This document shows, piece after piece, positions 1 to 64,000 of a stretch of 64,000 nt of DNA. Each line of letters begins with the position of its first letter. The stretch's first letter is position 1. Source of the stretch: Brachycybe producta (lineage: Eukaryota; Arthropoda; Diplopoda; Playtdesmida; Andrognathidae); the NCBI GenBank assembly GCA_036925085.1, contig JAUPFP010000016.1:2380903-2444902 (forward strand), given 5' to 3'. The notes under the pieces are model-generated. The model was given only the letters and a program-made list of their open reading frames with translations, had not been told where the DNA came from and searched no databases. The position numbers were made by a program, and so were the translations under genes.

Positions 1-1650
1 ACACTTTTTACACCTAAACTGACAATAGTACGCATAATAATAATAATTAATATACATATAATTTGTGAGGCATAATAAAAGGCTTTTTAAAAAAAAAAAT
101 CAAAAGAAACATCCCGAAATATATTTACAATAATGTTTTACATAAAAGTACTTGATTGCAGCAAATTAATTAACAAAGTATAAAACAAAATTCAATTATG
201 CCAAAAAAAAAGAGAATATATCAGAGCAGCACAACAACTACGATATATTAAATATGCAACTGAAAATTAGTAGGAATTTAATTTAAAAATTTGCAATTCT
301 TTTTTTTTTAACTTCATGTTATTTAAGCATGAAGATAAATTAAGTGCAAAATCATCTATCACATTTACAGTGTATAAAATAAAACAATAACCTCAAAATT
401 TAAGTTATTTTGTGTACAATTATCTAGATTTGGAGGGAATAATACATCAAGAAAGACCGTCCACTCAATTTCTAAGGTTTTTCGAGACCAATCGAGGGGA
501 AGAGCCCCCTGCCTGTTAGACCCCTAGAACCACGTGGATCAGCCTTACCATAACGAAAACTTTGAGTGCAAAAGACTCACTTATTTAAAATTTCCTGCGT
601 CGAAATGACAGATCGTGAAACTATCTAAATAATCAAAATCAAAAGATTTCGAGTCCAGTTCTGCCCTTCTGCTTTTCTACTTTGCCAAATTTGATCCAAT
701 AGAAAAAACTAATCAAAGGCCAATAACGTTTTTCGGTGTTTCTTTGAAAGTTAAACAACAAAAGAAATTTTCTGTCTATTTGTCCAAATTGAAAAAAGGG
801 AAGAAATGCTACAAAAGATATTACATTTGACCAGAGCCGTAACGAGAGAGAGGCGAGTGAGGCCCCCACTTTGGGCGCACAAAGTTTAGGAGCGCAGAGG
901 AACTTTATTACCTTAAGGTGAACAGCACCAAAGATAAATATGCGCTCACAAAATCATACAACGAGGCAACTGGTGGAAGAAGTTGCCAAACAGCCACAAG
1001 ATAACTACTACTAACGAGGCGTAAGTTATATTCTTGCATCGGGTGCAAAATTAGCTAGTTACGGCTCTGCATCTGACTATAAATTTACTTCGGAAACTTT
1101 ACCGAAATAAACTTTTTGCTCTCACAGTTGCTGCCCTCCTTTTTCCGCTAACACGCTAAATCACAACGTAAAATATTTCTCTAAAAGTTCTTATAAATTA
1201 ATTTCTATACTATCTTTCTTAACTCTTCATTTGAAGATTTCAACGTCTCTAAAAACCACAAAACCTGACATATTTACGAGGTTCATTCCTTTTATGCAGA
1301 CAAAACTGACTAGTTCAGTAACAAACGTATTATCAAAATTTCTTTATATTCTTTTTTACTTTTCTTCCCGAATAAATTTTTATAAAAACTTTCTTCCTAT
1401 CTATCTCATATGATAACTTCATATGTAAAATCGAGCCGTTCACATGACCTAAGAATCAACAATTATGCAATCAATTATGCAGTTAAACTATTTTCCTTTG
1501 CACCCTTTTTGACCAATCCGTTAACGAGTAACATCGAGTCGAGTGTTTCGACAGTATAAAAGTAAACAGTCGAAGGAACCACGAGTGATCACGAGGCGAG
1601 ATGACAGAAATTACAAAGAATCCAATAAGAAAACGATAAAAAATATCTGT
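1..1650. other. 3' flank and probable 3' UTR of the RhoGEF gene
   Basis: AT-rich sequence beyond the stop codon of the minus-strand RhoGEF gene. It probably holds that gene's 3' UTR, but I could not fix a polyadenylation site. The only structured element seen is the hAT-like MITE at 832-1069. The open frames here are short, low in complexity and have no recognisable domain. Confidence 0.5.
832..1069. mobile_element. hAT-like MITE with 8-bp target duplication
   Basis: Terminal inverted repeats CAGAGCCGTAACGAG (left) and CAGAGCCGTAACTAG (right, read on the other strand) bound a 238-bp non-coding unit. The flanking octamers are catttgac (824-831) and catctgac (1070-1077), 7 of 8 identical. An 8-bp duplication with CAG-starting ends is typical of hAT elements. 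No transposase is present, so it is non-autonomous. Confidence 0.75.
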
Positions 1651-2744
1651 TCACCGTTTTGTCTTCTTGTTGCTTCCAAAGTGAAACCACCCCGACGTGG
1701 TTTTCTTTTTGTTCGTACTTAAGAGCAGATTGGAAGGAAGGCTTCCCGACTTGGACGAAATTACGTACGGATCGGACCGTCCGTTTCTCCGATTCACGTT
1801 TTTTCTCTCTTTGTCTAAAGAAACAGACACATAACAATTTCAAATAGAATTCTTTTTGTTTTAATATAACTTTTTTTCTTGTCTGAATTAACCTTTTGGC
1901 CTCTTTGGATTTTTCCTATTTAGAACAACCATCATAGCTGTTTTCTTAGCGTTTTCTGTTACGACAAACCCTAAAAAATAACAACAACAAAATTACTGAA
2001 CTCTAAACTCTATGAATAAAAACTTTTCCATGTAATTTACACCCTAAGTCATTAAAACTACTGTAAGAGGAAAAAAAATCATAAATCACTGCTTATGTGA
2101 CAGTAAACCAGTAATTGGCAGTCACTGTATTTTCTTTACTATATAAAACAATGTTATTGAAATCATTCCCACCTTATTCATAAACGAAAACATATCAATT
2201 ATAATTATAATCAAATCACACAAACCTTGTCGCTGATCGTCTTCGACTCTCCACCTCTCATTATCGAAAGCTTTCATCCATCTCAACTTCTCTTCGGCCG
2301 TTCTCGTAGCAAAAACCAGCCATTTGTTTCTTCTACTGCAATACATTTTCCAAGCATTTTTTAACGTTAGACCAGTCGAAGGGTCTGCAAGTGTAAAGTC
2401 GAGTAGGATTAGAAGTTAAAGAAATGCAAACAAAACTACAAAGAAAATTAAAAACATTTCAGAACCTTTTCCATCAGGAATGTCAACGATTTCACAAGTA
2501 TCCATGTCGATACGACTTTTGTACGAGTACGAATTCCTTTTTATAAGATCCTAACCACAAATGACCACGACAAACGTTTAAAACATTTCAACCGACGACA
2601 AAAACGACAAATATTAACCTTTTTACAGATGATGATCTGATGATCGAATAGAAAGAAAGTGAAATCTCTCGACCAGGCTGCCGTCACTTTGCTAACGTCA
2701 GCCGAATGAATTAATTCAGAACTATGGTCCAACAGATTAGGTCC
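1651..2744 (-). CDS. ARHGEF4/9-like: RhoGEF PH domain and C-terminal exons
   Basis: Exons 2744-2619 (starts [14 protein letters not shown], includes [15 protein letters not shown]), 2550-2466 ([20 protein letters not shown]), 2384-2226 ([12 protein letters not shown] to [21 protein letters not shown]) and 1814-1651. The PH domain ends in the WMKAF helix typical of this family. The last exon was found through its acceptor ctgtttctttag and phase-1 junction; read in that frame it gives a basic, serine-rich tail ending [15 protein letters not shown], with stop TGA at 1653-1651. Asef and collybistin also end with an aromatic motif followed by basic residues, which supports this exon. Confidence 0.85.
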
Positions 2745-5700
2745 CTACAATAAAAAAGAACCATTACGTATATTTTTCAAGCTGAAAACACTCGTCAACC
2801 ATAAGGCAAAAAACATGGTATATTTCACTTGCCTCCCAATATTCTAAGGTTGTTTGCCAAGCAGCCAATTTCTCCAAACATTCCATCCGTCTCTTCCGTT
2901 CATTAATATACTGCGCCACACTACGCATCGTCTCCAAAGCTTCGGCAACGTGTGGATGATCGGGATGATCCGTTTTCGTATACTTCAGAAGTTCGCCCAA
3001 TTGTAAAGGATATTTGCATATCTTCTGAACTGGTGTCAAAAGAAAACCGTCAAGAGAAATGTCTATCATGTCTTGAAGTAAACGGCACGCCTAAAAACGA
3101 GACATTAGAAAATAAAAATAATGACACATTCGTTAAAAGGTGTATTAAAGATAAGTCAAATAAAAAGTGCGCCGTACTTCGAAAAAATGGGCATATTTAG
3201 GATTCGTATAAAGTTCCTGTAATTCGCTGACAGACTGAGGATGATTATTGCAGTACTCCGAGTACATCTCGAAACCTTCCCTCTGAAGAAATGAAAACGT
3301 TTGAATAAAATTAATTTATAGCATTGGGCGAGGAAATAAAAGATTTCACATGTCTAAATGACCAAAATTAAATGAATTAACATTTATTTTAAGTAAAATA
3401 AAATTACTTTTATGTGGACTAAAATTAACTGAAGTGATCGCTATATAAATGAATAAGAACTAATTTTTCAAAAGTTGTAATTATCATTTCCGGCACCTTT
3501 TCCCGCAGTAAGCAGGGTCGGCCTTACGGGTTCTAGCTCTCCACTTCTTTCAATTTTGTGCGAATCTCCTAGAGGCCCCCACATCCCGTTCCGTTCCAGG
3601 CTTGTTTGGGCCTTCCTCTACAATTTTAACCCCCAGGACCAAACTGATCATCTGTTTCTGCAGCTCATCCTCACCACTCCTAAATTACATGCCCAAACCA
3701 ACACAGCCTATTTTCCTGCATCTTTTCTACTCATTTTTTTTTTAAAAGTACCTTAAGTAAAAGTTAAATAAAGTAGTTTAAAAGCTTTTATAAAATAGCT
3801 GAAATAATGCAAAATAAAAAAAGCATTCGTAAAAAACTGAAATAAAGTTTCTTAAATAAAAAAGTTTCAACTGTTATGAAATCCTTTCGAAAATAACTTA
3901 AGTAATAGTTGATTTAAAAAATAACATAAATAAATTACTTTGTGGATCAAAATTAACTGAAATATTATCATCATTTACATAACGAAGTACAAATTTCAAA
4001 AGTTTAAAAAGTAACCAAATCGCTTTTATGTAGCTAGAAATAAGCTGAAGTAATCCTTATTTAAATAACGAGAAACTAATTTTTCAAGAATAACTGAGGC
4101 AAGTTAAGTTCAAAAGTAACTTAGGTAAAAACGTGCTAAGAAAAAATTTAATGACAACATCTTTAAAAATAAACTTTTTTTAAGCACAATCTTTTTTTTT
4201 TTTAAAATGCTTTTCTAACTGCAACAAATAGTACATTTTTAAATATATCATTTCTGGCAATTCTCTTAGCACCGTCCATTATTATTTTAGTTTCGTTACA
4301 AACTTGGATTCATTTTCTCAAAAGTTGCTACTCAAAAGCTCAAAGATTAAGAAAAAAAGTTACTTCAAATTACTTGAAATAAACAAAAAAAAAGGTTAAA
4401 CTTTGCTTAAATCTTGCGTTAATCTACGATCAAATTACTGCCGAATTATTTTTCAAAATAGCTGCAAAATGAAATTACAACTTTTCCATTAAAGTTTTTT
4501 GAAAAAATAGATGACAACTGCCATTCAGTTTGGTGCGTAATGATATTAGTGTTATTAACATGCAAAAAACAAAACACGAACGAATAAGAAAATATAAGAA
4601 AACTATAAGACACTTACATGTTCAGTAAAACACGAACCGATCTGACTTAAATGAGGTTGTTCCCAGTTGATACATTGTTCTAATTTAGAAACAAATTCAC
4701 TTTGAAAGGTGTAAAGCTGTTCGATGTTTGCAAAAATCGTGTTGACTCTGTCTTCGGGGAACATATCCGTCCTTTTACGAACCTCTTTTAAATAACCCTA
4801 ACGACGAAACAAACAAGTGAAGCTGATCATAAGAAACGAGCCGAATCACATTCGAAAAAACTAAATAGTAGCCAGCCAGTCACCTCACAGACGTCTTTCA
4901 AATGCCGCACAAAATCCTTCTCTGTCGACACAATCTCCATGATGACGTTGATCCGAACTTGATCGTTGCTTAAAAGGCTGACCGTCGTCTTGCGATTGGA
5001 CTGCGGACGAAGGGTGCCGTCGTTCATCTTGGCCACACAGTCTTCCACGGTGTCCTCCTGATTGACTCGAGCCTGAGGTTTTTTAAAACATCGGTAAGTT
5101 AATTGTTACGCCAAAATCCGTAAGAAAATCTAGAATTAAATCACTAACTCTGACAAACGGTGCAGGAAACCATCCCGCTCTGTTTCCAACGACACCCCAC
5201 CACCATTCACTGTCGGTATCGTCGAGAACTTCGATCAAATCACCGGCTTTAAAGGCTAGTTCTTCGGCATCCATCGTAACGTGGTCCCAAAGAGCTTCAG
5301 CATAAACAATCGGCTCGGAATACTGAAAAAAAAAAATAACAAATTACCGTTGTATTCTTTCGTAATTCGACACAGTAGCAAAAAAATATACAAAAACGTT
5401 TATTTTTAAACAAACAGTTAAAAAATTTCAAAGTTTATTTGAATTATACAGCAATACCATCTAGTGCCATCTTTTTAATTAGCTAGAAGAGTTGCCAACT
5501 TAAGTACAAGAAAATATGAAAAAAATTACTTCGAGCCGATGTCGACAGCTTCTATGAGAACCGTTTCCGTTAGAGTCACCGTTTTCAAGATCGGAACAGA
5601 TCTCCTCGTCAGACGAAGCTGCACTGAGGTCGTTAATGAGATCCTCTTGATCCGACAGACCTCCGGGAGCTTGATTTATCGATCCCATCCCGTCCAATTT

Positions 5701-7663
5701 CTCCATTTCGAGCGGTTGACTTACCGACCGCCTTAGATTGCTACGTCCTTTCGACCAGCGAAGAGTTGGACTCTTTCGATGACGACGAACTATGACGGCA
5801 GGAGGAAAATTGGTCATCTCCTAAGCGAATTCATTCAACATGTAAATTATAAATGTTAACAAAAAACAAAACAAAAATGCGTTACGAAAAGTACGTTTGT
5901 CGAAGAAGCGAAACGTCTTCCGATGACGCTGTTTCTGAGATGGGTACTGTGACGTCCGCTTCCATCGATTTCACTTCCTCCATTCCTCGAGTCCTGAAAA
6001 TATCGAAATTTGCATAGGTCAGTTTTGAGTTCAATTCACAATTTATATTTCAAGATAACAAATTGACAATAAAGTTATTTGCCATTAATATTGATCCATT
6101 CAAAGATCCTTGCTCCTGAAACAACGGCCGCTTTGACTTCTCGAATCGCAACGAAGTGGATTTCGCACGACGGCGTAGCAATTGAGGACTGATCGTAACA
6201 CAGGCTGGATAAACGTTTGGCCGAGCGTGGATCGTTGGCAACGGTGTCGAAGAACCACTCATCGGTTTACAGTTAACTGTATCCTAAATAAATAATACAA
6301 TTAAGAAAATGGGCCTTTGGTACACAGTCGCAATGTATTTTCTATAGACGCCAACCTTGGCGCACAGGCGACTTTTGAATGAAAGTCGCCTGTGTTGCCA
6401 AAAAGTTTAAAAACACACAAATGAAATGGATTAATTAATTACTTCCGACTGTGAATTGAGACTATTACAGCTCGTCGTCAACCCGTTCAATTCTGGCGTG
6501 CTGATAGCCGTCGAACCGTCATCTTTAACTTCTCTCTTTCCTCGATCTTTCTTCGACGCTTTGTCCTTTCTCTCCTTGGATGACCGCCAAACGATGGGAC
6601 CGAGTCGGAAAACGGTTTCACCGCCGTCACTACTATCTGTAGCACTCATATCACTGATGCTCGACTGATTATGATTCAAAGAACCACTTCCGACATTACA
6701 GTTCCGTACTTCATCTCCAGTACCATTTCCAACATCGGAATCACTCCTATCGCCCAAATACGACGAAAAACTGGCGTGCCGACAAGATTTCGACACTGAT
6801 GTTGGCGAGTCGGCATCTTTCACCTTCTTGTAAAACCTGGCAGAGAAACTCTTACGAAACTTTTGAAGAACACCTTCGACCGAACCGCCAGGAACCTTAG
6901 AATTAGGATTACGCATAGATGAAAATCGCGAAAAAAGATTTCCGTGAGCGGAATGACAATCGGACATGACGGCAGATAAGACCGGAGTTGCCGGATGAAC
7001 ACGAATTATGGTGTTCATACCGGGAGAAATGCTCTCGGGATCGAGAGCGCAAGATTTTGCCTGAACTAATCGTTCGACGTCTTGTTCCGAACATATCTGC
7101 GACCAAGGACGACGAAGATCTCCTTCCGAAACCCAAGCGTCCACTCTACTGTCCACAAACACTGGAGAACTTGTGGCTTTTATCCGTCTTACGCATTTCG
7201 GTACCGTCCTTTCTCCCATGACCTTGTACGGCCGCGAAGAAGAGGCACAACAACCGGACGAGGGCACCACCAAAACACTGTCAGAACCGTTTTCTCCCAT
7301 GTTAACGACTTGCTTCTCGTCACAAGATACGACTTTTCCGTCAACATCGTTATCCTCGTACGCAGGCACCGAACATTCTTCGGCATCCCCATCTTGACGT
7401 TGTTCCAGCTCCTCTCGTTCCTTCTGCTTTTGCAGCAGCTCCGTTTCATTCTTAACATTGTCGACACTTTCAGTGTCACCTTCTACTACATCTTCAACAC
7501 ATTCCTTCTTCAAAGATCCAACTTCCTCATCTTCCGTATTGAGAACTGTGTCTACATCGTCATCACAGACACTCCTACCGTTTACTACTTCGCTGGCCAC
7601 TTCGTCCACTTCCTCACTGTCCAAAGGTGATTTTGTATGATCAGACTGTGAAACTGTAAACTC
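1651..7663 (-). CDS. ARHGEF4/9-like: Rho guanine-nucleotide exchange factor, SH3-DH-PH (Asef/collybistin family), multi-exon
   Basis: Thirteen coding exons on the minus strand, 5' to 3': 7663-6443, 6283-~6068, 5993-5895, 5820-5530, 5322-5149, 5072-4884, 4797-4618, 3282-3178, 3090-2833, 2744-2619, 2550-2466, 2384-2226, 1814-1651. All junctions keep frame and give about 1,088 residues. Nearly all introns are GT-AG; one is GC-AG. The protein has a long acidic/serine-rich N-terminal part, then SH3, DH and PH domains and a short basic tail. In the family this protein activates Rac1/Cdc42-type GTPases at the membrane, and the SH3 domain autoinhibits the DH domain. The SH3-DH-PH order separates it from most other RhoGEFs. 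The 5' end is open: the first exon placed starts with an acceptor site (phase 0), so coding exons lie further upstream. The 3' boundary of the exon ending near 6068 is uncertain, with an alternative GC donor at 6083. Confidence 0.88.
2833..5072 (-). CDS. ARHGEF4/9-like: RhoGEF DH (catalytic) domain exons
   Basis: Four exons: 5072-4884, 4797-4618, 3282-3178 and 3090-2833. They encode the Dbl-homology helices. CR1 is [19 protein letters not shown], followed by GYLKEVRKR and the IFANIEQLY helix. Then come MYSEYCNN and, in CR3, [20 protein letters not shown]. The DH surface binds nucleotide-free Rho-family GTPase and drives GDP release. The last exon ends GAG before GCAAGT, a GC-AG donor, whose use is required to join WE to [14 protein letters not shown], the conserved DH-PH junction. 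The 1.3-kb intron 3283-4617 contains only AT-rich sequence. Confidence 0.92.
5149..5322 (-). CDS. ARHGEF4/9-like: RhoGEF SH3 domain exon
   Basis: 58 codons. The sequence has the SH3 hallmarks in order: ALWDH (ALYDY position), the acidic RT-loop run [11 protein letters not shown], the WWWG tryptophan cluster, and GWFPAPFV at the C-terminal end. This is very close to the SH3 of Asef and collybistin. Acceptor tttcag, donor GTTAGT; it joins in phase 0 to the exon starting ARVNQED, the conserved linker into the DH domain. Confidence 0.93.
5530..6283 (-). CDS. ARHGEF4/9-like: RhoGEF linker exons before the SH3 domain
   Basis: Three exons, 6283-~6068, 5993-5895 and 5820-5530, all phase 0. They encode a basic segment with [20 protein letters not shown], a 33-codon exon ending SSTN, and a 97-codon exon with [20 protein letters not shown] followed by an acidic stretch. 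Two similar motifs, [16 protein letters not shown] and [16 protein letters not shown], occur in successive exons and look like an internal duplication of a basic S/T-L-R-[FW]-x-K motif. The first exon's donor is weak (GTCAAT), and a GC donor 15 nt upstream would also hold frame. Confidence 0.7.
6443..7663 (-). CDS. ARHGEF4/9-like: RhoGEF large N-terminal exon (407 codons)
   Basis: Acceptor at the pyrimidine-rich end of ttttatcgaaaccag, then an open frame starting [13 protein letters not shown]. The donor is GTAATT after SQSE. Composition is acidic and serine-rich, with no folded domain recognised: many E/D runs in the first 120 residues, then basic/serine stretches such as MRNPNSK and [11 protein letters not shown] that look like phosphorylation or membrane-binding segments. 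Asef-type proteins have long, poorly conserved N-terminal regions that carry the APC-binding segment; I did not recognise that segment here. It splices in phase 0 into the exon beginning [12 protein letters not shown]. Confidence 0.8.
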
Positions 7664-9364
7664 CTGGTTTCGATAAAAAAAAAGAAAGAAAAGGAACAAT
7701 TAGAACAAAATTACATAAAATAATTGTATCAATAAAAAAAACCTCCATAAGCCACATTTGTTTGTCTTAAAATGAACTTTTTGTTTATTGCTTGTCACAA
7801 ATCCCTACATTTTATGAGCCAAGCCTCTCTCGTAGCATTTCAATGATTCATTTGTAAATGCCTGTGCATTTTTCAAGAAATAAAATTCGCTGGCCATATA
7901 AATTTTCACCACAATGATATGCTACTTACTACTTTTAAGTCAAACATCAAGAAGGAAACTTTAAAACTTGATACCTTGTTTTTCAACTTGAACCTTCATA
8001 AAAAGATACCAAACACAGCAAACCCCTGTTTTAATGAGCACCTCATTGAAAACGAGTTTTTCTATATTGGAACCCTGCACAGAGGAGTTAAAATTGAAGT
8101 TCAAGTGCAAAGTGTTTTCTTGAATTCGAGCCTTACAGTTGGGGGAAAATATCAAACAAATTCAAGAGAGGTTGTTATTACTAGATGACGTTGAAACCCA
8201 GTCCCTTAATTTCATAAATCTGACTAAACTTTACCTTAGGTGATGAATTTTTTTTATTTTTTACAGTATTTGAATTCATTTTTCAATTTATTTCTTAAAT
8301 TACTTCCCCCATTTTAATTCTCATTAAACAAAACTTAAATAATAGTAAACTTAAACATAATGTCATTTTTTAAAATCTCAAAATAACATCCATTAAATAG
8401 CCACAGTCCATATCTACATGTAGGTGTTGAAATAACTTCATGATGATATTTTTTTATTAATAAACTTATGGCATTTATAATCCATAAAATTGAAAATTAT
8501 ATCAATTTTAAATTGGCATAAAAAGTTTATTTAAATTATTTTTTAGTAAAAATTTGTCACCATATGTTCGTTTACCCCTCGAGTTTCAAATGAATCTCAA
8601 AATTATTTTCTAACTGTGTTTATAATAACTGTTTTGCTCCACTTTGCTACCCTAGAAAGCCATCTTAAAGGTTTCAAAATTAGTATTTATTTACTTTTCA
8701 CAAAGGACTTTGAACAAAAAAGTGACTACACGTAATTAACGAGTAATTTTCCAGCCACAAAAAACGCCTTAAACAAAATGCAGTAATACACAAACCATCA
8801 GGAGGCCCCCTACTGAAGAGCTGACTAACTAGAGCTCAACAAATTAGCTTCTAAAATAAATTCTAAAATACAAACAATGAAATTTAGAAGACAAGAGGAC
8901 TCTTAGAGCCCTCTTGAGCTCTAGTAGTTTAGCCTAGAATGTTCTAATCCGGACAAAACTAGTTCTAGAAGCTAGTCTTTATCTCAAGCCCAAACGTGTG
9001 TAACGTACGGACCAGGCTCTGATTTTATCAGGCCCATGAGGACTTTTCCAAATTTCACTGAATCTGGCCCGCCAGCGTATTTCCAGAACTCATCCATTGG
9101 ACGAGAATAACGGATTCACATCTAGAAAACACTTTGCGCGTCGCAACTTCGGTTATTTTCTCCGAACGGAACATTGACTGTATTGTGAGAGACATGAAGT
9201 TCCAAAGGAAAAGCGAACTTTAAAAATGATATTCATTAAAATAAACATCATATGGTATGGCCTGAAGATATATTTAAAATTGGCTTATCCAGCCCACGCT
9301 CTTAATTAAGTTGCACATGCCAAGTTTTCTGAAACATACTGTAGGCCTAATTAAGTTCTGTCAT

Positions 9365-9540
9365 TGGGTGCGTTCAGTTACTCACAGCACGGCAAGCTTG
9401 AGCAATTTGCGTTAAAGAGGAAACTGTTGATATAAAAACTTCCGGCGATCTTTGAAATGTACAGTGTTTCTATTTTGATACAATGCGAACTTTAGAAAAT
9501 GCTTTTTAAAAAAAAAAAGCTGAGTAACTGAACGCACCCA
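9365..9540. mobile_element. MITE with 20-bp perfect inverted ends
   Basis: The ends are TGGGTGCGTTCAGTTACTCA at 9365-9384 and its exact complement at 9521-9540, enclosing a 176-bp non-coding unit. No convincing target duplication was seen, so the superfamily is open (hAT or PIF/Harbinger type). Confidence 0.7.
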
Positions 9541-11060
9541 CAGTATTTGGAAAACACTGGACACAATGGACAATTTATCTGTACTTTTTAGCCAGTCGCA
9601 TTTATTCGTTTAGTTCTTTTTTTTTTTGGCCAGTAGCCACCAAAAATAAAATCTATGGGTAGGCCTACTGTAATCAAATTTCGTGATCCAATGTGTATAG
9701 GGCCTCTCCCCCCCCCCCCTTATGTGTAATTCCAGCCTGGCACCACATGGTGGCATCATTGTTTAAACTGTAGCGTGCAAAAAGTAGATAGATCTATCTG
9801 AGAAGTGTTTGTCTCTCCATTACTTTTGCAAATGATATTTGTGTAATTTGCCATTTAATCCGACCAAATAGAAAATGTTCTTTTGAAGAAAAGAACTTCA
9901 TTCAATGCAATGAATGCAAGTGAATTACACAAATGAAAATCGAAAAAATAAACCTGGAGTTGAAACAAGATGTGGCAGCGCGAATCAAATTACCATCTGG
10001 CAGCTGTATAACAGGCTATATAATAAAACCGGTACTCATGGTTAAGGTTTCCCCCCCCCCACCCCCGGTTCTAAGGCATAAATCCAAGAACAGAACAGCA
10101 CTTCAACTTGAACCCTCAAAACAGGATTCCTAATTATTAATATTACTCCATAAAATAGTACTTTTCAATGTTGGAACTCTGTACAGAAAGGGAGAGAGAG
10201 AGAGTTCAAGTTGAAATTCAAGAACCAAGTCTTACATATTGAATTTAAGGCCTAAGTTTTTCTTAGGTTAATTTTTTTTTTCGACCTCGAAATTTGAACA
10301 CGTTGTAGAAAATTTAAAGACTCTGAAATTTTTTTCTCTTCACCTGAAGTAAAACTTCCTTTTCGTTTGTTCTCTTGATGAAGTGACGTCAAAAGCAATT
10401 TGACACGAATATAATCAACTCATAAAAACAGCCCTGTTCAGCTTCATGAAGGGCAGGCATACACACGTTTAACAGGAAGTAATTCAGCTTAGAAACATTC
10501 CTAATAATAACATTAATATATTCTCTTATTTGCAAACTTAAGATTAATTTTTTAAATAAAACTCATATTAGTGGATGATCCAAACAAGTATTATTAAAAA
10601 TGTATGGCAAACATATGCAATTTTGGCAATGTCAATATAAACTTTCGACCTGAGCTACACATTTTCACCTTTAACCCAATGTCCAAAAGGTTCAAAGTGA
10701 GAATTTATACTATAGCAACTTTTCATTCAAACTTCAAAGCAATAAAACCAGCATTAAGACATGAAACTGCAGATGAAATTGATGAAACTTTCTTTTTAAA
10801 CTTGTGTGTGTGTGTGATTCAGCTGTACCAAGTTTTAAACGGTTCGCTGGTAAACAGCCAATCAGAAATGAGCTGAAAATGATATCAGAAATTTGAAGCA
10901 AAATTTGATTGAATGTTAATAGTGTGTGATATGCAATTTGAAGTTACATGTCAAGTTTTTTAAATTCCATTTTGATATTTTATTTTACATATTTTTGCAA
11001 TTCAACTTACAATGTAACTTGTGATGTGACTTGCAACTAGAACTTTGTAATAAACTACTA

Positions 11061-11424
11061 TATCACGCATGAAACTAGATTTACAACCTAGTTTTCAAAA
11101 CTTCCGTTTGTGTCCACATTGTGGAAGTTCATCAACTGGAAGTCATGAAATCGGAAATTCATTTAAAGTTTTGATGTGATTTCCGGCATACAGTCTGATT
11201 GGCTGTTTGTCAGAAAGTTTCATAAAAAGCCTCTCAAGTTATTCAATGAGACTGAGTCTCACACTAGTTGAAAAGAAAGTTTATCAATGTCATATCCAGC
11301 AACAAAGAAGTTGCATGTCACATTGCAAGTTCTATTGCATCAAAGTTGCTAGTATGATAAGGACTTAAGTAAAAACTGGAGAAAACTTACAAAACTAGTC
11401 GTAAAACTAGTTTCATGTGTGATA
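11061..11424. mobile_element. TA-flanked MITE, 364 bp
   Basis: Inverted ends TATCACGCATGAAACTAG (11061-11078) and its near complement (11407-11424). Each end is bordered by a TA dinucleotide (11059-11060, 11425-11426), as in Tc1/mariner-type insertions. Similarity between the arms continues inward, imperfectly, for about 15 bp more. No coding capacity. Confidence 0.6.
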
Positions 11425-11909
11425 TAGACTGTGTACTACAAGGAGTTTGTTGCAAGTCTCGTCGAAAATTGAATAGCATGTTTCATTCAAGTGGCATTAG
11501 AATTTAGAAATGAAGCCAATTGGCAAAATGTCAGCGTTCCAGACGGACAGACAAAATGGGTCTTTATGAGACTTATTAAAGTTTTAGTAAAGCACACTTA
11601 ACTTTCTACAACCTAAAACCACAGGCCAAACCATTTATTATGAATTATTCAAACCTGTAGGGCCTACAGATAGATGATGACTTTCTTCCAACATCAAAAA
11701 CACTTCAATAATGCAAGTCTTTTGAAATTAAGAGAAAGTAAGAAAAACCTTTCTTTGTTTGTATCTTTATTCATCATCACAGGATTGTTTTGCTCAACTG
11801 AACGCAAACAAATACAATCAAACAAGCCTCCTCCTCCGATATAATTAATAGAGAATGATTCCAAACACGTTTCGAAAAAGGAAAATCTAGATCACAAGAA
11901 CATCCACGA

Positions 11910-11922
11910 ATAATAATAATAA

Positions 11923-11991
<69 letters not shown>

Positions 11992-12006
11992 TAATAATAA
12001 TAATAA
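11910..12006. repeat. AAT trinucleotide microsatellite
   Basis: About 97 bp of AAT repeats, interrupted at regular intervals by AAAAAT. Confidence 0.95.
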
Positions 12007-12066
12007 CTGAAACATTTCAACCGCAATTCAACTCTGAACAGGAAACGATGTTTTCACTTTGAGACT

Positions 12067-12117
12067 TATTAGAAATGGGCGCCAATAGACTACTATTATT
12101 GGCGCCCATTTCTAATA
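12067..12117. repeat. Perfect 21-bp inverted repeat
   Basis: Arms 12067-12087 and 12097-12117 are exact complements around a 9-bp loop. Each arm contains the core ATGGGCGCCAATA. It could be a small fold-back element or a hairpin. Confidence 0.8.
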
Positions 12118-12624
12118 ATTTAATGACAACAACGCTAGAAGAATACAAAATTAACCTCCTATTCAAAGAACCAAAGAAAACCTAATCGAAAAAACTTCCA
12201 AGAAAAAACCATTCTATTAGAATTATTCCAATCAATATATAACACCACCACCACCTTCATTGTAAATTTTACTAATCCATATCCTGTACATCTTTGGAAA
12301 TACTGTATTTAAAAGCAGCGACACAATTTCAAGTCTCAAGGTAAGGAAGGCACAAAAAAAAAGACATAAGAAATATTTCATTTGTTGACATCCTAAGGAA
12401 AAGTTGACAACTTAATTCCCGTTGGATATTCTTTAAGAACACGACACACAACTACATCGTTTTTCACAGACACACACACTCACACCGAATAAAAGCTTCC
12501 AAAGACATAATAAACAAACTAGAAATGGCATTTGTGACGTCAACCCAATTGACGGTTTAGTTTATTATGTTACCGTCAAAGTGGAAAAATCAGTTATTCT
12601 GCAAAAATTACTAGACAAAGTTTA

Positions 12625-12771
12625 AAAACATCAAGGATTCTGTGTTTAGGCATATCCTACACATTGTCTAAAATGCTAATAATTGTGACTGAATTGGTTT
12701 AATTCAGACACAATTAATAGCATTTTAGACAGTGTGTAGGATATGCCTAAACACAGAATCCTTGATGTTTT
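12625..12771. mobile_element. Fold-back MITE, 71-bp arms with 5-bp loop
   Basis: Nearly the whole 147-bp unit is a hairpin: arms 12625-12695 and 12701-12771 differ at only about three positions. The loop is ggttt. It begins aaaacatcaagg and ends ccttgatgtttt. No coding capacity. Confidence 0.85.
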
Positions 12772-13031
12772 AGGCATTCTAAATTAGGCACAAAATCTCA
12801 CAAATAGAAAACTGAAAATGCGACTGAAAATAGAATTTAAATAGCAATTCAATTCTTTTCGACAGAAAGGCAGCAGAAAAAAAGCTCAATTTTTACAACT
12901 TTTGTTTGTGTGCTAAATTACATTTTCAGTCGTCGTTTTCTGCCTTTAAGACTTTAAGAAAAATCACACACGCTGAAAAACCACCAGAAAGTAAAATTAC
13001 TACAAAATAAACTTTTTTTGTTCCTTTACAC

Positions 13032-13719
13032 TGTAACACCCTGTAAATCGTGATCCCGCCAAAACCATAGCCTGGGGGGTAAACAACTCTCAACCGTCCC
13101 TCCCTCCTCTCTGACTCACCTTTCTGACTCATGCCCAAGTGGCGGATTGATACGTAAAGGACCATGGTCACTTGGACCTGGTTACACCTCGCAGGTGTAC
13201 ACAGGTCCAAGGTATAAAAGGACCATGTTCCTCTTTGTTCCTCAGTTCTTTCCTTTGCCTGTTTTTGCGATACATTCCAAATCATGGGCCTGAGGATTTC
13301 CAGTTAGTATTTTACTATTCACCCTTGTATCTGTACTTCTTACAAGGAATGAATAAAAGTGTTGTAATAAGAAGTAGCGTTGTCTCTATGTCTTTATGCT
13401 AATAACTTCTCTTCAGAGGCCGGAGGTTTCATAGGGCAGGAGCTATACGATTCTCAGCAGCTACAACATCTTCTCTAGTCGGAATACCGATGGAGAAGAT
13501 GTATATCAGCATCAACCGGAAGAGAGAGAGATGGCCGCCACTCTCCTGCATTGATTTCACCCCCATGCAGAAGAGTGACTACAATCTATCTCCATCCAGC
13601 TCTCTCTACAGCTCGGATCTTCTCTGTGCAGGTGCCATACTGCTCAGAGAAGAAACGAAAAGTAGAAAATGTCATCTAAAGGTTGGTAATAAAATATTGG
13701 TTGATGTCAAAAGCTCACA
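13032..13719 (+). repeat. 5' LTR of element A
   Basis: Starts TGTAACACCC and ends AAGCTCACA. The U3 contains a long hairpin (13171-13211) directly before a TATAAAA box at 13213-13219. An AATAAA signal lies at 13352-13357, giving U3 of about 210 bp, R of about 130 bp and a long U5. A 92-codon open frame beginning at 13490 in U5 runs through the primer-binding site; it is probably fortuitous. Confidence 0.95.
13171..13219 (+). promoter_or_regulatory. LTR core promoter: hairpin abutting TATA box
   Basis: CTTGGACCT (13171-13179) pairs with AGGTCCAAG (13203-13211), and the inner ACACCT (13184-13189) pairs with AGGTGT (13193-13198). TATAAAA follows at 13213. The same arrangement occurs in all four LTRs in the window. 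Transcription should start about 25-30 bp downstream of the TATA box. Confidence 0.75.
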
Positions 13720-13721
13720 TT

Positions 13722-13740
13722 TGGTGGAGGTGCGGGGTAT
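13722..13740 (+). other. Primer-binding site, probably tRNA-Ala
   Basis: TGGTGGAGGTGCGGGGTAT lies 2 nt after the LTR. Its complement ends ACCCCGCACCTCCACCA, which fits the 3' end of animal tRNA-Ala (T-stem CCCCG, acceptor strand, discriminator A, CCA). It would prime minus-strand cDNA synthesis. Confidence 0.75.
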
Positions 13741-13840
13741 AGCTCCATCTGCCTTCTCCGACCTGTAAACAGAAGCCGTCCTTTGTCCTAAGTCTCGTGA
13801 TTGTGCCTCACGAGGCTTCGTCCGTCCTTTCTATGTTGGA

Positions 13841-14190
13841 GCCACGTATGGAGACCCTCGATAGCGTCAAAGTCAACCGCGTGGCGCCTGTCTGTAAAAC
13901 CGCGTATGGAGACCCTCGATCACGTCAAAGTCAACCGCGCGGCGTCCTTTGTGTTGGAACCACGTGTGGAGACCCTCGATAGCGTCAAAGTCGACCACGT
14001 GGCGCCTTTGTAAAACCGCGTATGGAGGCCCTCGATCACGTCAAAGCCAACCGCGCGGCGTCCTTTGTGTTGGAACCACGTATGGAGGCCCTCGATAGCG
14101 TCAAAGCCAACCGCGTGGCGCCTTTTTATGTTGGGATCATGTATGGAGGCCCTCGATCACGTCAAAGCCAACCGCATGGTACCGTTTTTG
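13841..14190 (+). repeat. Leader tandem repeat, six units of 56-61 bp
   Basis: Six units, each with GGAG[AG]CCCTCGAT followed by GTCAAAG[TC]C[AG]ACC, start their GAG[AG]CCCTCG core at 13851, 13909, 13969, 14025, 14085 and 14146. Units alternate between a TAGCGTC type and a CACGTC type, so the higher-order period is about 117 bp. Element B has the same array on the other strand (about 44640-45000). Confidence 0.85.
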
Positions 14191-15351
14191 TGGAATCGCG
14201 AAAGAGACTTGTGGCTACACACACCACGTGTCGACCGCGCGATTCTGTGTCCTGTCCTTAGAGACACGTGGGAACGAACTTTTGTCTGCTGACCGCTTAG
14301 CACTCGGAAAGTGGACAACCGTTTGGACACACGTGTTTCCGTCCGTGTTTTTGTATTTCATGTTTCCATTACAATCACCCACTGTCACCTTCACTCTTCT
14401 TTAATTTTCAAAGTGAAACCCACACCACGTGGGCAACACTTTAAACAAATTCTTCTTACTCTCCGAGAGGAGTTTGCAGTCTCATTATGAGATGAGCAAA
14501 CAAATCTCATCTACTAATCTATTCATCTATTAATAGGCTTTTAAAGGACGTGTGTGTCTTTTAAAATGTCCTATTATCTTCACTCTTCATCTTTAATTTT
14601 CAAGCAAGATTCTCCCTAGCTCTATTTCATTGTTAGGGGGCTTACAAGCTTAAAACACACTTTTTCTAGCCACGTGGGACTTTCTTGTCCCCCCTTTTCT
14701 TTGTTCTTTGTTTTTACACTTGTGTTTCCCTTGGGACCCTCTATGTCCCAAGTCATGTTCTTCAATTTCTTCATCATCATCACCTCAATGCATCATCACA
14801 TGAACTTTCTCCATTGGACAGCACTGAAGCCCGGCCGCCATCTTGGATCGACCGGACACTCTTCAAAAAGCGCCAACGGAGCGGTTTTTCGCTCCATGTG
14901 ACTCATTGTTGTACCTTCTCTCATCTTTTTGTGTTCTCTTCTCTTCTCTTCTCTTCCAGAGGGTTGCACTCACGCGCCCCCTGGCGGAGTTCCTCTTGTT
15001 AGAGAAAACTTCTCTTTTTCTTTGAATTTTCTCTCCTTTTGTGTCTTTCTCCTGGCCACCATAAAAACGTGCCCCGGAGGAACTTTTCAATCATCAATTT
15101 TTTGGACATTGCAATAAACTGAACCGGAAGTGGCCACCTCAGCGCCACCTACGGACTTCTTCATTCTACTCAACATAGTCCCTCACTGGGCACTGACTCT
15201 GTCTTTTCATCCAGAGCCATCCAGCAGTGAGGACTCAAAATTTCTCCAGTCTGAACATTTCTTCTGGTTCACCAAGTATTTATCTTGTTGAACACACTTC
15301 AATTTCTACACTGTTTTACTGTTTTAATAAAACTAAATTGAAACTTTTGAT

Positions 15352-15366
15352 GTGCGGGCACCGCAC
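15352..15366 (+). other. GC hairpin, first copy
   Basis: GTGCGG-gca-CCGCAC, a 6-bp stem with a 3-nt loop. A second, slightly altered copy lies at 15545-15558. Both are present in element B. Candidate RNA dimerisation or packaging stem-loop. Confidence 0.6.
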
Positions 15367-15900
15367 CTAAGTTTTAAACTTTCAAAGTAAAACAGCTTTC
15401 TTTTCTTGCTTCTTTGGAGAGTTCAGCCATCTTGAACTTCTCCTTTGTTTGTGCATTTAAAAAGTTCAGCCATCTTGAACTTTTTGTTCTTTGTGTGTTC
15501 TTCACACACACACTCTTCATTCTTGTTTCTAAGTAAAACTAAAAGTGCGGGCACCGCGCTCTAGCTTTACTCTTCATATTGCTTGCCTCTTCTTCAGGCA
15601 ACTGCAATACACTTCCATTTCTAATTCACTTTCCGCAGTGCAATTTCGATTGGGTGGTGTACCACGCTCGCAATTGCATTGTACATCTGTTGTTTCTTCA
15701 TCGAGACTTTTGGGGATTCTTACAACCTCCACGTGGTCACCAAATACCACGTGTAGAGAGAGATCTTACCAAAATTGATACTCAATAAAGAATTTACAAA
15801 CACACTGTACCAGTTGGGATCGTCACACCCAACTGAAGAACAACGCCAACACCAACACAGCCACTTAAACAACGATACCATCTTTATTAAACGTAGGGAA

Positions 15901-15947
15901 ACTATCGTCACTCAGTGTATAAGGGTACGATAGTGTCGGTTGCCGAC
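15901..15947 (+). other. Double hairpin before ORF1
   Basis: ACTATCGT (15901-15908) pairs with ACGATAGT (15927-15934), followed at once by GTCGG-ttg-CCGAC (15935-15947). Element B keeps both stems (42863-42908, minus) although the surrounding sequence has diverged, which suggests a selected RNA structure, possibly a packaging signal. Confidence 0.6.
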
Positions 15948-16038
15948 GAAAAGACTGCAATCTACAGCGAGATCAACGGCCAAACCTACATAACACCGAC
16001 TTACATTGATCACTACGTGTTACACAAGCCTTAACATA

Positions 16039-19000
16039 ATGGATGCTCACCCACGACTAACTGGGACCGCCCGGAGAGCTCTTCCGCACTCCAGGGGAAG
16101 CATATATCCATCAGCATTATGGAGGGCCTATGCAACATCACAGACATACGATACACAATACGCCGCATCATCACGTGTGGCTGTCCCACTCGGACCCACC
16201 ATAGATCCAGTTATTCAACCTGGGACCTGGTGGGTGCCACGAAGTGGCGGCACCCAAAGTAATGATGTGCATCAACAGTCTACACGGCGCACGGCTCGGC
16301 CCACAAACAATAGTACATTTCGACGCCTAATGTCGTCCACATGTTACTCCAGATATCAACAGGAGCGACCTCCGCTACTACCAGATCCACTTCCCACACA
16401 GTCGTGTGATGGCTGTAAACTCAACACCATCATGCATCAACTTAATGAACTAAAAATACAGATCACTCACATGATGATTATTCATAATGGCACCCAACCG
16501 CCGCCTGCGCCACCACTACCGACTACATGTACTACAACACCACAATATCGCCAATATCGTAGCGAATCAGACAACTCTCCGCCGTACGCTGTCGGGCACC
16601 GAGAGCCGTACGAGTCCGGCTACGATTCATACTACAGACGACATGTACCAGGTCCATATACGACACCTGAAGAGCGCGCGTACTATGTACCGCGCTATAC
16701 AAACTATGAGCGTACAGAACATCAGTACGCGCACCCGATCTACGATTTCACAAGGGAGGCCTCCGATACGGACCACCGTAGTGTGGTCATGGTACCGGAT
16801 ATGCCTCCTGAGACAACCAATTATGACAGAGCACCGGCCGGCATGCCAATAATGATGGTCGACTACATCCCGGAATTAACCTGGGGAATGGATGACCTAA
16901 CTAACTGGCATGGTACCCTTGAGGTCATTAACCTCGCCACCGCCGCCTTGGGTTGCACCGCCAATGAGGTGGTCGCCATCTTGGCCCCAGGTGGTGGGAC
17001 GTCACTCCAAGGGCGCCCCTGCTGCCGCCGGATGCTGAAAGACCTATATAGACAACTGAAGAATACTTGCATGCCCCAAGAGATAGGAGATCATAGTGTC
17101 AGTGATGACAGTCCGAAAATCACTGTCACTATCAATGGCAAAGAGGTCCGCATGCTCGTAGACACCGGAGCTCATGGTAGTGTAATATCCAAGGCACTTG
17201 CAAAGCAGCTCCAACTCAACATCAAGCCTATGGCCCATCCGCCAAGGATTGAGGGAGTTGGAGGAAACACCATCGCCGTGGCAGGGCAAGTCTCCGCTAC
17301 TGTGGAAATTGCCAAACAATCTGCCACGGGCCGCCTGCTGGTTATCACTGGCCCACCCGACGCCATCTTAGGCCGAGACCTGGGTAGGGCACTGAAGCTC
17401 CTTGTGTCTATGCAGACCAATAAAGTCTACTTAGAAGACGACCTTTTTGAATCAGCACTCCGAAGGCAGAGTATTCAGGCGTACGTCAAGAGTGCCCTGG
17501 AAGAAATCACGCCAGCCACTCTTGGGGAGTCGGACACCGCTCCCATTGAAGTCAAGCTTATGCAGCAACCGAACGAATACCTAGTAGTCAAAGGGCTAAC
17601 ACAGCTCACTGGCCATGGGACAACACTAGTGGAGGTAGAGGCCTCTGGGATCCTCACAGATCAGGATCTTTTCGTGGTCTCTCCTGACGAGAAGCTACGC
17701 GCCTCGAGGGGGGTCTGGGTGGCCCCCGGCATTATGCAAGGCCGTAACAGCAACAGCTTCCTAGTCGAGGTCCTGAACACTACTACGGGGCCATTGACCC
17801 TGGCCTCCGGCGAAGTGATAGCCCACGTACAAAAAGACTACTGTTTCGAAACGGTTGAAGTAAAGACCACTTCAAACGCTGACCCGATCATGACAAAAGA
17901 GTCAGGCGCTAAATTCGATGAAGCAATGCAACTCGGGCCTCGATTACGTAATGGCCAGAGGCGCATTCTAATGGATCTTTTGAGATCCTATCGAGATGTC
18001 TTCGCGCTAGAAACGTCGGAACTTGGATGTACCAACCTCACGGAACACCGAATCGATACTGGCGATCATGCACCCGTGCGGGAACCCCTCCGAAGGAGTG
18101 GCCCCGAGCAGCGGGAGATCATCCGGAAGACAGTTGAGGAAATGCTCAAATCCGGAGTAGCCAGCGCATCCAAGTCTCCTTATGCTTCAGCAGTAGTCCT
18201 GGTGAAGAAGAAGGATGGACAGTGGCGTTTCTGCGTTGACTATAGACGCCTGAACGATATCACCAAACCAGACAATTACCCACTACCCCGAATCGATGAT
18301 GCTTTAGACTCGCTTCGGGGGTCGAGAATCTTCGCGACCCTCGACATGATCTCCGGCTATTGGCAATTTGAGGTCGCCAAAGAGGATAGGGAGAAGACCG
18401 CGTTCATCACACCTGGTGGGCTGTTCGAATTCAATCGGATGCCCTTTGGTCTGCGTAACGCTCCTGCTACTATGCAGCGTGCCCTGGATATCCTTTTGGC
18501 TGGCCACAAATGGGAGACTTGTCTAGTCTACCTAGACGACATCATCGTATTCGGCGCGACTTTTGAACAGTTTATGGAAAGGTTGGACTGCGTCCTAGGA
18601 CTCCTAAGAGAGGCGGGGTTGAAGCTTCACCCCGAAAAGAGCTTCTTCGGCTACGACGAAGTCCTCTACCTGGGACACATCATCTCCAGAGAGGGAGTGC
18701 GTCCAGACCCGAGGAAAGTGGTTGCCATCTCCGACTTAGCGGCGCCTACTAATGTCAAGGAGGTGAAGCGATTTCTGGGCATGGCCGGTTTTTACCGGCG
18801 ATTTATTGTCAACTTTGCCCACATCGCTAAACCACTCACGGATATGACCAAAAAGGGGCTGCCCTTTTTATGGACGATCGACAGAGAAGCAGCATTCACT
18901 CTGTTAAAGACTAAACTTGTCACCGCGCCAATATTGGCCATTTACGACCCAGATGCCGAAATCAAAATGCACACCGACGCCTCTGCTTACGGCATCGGAG

Positions 19001-20727
19001 CTATCCTCTACCAACAGTCACCATCTAAGGAACTGCAGATCCTGGGTGGTGTCTCTCGAGTGCTCCGAGACGCCGAATTAAATTATTCAACAACAGATAA
19101 AGAGTGCCTCGCAGTGGTGTACGGCATCGTCAAGTTTAGACCTTATCTCTTTAACAAAGCCTTTGTCATCGTCACCGACCATCATGCACTGTGCTACTTA
19201 AAAACCGCACAGCGACTCCAAGGACGCCTGGGTCGCTGGCAGCTACTGCTCCAGGAATACGACTACACCGTAGTCTACAAAGCCGGCATCACTCACGTGG
19301 ATGCAGATTGCATTTCACGGAGTCCGGTGGACGTTCCTGAAGACTGGAAGCTGCAGGCTACCCCAGATGACCTCGACGACAGCGTGGTTTACGCAGTCAC
19401 TTTGCGTTGGGATTGGTCGGTTGAACAAACAAGAGACCCGAACGTGACACAGATTAAGACCGAACTTCGCAACAATCCAAGTACCGAGCTTCACCATACC
19501 TATGTCATCATAGACGAGGTTTTGTGTGCCCTTGTCTACCAGGGCAGCATAACACCCAAGCTCGTGACGGTGGTACCCAAACATCTGGTACCCGAAGTTC
19601 TGAGACTTTTACACGATAGTCCTGAAGCCGGACACTTCGGCCAGGATAAGACATTAGAAAAGGTGTGCCAACGGTTCTTTTGGCCAACCTGGAAGCAGGA
19701 TACCATCGAGTATGTGCGCACGTGCGAGATATGCCAAAAGTGCAAGACACCACAGTCCAAGCTGCCCGGGTTCCTCCATGAAATGGAAATTGGAGACCCA
19801 GGTGAATGCTGGGGAATCGATTACATCGGTCCCCTGCCAAAATCACTGGGTGGTGTCAAGCACATCATCCTGGCAGTGGATTACGCCACCAGATTCTGTT
19901 TCGCACGAGCTGTGCACAGCCAGTCGGCCAAAACAACTAAGAATTTCCTCCAAGATACGATCGTGTATCTTATCGGGATGCCCAGGAGGATAATCACCGA
20001 CCGGGGAACACCTTTTACAGCTAAAGACACACAAGCGCTGTGTGACGAGCTGGGAATAAAGCACGCCACCACGACAGCGTACTTTCCGCAAGGAGACGGT
20101 CTTGCGGAAAGGACCAACAAAACTATAATGCAGACCGTCAAGAGACTCCTGACGCCTGAAAAAGGACAGCGGGATTGGTATTTCCATCTCCAAGCCGCCA
20201 CCTTCGCTTACAACACCGCGACCCATACGTCAACGAAGTTCTCGCCATACCGCTTAATGTTTGGAAGAGAGGCCCGACTACGAATCGACAATCGGGCACC
20301 TCTCCTACCGAAGGTTATGGATTCAAACCCTGCAGCACCTTCTGTGGTTGCCACGGAAGAGGTCGAGATCGCAAGGGCCAACCTGCACGAGGCCCATCTG
20401 CGACAGAAGAAGTACTATGACGCAAGACGGAAAACTCCACACACGTATAAAATCGGAGACCCAGTACTCGTTCGAGACCAACGCATCGTACCTGATGAGA
20501 CCAAGAAACTACGTTACTCGTACAGGGATGGTTACACGGTAACCAAAATCATCAGCGACACGGTGCTCGAGCTGGAGCACGAAGATACGTTTGGAAGATT
20601 GATTCGAGACACGGTGAACATTGTGCATATCAAGCCAAAACAACTGAGGACAGTTGTTCAAGGGTTGGAGGGGGAAGACAAATCCAGCTCCCCACAACAA
20701 GAGGAACCTACCTCCTCACCACAATAA
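16039..20727 (+). CDS. pol: Element A ORF1: matrix-like N-terminus fused to protease-RT-RNase H-integrase
   Basis: 1,562 residues without interruption. The start chosen is the first ATG in frame (MDAHPRL). Residues 1-~270 are Tyr/Pro/Arg-rich and resemble the N-terminal part of element B's Gag (both have a VGHRE/VGYRE motif and a PAGM motif), but no capsid or CCHC knuckle follows. The aspartic protease has LVDTGAHGS (DTG 375-377) and ILGRDLGR. RT has FATLDMISGYW (Asp769) and YLDD (831-834). RNase H has HTDASAYGIGA (Asp980). Integrase has an HHCC zinc finger (HFGQ to CEICQKC) and a D-D-35-E triad at Asp1261, Asp1321 and Glu1357. The C-terminus has a degenerate GPY/F-like segment (YSYRDGYTV) and no chromodomain. 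Domain order places it in Ty3/gypsy (Metaviridae). All catalytic residues checked are intact. It should copy and integrate RNA but cannot build a capsid. Confidence 0.95.
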   Translation: MDAHPRLTGTARRALPHSRGSIYPSALWRAYATSQTYDTQYAASSRVAVPLGPTIDPVIQPGTWWVPRSGGTQSNDVHQQSTRRTARPTNNSTFRRLMSSTCYSRYQQERPPLLPDPLPTQSCDGCKLNTIMHQLNELKIQITHMMIIHNGTQPPPAPPLPTTCTTTPQYRQYRSESDNSPPYAVGHREPYESGYDSYYRRHVPGPYTTPEERAYYVPRYTNYERTEHQYAHPIYDFTREASDTDHRSVVMVPDMPPETTNYDRAPAGMPIMMVDYIPELTWGMDDLTNWHGTLEVINLATAALGCTANEVVAILAPGGGTSLQGRPCCRRMLKDLYRQLKNTCMPQEIGDHSVSDDSPKITVTINGKEVRMLVDTGAHGSVISKALAKQLQLNIKPMAHPPRIEGVGGNTIAVAGQVSATVEIAKQSATGRLLVITGPPDAILGRDLGRALKLLVSMQTNKVYLEDDLFESALRRQSIQAYVKSALEEITPATLGESDTAPIEVKLMQQPNEYLVVKGLTQLTGHGTTLVEVEASGILTDQDLFVVSPDEKLRASRGVWVAPGIMQGRNSNSFLVEVLNTTTGPLTLASGEVIAHVQKDYCFETVEVKTTSNADPIMTKESGAKFDEAMQLGPRLRNGQRRILMDLLRSYRDVFALETSELGCTNLTEHRIDTGDHAPVREPLRRSGPEQREIIRKTVEEMLKSGVASASKSPYASAVVLVKKKDGQWRFCVDYRRLNDITKPDNYPLPRIDDALDSLRGSRIFATLDMISGYWQFEVAKEDREKTAFITPGGLFEFNRMPFGLRNAPATMQRALDILLAGHKWETCLVYLDDIIVFGATFEQFMERLDCVLGLLREAGLKLHPEKSFFGYDEVLYLGHIISREGVRPDPRKVVAISDLAAPTNVKEVKRFLGMAGFYRRFIVNFAHIAKPLTDMTKKGLPFLWTIDREAAFTLLKTKLVTAPILAIYDPDAEIKMHTDASAYGIGAILYQQSPSKELQILGGVSRVLRDAELNYSTTDKECLAVVYGIVKFRPYLFNKAFVIVTDHHALCYLKTAQRLQGRLGRWQLLLQEYDYTVVYKAGITHVDADCISRSPVDVPEDWKLQATPDDLDDSVVYAVTLRWDWSVEQTRDPNVTQIKTELRNNPSTELHHTYVIIDEVLCALVYQGSITPKLVTVVPKHLVPEVLRLLHDSPEAGHFGQDKTLEKVCQRFFWPTWKQDTIEYVRTCEICQKCKTPQSKLPGFLHEMEIGDPGECWGIDYIGPLPKSLGGVKHIILAVDYATRFCFARAVHSQSAKTTKNFLQDTIVYLIGMPRRIITDRGTPFTAKDTQALCDELGIKHATTTAYFPQGDGLAERTNKTIMQTVKRLLTPEKGQRDWYFHLQAATFAYNTATHTSTKFSPYRLMFGREARLRIDNRAPLLPKVMDSNPAAPSVVATEEVEIARANLHEAHLRQKKYYDARRKTPHTYKIGDPVLVRDQRIVPDETKKLRYSYRDGYTVTKIISDTVLELEHEDTFGRLIRDTVNIVHIKPKQLRTVVQGLEGEDKSSSPQQEEPTSSPQ

Positions 20728-21071
20728 ACCAATAACCCTATCAACAACCCACACAACCTAAATTTTTTCTTTCGGTTGTTTATATCATCACATTGGTCAC
20801 TTGATGACACACACCAATATAAACAAACAACAACGTGTGTGACCACAAACATTCACACACCCCTGCCCACATTTCACCACTCGAATCTGATTCCAATGGG
20901 GAAACTTTCGTACACTGCGTTTGGGGACCAGGTCGTCTGACAACAATAACAAACAACAGTGGAAGAACGGCGTTTAATACTCAGAAACCGACACCCCGCG
21001 AGCCTCCAATAACAAACAAATTGGGTGGCTTATTGGAGTTCCAGCCAGCTTCGTGGAATTATACGATTTCC
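20728..21071 (+). other. Spacer between element A ORF1 and ORF3
   Basis: 344 bp, rich in CA/AACAA. An open frame in phase with ORF3 extends back to about 20835 without an ATG, so a spliced or non-AUG start for ORF3 is possible. No transmembrane-coding or signal-peptide sequence was seen. Confidence 0.5.
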
Positions 21072-22073
21072 ATGGGACCCTGGAATTTCACACCTCGATG
21101 GGGAAGTCGGGAAACACAAGTATATAGCCAACGCCAGGCTGGTCACCAGCACTTCGGAAACAATTCTGGAAGAACAAGGATGTCACAGTGCAACGAAACA
21201 ACGGGAAGCCAGGACGATGCCATCCCTGACCCATCTACTAGGATGGACTCGGATGACACGACAACGCAGCAACTCGGCATCGAGGAAGTCGGGGACGACA
21301 CAGCGCGCGCCATTGACCTAACGACGTCAACTGCCTCGTCTCGCCATATCGCCGCAGCCTCAGCAACCCCCGTACTAACTTTGCCACAAGTGACACAACC
21401 TTTTCGCATACCGACAGTCACTACCAGGAGACTACCGGTATATCGACCGCTTCGTCAGGAAGCACGATGTGAAAGACTGCTAAATAATTGCTGGGCACTC
21501 TGGCAACGACAGGTGCGGCCCGCAAACACCTATTACATCGGTCACTATGACCTGATGGAGGGATTTCCGCGCCTCTACATACCGGAGGAAGGGCGCTACG
21601 TTGTAGGAATGTCATACTACCTGCAACTCTCTATGGCCGTCCTAATTCCGTCCACCCGGTACATCGAAATATACCAGTTTGCCGAGCAGCCCATCACTCC
21701 AGCATTGGGCGCCCTTCAGCAGGCTTTCTTTAACAGTCTCCTGGGAGTCCCACTTAACGGAGCATACAGCATTGCCCGAATGATCGTTTGGAGGACCCGC
21801 GCCACTTACCAGGCCGCCATCCTGTGGGACGCCGTTTACGGTGTCCTCACCGGGCAACCACCGGGCCGACTGATCGCCGCCGACGCCACCGTCCACCGAA
21901 GTTTCATGGAAAGTCTCCGGGGCTTCGACAACGGATGGATCGTCGCCGCCTGGGAATCCTATCATCCCTGGCTGCGGAGCCACCTCCTCCACTCACCGTC
22001 AGACCCCCTACAAGCACTTCACGGATATGTTTCTGCATGTACATGTGCATGCAATCAACCGACGTGGGTATAG
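21072..22073 (+). CDS. Element A ORF3, unknown protein, homologous to element B ORF3
   Basis: 333 residues from the first in-frame ATG (MGPWNFTPRW); a later ATG at 21180 is also possible. The N-terminal third is Ser/Thr/Gln-rich and looks disordered. The C-terminal ~190 residues form a folded-looking block: ERLLNNCWALWQRQVR, TYYIGHYDLMEGFPRL, EGRYVVGMSYYLQ, AAILWDAVYGVL and WIVAAWESY. The same block ends element B's ORF3 at about 35-40% identity with the same motif order. There is no signal peptide, membrane segment, furin site or zinc finger, so it is not an obvious Env. Function is unknown; its presence in both members argues that it is not Gag or Pol but is needed by each element. Confidence 0.75.
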   Translation: MGPWNFTPRWGSRETQVYSQRQAGHQHFGNNSGRTRMSQCNETTGSQDDAIPDPSTRMDSDDTTTQQLGIEEVGDDTARAIDLTTSTASSRHIAAASATPVLTLPQVTQPFRIPTVTTRRLPVYRPLRQEARCERLLNNCWALWQRQVRPANTYYIGHYDLMEGFPRLYIPEEGRYVVGMSYYLQLSMAVLIPSTRYIEIYQFAEQPITPALGALQQAFFNSLLGVPLNGAYSIARMIVWRTRATYQAAILWDAVYGVLTGQPPGRLIAADATVHRSFMESLRGFDNGWIVAAWESYHPWLRSHLLHSPSDPLQALHGYVSACTCACNQPTWV

Positions 22074-22091
22074 ATTAGAAAACCGTGTGGT

Positions 22092-22218
22092 CACCGCCCA
22101 TTGCGGTGGTGAGCTCGAAAAATATAAAAAAAAAAAAGAAAAGAATTCTGTTATAACTGCTTTATGTATAAATAAGTATTTCTTGTAAATTTCCATAGGA
22201 ACTCGCCACCCAGCGAGT
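22092..22218 (+). other. Element A 3' hairpins with covarying stems
   Basis: CACCGC-ccatt-GCGGTG (22092-22108) is followed by an A-rich run, then ACTCGC-caccca-GCGAGT (22201-22218). Element B has hairpins at the same places with different but still paired bases: TGCCACCC/GGGTGGCA, and GCTCGC/GCGAGC with an A-T to G-C pair change. This looks like conserved 3' RNA structure. Confidence 0.65.
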
Positions 22219-22247
22219 ATTAATTGTGTTTGCCTTTTTATTTTCAG

Positions 22248-22313
22248 AATTTGCATTTTTAAGGGCGCTGACACTTCGGTGCCAGTGCCTTTCCATAACC
22301 ACCTCTGTACACG
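22248..22313 (+). other. Possible 3' mini-exon with conserved splice sites
   Basis: A pyrimidine tract ending ttttcag (to 22247) precedes a 66-nt segment that ends at GTAAGT (22314-22319). Element B has the same arrangement (36329-36396, minus). No acceptor between the donor and the 3' LTR was identified. Confidence 0.4.
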
Positions 22314-22412
22314 GTAAGTCCTCAGCCACCCATGTCTCCCCGCTGCGTAACTTGAAAACCTTCCACCCTTGGCTGGAGTACGAGGACGTACTCCAAGCAA
22401 AGTTGGAGGGTA

Positions 22413-23100
22413 TGTAACACCCTGTAAATCGTGATCCCGCCAAAACCATAGCCTGGGGGGTAAACAACTCTCAACCGTCCCTCCCTCCTCTCTGACTCAC
22501 CTTTCTGACTCATGCCCAAGTGGCGGATTGATACGTAAAGGACCATGGTCACTTGGACCTGGTTACACCTCGCAGGTGTACACAGGTCCAAGGTATAAAA
22601 GGACCATGTTCCTCTTTGTTCCTCAGTTCTTTCCTTTGCCTGTTTTTGCGATACATTCCAAATCATGGGCCTGAGGATTTCCAGTTAGTATTTTACTATT
22701 CACCCTTGTATCTGTACTTCTTACAAGGAATGAATAAAAGTGTTGTAATAAGAAGTAGCGTTGTCTCTATGTCTTTATGCTAATAACTTCTCTTCAGAGG
22801 CCGGAGGTTTCATAGGGCAGGAGCTATACGATTCTCAGCAGCTACAACATCTTCTCTAGTCGGAATACCGATGGAGAAGATGTATATCAGCATCAACCGG
22901 AAGAGAGAGAGATGGCCGCCACTCTCCTGCATTGATTTCACCCCCATGCAGAAGAGTGACTACAATCTATCTCCATCCAGCTCTCTCTACAGCTCGGATC
23001 TTCTCTGTGCAGGTGCCATACTGCTCAGAGAAGAAACGAAAAGTAGAAAATGTCATCTAAAGGTTGGTAATAAAATATTGGTTGATGTCAAAAGCTCACA
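22413..23100 (+). repeat. 3' LTR of element A
   Basis: 688 bp, apparently identical to 13032-13719. It is preceded by the short purine-rich run GTTGGAGGGTA, the best candidate for the polypurine primer of plus-strand synthesis. It is followed by the target duplication acac. Confidence 0.95.
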
Positions 23101-24221
23101 ACACTTAAACGACATATGGCGCTTCTGGTAAAATTCCTTACAAAGTGAAATTCAGTGTGAATTTTTATTCAACATATGTGTTTCGTCCCTTAGGTCATAA
23201 CATGCAAACTAATTTGCTAACTAATTCATGGTGTTTCACATTGACTAGTGATTCTGTAAAATGACTTGTTTTTCCAATTTAGCAGTCAAACACAGATCAT
23301 CATCCACCATTCTGCCTAAGAGCTAAAAAGAAAAGATAAAAAAAGTACAAGAGGAGTTTTCCAAAATGGATTCCAAACAACAACAACAACACTCGAGATA
23401 ATATTTTGGCCCACCATGGGTCTACTTAAAGACAAGCAGAAACATATATATATATATATAAGAATGTTAAGTATTTCTTGCAAACAGAAACATTTAACTA
23501 ATAAACAACCGACACCTTCTTCAACTAACTAAAACATCCATTAAGATAACAAGACAAGCAGCCTCATTCCCGAAAAAATAAGACTGTGGTATGACAGTAA
23601 ATTGTCATATCTAGCTCATGTCCTTGTAACAGCTCACAAGCATTGTCATCATCATAAGGTATGACTATGAATGTCAGTTTTATAACTTGAGACCCCAAGA
23701 TCTTCACATTTTGTCTCTTATTTCTCTCTAAAATCGAAAAACAATCTAATTTACAGATCAATATTCTACATTATTATAAATGTTAGTTGTGTTCAAGTCA
23801 TGTTCGCAGCCATCGAGTCCTGTTCCAAAGGAACACAAACTCTCCAAGATTTTTTTTAAAAAAAATTCCCTACAACAAGTAAATTGAAAACTCCACTTCA
23901 TCTGAAGAAATTGAATTTTAGCTCTCACACTGCGTTTGTCTTTAGTTGCAAATACAAATTGACGCTAAAAAAAGATGCAGACAATTGATTTTTGATGAAA
24001 ATATAACAAGATCCTTTTTATATGCATGTATTTTAAGATAACATTATGCAGGTTGTCACAAGAGGATCATAAACCTATCAAGACGTTTTCTAAAGCTAAA
24101 ATATATGAAAGTCACAAGAGAACAACATAATAAAAACCTGGTTACTCATCGTTTGTGTAACTAACATCATGATGAAATTGAAACTGTTTTAGAAACTAGA
24201 AGGGTAATTCAATCACTTAAG

Positions 24222-24354
24222 GGTATTTTAAAGTTGAAATCTTTCAAAATAAACTTTTTAAGTTGGATTGAAATTAATCCAACTTTAAGCAGACGATTTT
24301 TTTTAAACCTTTGTCTAAAAAAGTTTATTTTGAAAGATATCAATATGAAGATAC
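24222..24354. mobile_element. Fold-back MITE, family of 51285-51420
   Basis: The arms contain CTTTCAAAATAAACTTTTT and its complement around an inner hairpin (AAGTTGGATT to its complement, about 24260-24285). The outer arms are mutated. A better-preserved relative lies at 51285-51420. Confidence 0.65.
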
Positions 24355-24530
24355 ATAATATGAAGTGAGTCCAGCTATACTGTATTATTCTAGCTTCTAA
24401 CACACTTTCAATTTCTCCTTAGTGTAATGTTGCTCCGGAAACGCAGAATAATCACAGATCGAAAATAAGAGCTGTCCTTTAAGAATACAAGTAAATCATT
24501 TATTTTGTGCGTGTAGCATTAGATGGCGCC

Positions 24531-24716
24531 ACTAGCCCTCCTCCCGTATAAATGGACTGACACTCTTCAACTCTGACTCACCTACTTTTTTTTCTGGGTA
24601 AGTTTGTCACGTGCTGACGATTAAGGTTGTTTTTACGCTTTTTGAGCTAAAAGACATTAGATTTCAGCTAATTGGCGAGTGTAGTTTGCCACCTATGGAG
24701 GCTGCAGGCGCCATCT
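24531..24716 (+). repeat. Dispersed repeat with AGATGGCGCC ends, copy 1
   Basis: Starts AGATGGCGCC and ends GGCGCCATCT, 186 bp. Similarity to the inverted copy at 60873-61133 continues on both sides of these ends (for example cattTATTTTGT upstream and AAGTATTTTTCTA downstream), so the GGCGCC boxes may be internal motifs of a larger, roughly 280-340-bp repeat. Confidence 0.6.
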
Positions 24717-25030
24717 ACCTTGCATTTACACAAGTATTTTTCTATGAAGCCCACTTAAACATCTTAGGTCTTTTTTTTCAATAAAAAAAGACAAAAGCAA
24801 CAAAATCGTGTAGCGTTTTTTGGCTTTCAAAGTTAGGTAAAATATAAAACTATATGTTTTCTTTTATTATGATAAATGTCAGTTGCAACAGGTGTTGCAT
24901 ATTATATGAAAACAGGAAACACAAAGAAAGACACAAAACACATTTGTTCAAAACCCAACGGATACCTAATGGATTTTTTTAAAAAAAAATAATATTGAAG
25001 GGCTGTTGAATGAAAATTTTTCTGTCTTAA

Positions 25031-25929
25031 GAGCCTAGATCCACGTCCATCTTGTTGTTTTGAGCAGACGACAACGAGACAAATGAGTGTTCTTATATGG
25101 TGTTACTAAAACTGAAAGAAATCGCTTCACAATCGCTCAATTCAAATACAGTAAAGTGTAAAATGTAATAAAAAGTATTGTTCTTCACGTGCTCGATTTA
25201 TATAATTTTTGAAAAGGTCCTTCTATTTTTAAACAAGGTTCAAAGTCGTTCGTTTTTTTAACCCCATGTTAAATCCCATTGGATCAAAAACCGTCCCACA
25301 AACATTTGAAAAACTCTCGTTAAAACTGATTTAGAACAATAACAAAATAATTAGCACATACATTCATGTATTGGCTTCACGATGTTTCCTTTTTATAAAT
25401 TTTGAAAAGGTCCTTCTATTTTTTAATAACGTTTAAAATCGTACGTTTTTAAACTCCATGTTAAGTCCCATAGGACTAAAACACCGTCCAACAAAAGATA
25501 AGAGAACTCTGATTAAAAATGATTTAGAGCAATCAGAAAAATTAGCACGTACTTACATGTGTTTATTGCCTTCAGGATTATTCCTTTTTCTAAATTTTAA
25601 AAGGGCTTTCTATTTTTAAATAACAATTAAAATCTTACGTTTTTTTAACTCCATGTTAATTCCCATAGGACCAAAAAACCGTCACCCAAACATTTGAAGA
25701 ACTCCCGTTAAAACAACTCAGAACAATAACAAAATAATTATTACGTGCATTAATCTACTGGCTTCACAATGTTTTCTTTTTAGAAGGTTAGCACGCGAAA
25801 TTATTTTTCTATTAATTATTATGTGACTTCGAACCGGGAGAAAAAACGTTAAAAAACCGTTTTTCAGTCAACAACGATCGCAGCGCCTACATTCGGAGAA
25901 ATTTTGAACTAAACGATGTATCTAGCCTC
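25031..25929 (+). mobile_element. TTAA-flanked non-autonomous element, copy 1 (899 bp)
   Basis: The ends GAGCCTAGATCCACG and (complement) GAGGCTAGATACATC form short inverted repeats. The target is TTAA (25027-25030) on the left and ttca, one base changed, on the right. The interior has three units of about 190 bp that begin near 25.21, 25.40 and 25.60 kb, each with aaaaGG[TG]C[CT]TTCTATTTTT. A same-length copy lies at 57584-58482. TTAA targets suggest piggyBac-type mobilisation. Confidence 0.75.
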
Positions 25930-27405
25930 TTCAAAGAAAAACGACCCTGACAAGAGAAAAACAAAAACCCAACAAACTCGTAAACAAGTTTTCTGCAAGA
26001 CTCGTATTTTTTTTTTTTTTCTGTTTCTAGATCTAAAAAAAAATGTAATCAAGTCACCATTAATGATGAAAAATAAAAGTAAAATTAAAAAAAAACTTCA
26101 ACTCGTGATTTCTAAATATTTCTAACTGCCAATTAGTGGAATAAAGAGGAAAACTTTCTTGACTTTCATAACATGCATTCATTTATGATGAATTTAAGAT
26201 TATGAAAAAGCTAACGAGTTACTATTATTAATATAATAAACGTGGGAAAGTAACACAATAACCTCATTTTTATGAACTTTCCTTGAATTTTCAACATATT
26301 TTTAAAAAAAAAATTATTTCAAAACTCAATAAAACCTATTGCTATTAAGTAAATCTGGTTTTATAATATTAATATTATATACAAACGTGTAATGCATCTC
26401 CCAATAAGTGCAGAAGTTACCTACAGGACAATTCAAACTAAATCAATAATATCGGTATGGATATTGATAGCTGTATCGATCACAATTTTGATATTTCAAT
26501 TAGCGCGTAAGTTCTAAGTTGGTTCGGACCTAAAGTCAGGTGTCAAGTTTCGTATGCCTAATGTTGATGTTGATTCAATTTTTAAAAATTGTCAAGCCCC
26601 AGCCATAATTATTCGAACTCAGAACCTTTCAAGTTACTAACCTATGGTCGTATTATTAATGATTGCTTAGTCAAAGGTAAAGCTAAACTCATCGACTATT
26701 ACAGGAAACTTTCTATGAAATGTTGATAAGTTGAGCACAACCTTTGAATTAGCCATAATTAAGAATACGACCCCCTAAAGCTGATAGCAAATACGGGAGC
26801 AATTTTTCCTCAACGCGCTTCTTGCACTGACTGAATTTAAGGGCGGCAACATTAGAATATAGCACCAGTTGAATTTGTAACTTAATTTTGACATCACATT
26901 CAACTAAACCAGTAATTTTTATTCAGCATGTTGCTTATTTAACTATGAGCAATTATATTGATTTCAATTATATGCACAGATGATGGTCATGTTTCTGCAA
27001 TCTGCACAAATCATGAAGTAGGCCTATTCTTGTTACTTCAACTTACCGCCTGAATCGATTCCAGGCCAATCCAAGTATTGTCACACTTGTTGCCTGAAAG
27101 TAATTGCTTTCAAATTTCAACTGATGTCCATGTGTTGCAAGCAACAGTGAAACTTCACAATCAGCCATTGCAAGCAGCAATTTGAGGGAACTGCTGTATC
27201 CTAAGACATTTGCTACTACTGCCTTAGCCACTGAATTACCATGATGTTATTGTATTTTTTTTGGTTCATTACAGAAAAGTACTCTGCTAGCAGCCCAATA
27301 GGCCTATGGCAGAGAAACATAAAAGTCCAAGTGCAGCATTAAGCACTGTCAAGCAACAACATCATACATGCACATATATATAAAAAAAAAATTAATATAC
27401 AATTG

Positions 27406-27666
27406 TCAATCCCACAAAACAAAATTATCCCCATTCACCACTTCCTCAGGAAGAGAGTTCCATTGTCTTATAACTCTAGGGGGAAAAAAAAGACCAGTAA
27501 TATGAATCTGTCCTAGGAAAAATCCCCCTAATTTTCCTAGTGTGGTACATACTCGTACATATTCGAAATATTCTGAATAACGATTGATCTTTTTTATATT
27601 ATAAACATGGCATTTATCTTCGTTAAATCTTAGTGCAGCTAAGTTTTTACGGTTTGAAAAGCTCAA
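27406..27666 (-). pseudogene. LINE (CR1/jockey-type) reverse transcriptase relic
   Basis: The frame contains LRFNEDKCHVYNI, typical of the late palm/thumb part of non-LTR RT, then FFPPRVIRQWNSLPEEVVN, the signature of the C-terminal end of CR1/jockey-like RT proteins. The region normally between them is mostly deleted and nothing upstream is open, so this is a short decayed fragment. Confidence 0.75.
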
Positions 27667-29633
27667 CCATCATTGTCCATCGAATATACTCCAATATTAA
27701 ATACACCAAAAAAAAAAATCTACAGGAAATTTCTGTTTCCCATGGTTCGAGGCACAATGAATATGAGTTTCATCAAAAAAAAAATAACCTAATACCAACA
27801 AAAAAAAACGCTCAAAAGGAAATGAATTTTGAAGCTTACCATCTGTCCATGTAAATATAATACTGTACATCGCGACTCCTATATACAGTTTTCTTTTTGT
27901 ATGTATAAGGATTAGATGCAACAAAAAATACATAAGAAAAAATTCATAAAAGACAGCATGGATAATACATTTTTACCATACAGGCCTACTGTATATACAG
28001 TCTAAAAAAACTTAATAGAAAATTTTAATAACTGTGCTAGGAGGACTAACGGGAGAAAAAAAAATGAAAAAGATGCAATCTTCTTGAATGACAAAGTGTG
28101 AAATCAAACAAGTTACATAATCATGTTTTCCCAAAGTGGCAAGAAACCGTGAAATTAAATATAAAAAAAACCTGATGCTTTTTTTCTCTGTCTCAATGAT
28201 CAATCTGATGATTGATGGAAAAACATTCTTTTAGCTCACAAATGAGTGAAATGAAAACTGGTTTTCAAAAATCAAATGAAGAAATTTCAAATTTCCACAC
28301 AAAAAAAATGTCTAAAAAAACCTGAAATTTACATTCATATAATTTATAACCCAGTTTAGATTCACAAAAATTGTAAATTTTTAAGAAGATAACACAAAAA
28401 CCCACTCACAACTTTTTGAATCTTTATGTGTTAAAAACCTGTTTTTGGTTTTCAAACACAGGTTTTTCTTAGGCTCAGATCAAAAAACTACTTTTGTAGA
28501 CCTGTTTTTTTTTTCGGGGGGGGATTAGTTTTCATCTGACGAAGAAGTAAACAAACCCTTTGTTTTTTTATTGCACGTTACAATTTTTAAATATTTTTTC
28601 TTTGTTTAGACGTTTAAGATGGTTGAACAGTCATTTATAATACGTATGGTAATTATGCATAAAATAAGCGTAAACTTTTCTTTTTTCAGAAGATATTTTA
28701 AGGAAGATCTTTAACTTATGATAGAAACTTAGAATAGTAGATAAATATGATAAAAATATTTTCATGGCGATCTCTTTTAAAGTAAACTTTTTACGCCAAT
28801 TTTTGAAAATGATAAAAAAAAAGAATTTTATAGACCATAAAAAAATGAAAATACTTTAAACATTTCTAGCTAAATTTCTTAGTTTCTAACAAATTTTGAA
28901 ATTTTTCATAAAATTAAAACTGCTTCTTTTGTCTGTCTAATGAATGGTTTCATATTATATGAAAAATCATTTTCAAATCGTCTATCAATTACTGTAAATT
29001 CTGTAATTAAATTACTCAATCGACTAATTAGTAATTCAAAATATTACTTTTGAAACTTTGTAAATTGTAATTGTAATTAATTTCCCTTTTCTTTAAATTT
29101 TTTCTTCTTCAAATTACTATTGTTTTCGTGTTTTTGTTCTAAAACTACTAGCTAATTATTTCTAATTAACAGTGATTACTGTCAAATAACGTTGGGATAA
29201 TGAGTAAATGTAATTGATAAGTAATTATGTAATGATGTAATTATTAAGGTGGCTTCATAGATATTCATTTTGTTTTTGTCTCCTCAGACGGCGCCACTGT
29301 AGCGGCTAATGCTATGCTTTGATAAAGTTTAGCATACTTTTAAAAGTATACAGCCATAACTCTTTAAACTTTGCTAAACTTTGGCAAAGCTAAACTTGAT
29401 TATAATATTATTGAAGAAAGCTAAACTTTAAAACTACCCAACGAGTCAACGACTCACAACAGAAAAAGCTCAGCTTTTAACTTTTAGCAACGTTTTAAGT
29501 GAAAGCTATTGCTAAAGTCATCAATATTAAACTTTCCATCAAAAGTTCATGATATTAGCACTAGCATTGACTTAGCAATTACTCTGAATATGACCATAAT
29601 AAGATATATAAGTGTTTTAAACTTGATTCATAC

Positions 29634-29813
29634 CCTTGTACCTTCCTCTTGAATAATTCCATAACCATGAATATAACGTTTCTGTAAAATCCACACATAA
29701 TCCAATAATTTCAAAACATGCGAAGCACAAGCATTGACCACTTGCACCTGAGGGTTACTCCATGCTTGACCCCAAGAGCTCGAACTCGAAGTGGTCGTAC
29801 TATGATGTCCCAT
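29634..29813 (-). CDS. Probable first coding exon (60 codons), possibly of the RhoGEF gene
   Basis: ATG in a good context (aacaATGG) opens MGHHSTTTSSSSSWGQAW, continues through ACASHVLKLLDYVWILQK and ends EEGTR before a GTATGA donor, in phase 0. The next minus-strand exon with a phase-0 acceptor is the RhoGEF exon at 7663, so joining the two is possible and would place element A in the intron. A short upstream ORF (ATG TCT GTC TAA) ends just before the start. I did not recognise the protein segment; it could belong to another gene. Confidence 0.5.
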
Positions 29814-31432
29814 TGTTCCTTAGACAGACATCTTTATAATATTCAATTTTCAACTGACAAATTTGTCCTAATCCGCTTTCAAACGTTACAAAAGGACAAA
29901 CTACATTCATCCCCAAAGTGGCAACATAAAGTGGCCGACTGTTTCCAACTTTCCAGTGCTTTCCACACACACAACAAATCTTAAAACAGGTTTTCAACAG
30001 CAAAAAAAAAAAAACTTCCACCACGCTTTCCAATTAGTTAAAATCTTCGGAGGGAGAAAGAAAAAGTTGTTACTGTGTAACTTACAACATGAAAATGGTC
30101 CTAAGAAGGCAGAAAATAACTGAAAAATCCATGGCCAAAAAAACAAACAAACCCAAAAAAAAAAGTTTTAGAAAATTCCGCCAACAAATGAGTCCATATT
30201 TAACTAAACATGACTCATAGATGAAAATTTAAAAAAACAAAAATCCAATTTGGCAATTTCCATGTTTCATCCATTGAGAGCTTTTAAAGTGAATGGAAGA
30301 AGGCTCACCACCACCAACCAAATTGGCGTCAAGTGAAAAGTTGTGGTGCGTGTGTGTTCTTGAAGTATAGAAAGTACATAAAAAAATAAGCAAGAGTCAG
30401 TCGGTCTCGGTTGGTGTTCCAAAGAAAAAAAGTGGAAGACTGAACAGTGAACACACAAGTTAACTGAAAGAAAAATTAAGTGAGAGTTTCAACTCATGTC
30501 CCAGTTATTCCCCTAACTGAACAAACTCCTCTACAAGAATATCTTAAGAAATGCTCCAGGGAAGAAAAGAAAAGTTTTAACATTGAAAAACCACTTTCAC
30601 CTTTTATGACGAGGACTGGACATACCACTTTTGAAAATAAAGTGCTTGAACTTCCTTGCATGAACTTTTAAGAGATGTAAAGTTTTGAGCTGTTGCTGTT
30701 CTAGCTCTTTTAGTTTTTTCAGACCTTTCCTTCCATTTAAAAAAAATGATAATGAAATTTCAAGAACTATAAAAAATGAAACACGAGAAAGAGAACCAAA
30801 ATGCAACAGATGTACCTGATTAAAAGAGAAAAAATACATTGAAGTTTAAAGAGAAAACGGTTATTTGAAACTTGAAAGTTTTCCATCTGGACGCCACTGA
30901 CCCATGAATTTACCCTCAACACGCGACTCTTTATTCATAAAAACGAATAAGTACCCACAAGAAGAAGAAAGAAAAAAAAAAGCTAACTCTGAAAAAATGA
31001 GGGGTGGGGGTTTGGAGTGTGTCTAGTTGTGAGTTCCAGACTCTGAGAAACTCCAGTACATTATTCACGAACACAACACCTCCTACAACCTAAACTTAAC
31101 CCTCCTCCGGTCCACATTCACCATCCCTGAGGGCACTTTAAAAAATAACCATCACACAAAGAAATGTTGAGGATATTTTTTTTAGAAAAAAAAAGGAAAC
31201 ATCTGCAGCTTTCGGAACCCTCCATCATGTCCATGCCACTTTTCAGTTTAAGATGCATAGATTATGTAATTTGGTAGGGTGAGAACCTGAAAGAACTTTC
31301 AACCATCAATAAACCTTAATATACCTGATAAAAAATGTAGTACAACTTAAAACCGGGGTCACACTACACGACAAATCGTAATACAATGCAGCTGCACAAC
31401 ATGTGTGGTGTGCAACCTGAAAATGTTAAGCT

Positions 31433-31558
31433 TAGCTCCTATCACACAAGCAACTTTTAATGCAATAAAACTTGCTATTCAATTTCTTATGAGATATGCG
31501 TCTGTTGTTGTTTTATTGTATGTGAGTTTAATAAAAAGTTGCTTGTGTGATAGGGCTA
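31433..31558. mobile_element. TA-flanked MITE, 126 bp
   Basis: The inverted ends are tagctcctatcacacaag... and its complement ...cttgtgtgatagggcta, about 25 bp each with one mismatch. Both ends include a TA, as expected for Tc1/mariner-type insertion. Confidence 0.65.
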
Positions 31559-34500
31559 AACCCTATTAACCTTAGTAATAATAATCATTAGTGATTAGGG
31601 TTCGGATTATTTATGCAATATCAATGCTCATCAGGAGCAACTGCTATAATATGCATTTTCTAATCAAAAAGGCTTGTTAGAGGCTAGATGTCTGGTTCCT
31701 ATCAATTGTCAATTAAGAGTTTTAGCCTCTAACCGTTTTTATTGAAAAAACCATAATTGTTGCCTGAACTAAGGGGGTTGTTACGTCACAATTGGCCCTT
31801 GGGTCAAAGATTGAGAAAGATTTGTTTAATATTGCATAAAATTCTAAATGATATTCACAGTCGCCACAAAAAATAATAGGCCTACCATTTTTAGGAAGAC
31901 AACAGTAGTCAAAAGTTGTTTGCCTAATGGTTGCAAGTTGCAACAATCTTTGTGCAACATTAATTAGAACTCAAGTGAGTCAAGTCTTATTCTGCACAAC
32001 ACAGCCACTGGAGCTGCATGCGGTGTTGCGCCCCATCATTCCACTGCATTTAAAACAATTTGTTGACCAAGTGTGGCTCTGGCTTAAGATGCATGCATTG
32101 TTGAGCCACAATAACAAGGTGGCGTGGTTACTACGTCCATGCCATCAGAAACCAGTTGACCTCTCAACAGTATAATCCAACCTTTGAAGGAGATTTTGAG
32201 GAATTGTGGTGCCAATAATTTCCCCCTCACCTTTCACACTAACACCTTTTAAACTTATTTATGTAGACACACTACCATAAAATTGAAACCTCCTCCAAAG
32301 TAAAGTAAAAATTATAAAAACGCTTTCGCTTATATTGTTCTAATATGCGGATTAACAGATAGGTTCGTGTTCGAATGAAAATAATTTGTTCACAAAGTGG
32401 ATCAACATCAATCCCTAATTGAAATGAACACCAAAGTTGCACCTGAATAAATCTAAAAATGTAACAGTTTAAAATAACGAGTCAATAACCCCGTACTTTA
32501 GACACATTTTTAGTGTCATTTTATACAACAATAAAACCTCTGTTAATGCTTTTGTAACCATGATGATTTGTGTGTGTGGCCAAGACTAATATTAGGAATT
32601 ATGATGTACGAAAATGTCACAAATTGTGTATATATAAAGTGAAACAAACAAGCCTTGCCTTAACCTCCATTTTCATCAAAGTTGTCACTTTTTGTCAGTC
32701 TACTTTTGTTTCTCTTATTTTCACAAGACATGTGGAACTTGTGAGATGGTCAAAAGACTAAAAAAAAAACCTAAATATTATGGACCAAAAAAACTCCATT
32801 AGGGGGGGGGGGACGAGACAGTTTGAGAAATTGTCTTCCTGTTCATCTTCATTGATGTAAACTTAAACCGACTGCAAAAGAAGAATCTTTCCTTTAGAAA
32901 CGTTTCTTAGAAAACCAATAAGAAGATTTCAAGTGAATGAATATGTATAGACCATTTGGGGTTCCGTCTGTCAGTCTGTCTCGGTCATATTACAAGTTAG
33001 TGAATTTACAACTTCTCTCAGTCATGATGATTGATTGACAGCCAGTATGTTCACATTTACAGTAAACATTACACGGCATTTTTCTTTTTCTTAACAGAGG
33101 TCAACAATTGGACGAAAACACAAATAGAAATTGTAAAATTATACCATCAATGACATTATATCTGATAGCAATGTCTTGTTACTCTTTGTGAGAAGGGAAC
33201 TGTTACATTGTTTTGTATCATGTTAGCTGTAAGAGCTGATGACACTTATCTTTTCTTTTCCAGCAATTGTTGTAAGACTTGTGCCTTTCTTGCACACCAT
33301 ATTACGACACTGCAAGAATTAAAGCTCTTTATTTCTTGCTGTAAATGAGCTAGTGAGCTAGTGAGATCACCGCTATATTACACAACAAAGAAATTCGTTG
33401 TGCAAACTACACGAAACGAAAACGACTATAAGGATTACTAACAGATAGTGCTAACTAGCAGCAGTTGTTTGTCACAAATACCGTTACGACTTTTACCACA
33501 TAGCAGTGCCTGACTCTCAAACATGTCACAATGTTTCTTTTTGGCGTTTTTGATGACTTTCTTAATTTTTTTTCCATCTAATTAATGATGGATTTAACAG
33601 GCATACTCATAAAATTTCTCTAAACAAGTTAATTTGGCGCCGCCATCTTCTCTTTTTTCTAAAATAATTAATTGCCTCTTTTGTAAAACATTAGTGCTGC
33701 CTAACCAATCTAATTAAAAGACACCAGAATTGCAAACAGATGGAATAAACGGTGAAATTCGGGTTAAAACATTAAATATAATTATGTTAAAATATCGTGA
33801 TATTTTAATATTTTCCCAAAAAAAAATCATGATTTATTACAACTCTGTCACAGATTAAATATCCATTGATCTATTAATATAACTAGATTACACTTCCCAA
33901 CATACGGCACAATTTAATTGTGTTTTGAATTTTTTTTAGCTACTTCTTGCTGGACTTACTTCATTGTGAAATGTTTATGAAATTTACTTCAGACTACCCT
34001 CTGTTCATATCAACCAATTTGTACTTTTTTTTTTAGAAAGCTTTTATCTAAGTTGACATTAGACCGTTTGCGTGGACCCTGTATTTCTCCTATTTGAACC
34101 AACTTCCCCATAATTACCTGGAGAAAGCTGAAATTTTGTACACTGCAGCAGCCTCTATTAGTGCGACCGGTTAATCTATCAAATTTTGATGGATCCTCGA
34201 ATGAGCCTGTCCAGGATACCTTAAATTAAACGTACTTTTCAACAACATAAAAATTACACTCCTTAGTCCCAAAAACAAAAAACATGTCTTAGTAGAAATA
34301 AAAGCTAGGAACCGAAAGCGTAGTTTTTATATTTACCTGTTAGTCAACATACTCTTTATGTTCTTAACTCGACCTAATGGACAAAATCGAAGGCCTAACA
34401 GACATAAGAATACATAATACATATAGACAGGTTTTGTAATGGTGTAACATTCTACAGGTAAATATAATCCTGAGTGAAGATTACGTGACTCAAAAGCCCA

Positions 34501-34812
34501 ATTGGGGATTAATAATGGTACACAATACAAACCATTCTATCAGATAGTGTGTGGATTATACAGATTAACTGATAAATAAACCACATAATGATGGAGTTGT
34601 TTTCAAATATTTTGAAAAAAAAAAACTTCATTTAAGTTTGAAAAGGTGAATTTCAACATGAATTTATTACAAGTTTTCTTAAAAAAAATTAAATGAAAGA
34701 ATTTTCCTTTATGTTTCAAAATTTTTAATTATAGTGGGGAAAAATAATAAACAACATTTAGTAGCATAATTATGCAAATATTTAAGTTAAACGTAACATA
34801 CTAGCTCGTATG

Positions 34813-34885
34813 AGGGGAAGTAAAACGCATGGTGTGGGGGGGGGGAGGGGAAGTAAAACGCATGGTGTGGGGGGGGGGAGGGGGG
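34813..34885. repeat. Tandem G-rich duplication
   Basis: The block ggaagtaaaacgcatggtgt plus a run of about ten G residues and gagg occurs twice in a row. The G runs could form quadruplex DNA, but no function is implied. Confidence 0.75.
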
Positions 34886-35542
34886 GTCCAGTCTATAAAT
34901 TAGGAGCCTCAATACAGACAATCTTATCTTATGAAGTTATGATGTTACTGTTTATAATTTATGATATACCCAATGACTGACCAGTCAATGACAGTCATAA
35001 ACATAAGATACACGCTTGTGACATTATTTGTCACATAATAGCATTTTGCAATACGTTTTTGTGATTGTTACATGGTTCTGTGCTGTAAATGATAAAACAT
35101 TCTAAGGAAGTAAATTCCATTGTTGCATGACCCTAGGTACAAATAACCAAAATTTACTGTCATATGACACTTTTTTATGAGCTTCTTCCTATACTCCATT
35201 TAAAAGTAATCCGTTGATCGAAAGAAATTCAATAACTTGACAAGACAGAACGTAGTTACGAGAATGCAACTTCGGAAATCCATTGCACATGAACGGAAAT
35301 GTTGGATGCAATACATTCCCAGTGAAGTGTTCAAGACAAGCCTGTCTTCATTTCCTGTGTGCAATGCGCGATTTAAAAGTTAGGCCAATTCAGAGTGGGC
35401 GTGGTTGAGGTTCTTCTATAGATCCTCAATGCTGATGACTCGAATAATGGATAAAACATTTTATCCATCCGAAAAAGATACAATAAAAAACATTGACAGC
35501 TAAGAAACTATGGTTTTCTCAATTCATTCTCTTGATCTCTTC

Positions 35543-36229
35543 TGTGAGCTTTTGACATCAACCAATATTTTATTACCAACCTTTAGATGACATTTTCTAC
35601 TTTTCGTTTCTTCTCTGAGCAGTATGACACCTGCACAGAGAAGATCCGAGCTGTAGAGAGAGCTGGATGGAGATAGATTGTAGTCACTCTTCTGCATGGG
35701 GGTGTAATCGATGCAGGAGAGTGGCGGCCATCTCTCTCTCTTCCGGTTGATGCTGATATACATCTTCTCCATCGGTATTCCGACCAGAGAAGATGTTGTA
35801 GCTGCTGAGAATCGTATAGCTCCTGCCCTATGAAACCTCCGGCCTCTGAAGAGAAGTTATTTACATAAACATAGAGACAACGCTACTTCTTATTACAACA
35901 CTTTTATTCATTCCTTGTAAGAAGTACAGATACAAGGGTGAATAGTAAAATACTAACTGGAAATCCTCAGGCCCATTGATTTGGAATGTATCGCAAAAAC
36001 AGGCAAAGGAAAGAACTGAGGAACAAAGAGGAACATGGTCCTTTTATACCTTGGACCTGTGTACACCTGCGAGGTGTAACCAGGTCCAAGTGACCATGGT
36101 CCTTTATGTATCAATCCGCCACTTGGGCATGAGTCAGAAAGGTGAGTCAGAGAGGAGGGAGGGACGGTTGAGAGTTGTTTACCCCCCAGGCTATGGTTTT
36201 GGCGGGATCACGATTTACAGGGTGTTACA
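35543..36229 (-). repeat. 3' LTR of element B
   Basis: 687 bp; its complement starts TGTAACACCC and ends AGCTCACA. It differs from the element A LTR at about ten positions (for example around the TTTATG stretch, the GATT[TA]CAC site and one single-base indel), about 98.5% identical by eye. It carries the same hairpin-TATA promoter and AATAAA. Confidence 0.95.
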
Positions 36230-36328
36230 TACCCTCCAACTTTGCTTGGAGTACGTCCTCGTACTCCAGCCAAGGGTGGAAGGTTTTCAAGTTACGCAGC
36301 GGGGAGACATGGGTGGCTGAGGACTTAC

Positions 36329-36396
36329 CGTGTACAGAGGTGGTTATGGAAAGGCACTGGCACCGAAGTGTCAGCGCCCTTAAAAATTGGAAAAGG
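36329..36396 (-). other. Possible 3' mini-exon of element B
   Basis: Acceptor tgttttcag before 36396 and donor GTAAGT just below 36329 delimit 68 nt, matching the 66-nt segment of element A. The acceptor tract differs in sequence between A and B but stays pyrimidine-rich. Confidence 0.4.
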
Positions 36397-36424
36397 CTGA
36401 AAACATAAAACAAAGATAATTAAT

Positions 36425-36530
36425 GCTCGCTGAGTGGCGAGCCGCTATTGAAATCTAAAAAGAAAAGAACAGTTGCAACGTATTTTATTTTTTTATAAAT
36501 TTTTCGATAATGCCACCCGGATGGGTGGCA
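36425..36530 (-). other. Element B 3' hairpins
   Basis: TGCCACCC/GGGTGGCA (36511-36518 with 36523-36530) and GCTCGC/GCGAGC (36425-36430 with 36437-36442), separated by an A/T-rich run. These are the counterparts of the covarying stems in element A. Confidence 0.65.
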
Positions 36531-36632
36531 ACCACATGAGTACATGTGGCGCGCAGCTATCCCTGCTGCGGAGGGTGGGGAGGATCCTGGGTCCATGAAC
36601 CGTACGGGGGGGTAATCCCGCCGGACCTGGCC

Positions 36633-38810
36633 TCATCGGTAGCTGGATGCGGCAGACAGCCATTGTCCCTGGTCGTCAGGTAGATCCCGGTGGAAGATAT
36701 TGAAGATGTCCCGGTCCCCGATAATCTTGCGGGAGGACCGCTTGTTGTACAGTGTAGCCCAAGCGGCGTCCCATAAGACGGCGATTCGGTAACGAGGATC
36801 CGGTTCCGGAATGTAGTGACGGCTGGTACGGAACGTCTGTCCAGCTGGCAGTCTAAAGACGGAGTTGACGAAAGCTCCCAAAAGGGCTTCCGTGGCTTCA
36901 TCGATGGCATCTCCGGCGAAACTGGTGGTTTCAACAATCCGTCTTCTTGGGAAGACGATGGTGATGAGGACACTTGTTAGGCGGGAGAGTCCCACGACAT
37001 ATCGCTCCCGGGGAGGGAGGTCCAGACGGGGAAACCCTTCCTCCAAAGAGAAGTGTCCTATGTAAAGGGTGTTGGCAGAGCGCACTTCGCGCTGCCAAGT
37101 GACCCACCGATTGTTGAGCAACCTCTCGCCGGAGGTGGCTGCACGGAACGGATGATCCAGCGGTAACCGCCCCAGAGTAGCCCCGGCATGGGGTACAGTG
37201 GGCGGTGCGGCTGGTCGGGCTGGTGTTGGAGCCGCAGGTTCCAAAGAAACTGATGCGCCCGTGATAGGCCTGGCATGGCGCAAGGCGGACCGGGCCATAT
37301 CGCGGGCCCGCTGACGTAGTCGCTTCGATGCCGACTTCCTGCTCAGCGCCTCCAGTGGCTTGGCACTTCCTGGTGCACGGCCCAGTGCTTCCATGGGGTC
37401 ACCTCCCTGTCGCATGACGTCTTGCAGAAGGTTTGTGATGGCCTTCTGTTTTTTCAAGAACGCGGCACGCTCTGCGGAAGGTGGCGGCATCAAAGGTGTA
37501 GGCGTAGGTTGTCCAGAAGGGCGGCCCGGAGGTGGCGGAGGAGGAGAGCGACGCGGGACCCAAGTAGGAGGGCCCCGAGTTTCATAGCGATGGTCGCGGT
37601 CCAGTTGGACTCGGTGATCCTGTAGGTCTTGCCTGACCCTTGGGTCGAAGTTATTACGCGGCGGAGGGCCGCGTCCAGAGGAACCGCGTTGTTCCTGCTG
37701 ACTTCTTCCGTCGGGTCGGTGTCGGGGCGAAAGATGGGAACCACGTGGCGAAGAGCGACGTGGTTGTGGCCGTTGAAGAGAGTCTCGAGAAGAGTGGTGG
37801 CCCCTGTAGGACTGTTGAGGCTCCTTGGGGCGAGCCCCAGTGGGAACCTGAACACGAGCAGGTTGGGGAACCACCACTATGGAAGGTAGCTTTGGAGTCG
37901 GAGTTGGTGTGGCGGCCTCGCTGCGTGGAGGCGTGGCACATCGGGAGGTTGGTGGTGACGATAATGGTGTATGAGGAGGAGGCGGCGGAGTGATTGACGG
38001 CACCGGTGAGCAGTGTTGGAAAGGCTCTGGTGGCGTTATGGGTGGAGAAGGAGATGTGGAGAGGCCAGTTGTCAGGGTTGCTGGCGAGTTTGAGGATGGA
38101 GGTGATGACGTGGCCGATGACGTAACTCGGGCGGCTTCTTGGAGTCGGGCCTCGATTCGCAGGAGCTCCTCCTTCGGGAGGTGCGCCGTACACGGTAAGC
38201 CCAGCTCGACAAGGCGGGCGCAAACCGCACGGAGGTACGCCAGATTGTCCTCCCCTTCCTTTTTATCTCTGGCTGCCTGGCGAAGGGCAGCCTCCCTCTG
38301 CATCTCCAAGTGGAGGTCTTCGAGGGGGGAGGGCACAGATCCACCTCCCCCACGCTTCCCTCTTGTTTCAGCTCCACCCGGAATGGGTTGACCAGGCGCG
38401 ATGCTATCGCGGAACGCCTGGTTAACCCCCCATGCCATTGTATTAATATCGATGCGGTCTTCCCGCTCCTCCCAGTAGTGTTTTGATGTCGTGACGTCGA
38501 AGGGGACGATGCTGCTTGGAGCAGCAGGCTTCCCTTCGCGCCCGACATTGGCAGGTCGCTTGAAGCTTGCTTTTAGGCGCTTCTCCCCACGCCGGTGAAA
38601 ATTCTCCGGTTCGGAGGAGGTGCGGCGCCTATCTATTGTGTTTGGCGACTCTCTTCTTGTTATTGGCGCACTGGCGGCGCCCGCCCTTTGTAGCTGGCAG
38701 GTAGATTGAGAGAGGGGTTCAGCGGTCCCCGCCGTTCCACTCTCCGTCTCATCTTCACTAGAAGAGGCAGACATCATTCTGCCTCCTCTCCATGAGCCTC
38801 TACCTGGCAT
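36633..38810 (-). CDS. Element B ORF3, unknown protein with Pro-rich N-terminus
   Basis: 725 residues from ATG at 38810 (MPGRGSWRGGR); an in-frame non-ATG extension reaches 38873. The first ~500 residues look disordered: basic and serine-rich, then a helical, charged stretch (LEDLHLEMQREAALRQAARD), then long Pro/Ser/Arg tracts. A helical basic segment (FLKKQKAITNLLQDVMRQ to RLRQRARDMARSAL) precedes the C-terminal block shared with element A: ERLLNNRWVTWQREVR, TLYIGHFSLEEGFPRL, ERYVVGLSRL, IAVLWDAAWATL and WLSAASSY. There is no signal peptide or membrane segment. GC content and codon use are higher than in the surrounding host DNA. Function unknown; the basic, disordered arm suggests RNA or DNA binding, which is only an inference. 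Confidence 0.78.
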   Translation of the reverse strand: MPGRGSWRGGRMMSASSSEDETESGTAGTAEPLSQSTCQLQRAGAASAPITRRESPNTIDRRRTSSEPENFHRRGEKRLKASFKRPANVGREGKPAAPSSIVPFDVTTSKHYWEEREDRIDINTMAWGVNQAFRDSIAPGQPIPGGAETRGKRGGGGSVPSPLEDLHLEMQREAALRQAARDKKEGEDNLAYLRAVCARLVELGLPCTAHLPKEELLRIEARLQEAARVTSSATSSPPSSNSPATLTTGLSTSPSPPITPPEPFQHCSPVPSITPPPPPHTPLSSPPTSRCATPPRSEAATPTPTPKLPSIVVVPQPARVQVPTGARPKEPQQSYRGHHSSRDSLQRPQPRRSSPRGSHLSPRHRPDGRSQQEQRGSSGRGPPPRNNFDPRVRQDLQDHRVQLDRDHRYETRGPPTWVPRRSPPPPPPGRPSGQPTPTPLMPPPSAERAAFLKKQKAITNLLQDVMRQGGDPMEALGRAPGSAKPLEALSRKSASKRLRQRARDMARSALRHARPITGASVSLEPAAPTPARPAAPPTVPHAGATLGRLPLDHPFRAATSGERLLNNRWVTWQREVRSANTLYIGHFSLEEGFPRLDLPPRERYVVGLSRLTSVLITIVFPRRRIVETTSFAGDAIDEATEALLGAFVNSVFRLPAGQTFRTSRHYIPEPDPRYRIAVLWDAAWATLYNKRSSRKIIGDRDIFNIFHRDLPDDQGQWLSAASSYR

Positions 38811-40286
38811 ATTTCTCAAGAGTTTAAAAGTTCTTACTTTTTCAAAAGTCCCGCTGCTGGTGATTACTTCCAAATAATAACAGAAATCGGTCCCCGATCA
38901 CTCTGTTATTATTTCAAGAGGTCCAAAAAGTTCTGAAGGCCTGATGCACTGCACGTGAGTTCAAAGGCTTGAAGGTGGCACTCAAGCTTTTGATTAACAA
39001 CAAAAACTGAAGAAGTTCGAAATTAAGATTTGGAACTTGGCACAGAAGTAGATTGAGGATTTGATGATATAAAGAGATGAACAAAAACGAGTGCTTCTTT
39101 GAAGAGAGCAAATCAAGTGGTAATTGACCAAGTTTGGTCACTTTTCTTATTTAATTTTAAAAGTTAGAAGGGCCGGCCCCTTTTAGAATAAGACACCTTA
39201 CTCTAATTGGTTTCTTCACGACTTTATTTATTGGGGGTGGGGGTTGTCCCACCGACATTAGATGTGAGAGGTGTTGATCTAATTCTTATCAGAGTCGGTC
39301 CTGTTTATTATTTTTAGATAAACAAAAGGACTAAGGAATCTCGAGGGAGAAGGGCCGTTATTTTATTTCACACCGAGGTGTGAAGTTGCCCATTAACTTT
39401 CTCCCCTTCTTTTCCTTAATGCCTTTTTTTGGAAAGAATAGGTCAGCAAGGTTACTAATGTACCTTGCTGTTGGTTATTATTTTTAGGGGGGAGTGGGGC
39501 AGGAGTTGGTGTCCCACAATTCGATCTTAATTGAGAGGGTGACAGGTTCTTCAATTTTATTTTTTAATTGAAGGTGTCCGCTCTCACAAAATCCTCAAAA
39601 CTGATTTTCTTCCTTTTTTATTTGTTTATGGCCAGCAGTTTTTGTTGTTTGTTTTTTTTTCTTTGAAGTCCCAGTGCATTGGTCTGGCCCCCAGAGCAAT
39701 TGTCTCTTTGAAGTTTCTATCCTTCCACTGTCAACAGCATGGTCAATGACGTCCGTCCATAATAAAGGGGAGCACGGTGTTTTTCTTTTGCTGACCCTTT
39801 TATGGCTCTTGATTTTTCTTCTGAACGTCCTTGACTAGCCTTCGGCGTTTTTCCCAGATGTACCACGTGGTTGACAGTTGTGTGTGAAGGCCACGTGGTT
39901 CCGGTGTAGTTTATTGCATGTTTGAAATGGTTGCCAATATGTAAATATTGGCGGCCATTTTGAAAAGTTTAAGTGTTTCAAAAATTAAAGTTGTGTGAAT
40001 TTTGTAGAGTTTTGGGAGTTATTTGAGAGTGTTTAGAGGGGTTGTTGATGCTGTGGGGTTGTTTATTCGTTGGGGGGTTCCTTTTATCCCCTCCCCCACC
40101 TCTTGACAACTGTCCTCAGTTGTTTCTTAACACAACAATTCTCAAATTCCTCCCGCTCTTCTATTGTTGATATTTGATGGTTGCTGGTGTTTATTTCCAT
40201 AGTCATGAAATAAACACTGGTGAATTATTGTTTTATTTTCGTCGCGTTTGGTTTCTTGACAGCGTGGGTGGCCGTTGCTTTCGTCG
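38811..40286 (-). other. Element B spacer between gag-protease and ORF3
   Basis: About 1.5 kb where Pol would be expected, with no long ORF. Next to the gag stop is a GTAAGT splice-donor match. Near 40104-40120 is a stretch matching the 3' end of element A's pol (AACAACTGAGGACAGTTGT) with a purine-rich run after it. A palindrome GCCAATAT/ATATTGGC lies at 39933-39952 and a strong hairpin at 38872-38914. Confidence 0.65.
38872..38914 (-). other. Strong hairpin upstream of element B ORF3
   Basis: A 13-bp perfect stem (38872-38884 with 38902-38914) encloses a second 5-bp stem ATCGG/CCGAT (38886-38890 with 38894-38898). It lies about 60 nt before the ORF3 ATG and could affect translation or splicing of ORF3. 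Confidence 0.6.
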
Positions 40287-42668
40287 TCACTTACGGGGTG
40301 GAGTTTCGAGGTTTTCCTTAGAGGTGCTGGCAGATTTGCCAGGGGCCTCTACAGAAGTTTCTCCCAGAGCCCATCCGATGTGTGCTTCGATGCATTTTTG
40401 TCGGAGTGTGGATTCGAAGAGATCGTCCTCCACGTATACTTTGTTTGTTGTCATGGACACAGCTAAGTGCAGAGCCCGGCCTAGATCTCGGCCTAAGATG
40501 GCTTCGTGCCGGCCGGTAATCACTAGTAAGTGCCCTCGCACAGCGTGGGGGCCTAGCTGGACCGTCGCGGCGAGTCGCCCCACCACGGTGATCCTTTGGC
40601 CTCCCACACCCTGAATGTTGGGTGGGATTAACACAGGCTCGATTTCGAACTTGTGTTCCTGCGCGAGTTCAATGGTGATAACGCTGCCCGTAGCTCCGGT
40701 GTCCGCGAGCATCCGTATACTCTTTCCGTTGATCGTGACGGCGATGCGCGGGTTCTTGTCGCTGGCATCATAGTCTCCGACTTCTTGAGGTGAACAGCTG
40801 CTTACCAGCTGCTCATACACCGTTGTCATTAGTCTTCGGCAGCAGGAGTGGCCCTTCGTCGGCGATTGGGTTCCGGGAGCCATGATGGCTATTGTTTTAT
40901 TTTCACGGCACCCAATCTCCTTGACGGATTGTTTAAGGACGTCGAGCGTGTCCTGCCAAACGATTAGCTCGTCCGGGGTCCATTTATGTGCAGGAGCCCG
41001 GTCGAGCACCTTGACTGGTATATCCTCAGAGTCGTCAGAACTGTCGTTGTCGGGTTTATCAGGAGTAGGCGCTCCGGCGGCTGAGTCTGCTGCTGGAAGA
41101 GGAATCCGGCGGATTTGTCCCGCCACTCTTATTAGAGCAAACTCAACGCCGTCTTCGGTGATGATATCCGTTTCAGGCACCTCTCCTTTGATGTCGTAGT
41201 CGGTAACCGGCTCCCCAAACTGCTTGATTGCAACCTTCTTCTTGGGTTGCCGACACTCACGGACGAAATGCCCCAGTTTGCCACAATTATAACACGTCGA
41301 CTTACTCTTGTCGAACGTGCGAGTGGTCTCTGGTTGGGGGTCCGCTGCGGAGTGTCGGTTTGAATTGGTGGCAGCAGTCTGACTAGGCTTCTTATCGTGC
41401 CTAGACCGGTGTGTTTTGTCTTTAGGGCTGGCGGCTGCCGCCGGCTCCTGGTCGGTCTTCGATGCTCCTTTACCCGACTGTGAATCAGCTGCGGGTTTTG
41501 GTTCCGTCGGCCATTTATCCAAGGACAGCAGGACCACCTCCATATTGAGGACGGCATTTGCGAAGTCCTTGAACGACGTCGTAGATGCGTGATGCGCGGC
41601 GTTCTGTATGGTGGGATGTAGAGCGCGGCGCAACTGGCTTATACGTAGCTGATCGTCAAGTTGCGGGTAAACTCGGTCGCCGAGTATCATAAACTCCCAG
41701 ATGAAAGCTTGTGTACTCTCACCTTCCTTCTGGGGCATCTCTGTATACTTTTTCTCCAAGATGGCCAGTTCGTTCGGCTTCCCGAACGTATCTACCATCT
41801 GTACTCTCAGTGCTGGCCAAGGAATGTCCTGAAGCTCATACCTCAGTTTACTCAGCCACGTACGGGCGGCCCCAGTGAAACACCCCGTGATGTATTCCTC
41901 CTTGTGGTGGTCTTTCCAACCGTACAGGTGTGCCACTTCCTCGAATTCTTCCAGGAAGGGACGGAAACCTGTCAATCCGTTGAATTTTTGGATTGAATCG
42001 GCAGGGTGGCGACCGCTGTATTTCTTATTGAACTCTTCCACGGAGGGTTCTCTGGGGGTTGGTCGATAGATGCCATCCTGGACGTTTGACATTCCAGCCG
42101 GCATCAGACCTACCCCTTGCGGTGGAAAACGTGGCGCGTAAACTGAAGTGCCTTGTGTCGCTCCTTGGTTAGGCTGTTGTTCCGGGGGTGTCGAGCGGCG
42201 ACCGCTACGTGCAACCCGGACAAGCGAGTGAGGAGAATCAGCACGTGTCGTAATCGGTATTTCCGCACGCTCATCTCTGTGACGCGGATCATCTGACTGC
42301 CCTTGTTGTTGCCAGTCAGGGTTACGCGGTAGATGACGTGTGTGCGGTGTGTAATGTCTTTCGTAACGATCGTGACGCTCTCTGTAGCCAACATAGGGGG
42401 CTGAAGAGGCGTCCGAGTCATCGTCGCGAAGTCGGTGTGTGCGTGTTGTCCGCCGTGGTGTAGTCGGCCGATTCGGTGTGAATCGGTCGTCTATGAGCTG
42501 AGACATGCGAGTCGAAAGTGCAGCCACTTGTTGTGACAGGTGGTCAAACTCGGCCCCAGTCGGCCGCGGCGGTGGTGTCACATCAGTAGTCACGGGTACT
42601 TCCAACAGATCTTCGTGCGAACCCTGGTGATCAGACAGGGACCCCGTATTATCGTGTGAGGTAGCCAT
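40287..42668 (-). CDS. gag: Element B Gag-protease
   Basis: 793 residues, start MATSHDNTG. Residues 1-~200 are an Arg/Pro-rich matrix-like segment. Residues ~225-385 are a Ty3/gypsy capsid (retrotransposon-gag type: LEEFEEVAHLYGW, GAARTWLSKL, EGESTQAFIWEF, LRRALHP). The CCHC knuckle is C459-x2-C462-x4-H467-x4-C472 (CYNCGKLGHFVREC). Then an acidic linker leads into an aspartic protease, LADTGATGS (Asp656) with ILGRDLGR. The ORF stops soon after the protease, where Pol would continue in element A; the stop overlaps a GTAAGT donor match. Gag would form the particle that packages element RNA. The protease is about 60% identical to that of element A, and the knuckle and catalytic Asp are intact. 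Confidence 0.93.
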   Translation of the reverse strand: MATSHDNTGSLSDHQGSHEDLLEVPVTTDVTPPPRPTGAEFDHLSQQVAALSTRMSQLIDDRFTPNRPTTPRRTTRTHRLRDDDSDASSAPYVGYRERHDRYERHYTPHTRHLPRNPDWQQQGQSDDPRHRDERAEIPITTRADSPHSLVRVARSGRRSTPPEQQPNQGATQGTSVYAPRFPPQGVGLMPAGMSNVQDGIYRPTPREPSVEEFNKKYSGRHPADSIQKFNGLTGFRPFLEEFEEVAHLYGWKDHHKEEYITGCFTGAARTWLSKLRYELQDIPWPALRVQMVDTFGKPNELAILEKKYTEMPQKEGESTQAFIWEFMILGDRVYPQLDDQLRISQLRRALHPTIQNAAHHASTTSFKDFANAVLNMEVVLLSLDKWPTEPKPAADSQSGKGASKTDQEPAAAASPKDKTHRSRHDKKPSQTAATNSNRHSAADPQPETTRTFDKSKSTCYNCGKLGHFVRECRQPKKKVAIKQFGEPVTDYDIKGEVPETDIITEDGVEFALIRVAGQIRRIPLPAADSAAGAPTPDKPDNDSSDDSEDIPVKVLDRAPAHKWTPDELIVWQDTLDVLKQSVKEIGCRENKTIAIMAPGTQSPTKGHSCCRRLMTTVYEQLVSSCSPQEVGDYDASDKNPRIAVTINGKSIRMLADTGATGSVITIELAQEHKFEIEPVLIPPNIQGVGGQRITVVGRLAATVQLGPHAVRGHLLVITGRHEAILGRDLGRALHLAVSMTTNKVYVEDDLFESTLRQKCIEAHIGWALGETSVEAPGKSASTSKENLETPPRK

Positions 42669-45071
42669 GGTTAATGAAGTGGCTTGTGTAATGTGAATAT
42701 GCGGTGACGAACGAGTCCGGCGAAGTCCAAGTCGTTGTGTGCAGCTCCGAGGGTTCTCGAGTACACTCTGAGCTATACTTTCGGGTTCCAGTATGATGGG
42801 GCTCGTTCAGTTCGTGAAGTTGTAGGTCGGTGATGTCACGGTGCGTTGGTAATTTAGTGCTTGTCGGCAACCGACACTATCGTACTCTTATACACTGAGT
42901 AACGATAGATTACCTAAGCTTGTGACGTGTATAACGAAGTGGCCGTTCACTCCGTTAGTGTGGTGATGGTTGTATCGTGTTGATCGTGTTCTCAGTTGGG
43001 CGTGTGACGAGTTTTGGTTCCCAACTGGTGTGGCGTCGTGAGTTCTTTATTGAGCGTCAGATTTTGGAAGGATCTCTCTCGACACGTGGTATTTGGCGAC
43101 CACGTGGAGGTTACGAGAATTCCAAAAACCTCAATAAAGAAACAGCAGATGTACAATACAACCTCGAGCGTGGTACACCACCCACTCAAGATTGCACTGC
43201 GGAAAGTGAATTAGAAATGAAAGTGTATTGCAATTGCCTGAAGAAGAGGAAAGCAATACGAAGAGTAAAGCTAGAGCGCGGTGCCCGCACTTTTAGTTTT
43301 ACTTGAAAACAAGAATGAAGAGTGTGTGTGTAAAGAACACACAAAGAACAAAAAGTTCAAGATGGCTGAACTTTTTTAAATGCACAAACAAAGGAGAAGT
43401 TCAAGAGAAGAAAGCTGTTTTACTTGAAAAGTTTAAAACTTAGGTGCGGTGCCCGCACATCAAAAGTTTTAATTTAGTTTTATTAAAAAAGTAAAACAGT
43501 GGAGAAATTGAAGTGTGTTCAACAAGCTAAATGCTTGGTGAACCAGAAGAAATGTTCAGACTGAAGAAATTTTGAGTCCTCACTGCTGGATGGCTCTGGA
43601 TGAAAAAGACAGAGTCAGTGCCCAGTGAGGGACTATGTTGAGTAGAATGAAGAAGTCCGTAGGTGGCGCTGTGGTGGCCACTTCCGGTTCACTTTATTGC
43701 AATGTCCAAAAATTGATGATTGAAAAGTTCCTCCGGGGCACGTTTTTATGGTGGCCAGGAGAAAGACACAAAAAGAGAGAAAATTCAAAGAAAAAGAGAA
43801 GTTTTCTCTAACAAGAGGAACTCCGCCAGGGGGCGCGTGAGTGCAACCCTCTGGAAGAGAAGAGAAGAGAAGAGAACACAAAAAGATGAGAGAAGGTACA
43901 ACAATGAGTCACATGGAGCGAAAAACCGCTCCGTTGGCGCTTTTTGAAGAGTGTCCGGTCGATCCAAGATGGCGGCCGGGCTTCAGTGCTGTCCAATGGA
44001 GAAAGTTCATGTGATGATGCATTGAGGTGATGATGATGAAGAAATTGAAGAACATGACTTGGGACATAGAGGGTCCCAAGGGAAACACAAGTGTAAAAAC
44101 AAAGAACAAAGAAAAGGGGGGACAAGAAAGTCCCACGTGGCTAGGAAAAGTGTGTTCTAAGCTTGTAAGCCCCCTAACAATGAGATAGAGTTAGGGAGAA
44201 TTTTGCTTGAAAATTAAAGATGAAGAGTGAAGATAATAGGACATTTTAAAAGACACACACGTCCTTTAAAAGCCTATTAATAGGTGGATAGATTAGTAGA
44301 TGAGATTTGTTTGCTCATCTCATAATGAGACTGCAAACTCCTCTCGGAGAGTAAAAAGAATTTGTTTAAAGTGTTGCCCACGTGGTGTGGGTTTCACTTT
44401 GAAAATTAAAGAAGAGTGAAGGTGACAGTGGGTGATTGTAATGGAAACATGAAATACAAAAACACGGACGGAAACACGTGTGTCCAAACGGTTGTCCACG
44501 TTTCCGAGTGCTAAGCGGTCAGCAGACAAGAGTTCGTTCCCACGTGTCTCTAAGGACAGGACACAGAATCGCGCGGTCGACACGTGGTGTGTGTAGCCAC
44601 AAGTCTCTTCCGCGATTCCACAAAAAACGGTGCCATGCGGTTGGCTTTGACGTGATCGAGGGCCTCCATACATGGTCCCAACATAAAAAGGCGCCACGCG
44701 GTTGGCTTTGACGCTATCGAGGGCCTCCATACGTGGTTCCAACACAAAGGACGCCGCGCGGTTGGCTTTGACGTGATCGAGGGCCTCCATACGCGGTTTT
44801 ACAAAGGCGCCACGTGGTCGACTTTGACGCTATCGAGGGTCTCCACACGTGGTTCCAACACAAAGGACGCCGCGCGGTTGACTTTGACGTGATCGAGGGT
44901 CTCCATACGCGGTTTTACAGACAGGCGCCACGCGGTTGACTTTGACGCTATCGAGGGTCTCCATACGTGGCTCCAACATAGAAAGGACGGACGAAGCCTC
45001 GTGAGGCACAATCACGAGACTTAGGACAAAGGACGGCTTCTGTTTACAGGTCGGAGAAGGCAGATGGAGCT
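42669..45071 (-). other. Element B leader
   Basis: 2.4 kb from primer-binding site to gag ATG. It carries the same tandem array (about 44640-45000), GC hairpins and double hairpin (42863-42908) as element A. It is about 97% identical to A from the LTR to about 43220, apart from a ~30-bp deletion beside one agttcagccatcttgaact copy, then falls away toward the gag start. Confidence 0.75.
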
Positions 45072-45090
45072 ATACCCCGCACCTCCACCA
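45072..45090 (-). other. Element B primer-binding site, probably tRNA-Ala
   Basis: The same 19 nt as in element A (TGGTGGAGGTGCGGGGTAT on the minus strand), 2 nt from the LTR. Confidence 0.75.
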
Positions 45091-45092
45091 AA

Positions 45093-45779
45093 TGTGAGCT
45101 TTTGACATCAACCAATATTTTATTACCAACCTTTAGATGACATTTTCTACTTTTCGTTTCTTCTCTGAGCAGTATGACACCTGCACAGAGAAGATCCGAG
45201 CTGTAGAGAGAGCTGGATGGAGATAGATTGTAGTCACTCTTCTGCATGGGGGTGTAATCGATGCAGGAGAGTGGCGGCCATCTCTCTCTCTTCCGGTTGA
45301 TGCTGATATACATCTTCTCCATCGGTATTCCGACCAGAGAAGATGTTGTAGCTGCTGAGAATCGTATAGCTCCTGCCCTATGAAACCTCCGGCCTCTGAA
45401 GAGAAGTTATTTACATAAACATAGAGACAACGCTACTTCTTATTACAACACTTTTATTCATTCCTTGTAAGAAGTACAGATACAAGGGTGAATAGTAAAA
45501 TACTAACTGGAAATCCTCAGGCCCATTGATTTGGAATGTATCGCAAAAACAGGCAAAGGAAAGAACTGAGGAACAAAGAGGAACATGGTCCTTTTATACC
45601 TTGGACCTGTGTACACCTGCGAGGTGTAACCAGGTCCAAGTGACCATGGTCCTTTATGTATCAATCCGCCACTTGGGCATGAGTCAGAAAGGTGAGTCAG
45701 AGAGGAGGGAGGGACGGTTGAGAGTTGTTTACCCCCCAGGCTATGGTTTTGGCGGGATCACGATTTACAGGGTGTTACA
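45093..45779 (-). repeat. 5' LTR of element B
   Basis: 687 bp, apparently identical to 35543-36229, with the promoter hairpin, TATAAAA and AATAAA in the same places. It is followed outward by the target duplication cttc at 45780-45783. Confidence 0.95.
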
Positions 45780-48077
45780 CTTCATATCAGTGAATCGATT
45801 ATAAAGTTATCCGGTAAAAAAAAATGAATATACTGATGGATCGTTTATTGCAAAGATTAAAACGAAAATCAGTACAATAAAATGATGTATGTCTTTGGCA
45901 ACATTCCATTCTCATCTAACTTTCTGACACAACTTCACTTTTTTGATTCGTTTTAATCCACGCAAAAATAAATGCGTATTCTATTGTATATTCCATGCAA
46001 TTTCTAAAACAAATCAAGAAAATAAATATAATTTTGCAAAATATACTTTAATGCAAATGTGCGATTGTATTAGCACTTATCAACTACAACTTTAATGGCT
46101 CCTGAAGTGTACGCTCGACTTCAAACAAGACACTTTTTTGTCGCCACCTTTATGAAGGTAGGCTGAAGGTAGAGATGAAAAAAAAAAGCTTAAGCTTTCT
46201 TCCATCAAATCGATTTTGAGATATGACTTTCAGTCAGATAATTCCACCAACCATCTTTTCCTTACAAAATCATACAAATCGGATTTCTCAAATTCCATCA
46301 AAAGTAGCTACAAATATATTCTTTCAATGAATGAAACTTGAAATAATTTAAAGATTTTGTATCCCGAACACATTTGGGACAAGAAAAGTCTCCAACTATT
46401 TTCTTACCAGGTGACATTTTAAGATAAATAAAAGACCCACTACAATATATTCAGTACAAATTTGTATAATACAAGTATTATTTTTTTTCAAACTTTCTGC
46501 TCTAAATATGGTTTAACAATAAAAAGTCCCTATCATTTCTTTGTTACGAAATCACCAATTTGCGAATGTCAAAATACTGAGTTCAATTTCAACTTTAATT
46601 GTGTTTCATTTAATAATCAGAAGACCACCACCCATTTAAAAAAAAACCCCACATTGTTATTTTTTCTAATATTATCGTTATTACGAATGATGTTTCCATA
46701 GGTACCACTTACTGTCAAGAGAGGTCATGACACATCTCAGTATTATGTTCCATGAGATACATTTTTTAGGAGAAAATATAAATATAGGGTTTCAATTTCT
46801 TGCATGAAATATTTTACCTACATAATAAAAATTGGGTTACAATTGAAAAATAAAGAATTCATGTGAATCTTTTTCGTTTTTTTTTTCTAAAATCCATTTT
46901 CATAATATAAAAAAAACCTGCACTCTTTATAAACATAAAAAACACAAATTTCAAGTAAATCTACAAAATAACCTACACGTTCTTAGGTAACGTGCAGAAT
47001 GCCTAAACCAACAAGACAATCTAGAATCTACATTAGATAATGTCGTAAAGGAGTTATAAATAGTATGCCAAGTTGATTTTGGCATTATCCACATTGTCTA
47101 AAATACAAGCCAAAGTGAAGAATGAGTACCGAATTGGTGCTTCTCTACTAGCAAATCCGCGGAATGACTGATCTTCCAATTTTTCGGTAACAGCTAAAAA
47201 TATATTGGCCACCAATACCTCATTTCCCTTATAAACAAAAATAACTACTGTTATAAAACCAAGGTTGTAGTTAACTGCAGTAAAGCTAAAAAGTGTTCTT
47301 CAGCGTGTTTTCATTTTCAAAACATAAATTTGGTTAAATTTAAATGATTGTGTTACTTCCTGTTATATAATTTTCCCACCAACTTCTAAAATTTTCCTTC
47401 CTGATTAGTGAATTAAGTCCTCTAGCCTTTCACTAACTACCATGTTGTTTGTAGGCCAAATTTGTGTTCAAAAATTGTTTACAATAAAAAAAAACTGTGG
47501 TTAACTTTCACAATGAAAACGAGGAATTAAAGTTTTCTGTACTAAGCAAAATCCACCATGCATATATTGTAATACACTGAGTTCACGTTAAGGAAAAATT
47601 AACTTGCACATTCCGTAATTCACCAATTCATCAAGCAGTGAAAAAAAAATTGACGAATAACGAAATGAGCGGTAATTTAACAAATGTTTGTACAAATCAA
47701 AATTAATTTTCTTTCTAAATGTCATAATAAAATGAATATAATCCCGTTATTAAGATGTTAAAATCGTTTCTCCCTTCAATCTGTGATTCTTTCACCGTGA
47801 AGAAAGGAATTAAAAATTCTCATGATAAAACATTGTCAATGAGTGAAACTACCATAGAAAAACCTAAAAAAGCAAAGAGCATCGTCGACATATTTGGAAT
47901 AATTAATTTGTCTTCTAAATTTCTAATGGGATTTGAAAACCCTTTTTTTCTCCATCATGGTTCATCAACATTTATTAATGCTGCTCATAAAGAATCATAA
48001 TAATCGAGAGTATAATTAACAAATATAGAGTACATGTGATAAATTATAGACGATTAAAATACACAAGTATGGTGATA

Positions 48078-48080
<3 letters not shown>

Positions 48081-48151
<71 letters not shown>
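48081..48151. repeat. TA dinucleotide microsatellite
   Basis: About 70 bp of uninterrupted TA repeats. Confidence 0.97.
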
Positions 48152-48156
<5 letters not shown>

Positions 48157-49966
48157 AAAGCGACAAATAATTAGTTCTAAGTTTAATAACCAAAAAAAAA
48201 AACACATTCAAACGCATAACATACACCACGCACACACACAAAATGCAAATTCAGCACGCTTAAATGGCAGTTTTATGTATATACTGTTACAAAATGTGGT
48301 CATCAAATTACTAATTACTAGATTATCTTCGTCGTTTGATATAAATTTAAGTAAATTAAAAATTTACTGATAAATGTTATAACTTATAAGTAAGGCTCAA
48401 CTACTAGAAGGTAATCTGGTATTTTTTTAAACTTCAACTTGAACTCTCTCAGAACATTCCTTCAACAACAGAAAAACCCCTTGAATAGTTTTAAACAGGT
48501 TTTTATGGTGTAATAAATACGAGTATGTGTGTCCAGTATAAAAAAAATTATGATTTAATCATCAGGCCTGCCACACCTGGGGCCAAAGTTCTCGGATGAT
48601 ATTTCATTCAGAGATCATTAATTAAACAAAAATTATTTACAGAGTTTTATTTAATAGGCGGCGATCCTGAAAGTGACAAAAGGCGAGGACAACAAGCGAA
48701 AATTTTGTTTTAAAAATGTCTTGTTTTATAAAATTTAACAGCACGTTGAACATTTTCTGATGCATTTTATTTTATACTAAAATAAAAAAAAATTGACTTT
48801 TGAAACAGGAACAAGTGCTGCTCCCTTGATATTAAATACTGAAACATAACACTTCATGTTATTTATGCCAGTAAATGCATTTATTAATAAATAATTATAA
48901 GACACCAGCATTAATTTATTTTAAATTGTAGCCCAGTTCATTTTGACACTATCATCCATAATAAAACGTTTATTTTGAACAATATCAACATCTCTTCCAG
49001 TTTCCTTTAAAATTTATAAATTGATTATTGTAAACACAAGTATGCCATAATTGGTTAAAGTGCCACCAGGTGTCATTTTCAACATAATGCTGCTCAGTCC
49101 TTAAAAAGACAAGTTTCAATCGATTCTTTACATGAAATGCATTGAAATCTCAACTTATAATGAAGCATAAACTTGATTTTGACACACACAGAAACCGGTA
49201 ACAATGTCCTTCGATTTAAGTACATGTTCACACGTTTGTTCTATGGAACAAATTGTTAAGTACACGAAAATAGTACAAATATTAATCTAAACAAAAAATT
49301 AGAATTGATTTTCATTCTAATTAAAAAAAATATGTGGATTAGACACAAAATATATATTTGCTAATTGCACATTTCCAAACACAAGGTTGGAAAAAGTTTA
49401 CAACAAAAACAGGATTTGTTAATTTCCTGAGAAGAAAAACAATTCTTGTTGGCATTTAAACTTTTTAAAGTAATTTGTATTTAGTTTTTATTTTACACAG
49501 ACCTTCCAAAATGTTTAAAAAAAATTGTTTTCTTATGTTTGTTAACTTAGTAGTTCTAATTTGTTTTACTTCTACAGATTGCCCTTGAAGTAAATTGACA
49601 AAGGAGTACATTTCGATAGCATTGATATGTCAGCTTGTAACAACACAGTAACAACATTTACGGAATATCGACAGTACTCTATATAAATCAATTAGAAATG
49701 CATTGCCCATGATACATTTGAACCTGCAAATGATTTGTATTACTTCTACTGATTGCCACCTTTCATGTAAAAATGTTGTCAATATTTTAAAACATAATCG
49801 TGAGTGCACTTAAAAACGCCTAGGTGTGCAGCATTCATAAGCAGAGCTGGAAAAAAAAATGATGATTTTTTTGGGAAAATATAAAAAATATCACAATATT
49901 TTTTTTTATATCGTTTGGTGTAATTGTCCATTACACGGAATGTATGCCCATTTCACGTTTTGTATA

Positions 49967-50161
49967 CAGGCAAGCGTATTCAGCACAAAACAATCGTTTG
50001 CCCCACCCCTTCATGAGCATCAGACCAAATATAAACCAATTAGAAATTGAAAAGGGCGGGGTATGTTGACATCAGACCAAATAACAAACCAATTAGAAGT
50101 TGCCGTTCCTCATAAAAGGGCGGGGCAAACGACTGTATTGTGCTGAGCACACTTGCCTGTT
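49967..50161. mobile_element. hAT-like MITE, CAGGCAAG ends
   Basis: Ends CAGGCAAGCGTATTCAGCA and, on the other strand, CAGGCAAGTGTGCTCAGCA. The inverted similarity continues inward into GGGGCAAACGA. It is flanked by similar tttgtata and tttgtatc sequences, a likely 8-bp duplication. No coding capacity. Confidence 0.65.
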
Positions 50162-51284
50162 TTTGTATCAGACCAATTTAGGTGAAATTCAAGATATGGA
50201 CATACATTTATGATGAGACTTACAGTATATAGGATTATTATTTAATGTTTTAACCTGAATTTCACTTTTTATTCTATCTGTTCGCAATTCTGATATTTTT
50301 AATTAGATTGATTAGGCCGTACTTACATTTAATAACATTATATAAGTTCCACAAAATAGCCAATAATGTGAAAATATTTCACTACCACCTGTAGTTATTT
50401 ATTTTAGAAAATCACAAAATGGCGGTGGCAAATTCCCTTTTTTCAGAAATTTTATGAATATGGATCTAAAATTTTTAGTTTTTACATTATATAACGTTTT
50501 ACAGATCATCATTAGAAGTAAAAAAATACAATTATTTTGTGTGAAAATACAATAATTATTAGAAAAATTGATATATGTATAATTTATATCATGAAATTTT
50601 ATTAGTTATATCATGATATGTAGATCTATCTAGCAACCGTGTTGATAAGAACAATGTACAGTAGGAGTGAAGTGTCAGCAGCTCCTAATTACAGTATAGC
50701 ATCATTCACACTTGACAAAATAAGTCAGTCATGTATGAATCAATTACAATGCAATTATTATAGGCTACATGATGCACCTTAACGAAAGTGTTCAATTTAA
50801 ACGACTCCCTAGAAAACCAACTGCTGCTACTGCAGCAACCAACGAAACCAACGTTTTCAAACGCTTTTTTTTTAACAATTTCTTACACCGATTCTACACT
50901 GAGGAAATTCTAATTTGAGGAAATTCATTCAAAATTAGAAGAAGAAAATCTTTCGATATTCTTTCATACACGCAATTTCAATCAACTAATTAGAAGGCCT
51001 AATTAAATAAGCCTTTCATATCCCAGAAGCAACTTTTATAAGATAATTAAGCTAAGTTAATTTGAAACAAGACGAGCAACTGAATTCAATAATGGCATTT
51101 TAATGAAAATATCTTTTAAAATAAACATTTTCTTGACAGTTTGAAGTGGAGATTTTTTTTTACCCAAATTCGCGTTCAAAAACTTAAAAAATTATGTTCA
51201 AGCTCCCATAAAAAGTTTCTTTTTTAAAGATATATTTAAAAAAACTTGACAATGTTTTTTTAGAAAGTAGGATAGGGCAATAAG

Positions 51285-51420
51285 GGTATTTTCATGTTGA
51301 TATATTTCAAAATAAACTTTTTATACACAAAATTTTAAAAAAATATTGTCCGCTTAAAGTTGGGTCATTTTCAAACTCACATAAAAAGTTTATTTTGAAA
51401 GATATCAACATGAAAATACC
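51285..51420. mobile_element. Fold-back MITE, 40-bp arms
   Basis: Arms 51285-51324 and 51381-51420 match at 39 of 40 positions. Each contains TTTCAAAATAAACTTTTTAT or its complement. It belongs to the same family as the mutated copy at 24222-24354. Confidence 0.85.
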
Positions 51421-51621
51421 ATTAAGTGGTTAAGCTACCCCCGTCTAGTTTCTAAAACACATTCTAGTTTCCCTTAACTTTGCATCTGAAACAATAAATC
51501 AAGAGTTCGAGAGGCGTTTATACTTTAAAACCATCTAAAAACATTGTTAATTCCTTGTTTGCTCATTTTTATGTACATACATATTTTGCATATATTCCAG
51601 AAATCCACAAATAGAATTTAC

Positions 51622-52098
51622 CTTCATAAACAATCGCAGTAGACAACAATCCTTGCACAAAGTTTGCAAAATGAGTAACAAAGCCATTGCAATACGTTTT
51701 TTACGAGAATGAACCGAATTTTCACAAGTTTCCACATTAAAATGCTGAAATCGCGAATTTGTCACATATTCCTCATTATGGTGTTGATGCTGTTGTCGTT
51801 GATTATTATGATGATGATGATGTTTTGCATTGACATCTTCTCCAGTATAGAACCGATTTGACGGATAAGGAGGAAGAGAAAAATGCAACGAGGAGGAGGA
51901 TCTTCTAGAAGAAGAAACATTCTCGTCATCGTCCTCTCTTTCTTCCTCATCCTTTTCCGTCATATTCAGAGTATCATAGTTGATGTTACGAACACTGACG
52001 GTTTTACGGCGAAGTCTCGATTTTGAACGACAACGCCACACGGCATACATGTCATTCGTGTTGACAGCTTCACAACCGACCGGACGTTTACGAAGCAT
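51622..52098 (-). CDS. Possible first coding exon (159 codons), unknown protein
   Basis: ATG at 52098 opens a frame that is richer in coding-like composition than its surroundings. It begins MLRKRPVGCEAVNTNDMYAV, has a basic stretch (RCRSKSRLRRKTVSVR), an acidic run, a serine run and a His/Gln/Asn-rich stretch, then a hydrophobic segment (IAMALLLILQTL) and ends LLRLFMK before an AAG|GTAAAT donor in phase 0. No domain recognised. It could be a distal alternative first exon of the minus-strand RhoGEF gene (phase fits) or of another gene, or a chance ORF. Confidence 0.4.
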
Positions 52099-53910
52099 AT
52101 CGTATTATTATTATTATTATTTACTATAAGATATTTACTTCTTATTCGTAGTAATAATATTTCCTAGTATATATCGTCGAAATTAATTGTAGAAGCCTTA
52201 TTATTCTGTGCATATGTGGCCGGTTGCAACGTTGGTTGTTACCCATTGTGGAGTGGTTGCGATGATCCCGCCACCGTCCAAAACGTTCAATTGTTTTATT
52301 TAATTAAATAAGAGCCACCTGTTTTTATCCACAAATGTATTAATAATTTTCGATACAGCTGTGAAGTATATTCTTTACGTGTAGATGTGTAAAACAAATA
52401 TTAAGCCACCAATATACTGTTGCAAACTTGACAACAGTTGTTGCAGTTGCAATGCTGCAAACACTCCCGATCGGTTTTGTATACTTTTCAATAATTATGA
52501 GACTTATAACTTACGTAAGCTGTGTTTTCGACACACCTTCAAGTTCAGAAACGGAGAAGTCGGTGTTAAGTCGTCGTTGTTGAAGTTCAAACTTTGCCGA
52601 CGTACGAAAAATCGATTTCATATTCTCGAAACAACGAGTATTTGTAGTCGAATCTTAGCTAAACAATAACTAAAAACCATTGTTACAAAAATAACAATAA
52701 TCTATAAAATATACATAAAAAACCTATATGATTATGATGATGACTTAAGATCAGTCTGTAGCAATTGTTGTTGTTGTTACAAAATAACTTGAAAATCGAT
52801 TTTCAATTTTTATAACCAAAATGGTGGCACTAGCAAAGTTCACTACTTGAAAGTACAAAAGGCACAAAACAAAAATTGCAAAATAAAAAGTAGAATCGAT
52901 ACAAATAAAAAATAAGAAGTAAAACCAACACACACACACACACCCAATTTTCACCTCGATACACTGAAGATGAAGAAGAAACAAAAAAACCTCATGAAAT
53001 GAAATATGCAAAGAAAAATCCTCCATGAACTTTCAATTCATATCGAAAATAAACATAAAGAAAAATCCGAAGTAAACAAAAAAACAACCTAAGAATATTT
53101 TTCCCCTTTACTTTTGTATGTTTTTGATTTTGTGTCCTGTGTTTTGTAAGTTGTAACAATACAAAAGGAAAATAACCAAAGTCTCTCTCTCACTCTTCAA
53201 ACGAAAAAAAAAAAAGATGCGTAACACATTTTACACGACTATTGAAAAACAATTCGAATAAAAGCTTAAAAAGAGGATCCATTATAATAAGAACAAAAAT
53301 ACCAACATTTTTGTTTTTTCTCACACCTTTAAGAGAGAGAAAAATCTAATGTTTGTAAGAAGAGGAAAAACAGAAAGTGTTTTATAAGTGCACATAGATA
53401 AAAACGTACAAAATCCCCTTTATATAAAAAAAGAGCACCAGCTTCAAAGAAATATATATACTTGAAGTAACTTTAGATATTTCCTCTGAAAGAATACGAA
53501 TTAAATAACTTTGAAACCGTCGTCGAACCGTATCCACATCGAAATTACAATTTAAACAAATAGTAAAACCGTGAAATACAAAAAAAAAAAAAAATAAATA
53601 AAAGAACAAACAAAATTCAAGGCAATTTTCTTCTCTCTCTCTCTCATTCTCTCCATCTCATTGGAATAATAATAATGGTCACCGTCTGTTGGTTCAATTC
53701 AAAATAATACAACATTATAACAAAAAAAAAATCTTTGAACACACATAAAAAAATACCAAGTTCCTATTAATGATTAAACAACATTTCTTCTACCAATGTT
53801 ACAATTATAAAAAAGTCACATTTTGTAGTTTGGTATTATTCTTGGAACTTGTACATTTTCAAACTTGTCTACAAATTGGGGGGAAAAAATAAATTCCAGC
53901 TTACCTCTTA

Positions 53911-54695
53911 GGATGGATACACACGCGTTCAATTATGGCTTGTCCGTCCTTGGCATGAGAACTTTTAAAACTAGTGATGCCTCTCCTCATCATGAAGAGG
54001 AAATTTTACTATAAAGGCCTTCCTAGAGCTTAATGAAAAGAACTCTTGAAAAAATATTCCAAAAACATAAATTCCATAAAATGGAACTTAAGAAAATAAT
54101 TTGCAGCTCATTAGCATAATGGAAAACTCTGAAAACAAAAGCAATTGTGTAAATCCCTATGCTGCTGTTTGCACATGGTCACCCTGACCATTGCAGTGTT
54201 GCATAGGCTTGCCACCTGTGGAGGACAGTAATCCATTCGGAAGAACTATCCTCCGGCCAGGATCATCCTCCACGAACGGTATTTAAGTTTCTATAACATT
54301 TATTGTGTGGAGGACATAATGCCTTCGAGGAGGAGGGTCCTGGACCGAAGATATTTCCTCCGAATGGAGGACTGTCCACCAGAAAAGAGGAAAGGTGGCA
54401 AGCCTAGTTTTGTATTTCCCTAGATTCGCCTATTGTATTTCAGAGTACTCAGATTTTCCACTCTGAAACGGCAGTTTTTGGAAGAAAAAACTTCCCAAAA
54501 CTATCATTTCTGAGTGTTTCATTGAGCGCTAGCAAGACCTTAAGCGGATAACGGATATCCGATTTTAATTTTCTGTCGGATAAATTAGTAAAAAAAAAAT
54601 AGCGAAAGAAAAATAGGCACTGCTCAATTAAAACATGAAAGGATTCAAAAGAAAACAAAAAATGGTCAATCCGAATTGATCGTGTGTATTCGGCC
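53911..54695. mobile_element. TTAA-flanked element, copy in tandem (left)
   Basis: Left end GGATGGATACACACGCGTTC; right end, on the other strand, GGCCGAATACACACGATC. The right target TTAA (54696-54699) is shared with the next element. The left target reads tta before GG. A smaller MITE (54204-54406) is nested inside. Confidence 0.65.
54204..54406. mobile_element. Nested TA-flanked MITE, 203 bp
   Basis: TAGGCTTGCCACCT (54204-54217) and its exact complement (54393-54406) bound a unit whose arms stay complementary further in (GAGGACAGT, CCATTCGGA). The terminal TA fits Tc1/mariner-type insertion. Confidence 0.75.
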
Positions 54696-54699
54696 TTAA

Positions 54700-55288
54700 G
54701 GTGGATGCAGACGATCCATTCTGACTTCTCAATATCGCCACATGTCATTCAAACCATTTATCTTTACTTTTCTTTGAGTTACTTTCGAAATTGTATTTGA
54801 GCAGAGCTTATTTCTTTTTACAAATTTTAATTTACTATTTGAACAGTTTCCACGCTACAAAGCTTGTCAAATCCACGCCACATCACCATCCAACTTACCC
54901 CCACCCCCCAAAAAACGAAGTGAAAATCTGACCGAGCAAATTGTTCCGAATCAAAGATTGAAGCGCAATATAAGTTGGATTGAATTAACAAAATCAACCA
55001 CATACGCTGTCAATTTTAGCATCGAAAAGCCAGAATGGACAAGCTAAAACCGATCGTGCAATATAAAGCCTTACGATCGGAACAAACCGCAAACAATAAT
55101 TATGTTCACACGTTCTAAGGCTGTCATGTCAAATATACGCCCACCCACCCTCAAATTTCCTTCAAAGGTTAAATAAAGAGAATGCCTGGCCACATTAAAG
55201 GAACAAAATCCACTACATAAGAACACAATCAATTTTTGGAATGAAAAGCCAGGCTTGACAAGACAGAATTGATCGTCTGTATCCAGCC
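54700..55288. mobile_element. TTAA-flanked element, copy in tandem (right)
   Basis: Ends GGTGGATGCAGACGATC and, on the other strand, GGCTGGATACAGACGATC. TTAA is present on both sides (54696-54699 and 55289-55292). No coding capacity. Same family as the left neighbour. Confidence 0.7.
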
Positions 55289-56311
55289 TTAAAAGAAATT
55301 ATCTTTTGCATATTAAAATATTAGAAATATTTTGAATATCAGTAGCACCTATTATAATCGGGTCAAGGATCACAACACTTAATATTTTCCTTGCATTTCA
55401 AATCAAAAATTATAACCAAGATCACAAACAAAGATTTTAAAACGCTTGAGGAGAAAGACAAATGTATTTTTTTGTTTGTTTGTAATAATGAATATTAATT
55501 TATTCCGGACTAGTTTACTTTTAAAAGGTTTTGATAACTAGAAACAAAACCAGTAGTCAATGTCAGTGCAATTTGAAAATGCATGACGACAACAGTAAAC
55601 CGACCGCTTATATGAAATCAATCATTCAGAAAGATGCGTTTGAAATCGACTTCAGAAACAAATGAACAGTTTTGAATCTCAAAACTTAACACTGCAAAGC
55701 AACCCTGGGGACCGATGACAGAGGAACAATAACAATGAGTGGCGCCACGTAGCCATATGTAGAGCAATGGGAGCAGTTTCGCCCAAAAAAGGGCGCCATA
55801 AAATCTCATTTTAATTTTTAAAATTTTATTTTCAAGTTTTCTGATTTTAATTAATAATTTTAGAATAATTTGCAAGAAAACCAGGAGACAAAAAATGCAC
55901 TTTCAGTAAAATAATAAAAGAAAACTTAATTTGAGTCTTGATAAGGTTATGCTAGATACTAGTTTTACTTGTGAAGTGTAGTCTCTAACTAGGTCCTGCG
56001 ACTAATAAAACGCAATTTTTTGTTTATTTATGAATTTCTATATCAAAAAGAATTGTTGGGATTTTTTGCCCCCGGCGCCAAAATACTAGCTGCGCCAATG
56101 ATAATAAAAAGAATATAAACAAGAAAATTAAAATGTCTTATAAACTAAAAGAGTTAAATTTGTATATTATCTTTTAAAACAAAAACTTTTAATGACAATT
56201 TCACATTCTCGGTATTTTTTTGTTCGTTTTTCACTTCAACTTTACAAAAAAAAAATGTTGAATAGTTTCTAAAATGCATATTTTTCAACGCCTGCTTCGT
56301 TGTACTTATTA

Positions 56312-56675
56312 GGGTGAATCCAGACAAGAAAAGAACATCGAACAGAACATGTTTGCGAAAATTTCCAAAGAACATGTTCGTTGTTCTGTTCGCTGTGGCC
56401 GGAATGTCCAAACTTGAACAGAACATGTTCGCAACGTGTTCCCAGACGGTAACTTGATAATGGCTGTTCAGAGGAATATTCGCTGAGACATCGAAACTAC
56501 TCCTGCCCCGAACACGAACATCCTTTGATGTGACATGCAAAAACCGACAACTGGTGGATCGGGACCGAACAGAATAACGAACAAAATTTTGTTACAGAGA
56601 AATTTTCAGAAAACCGTCCACACTGTTCGCGAACACGGTTTAGCTCGTTATTCTGTTCTAAATCTGGACTCAACC
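56312..56675. mobile_element. Degenerate MITE with GGGTGAATCCAGAC ends
   Basis: The left end GGGTGAATCCAGAC and the right end (other strand) GGTTGAGTCCAGAT resemble the TTAA family at 54.7 kb. The interior repeats GAACAGAACATGTTCG-like words in both orientations. The target site has decayed. Confidence 0.5.
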
Positions 56676-57583
56676 TCAAATATCAAACAACATACTGACA
56701 ACAAACGACATACATCTTGGTCCAGATGACAATTTTTTTTTTGAGAATGGGGACCATAAGTAGGTCCATATTTTCTGAAAAAAGTCAAGAAACACTTAAA
56801 AAAAGCTAAGCTTTTGGGCAATTACAATTCTACAGTACAATTTAATTGTGAGGAAAGAGAGAGAGAGAGAAAAAATCTAGAATGTGATTTCATTTGCTTT
56901 ATTACTTTAAGCACATCTTGTATAAGGCTGTAAGCAACTAAAATCCACCAATGAAATGAAGCAAAACATTAAGGCTGCTTTTCTGTTTCAGTTATTGTTT
57001 TCAGTCTCATTCAATCCATCCATCCAAACACTCAGATTCATTACGATACACATGAACAATCATCATCCAAGACAAACAAAAGCGGTTTTTTTTTTTGCTT
57101 CCAGCTTTCTAAAGTGAAGCACTGCCATTCATGATAGTAGGCAATTTGCTGTTTTTTTGATGGCTTGGTATCAACTTGATAGACCTACTATTGGAGGTGG
57201 ATCAACTATTATGTTAGAAGAAATTGTCTTGGGTGAGTGAGTTTTAATTGTATAGCCTCTCTTCAAGGTTCTCATTATTCCACTTATCTTTAAATCCCTT
57301 TTAAAAGACCCATTCACAGTTTGTGTTATCTTTGAATAACTTCGTAAGTAGAGGGAATGCCATCCATTGGCCACATCTGGCTCCAGCAAAGAATACTCCA
57401 TAGACAAGGACTCTTGGGCCCGCCACGCACTATACAGTGAAATCAGAAATAGGAACGAGGCGCAGAGACGAAGAAAAATGGAAACAATAATGGTTTTGAC
57501 AGAGATTATAGTTTGCTTCTGCTGGCATGTGAATGCCTTCGTTCGGATCGCTTTTCGAACCAATTTTTCCTCCGTCTCGTTAA

Positions 57584-58482
57584 GAGCCTAGATCCACGTC
57601 CATCTTGTTGTTTTGAGCAGACGACAACGAGACAAATGAGTGTTCTTATATAGTGTTACTAAAACTGCAAGAAATCGCCTCACAATCGCTCAATTCAAAT
57701 ACAGTAAAGTGCAAAATGCAATAAAAAGTATTGTTCTTCACGTGCTCGATTTATATAATTTTTGAAAAGGTCCTTCTATTTTTAAACAAGGTTCAAAGTC
57801 GTTCGTTTTTTCAACCCCCATGTTAAATCCCATAGGATCAAAAACCATCCCACAAACATTTGAAAAACTCTCGTTAAAAACGATTTAGAACAATAACAAA
57901 ATAATTAGCACATACATTCATGTATTGGCTTCACGATGTTTCCTTTTTATAGATGTTGAAAAGGTCCTTCTATTTTTTAATAACGTTTAAAATCGTACGT
58001 TTTTTAACTCCATGTTAAGTCTCATAGGACTAAAACACCGTCCAACAAAAGTTAAAAGAATTCTGATTAAAAATGATTTAGAGCAATCAGAAAAATTAGC
58101 ACGTACTTACATGTGTTTATTGCCTTCAGGATTATTCCTTTTTCTAAATTTTAAAAGGGATTTCTATTTTTAAATAACAATTAAAATCTTACGTTTTTTA
58201 ACTCCATGTTAAGTCCCATAGGAGCAAAAAACCGTCACCCAAACATTTGAAGAACTCCCATTAAAACGACGTATAACAATCAATTAAAAATTAGCACGTG
58301 CATTAATCTATTGGCTTCACGATGTTTTCTTTTTATAAGGTTAGCACGCGAAATTATTTTTCTATTAATTATTATGTGACTTCGAACCGGGAGAAAAAAC
58401 GTTAAAAAACCGTTTTTCAATCAAGAACGATCGCAGCGCCTACATTCGGAGAAATTTTGAACTAAACGATGTATCTAGCCTC
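57584..58482 (+). mobile_element. TTAA-flanked non-autonomous element, copy 2 (899 bp)
   Basis: Starts GAGCCTAGATCCACGTCC, ends GATGTATCTAGCCTC, with intact TTAA on both sides (57580-57583 and 58483-58486). It has the same length, same orientation and same internal ~190-bp triplication as 25031-25929. The two copies are about 95% identical by eye. Confidence 0.8.
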
Positions 58483-59989
58483 TTAACCTCTGTTCTCCTT
58501 TACTACTGACAAACTACCGAATGAGAACAATATGTCTGCTAATGATTAGGATTTTAGAAAAATGTCCCTACTTGGTCAGACAGAGACTGTCTGTAAAGTG
58601 TACGGACATGCCTACCGAAGCCTTTGTCTCTTTCCTATTTCTCTGTATAATGTGCGGCGGGCCTTAAAGTGGTTTTACATGTATGTTAGACCACACAATG
58701 TTGTAATTGTGTTGCAAATTAAACACACTACCACATCGTATGGCAGGGTGTAATAACAGCCATTAAAATGTTGGTAAAATTAACCTAAAAATAATTTTTA
58801 AAAAAAAACAGAAAAAAAATCAGCACGTGTGCAAATGTGTTGGCTGTACTGTAGGTTTTTAAAATTAATTTTAGGTATTTTTACCAGCAATTAATCAATG
58901 GAGTTTAACATAAAAGTTAGAAATTCGTGATTTTAAAATGTTTTAAAAATAGAAAAACACTTACCAATTTTTTTTTGTCATTCTATTACTAGATCGGCAT
59001 ATATTTAAGGTGCACATTGCACTTTGAACCATCAAAATTGGACAACTTTAAATACGAAAAGGAAACATATTGCCGCGACTGCCTATTTTAAAAATTAACG
59101 TTTTTTCTTTAACATTGGGTCTGTGGACGCTCAATAGAAAAACGATGCTAACGCACTTTGTGGAGATTTTTAAAAGCAATTTTGCGATGTAGCCTCTTAA
59201 GTGACTCAGTTACTCTTCTAGTTTCTAAAACACTCAAAATTACATTATTCCTGAAAGAATAATCAAGGTTTCGAAAATCATCTGTTCACGAACCATCTTT
59301 AAATGATGAAAATACAATTTACATGATTGCGTTACATTTCTAGTTTCTAAACCGCTTTCAATTTTTTTTAAAAAAAAGTCTGTATATAAAATGTAGAATA
59401 ACAAGAGTTCTAATGACGTTTAGACGTGTAAACAAGCTTCATTTGAATTTGATTATTTCACTAAATATCTTATTTATTCCATCGAGAGAAAAAAAAAATA
59501 ACATTGAAAAGTTATTTAAAAGAATTTTTTTTAAAAAAAGCCGAAAAATATCTATCATCCCATTTAATACAGAAAACTAATAACATCTAAGTAGTATTAT
59601 TATAATGAAGGCCCTATGAAGAAGAAAAAAACATTCTCCCGAGACAAACAAGAGTAATATTAAAAAAACAAATTAAACAGAAGAAAAAAGTACACGAAAA
59701 AAATCAATGAAAAAATATATAATAAAATTGGATTCAACAAAAAAAAAAACATCCAAAATTTTGAAAAGAGAGAAGAAAAAAAAAACTAGGATTAATATCA
59801 CCAAAAGGGATTTGAAACCTAATTAAGAATTCTTGAAGTACAAAAATGGCTAAGAATGTTTGAAAATTAATTCATTATCCTACCCTCAGTTCTGACAGTT
59901 CAATAAGAAAGAAACTTGAAAGCTTATGAAGTTTAACGAGCTTGTATATTCTTTTAGAGACAAACATTTAAAAATATACAAAAATTGTC

Positions 59990-60129
59990 CAGGGGCGTCG
60001 CTGGTGACTCGCAGCCCTCCTCCCCCGACTGCGAGAGACACAGTAGGTTTGGAGGGCGCATTTTGGAGGTGCAAAGGGGACGCAATGTTGTAAGCAGCAG
60101 GGTCGCAACTAAACCTAACTATGCCACTG
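59990..60129 (-). mobile_element. hAT-like MITE copy (CAGTGGCATAG end)
   Basis: Ends CAGGGGCGTCGCTGG and, on the other strand, CAGTGGCATAGTTAGG. The interior (cattgcgtcccctttgcacc on the minus strand) matches the copy at 63163-63326. No target duplication was recognised. Confidence 0.55.
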
Positions 60130-60872
60130 AGGTTTTCACAAACATACAACTATTGTAAACATTTAACTAAACTATCCTTGGGATCTTGATTAATGCAATG
60201 AAAAAGTTTATAAATTTCCCTTAATTTTGTTCCTGAAAGAGAAAATAATCAAGAGTTCGAAAATCTGCTGTTCATAAAACCATTTTTTAAACAAAACGAA
60301 TCAAGAGATTCTAAAGATATACCTTCTTCATTTTCGTTCAGTGCAAATTGCACGACGAATATACTAGTAGATTAAATTTGGCCAAATACTCAAGCAGTGA
60401 AGTAGTTAGTAGTTGAAGTAATCCTCTAGTCTAAATATCCGCTGCCAAAGACATTGCTTCTGATTTGTAATAATCTATTAAAATACGTCATCTATATATT
60501 CTTCAGGAAAAAAAAAATCTTAAAAATGGTGACGATAACAAAAAGAACCAAAGTTAAACCAAACTGGAAACTCTCCAAAAAAAACCCAAAGAAGGAAACG
60601 AGATGAAGTTCAGAAAACAAAGAAATCAAAGGAGTTAAAACTTGCCAAAATATAAAAAGGACACACAACCACGTGTGACAAAAAAAAACCCCCAGAAATA
60701 AAGTGAAGGTTCAGAATTAATTCATCCGAAACAACTACTGCGTTTACATGAAAGAAATTAGTAGCTATTCTTTTAGCTAAATAAATAAGATATATCTTTA
60801 TATGTAAACGATTAAAATAAGTAGGTAAATTAAGAGGGATAAAATAGAAAAATACTTCTGTAGATGCACGGA

Positions 60873-61133
60873 AGATGGCGCCTGCAACTTCCATAGGCGG
60901 CAAACTACACTCGTCGCCAATTAGTTGAAATCGAATGCAGCCTTTCTAGCCTTTCTAAAAGCGTCAAAAACAACCTTAATTATGAGCACGTGGACAAACT
61001 TACCCAGAACACAATATAAGTGAAGAGAGAGAGAGCACGTGTAGAAATAACGACCAGCAATTAAAAGTTTGCCACGTGAAAAAAGGAAGGTGAGTGTCAG
61101 TACATTTGTATGGGAGGGCTAGGGGCGCCATCT
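60873..61133 (-). repeat. Dispersed repeat with AGATGGCGCC ends, copy 2
   Basis: Inverted relative of 24531-24716, 261 bp between the GGCGCC boxes. It is longer because of an internal insertion that includes a GA-rich run and CACGTG motifs. Confidence 0.6.
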
Positions 61134-63162
61134 AACGCTACAGGGACAAAATAAATGATCTACTTGCATTCTTAAACGAAAACATTTTCATCAAAAGGAG
61201 GTTTTTCGGCTAATACAAGATGGCGACCTTTTAGAAGTTTATTTTTACACTACAAAAATTAACTGCAGTTAAAAAGTTAACGACAATTAATTTTCTGTTT
61301 TAATAAATGTGGTTACATTAACCATGGTTAAATATTCGAACAATGGAGTTAACTCAACTGCATTGACACAAAGTGGTTAATTACATTATTGAATGGTTAA
61401 ATTATCACACTTTCTGTGTTCAAACAAATTTAACCTACAAACAACATGGCAAAAAGTGAGAGAGCACTGAATGAGGCGTGAAAATTTCGCAAAATACACA
61501 AGAAGTGACACAAAATCATTTAAATATGGAAACACACATTCCACACCACTTCCAGCTTGTGTCTACAGTTATCTCCAATCTTGGTTATGTAATTATAGTT
61601 CATTTTTAAAGTGAAAACGAGATATTAGCGGTTAATTTCTCTCATGTTAAACGTGGTAAATTTAACCATGTTATATAAACAACCTATAAAACTGAACCAT
61701 TTACGTCAATAGAAATTTTTCTTGATATTACTTATTCATTTTTATCCCTCAACAAAGATAAAAAAAAGCAATTATACATTTTGAATAACCTTCCTTTAAA
61801 ATAATAATGAAAAACGAAAACTATGGAGAAAATATCATAAATTATAAGTTTTTAAGGCCTACCAGGTTAAATCAATAAGAAGAACAAACCTACCCCCCCC
61901 TTTTACTATCGTGCAATCGAAAACAAAATAAAAACGACATTTTCATATTCTATCCAACAGTTGGTTAACAATTCATATATTACGTTGTTCTAACAAGAAC
62001 AACAATTATGGATAAATAATTTATCAATACAGCTTTTCAGCTGAAGTTTCAGCAAAGCAAAAAAAAAAAAAAACAAATGTTAAACAGCAAGACATTAATA
62101 AAACAAACAGTAAATCTTATGAAATGAAAACACATAAGAAACTGCAGCAAATTCTAAGTTGTAACTGGAGAAATTTATTTACTCTTAGAATTGATTGTAC
62201 GCTCTTAATAGTAGGCAGGAAGGACCTAAATTGCATTTTTATTTTCAGTAAAGTTGTCCCCATCTGTGGTTTTTCATTAACCTCTAATAATTGCTTGAAA
62301 AGTGACAAGTTTCACGTTTCTGCCACAAGAAAGTGTTCTGTAATTTACTACTTTATATCAACTATATAGTAAGTAAAGAGGAGTCAATGCCGCAGGCAAG
62401 GGATGTTGTTGCTGATAAAATGGGCCACTTATTTTCAAATATGAATACTAACTTTGCAAGCAGCAAAAAAAGGCCTGTGGCAGAGGTACTATTTAGGCCT
62501 TTTGGTCTAACAGTACAAAAATGCATCGTCAAAATAAACTTTTTATCCTCTACTATACACACCATGTACATACATACCAAACAGTGTCATCTAGTGATAA
62601 GAAAAGTTTCATGATCCAGTGTAACCTTTGTAAAGTCTCAAATTATCTTTTATTTATATAAAATCATTAATGAGTGCACTTAAAATAGGAACCACATATT
62701 TTGGGTTTCTCAACATGCAGAAACCCAACCCCACTCATTACAAAAGTATTATTCATGTATAGGAAAACAACTATACTGTATTGTTTTCTAGGCACCGCAG
62801 GCAGATAGATAAGACTCTTCATCCTCAGTAGCTTACCTGGCCTCATAGATAACAACCGTAGCTTTCCTTCATTCAGTTGTTTTTTTTTCTTCTCTCCTTA
62901 CAAGATGATGCTTTTAGGTATGTGCACGGTGCCTATAACAATATCCCCCATGTAAATCTAGGCCTATTATTGAGTTGATTAGCAGCATTAGGATATCTTA
63001 TTCAATTGCACTCCCACAACTTCTCCAAATCATAACGTTCCCCCATGCACAACATCCCTGTCGCAATGTACGAGCGCATTTTCTATGAAAAAACGCCAAC
63101 CATGTCACAGTGTCACACACAGTTAAAAGTCGCCTGTGTGCCAACGTTGCAACGTTGCCACT

Positions 63163-63326
63163 CAGTGGAGTAGCTTGGTGTAGCTACGTTAGGTTGCGCT
63201 CCTACCCTCACCTCAGCTGTTTAAAACATTGCGCCCCTTTGCATCCCCAAAATGCGCTCTCCAAACCTCCTGCGCACCCCCCCTCGGGCCAGGTGGCGGG
63301 GTTGCGGGTCCCAAGCTACGCCCTTG
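63163..63326 (+). mobile_element. hAT-like MITE copy (CAGTGGAGTAGC end)
   Basis: Ends CAGTGGAGTAGCTTGG and, on the other strand, CAAGGGCGTAGCTTGG, 164 bp, of the common CAGTGGCGTAGC type. The flanking octamers ttgccact and ggtgcact match only partly. Confidence 0.6.
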
Positions 63327-64000
63327 GGTGCACTTTGCGTGTACATTGCGCTGACACACCCCCGCAAGCTTTCACTTCTTTTTGTCGTCAAAAAGTCTTT
63401 CAAAAGTCGTCTGTGTGCCAAGGGTCTTATTGGGCCATTTATGAAAATTATTTACAAAAGTTATGTACTCTTCTGGTTTCAAATAAATCTTAAAATTCAT
63501 TTACAGGTATTCTTTTTTTTTAAATCCTACCTGTTATTCTACCGAGGACTAAATCATTTTGTGCACATTGATAACATTTTGTTTAAAAAAATGTCTCTCT
63601 TGCATGTTACATAATTTACAATTGCAACCTCTTCCATAGACTCGTTTGAAGTTACCGTTACACCAATAAAACAACAAGATTCGCACTAGTGTGCACAACA
63701 CAAACAAACAAACCAACCTTAAATGAAAAAAACATAAATATTCTCAAGAGAATTTGGTGTCGTAGATAGAAACTAGAAAGATAAAAATCAATGTCTCCAA
63801 AAAAAACAAACAAAAAACTATGACAAATACGTATATAGGTGGATTTATTTTTCCTTCATTGAAGTTTTAACCACCAAGAACAGAGAGTTCTTTCTTACAA
63901 GCAGCCAATAGCAGCAAATCATTTAAAACATTTATATAAAAAGTGCTGCAATCGAGAAGAACAGTAAGTAGTAATAATAAAACGTAGAATTCACCGAAAC

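What the first reader, a model, noticed from the sequence alone, without database searches (positions are those of the whole stretch)
13032..45779. Two LTR elements with shared ends and complementary coding content: a candidate split (bipartite) retrotransposon
Seen: element A has protease, RT, RNase H and integrase but no capsid or zinc knuckle; element B has capsid, zinc knuckle and protease but no RT, RNase H or integrase. Both have intact LTR pairs, perfect 4-bp target duplications, the same primer-binding site and uninterrupted ORFs. Known: Ty3/gypsy transposition needs both Gag and Pol, and RNA with the right cis signals can be used in trans. Inferred: A and B complement each other like segments of a multipartite virus.
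Basis: partly seen in the sequence, partly recalled or inferred. Interest (0 to 1): 0.93.

Follow-up and report, generated by a model that had tools for sequence, protein, structure and literature searches.

The report
Two-part LTR retrotransposon, gag and pol
This genome carries hundreds of copies of two jumping genes that share nearly the same ends but each hold only half of the usual protein set, so they probably copy themselves as a team, although a distant and apparently complete relative that could also help them is present.

Summary
Element A (13032-23100, +) encodes PR-RT-RNase H-IN without capsid or zinc knuckle; element B (35543-45779, -) encodes capsid, zinc knuckle and PR without RT or IN. 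Each has identical LTRs and a perfect 4-bp duplication. Both are multicopy in the 295-Mb host genome: 131 A-type RT and 332 B-type gag motif hits, 545 5'-end hits. Of 83 elements with exact end motifs on contigs C1-C5, 25 are A, 57 B-type (some without protease), 1 a third type, 0 both. dN/dS is about 0.1 for pol and gag in the copies sampled. LTRs of 15 elements show no A/B structure. Their proximal leaders have no fixed difference, but 14 of 15 have their nearest neighbour within their own type. A and B protease genes are near saturation at synonymous sites, so the ends have been made alike while the coding halves are old. Main caution: a relative D with a 2287-aa gag-pol-sized frame (10 such places seen) has the same primer-binding site but a largely different LTR and leader, and could supply the missing proteins. 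Best reading: a two-component, co-mobilised LTR retrotransposon; strict mutual dependence is inferred, not shown.

The parts
13032..23100 (+). Element A (pol-only), whole; duplication ACAC at 13028-13031 and 23101-23104
   Evidence: LTR pair 688/688 identical, TSD
13032..13719 (+). A 5' LTR
13722..13739 (+). A primer-binding site (TGGTGGAGGTGCGGGG...), same in B and in relative D
   Evidence: primer tRNA not identified
13720..15993 (+). A leader, near-identical to B's to about 15790; holds a 116-bp tandem repeat at 13893-14124
15994..20727 (+). A ORF1 (1577 aa stop to stop): N-terminal stretch without capsid or CCHC, PR 17104-17397, RT 18202-18684, RNase H 18946-19260, IN zinc domain 19573-19749, IN core 19798-20082
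   Evidence: Pfam; motifs; alignment
20823..22073 (+). A ORF2 (416 aa stop to stop), C-terminal domain with a predicted CE-clan (Ulp1/adenain-like) fold
22413..23100 (+). A 3' LTR (preceded by purine-rich TTGGAGGGTA)
35543..45779 (-). Element B (gag-only), whole; duplication GAAG on both sides
45093..45779 (-). B 5' LTR
42807..45092 (-). B leader with the same primer-binding site
40287..42806 (-). B ORF1 (839 aa stop to stop; first ATG at 42668): capsid 41616-41891, CCHC 41247-41297, PR 40476-40760
   Evidence: Pfam; motifs; start
38898..40286 (-). B interval without long ORF; no RT/IN remnant found except about 40 bp matching the end of A's pol
36633..38897 (-). B ORF2 (754 aa stop to stop), 174 aa near its C-terminus 39% identical to A ORF2
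35543..36229 (-). B 3' LTR

Best explanation
A and B are the two components of one LTR-retrotransposon system. Steps, marked shown or inferred: both derive from old gag-pol Ty3/gypsy lineages by complementary losses, A of capsid and zinc knuckle, B of RT-RNase H-IN (inferred from remnants). They share one set of cis signals, the LTRs, primer-binding site, leader and 3' end (shown). Co-expressed RNAs enter the same particles, built from B Gag and filled with A Pol (inferred). Each is reverse-transcribed and integrated by the pooled proteins (inferred). Strand switching between co-packaged RNAs keeps the ends alike while the coding halves stay distinct (likeness of the ends shown, mechanism inferred). 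Selection keeps both coding halves functional (low dN/dS in the copies sampled).
For: Census: of 83 elements with exact end motifs on C1-C5, 25 A, 57 B-type, 1 third type, 0 with both; motif hits A 131, B 332, 3' ends 466. Open frames: 69 of the 136 RT rows ranked above D have 1570-1597 aa; of 150 gag rows 90 have 837-846 aa and 40 have 629 or 636 aa, without protease. dN/dS against the window copy: pol 0.11 in 9 copies; gag 0.09 in 5 copies and 0.14 in 9 pieces, reached through the 5'-end motif, and 0.11 in 2 copies reached through the LTR; partial ORF2 0.17 (A, 5 copies besides the window's) and 0.27 (B, 9 copies). LTRs of 6 A and 9 B: no structure by type (p 0.76 by mean distance; 0.71 by nearest neighbour); LTR plus 1500 nt of leader: 0 fixed differences, 7 shared polymorphisms. 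Yet A-B protease dS is about 2.1, and A, B and D proteases are about equally distant (48, 51, 49% identity), while only the complementary pair shares LTR and leader. 13 of 14 LTR pairs identical, 12 of 14 perfect duplications, both types included.
Against: Relative D has the same primer-binding site and, at its inferred LTR start, 13 of A's first 14 LTR bases; 57 5'-end hits, 22 exact. It could supply either missing part. The leader does carry a type signal: 14 of 15 leaders have their nearest neighbour strictly within their own type (p 0.0003), so exchange has not erased linkage of leader and coding half. A protease-deleted B also amplified, so not every part of B is needed in cis. 14 of the 15 elements compared, and the 14 LTR pairs, came from a list of LTRs closest to A's, which favours alike and young LTRs. 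4 of the 14 motif-reached gag pieces contain a stop. No expression, particle or transposition data. Purifying selection on a protein used in trans needs cis preference or selection among groups, not shown.
Confidence: 0.57

Rival explanations
1. A and B are two kinds of semi-autonomous elements, both mobilised by the relative D: A uses D's Gag, B uses D's Pol, and their own intact halves only add to the pool.
For: D has a 2287-aa frame with capsid, CCHC and PR that runs on into RT; its RNase H and IN were not read and are inferred from frame length. 10 places with that frame and equal score were listed before the list ended. Primer-binding region identical over 23 bases; inferred LTR start TGTGACACCCTGTA against TGTAACACCCTGTA, plus a few short colinear LTR matches such as 37 bp at 78% around the TATA box. 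The known wheat systems have a full helper (PMC11302176, PMC9744471).
Against: Apart from those short matches D's LTR and leader do not align with A/B, so A and B share ends with each other and not with D. D is rarer (57 5'-end hits against 545). A's pol would be expected to decay if D's pol served; the sampled copies do not show that. B capsid is only 56% identical to D's over 249 aa.
Confidence: 0.29
2. Former system: a same-LTR gag-pol master existed until recently or sits in unassembled or unexamined sequence; A and B are its deletion products.
For: Both seem to keep remnants of the other half; the assembly has 442 contigs and at least one stretch of N; only 83 elements were typed end to end.
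Against: A and B protein halves are diverged to near saturation, so they are not recent deletions of one master; 0 of 83 elements have both halves.
Confidence: 0.1
3. Assembly or sampling artefact, or chance juxtaposition of unrelated deletion copies.
For: None found.
Against: Hundreds of copies on many contigs with class-specific lengths and many open frames.
Confidence: 0.02

Closest known systems
RLG_Cereba / RLG_Quinta, wheat centromeres (PMC11302176; abstract and one results section read)
   Same: Two gypsy elements sharing LTR ends and primer-binding site; one codes only Gag plus a domain of unknown function and is proposed to donate Gag.
   Different: Cereba is autonomous with all proteins; here the pol-bearing partner has no capsid or zinc knuckle, and LTR plus leader are about 97% identical rather than partly conserved.
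RLG_Wilma / Sabrina / WHAM 'cooperative complex' (PMC9744471; abstract and three sections read)
   Same: Semi-autonomous Gag-coding elements co-evolving with partners.
   Different: Wilma is complete; homology is confined to a few motifs.
BARE1 / BARE2, barley Copia (PMC3735527; passages read)
   Same: BARE2 cannot make Gag, may still translate the rest, and is packaged.
   Different: BARE1 makes Gag itself; Copia, not gypsy; one 8-bp start-codon deletion.
ePVCVL / ePVCVL2 endogenous pararetroviruses of rice (PMC5491270; abstract, one section and passages read)
   Same: Two complementary incomplete partners with 99.3% identical intergenic regions, dissimilar proteases, and homogenisation by recombination.
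   Different: Pararetroviruses without integrase or LTRs (recalled), known as genomic fossils; here LTR elements with identical LTR pairs and open frames.
Dasheng / RIRE2, rice (recalled; only its title in a reference list seen)
   Same: Non-autonomous element with a putative autonomous partner.
   Different: As recalled, Dasheng lacks coding capacity and RIRE2 is complete.

Membership tests
Ty3/gypsy LTR retrotransposon | LTR pair with TG..CA ends and target-site duplication | tested here: met
   TGTAAC...CTCACA, identical pairs, 4-bp duplications
Ty3/gypsy LTR retrotransposon | Domain order PR-RT-RNase H-IN | tested here: met
   A ORF1; met by A only, B has no RT or IN
Ty3/gypsy LTR retrotransposon | Gag and Pol in one element (autonomy) | tested here: not met
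   A has no capsid or CCHC, B no RT or IN
Autonomous / non-autonomous partner pair (Cereba/Quinta type) | One partner encodes all proteins and shares LTR and PBS with the other | tested here: not met
   0 of 83 same-end elements carry both halves; D shares PBS but only short pieces of LTR and no leader. Not every copy in the genome was typed
Autonomous / non-autonomous partner pair (Cereba/Quinta type) | Identical primer-binding site and conserved LTR termini between partners | tested here: met
   A and B identical; D same PBS and 13 of 14 bases at its inferred LTR start
Complementary (bipartite) partnership as in ePVCVL/ePVCVL2 | Two incomplete partners with complementary proteins and homogenised non-coding ends | tested here: met
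   leader keeps some type structure
Complementary (bipartite) partnership as in ePVCVL/ePVCVL2 | Mutual complementation in the cell | not testable with these tools
   needs RNA, protein or particle data from the host
CE-clan (Ulp1/adenain) fold for the ORF2 C-terminal domain | Fold | tested here: inconclusive
CE-clan (Ulp1/adenain) fold for the ORF2 C-terminal domain | Catalytic His-Asp-Cys | tested here: inconclusive
   not seen at the expected places by eye in A or B against a recalled motif; no structural mapping done

The most novel reading that the evidence does not exclude
An obligate two-component (with type C perhaps three-component) LTR retrotransposon: a retroelement counterpart of multipartite viruses, in which no member with these ends is autonomous and recombination keeps the cis signals common to the components.
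Probability: 0.47. Interest if true: 0.88.

Novelty: new variant of a known kind. Interest (0 to 1): 0.75.

Why it matters
Partner pairs of LTR elements are known, but in the LTR cases read here one partner makes the protein that the other lacks and is otherwise complete. A pair in which neither partner is complete, both coding halves are under purifying selection and the shared ends stay alike would be a retrotransposon analogue of multipartite viruses. It would make testable how genome segmentation can be stable when both parts are inherited in the host chromosomes, and how selection acts on proteins used in trans.

Tried and rejected
Gag homologues outside this genome: none at E 0.01 among 7993 scored candidates. 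Pol homologues: 18 among 7990 scored, top hit 33% identity over 49% of the query, uninformative for the host. ORF2: no Pfam family; PDB by sequence none for B ORF2 up to E 1 and only E 0.64-0.67 for A ORF2. Host identity: an unrelated window ORF gave 2 hits, one weak to a wasp protein; left open. tRNA and Rfam scans of the window: none, so the primer tRNA is not identified. RT/IN remnants in B's interval: none beyond about 40 bp. One gag row with a 1916-aa frame was checked in one piece: that piece is a run of N, so the frame is not evidence of a gag-pol fusion; one RT row with a 5498-aa frame was not checked. RNase H, IN, 3' region and 3' LTR of D were not read.

Rows dropped and limits: 14 of 97 listed exact 5' ends on C1-C5 had no exact 3' partner and are outside the 83 (within 9 kb, 4 have gag, 1 RT, 9 neither). 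Pattern lists show only the first 100 places of 545, 466, 131 and 332. Protein lists are capped: 30 of 5260 candidates scored, 54 of 4127, 150 of 2463, 150 of 1989, 68 of 3154. The RT pieces are 8 of the 25 A elements, picked among those with the RT motif, plus L040; the 5 gag copies are 5 of the 57 B-type, picked among those with the gag motif; the 9 pieces are those without it. dN/dS values are simple Nei-Gojobori-type ratios without correction. The 20 gag copies (ratio 0.046, window copy entered twice) were picked by protein score and are not used as the estimate.
Full report
What is there. The window lies in a 295-Mb genome of 442 contigs; its host was not identified. Element A (13032-23100, +) has two identical 688-bp LTRs and the duplication ACAC; element B (35543-45779, -) has two identical 687-bp LTRs and the duplication GAAG. 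By Pfam, A's ORF1 has protease, RT, RNase H and integrase domains and no capsid or zinc knuckle; B's ORF1 has capsid, CCHC and protease and no RT or integrase. Active-site motifs are present: DTGA, YLDD and D-59-D-35-E in A, DTGA and CCHC in B. Each also has a 3' ORF without a Pfam match.

How A and B relate. LTR plus leader are 96.6% identical over 2.76 kb and the last 0.93 kb is 96.8% identical; between them blastn finds two short matches. Where the ORF begins, identity falls from about 97% through 87%, 76% and 73% to 47%. The proteases are 49% identical over 230 aa and the two ORF2 proteins 39% over 174 aa. Protease synonymous divergence is about 2.1. So the coding halves are old and the ends are young or kept alike. 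A's ORF1 has an N-terminal stretch alignable with Gag N-termini, most clearly by way of type C (A 187-251 34% to C; B 14-207 48% to C), and then passes to the protease without capsid and knuckle. B keeps about 40 bp matching the end of A's pol. This fits complementary losses from gag-pol ancestors (inference).

Census. The 5'-end motif (LTR end plus primer-binding site, up to 3 mismatches) occurs 545 times and the 3'-end motif 466 times, with 0 for reversed controls. An A-type RT motif occurs 131 times and a B-type gag motif 332 times. On contigs C1-C5, 83 of 97 listed exact 5' ends pair with an exact 3' end: 23 have RT only, 48 gag only, 12 neither motif in the lists and 0 both. Short pieces of those 12 show 9 B, 2 A and 1 other. 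Totals are 25 A, 57 B-type and 1 other of 83. Distances between end motifs cluster at about 8.10-8.33, 8.63-8.71 and 8.77-8.92 kb with a few outside (6.34, 7.91, 8.50, 8.75), and the longest is 8917 bp; A plus a capsid-knuckle stretch would be roughly 9.8 kb (my estimate). Comparing 150 listed gag places with 136 listed RT places, two pairs lie within 12 kb and in neither is RT downstream of gag on the same strand.

Intactness and selection. Of the 30 A pol matches scored, 30 are full length and 29 without a stop; of the 54 B gag matches scored, 54 are full length without a stop. These lists hold the best copies only. In longer lists 69 of the 136 RT rows ranked above D have 1570-1597 aa frames, and of 150 gag rows 90 have 837-846 aa and 40 have 629 or 636 aa. 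The latter correspond to a B subtype without protease, as in L041 (629-aa frames). dN/dS against the window copies is 0.11 for pol (9 copies); for gag 0.09 (5 copies) and 0.14 (9 pieces) reached through the 5'-end motif, and 0.11 (2 copies) through the LTR; for partial ORF2 0.17 (A) and 0.27 (B). Not every copy is intact: 2 of the 5 and 2 of the 9 gag pieces contain one stop each, B ORF2 of L041 has one stop, and A ORF2 of L023 two extra bases.

Shared ends. In 6 A and 9 B elements the LTRs show no structure by type (p 0.76; nearest neighbours p 0.71). For the first 1500 nt of leader, mean distances do not differ by type (p 0.41), and LTR plus leader together have no fixed difference and 7 shared polymorphisms. 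Yet 14 of 15 leaders have their nearest neighbour strictly within their own type (p 0.0003). So LTRs circulate freely between A and B in this sample, while leaders are alike but still partly inherited with their coding half. Fourteen of the 15 came from the list of LTRs closest to A's, a bias for the LTR part. Of 14 elements with both LTRs in hand, from the same list, 13 have identical LTRs and 12 perfect 4-bp duplications. Recombination between family members during transposition is reported for an Arabidopsis family (PMC5668417, abstract and outline seen).

The relative D. With A's RT as query, 10 equal-scoring places at 86% identity lie in 2287-aa frames. Pieces of one copy show capsid (56% to B over 249 aa), CCHC and protease; its RNase H, IN and 3' end were not read. 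Its primer-binding region is identical over 23 bases; its LTR start is inferred as TGTGACACCCTGTA; the rest of LTR and leader matches A/B only in a few short pieces. Protease identities are A-B 48%, A-D 51%, B-D 49%: three about equally old lineages, of which only the complementary two share ends. D has 57 5'-end hits, 22 of them exact. D is the main rival helper.

A third type. One of the 83 (read in L082, 6.34 kb between motifs) has an open 655-aa ORF: gag-like N-terminus, CCHC, no capsid or protease, a stretch 29% identical to A's integrase core in which the three acidic residues are not in place, then A's pol end (96%) and an A-type ORF2 broken by a frame change. Three places are open over all 655 aa, one is split, others are degraded. 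Its make-up suggests recombination between types; its role is unknown and could be regulatory (inference).

Comparison with print. In the LTR cases read, one partner is complete or makes what the other lacks: Cereba/Quinta (PMC11302176), Wilma/Sabrina/WHAM (PMC9744471), BARE1/BARE2 (PMC3735527), barley pairs (PMC5738225, passages). The nearest logic is the rice pararetrovirus pair ePVCVL/ePVCVL2 (PMC5491270), also complementary, with homogenised intergenic regions and dissimilar proteases. Five library searches for a two-component LTR retrotransposon gave 0 to 1 paper each, none on such a pair: the one using the phrase 'bipartite retrotransposon' means SINE-like derivatives (the papers of 40 and 103 seen as listings only). 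This covers open-licence full texts only.

Verdict. I hold a two-component, co-mobilised LTR retrotransposon as most likely (0.57), dependence on D as the main rival (0.29).

Noticed in passing
L082 (G000:C5:1067500-1071800); 5' end motif at C5:1065658: Third element type with the same ends: gag-like N-terminus, CCHC, integrase-like stretch without its acidic residues, A-type ORF2; 3 places open over 655 aa.
   Followed up: partly
L041 and gag rows: A protease-deleted B subtype (629- or 636-aa Gag frame) makes up 40 of 150 scored gag copies.
   Followed up: partly
window 20823-22073 and 36633-38897: ORF2 of A and B shares a domain with a predicted Ulp1/adenain-like fold, apparently without catalytic residues.
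   Followed up: partly
L092 (G000:C17:4043330-4043520): An A and a B element stand head to tail about 20 bp apart in an AT microsatellite.
   Followed up: partly
window 25027-25885 and 57580-58438: Another interspersed repeat with two copies 85-97% identical by segment.
   Followed up: no
window 6431-7699 (-): 422-aa ORF without Pfam match; one homologue at 56% over half its length, one weak wasp hit.
   Followed up: partly
window 13893-14124 and 44684-44915: 116-bp tandem repeat in both leaders.
   Followed up: no
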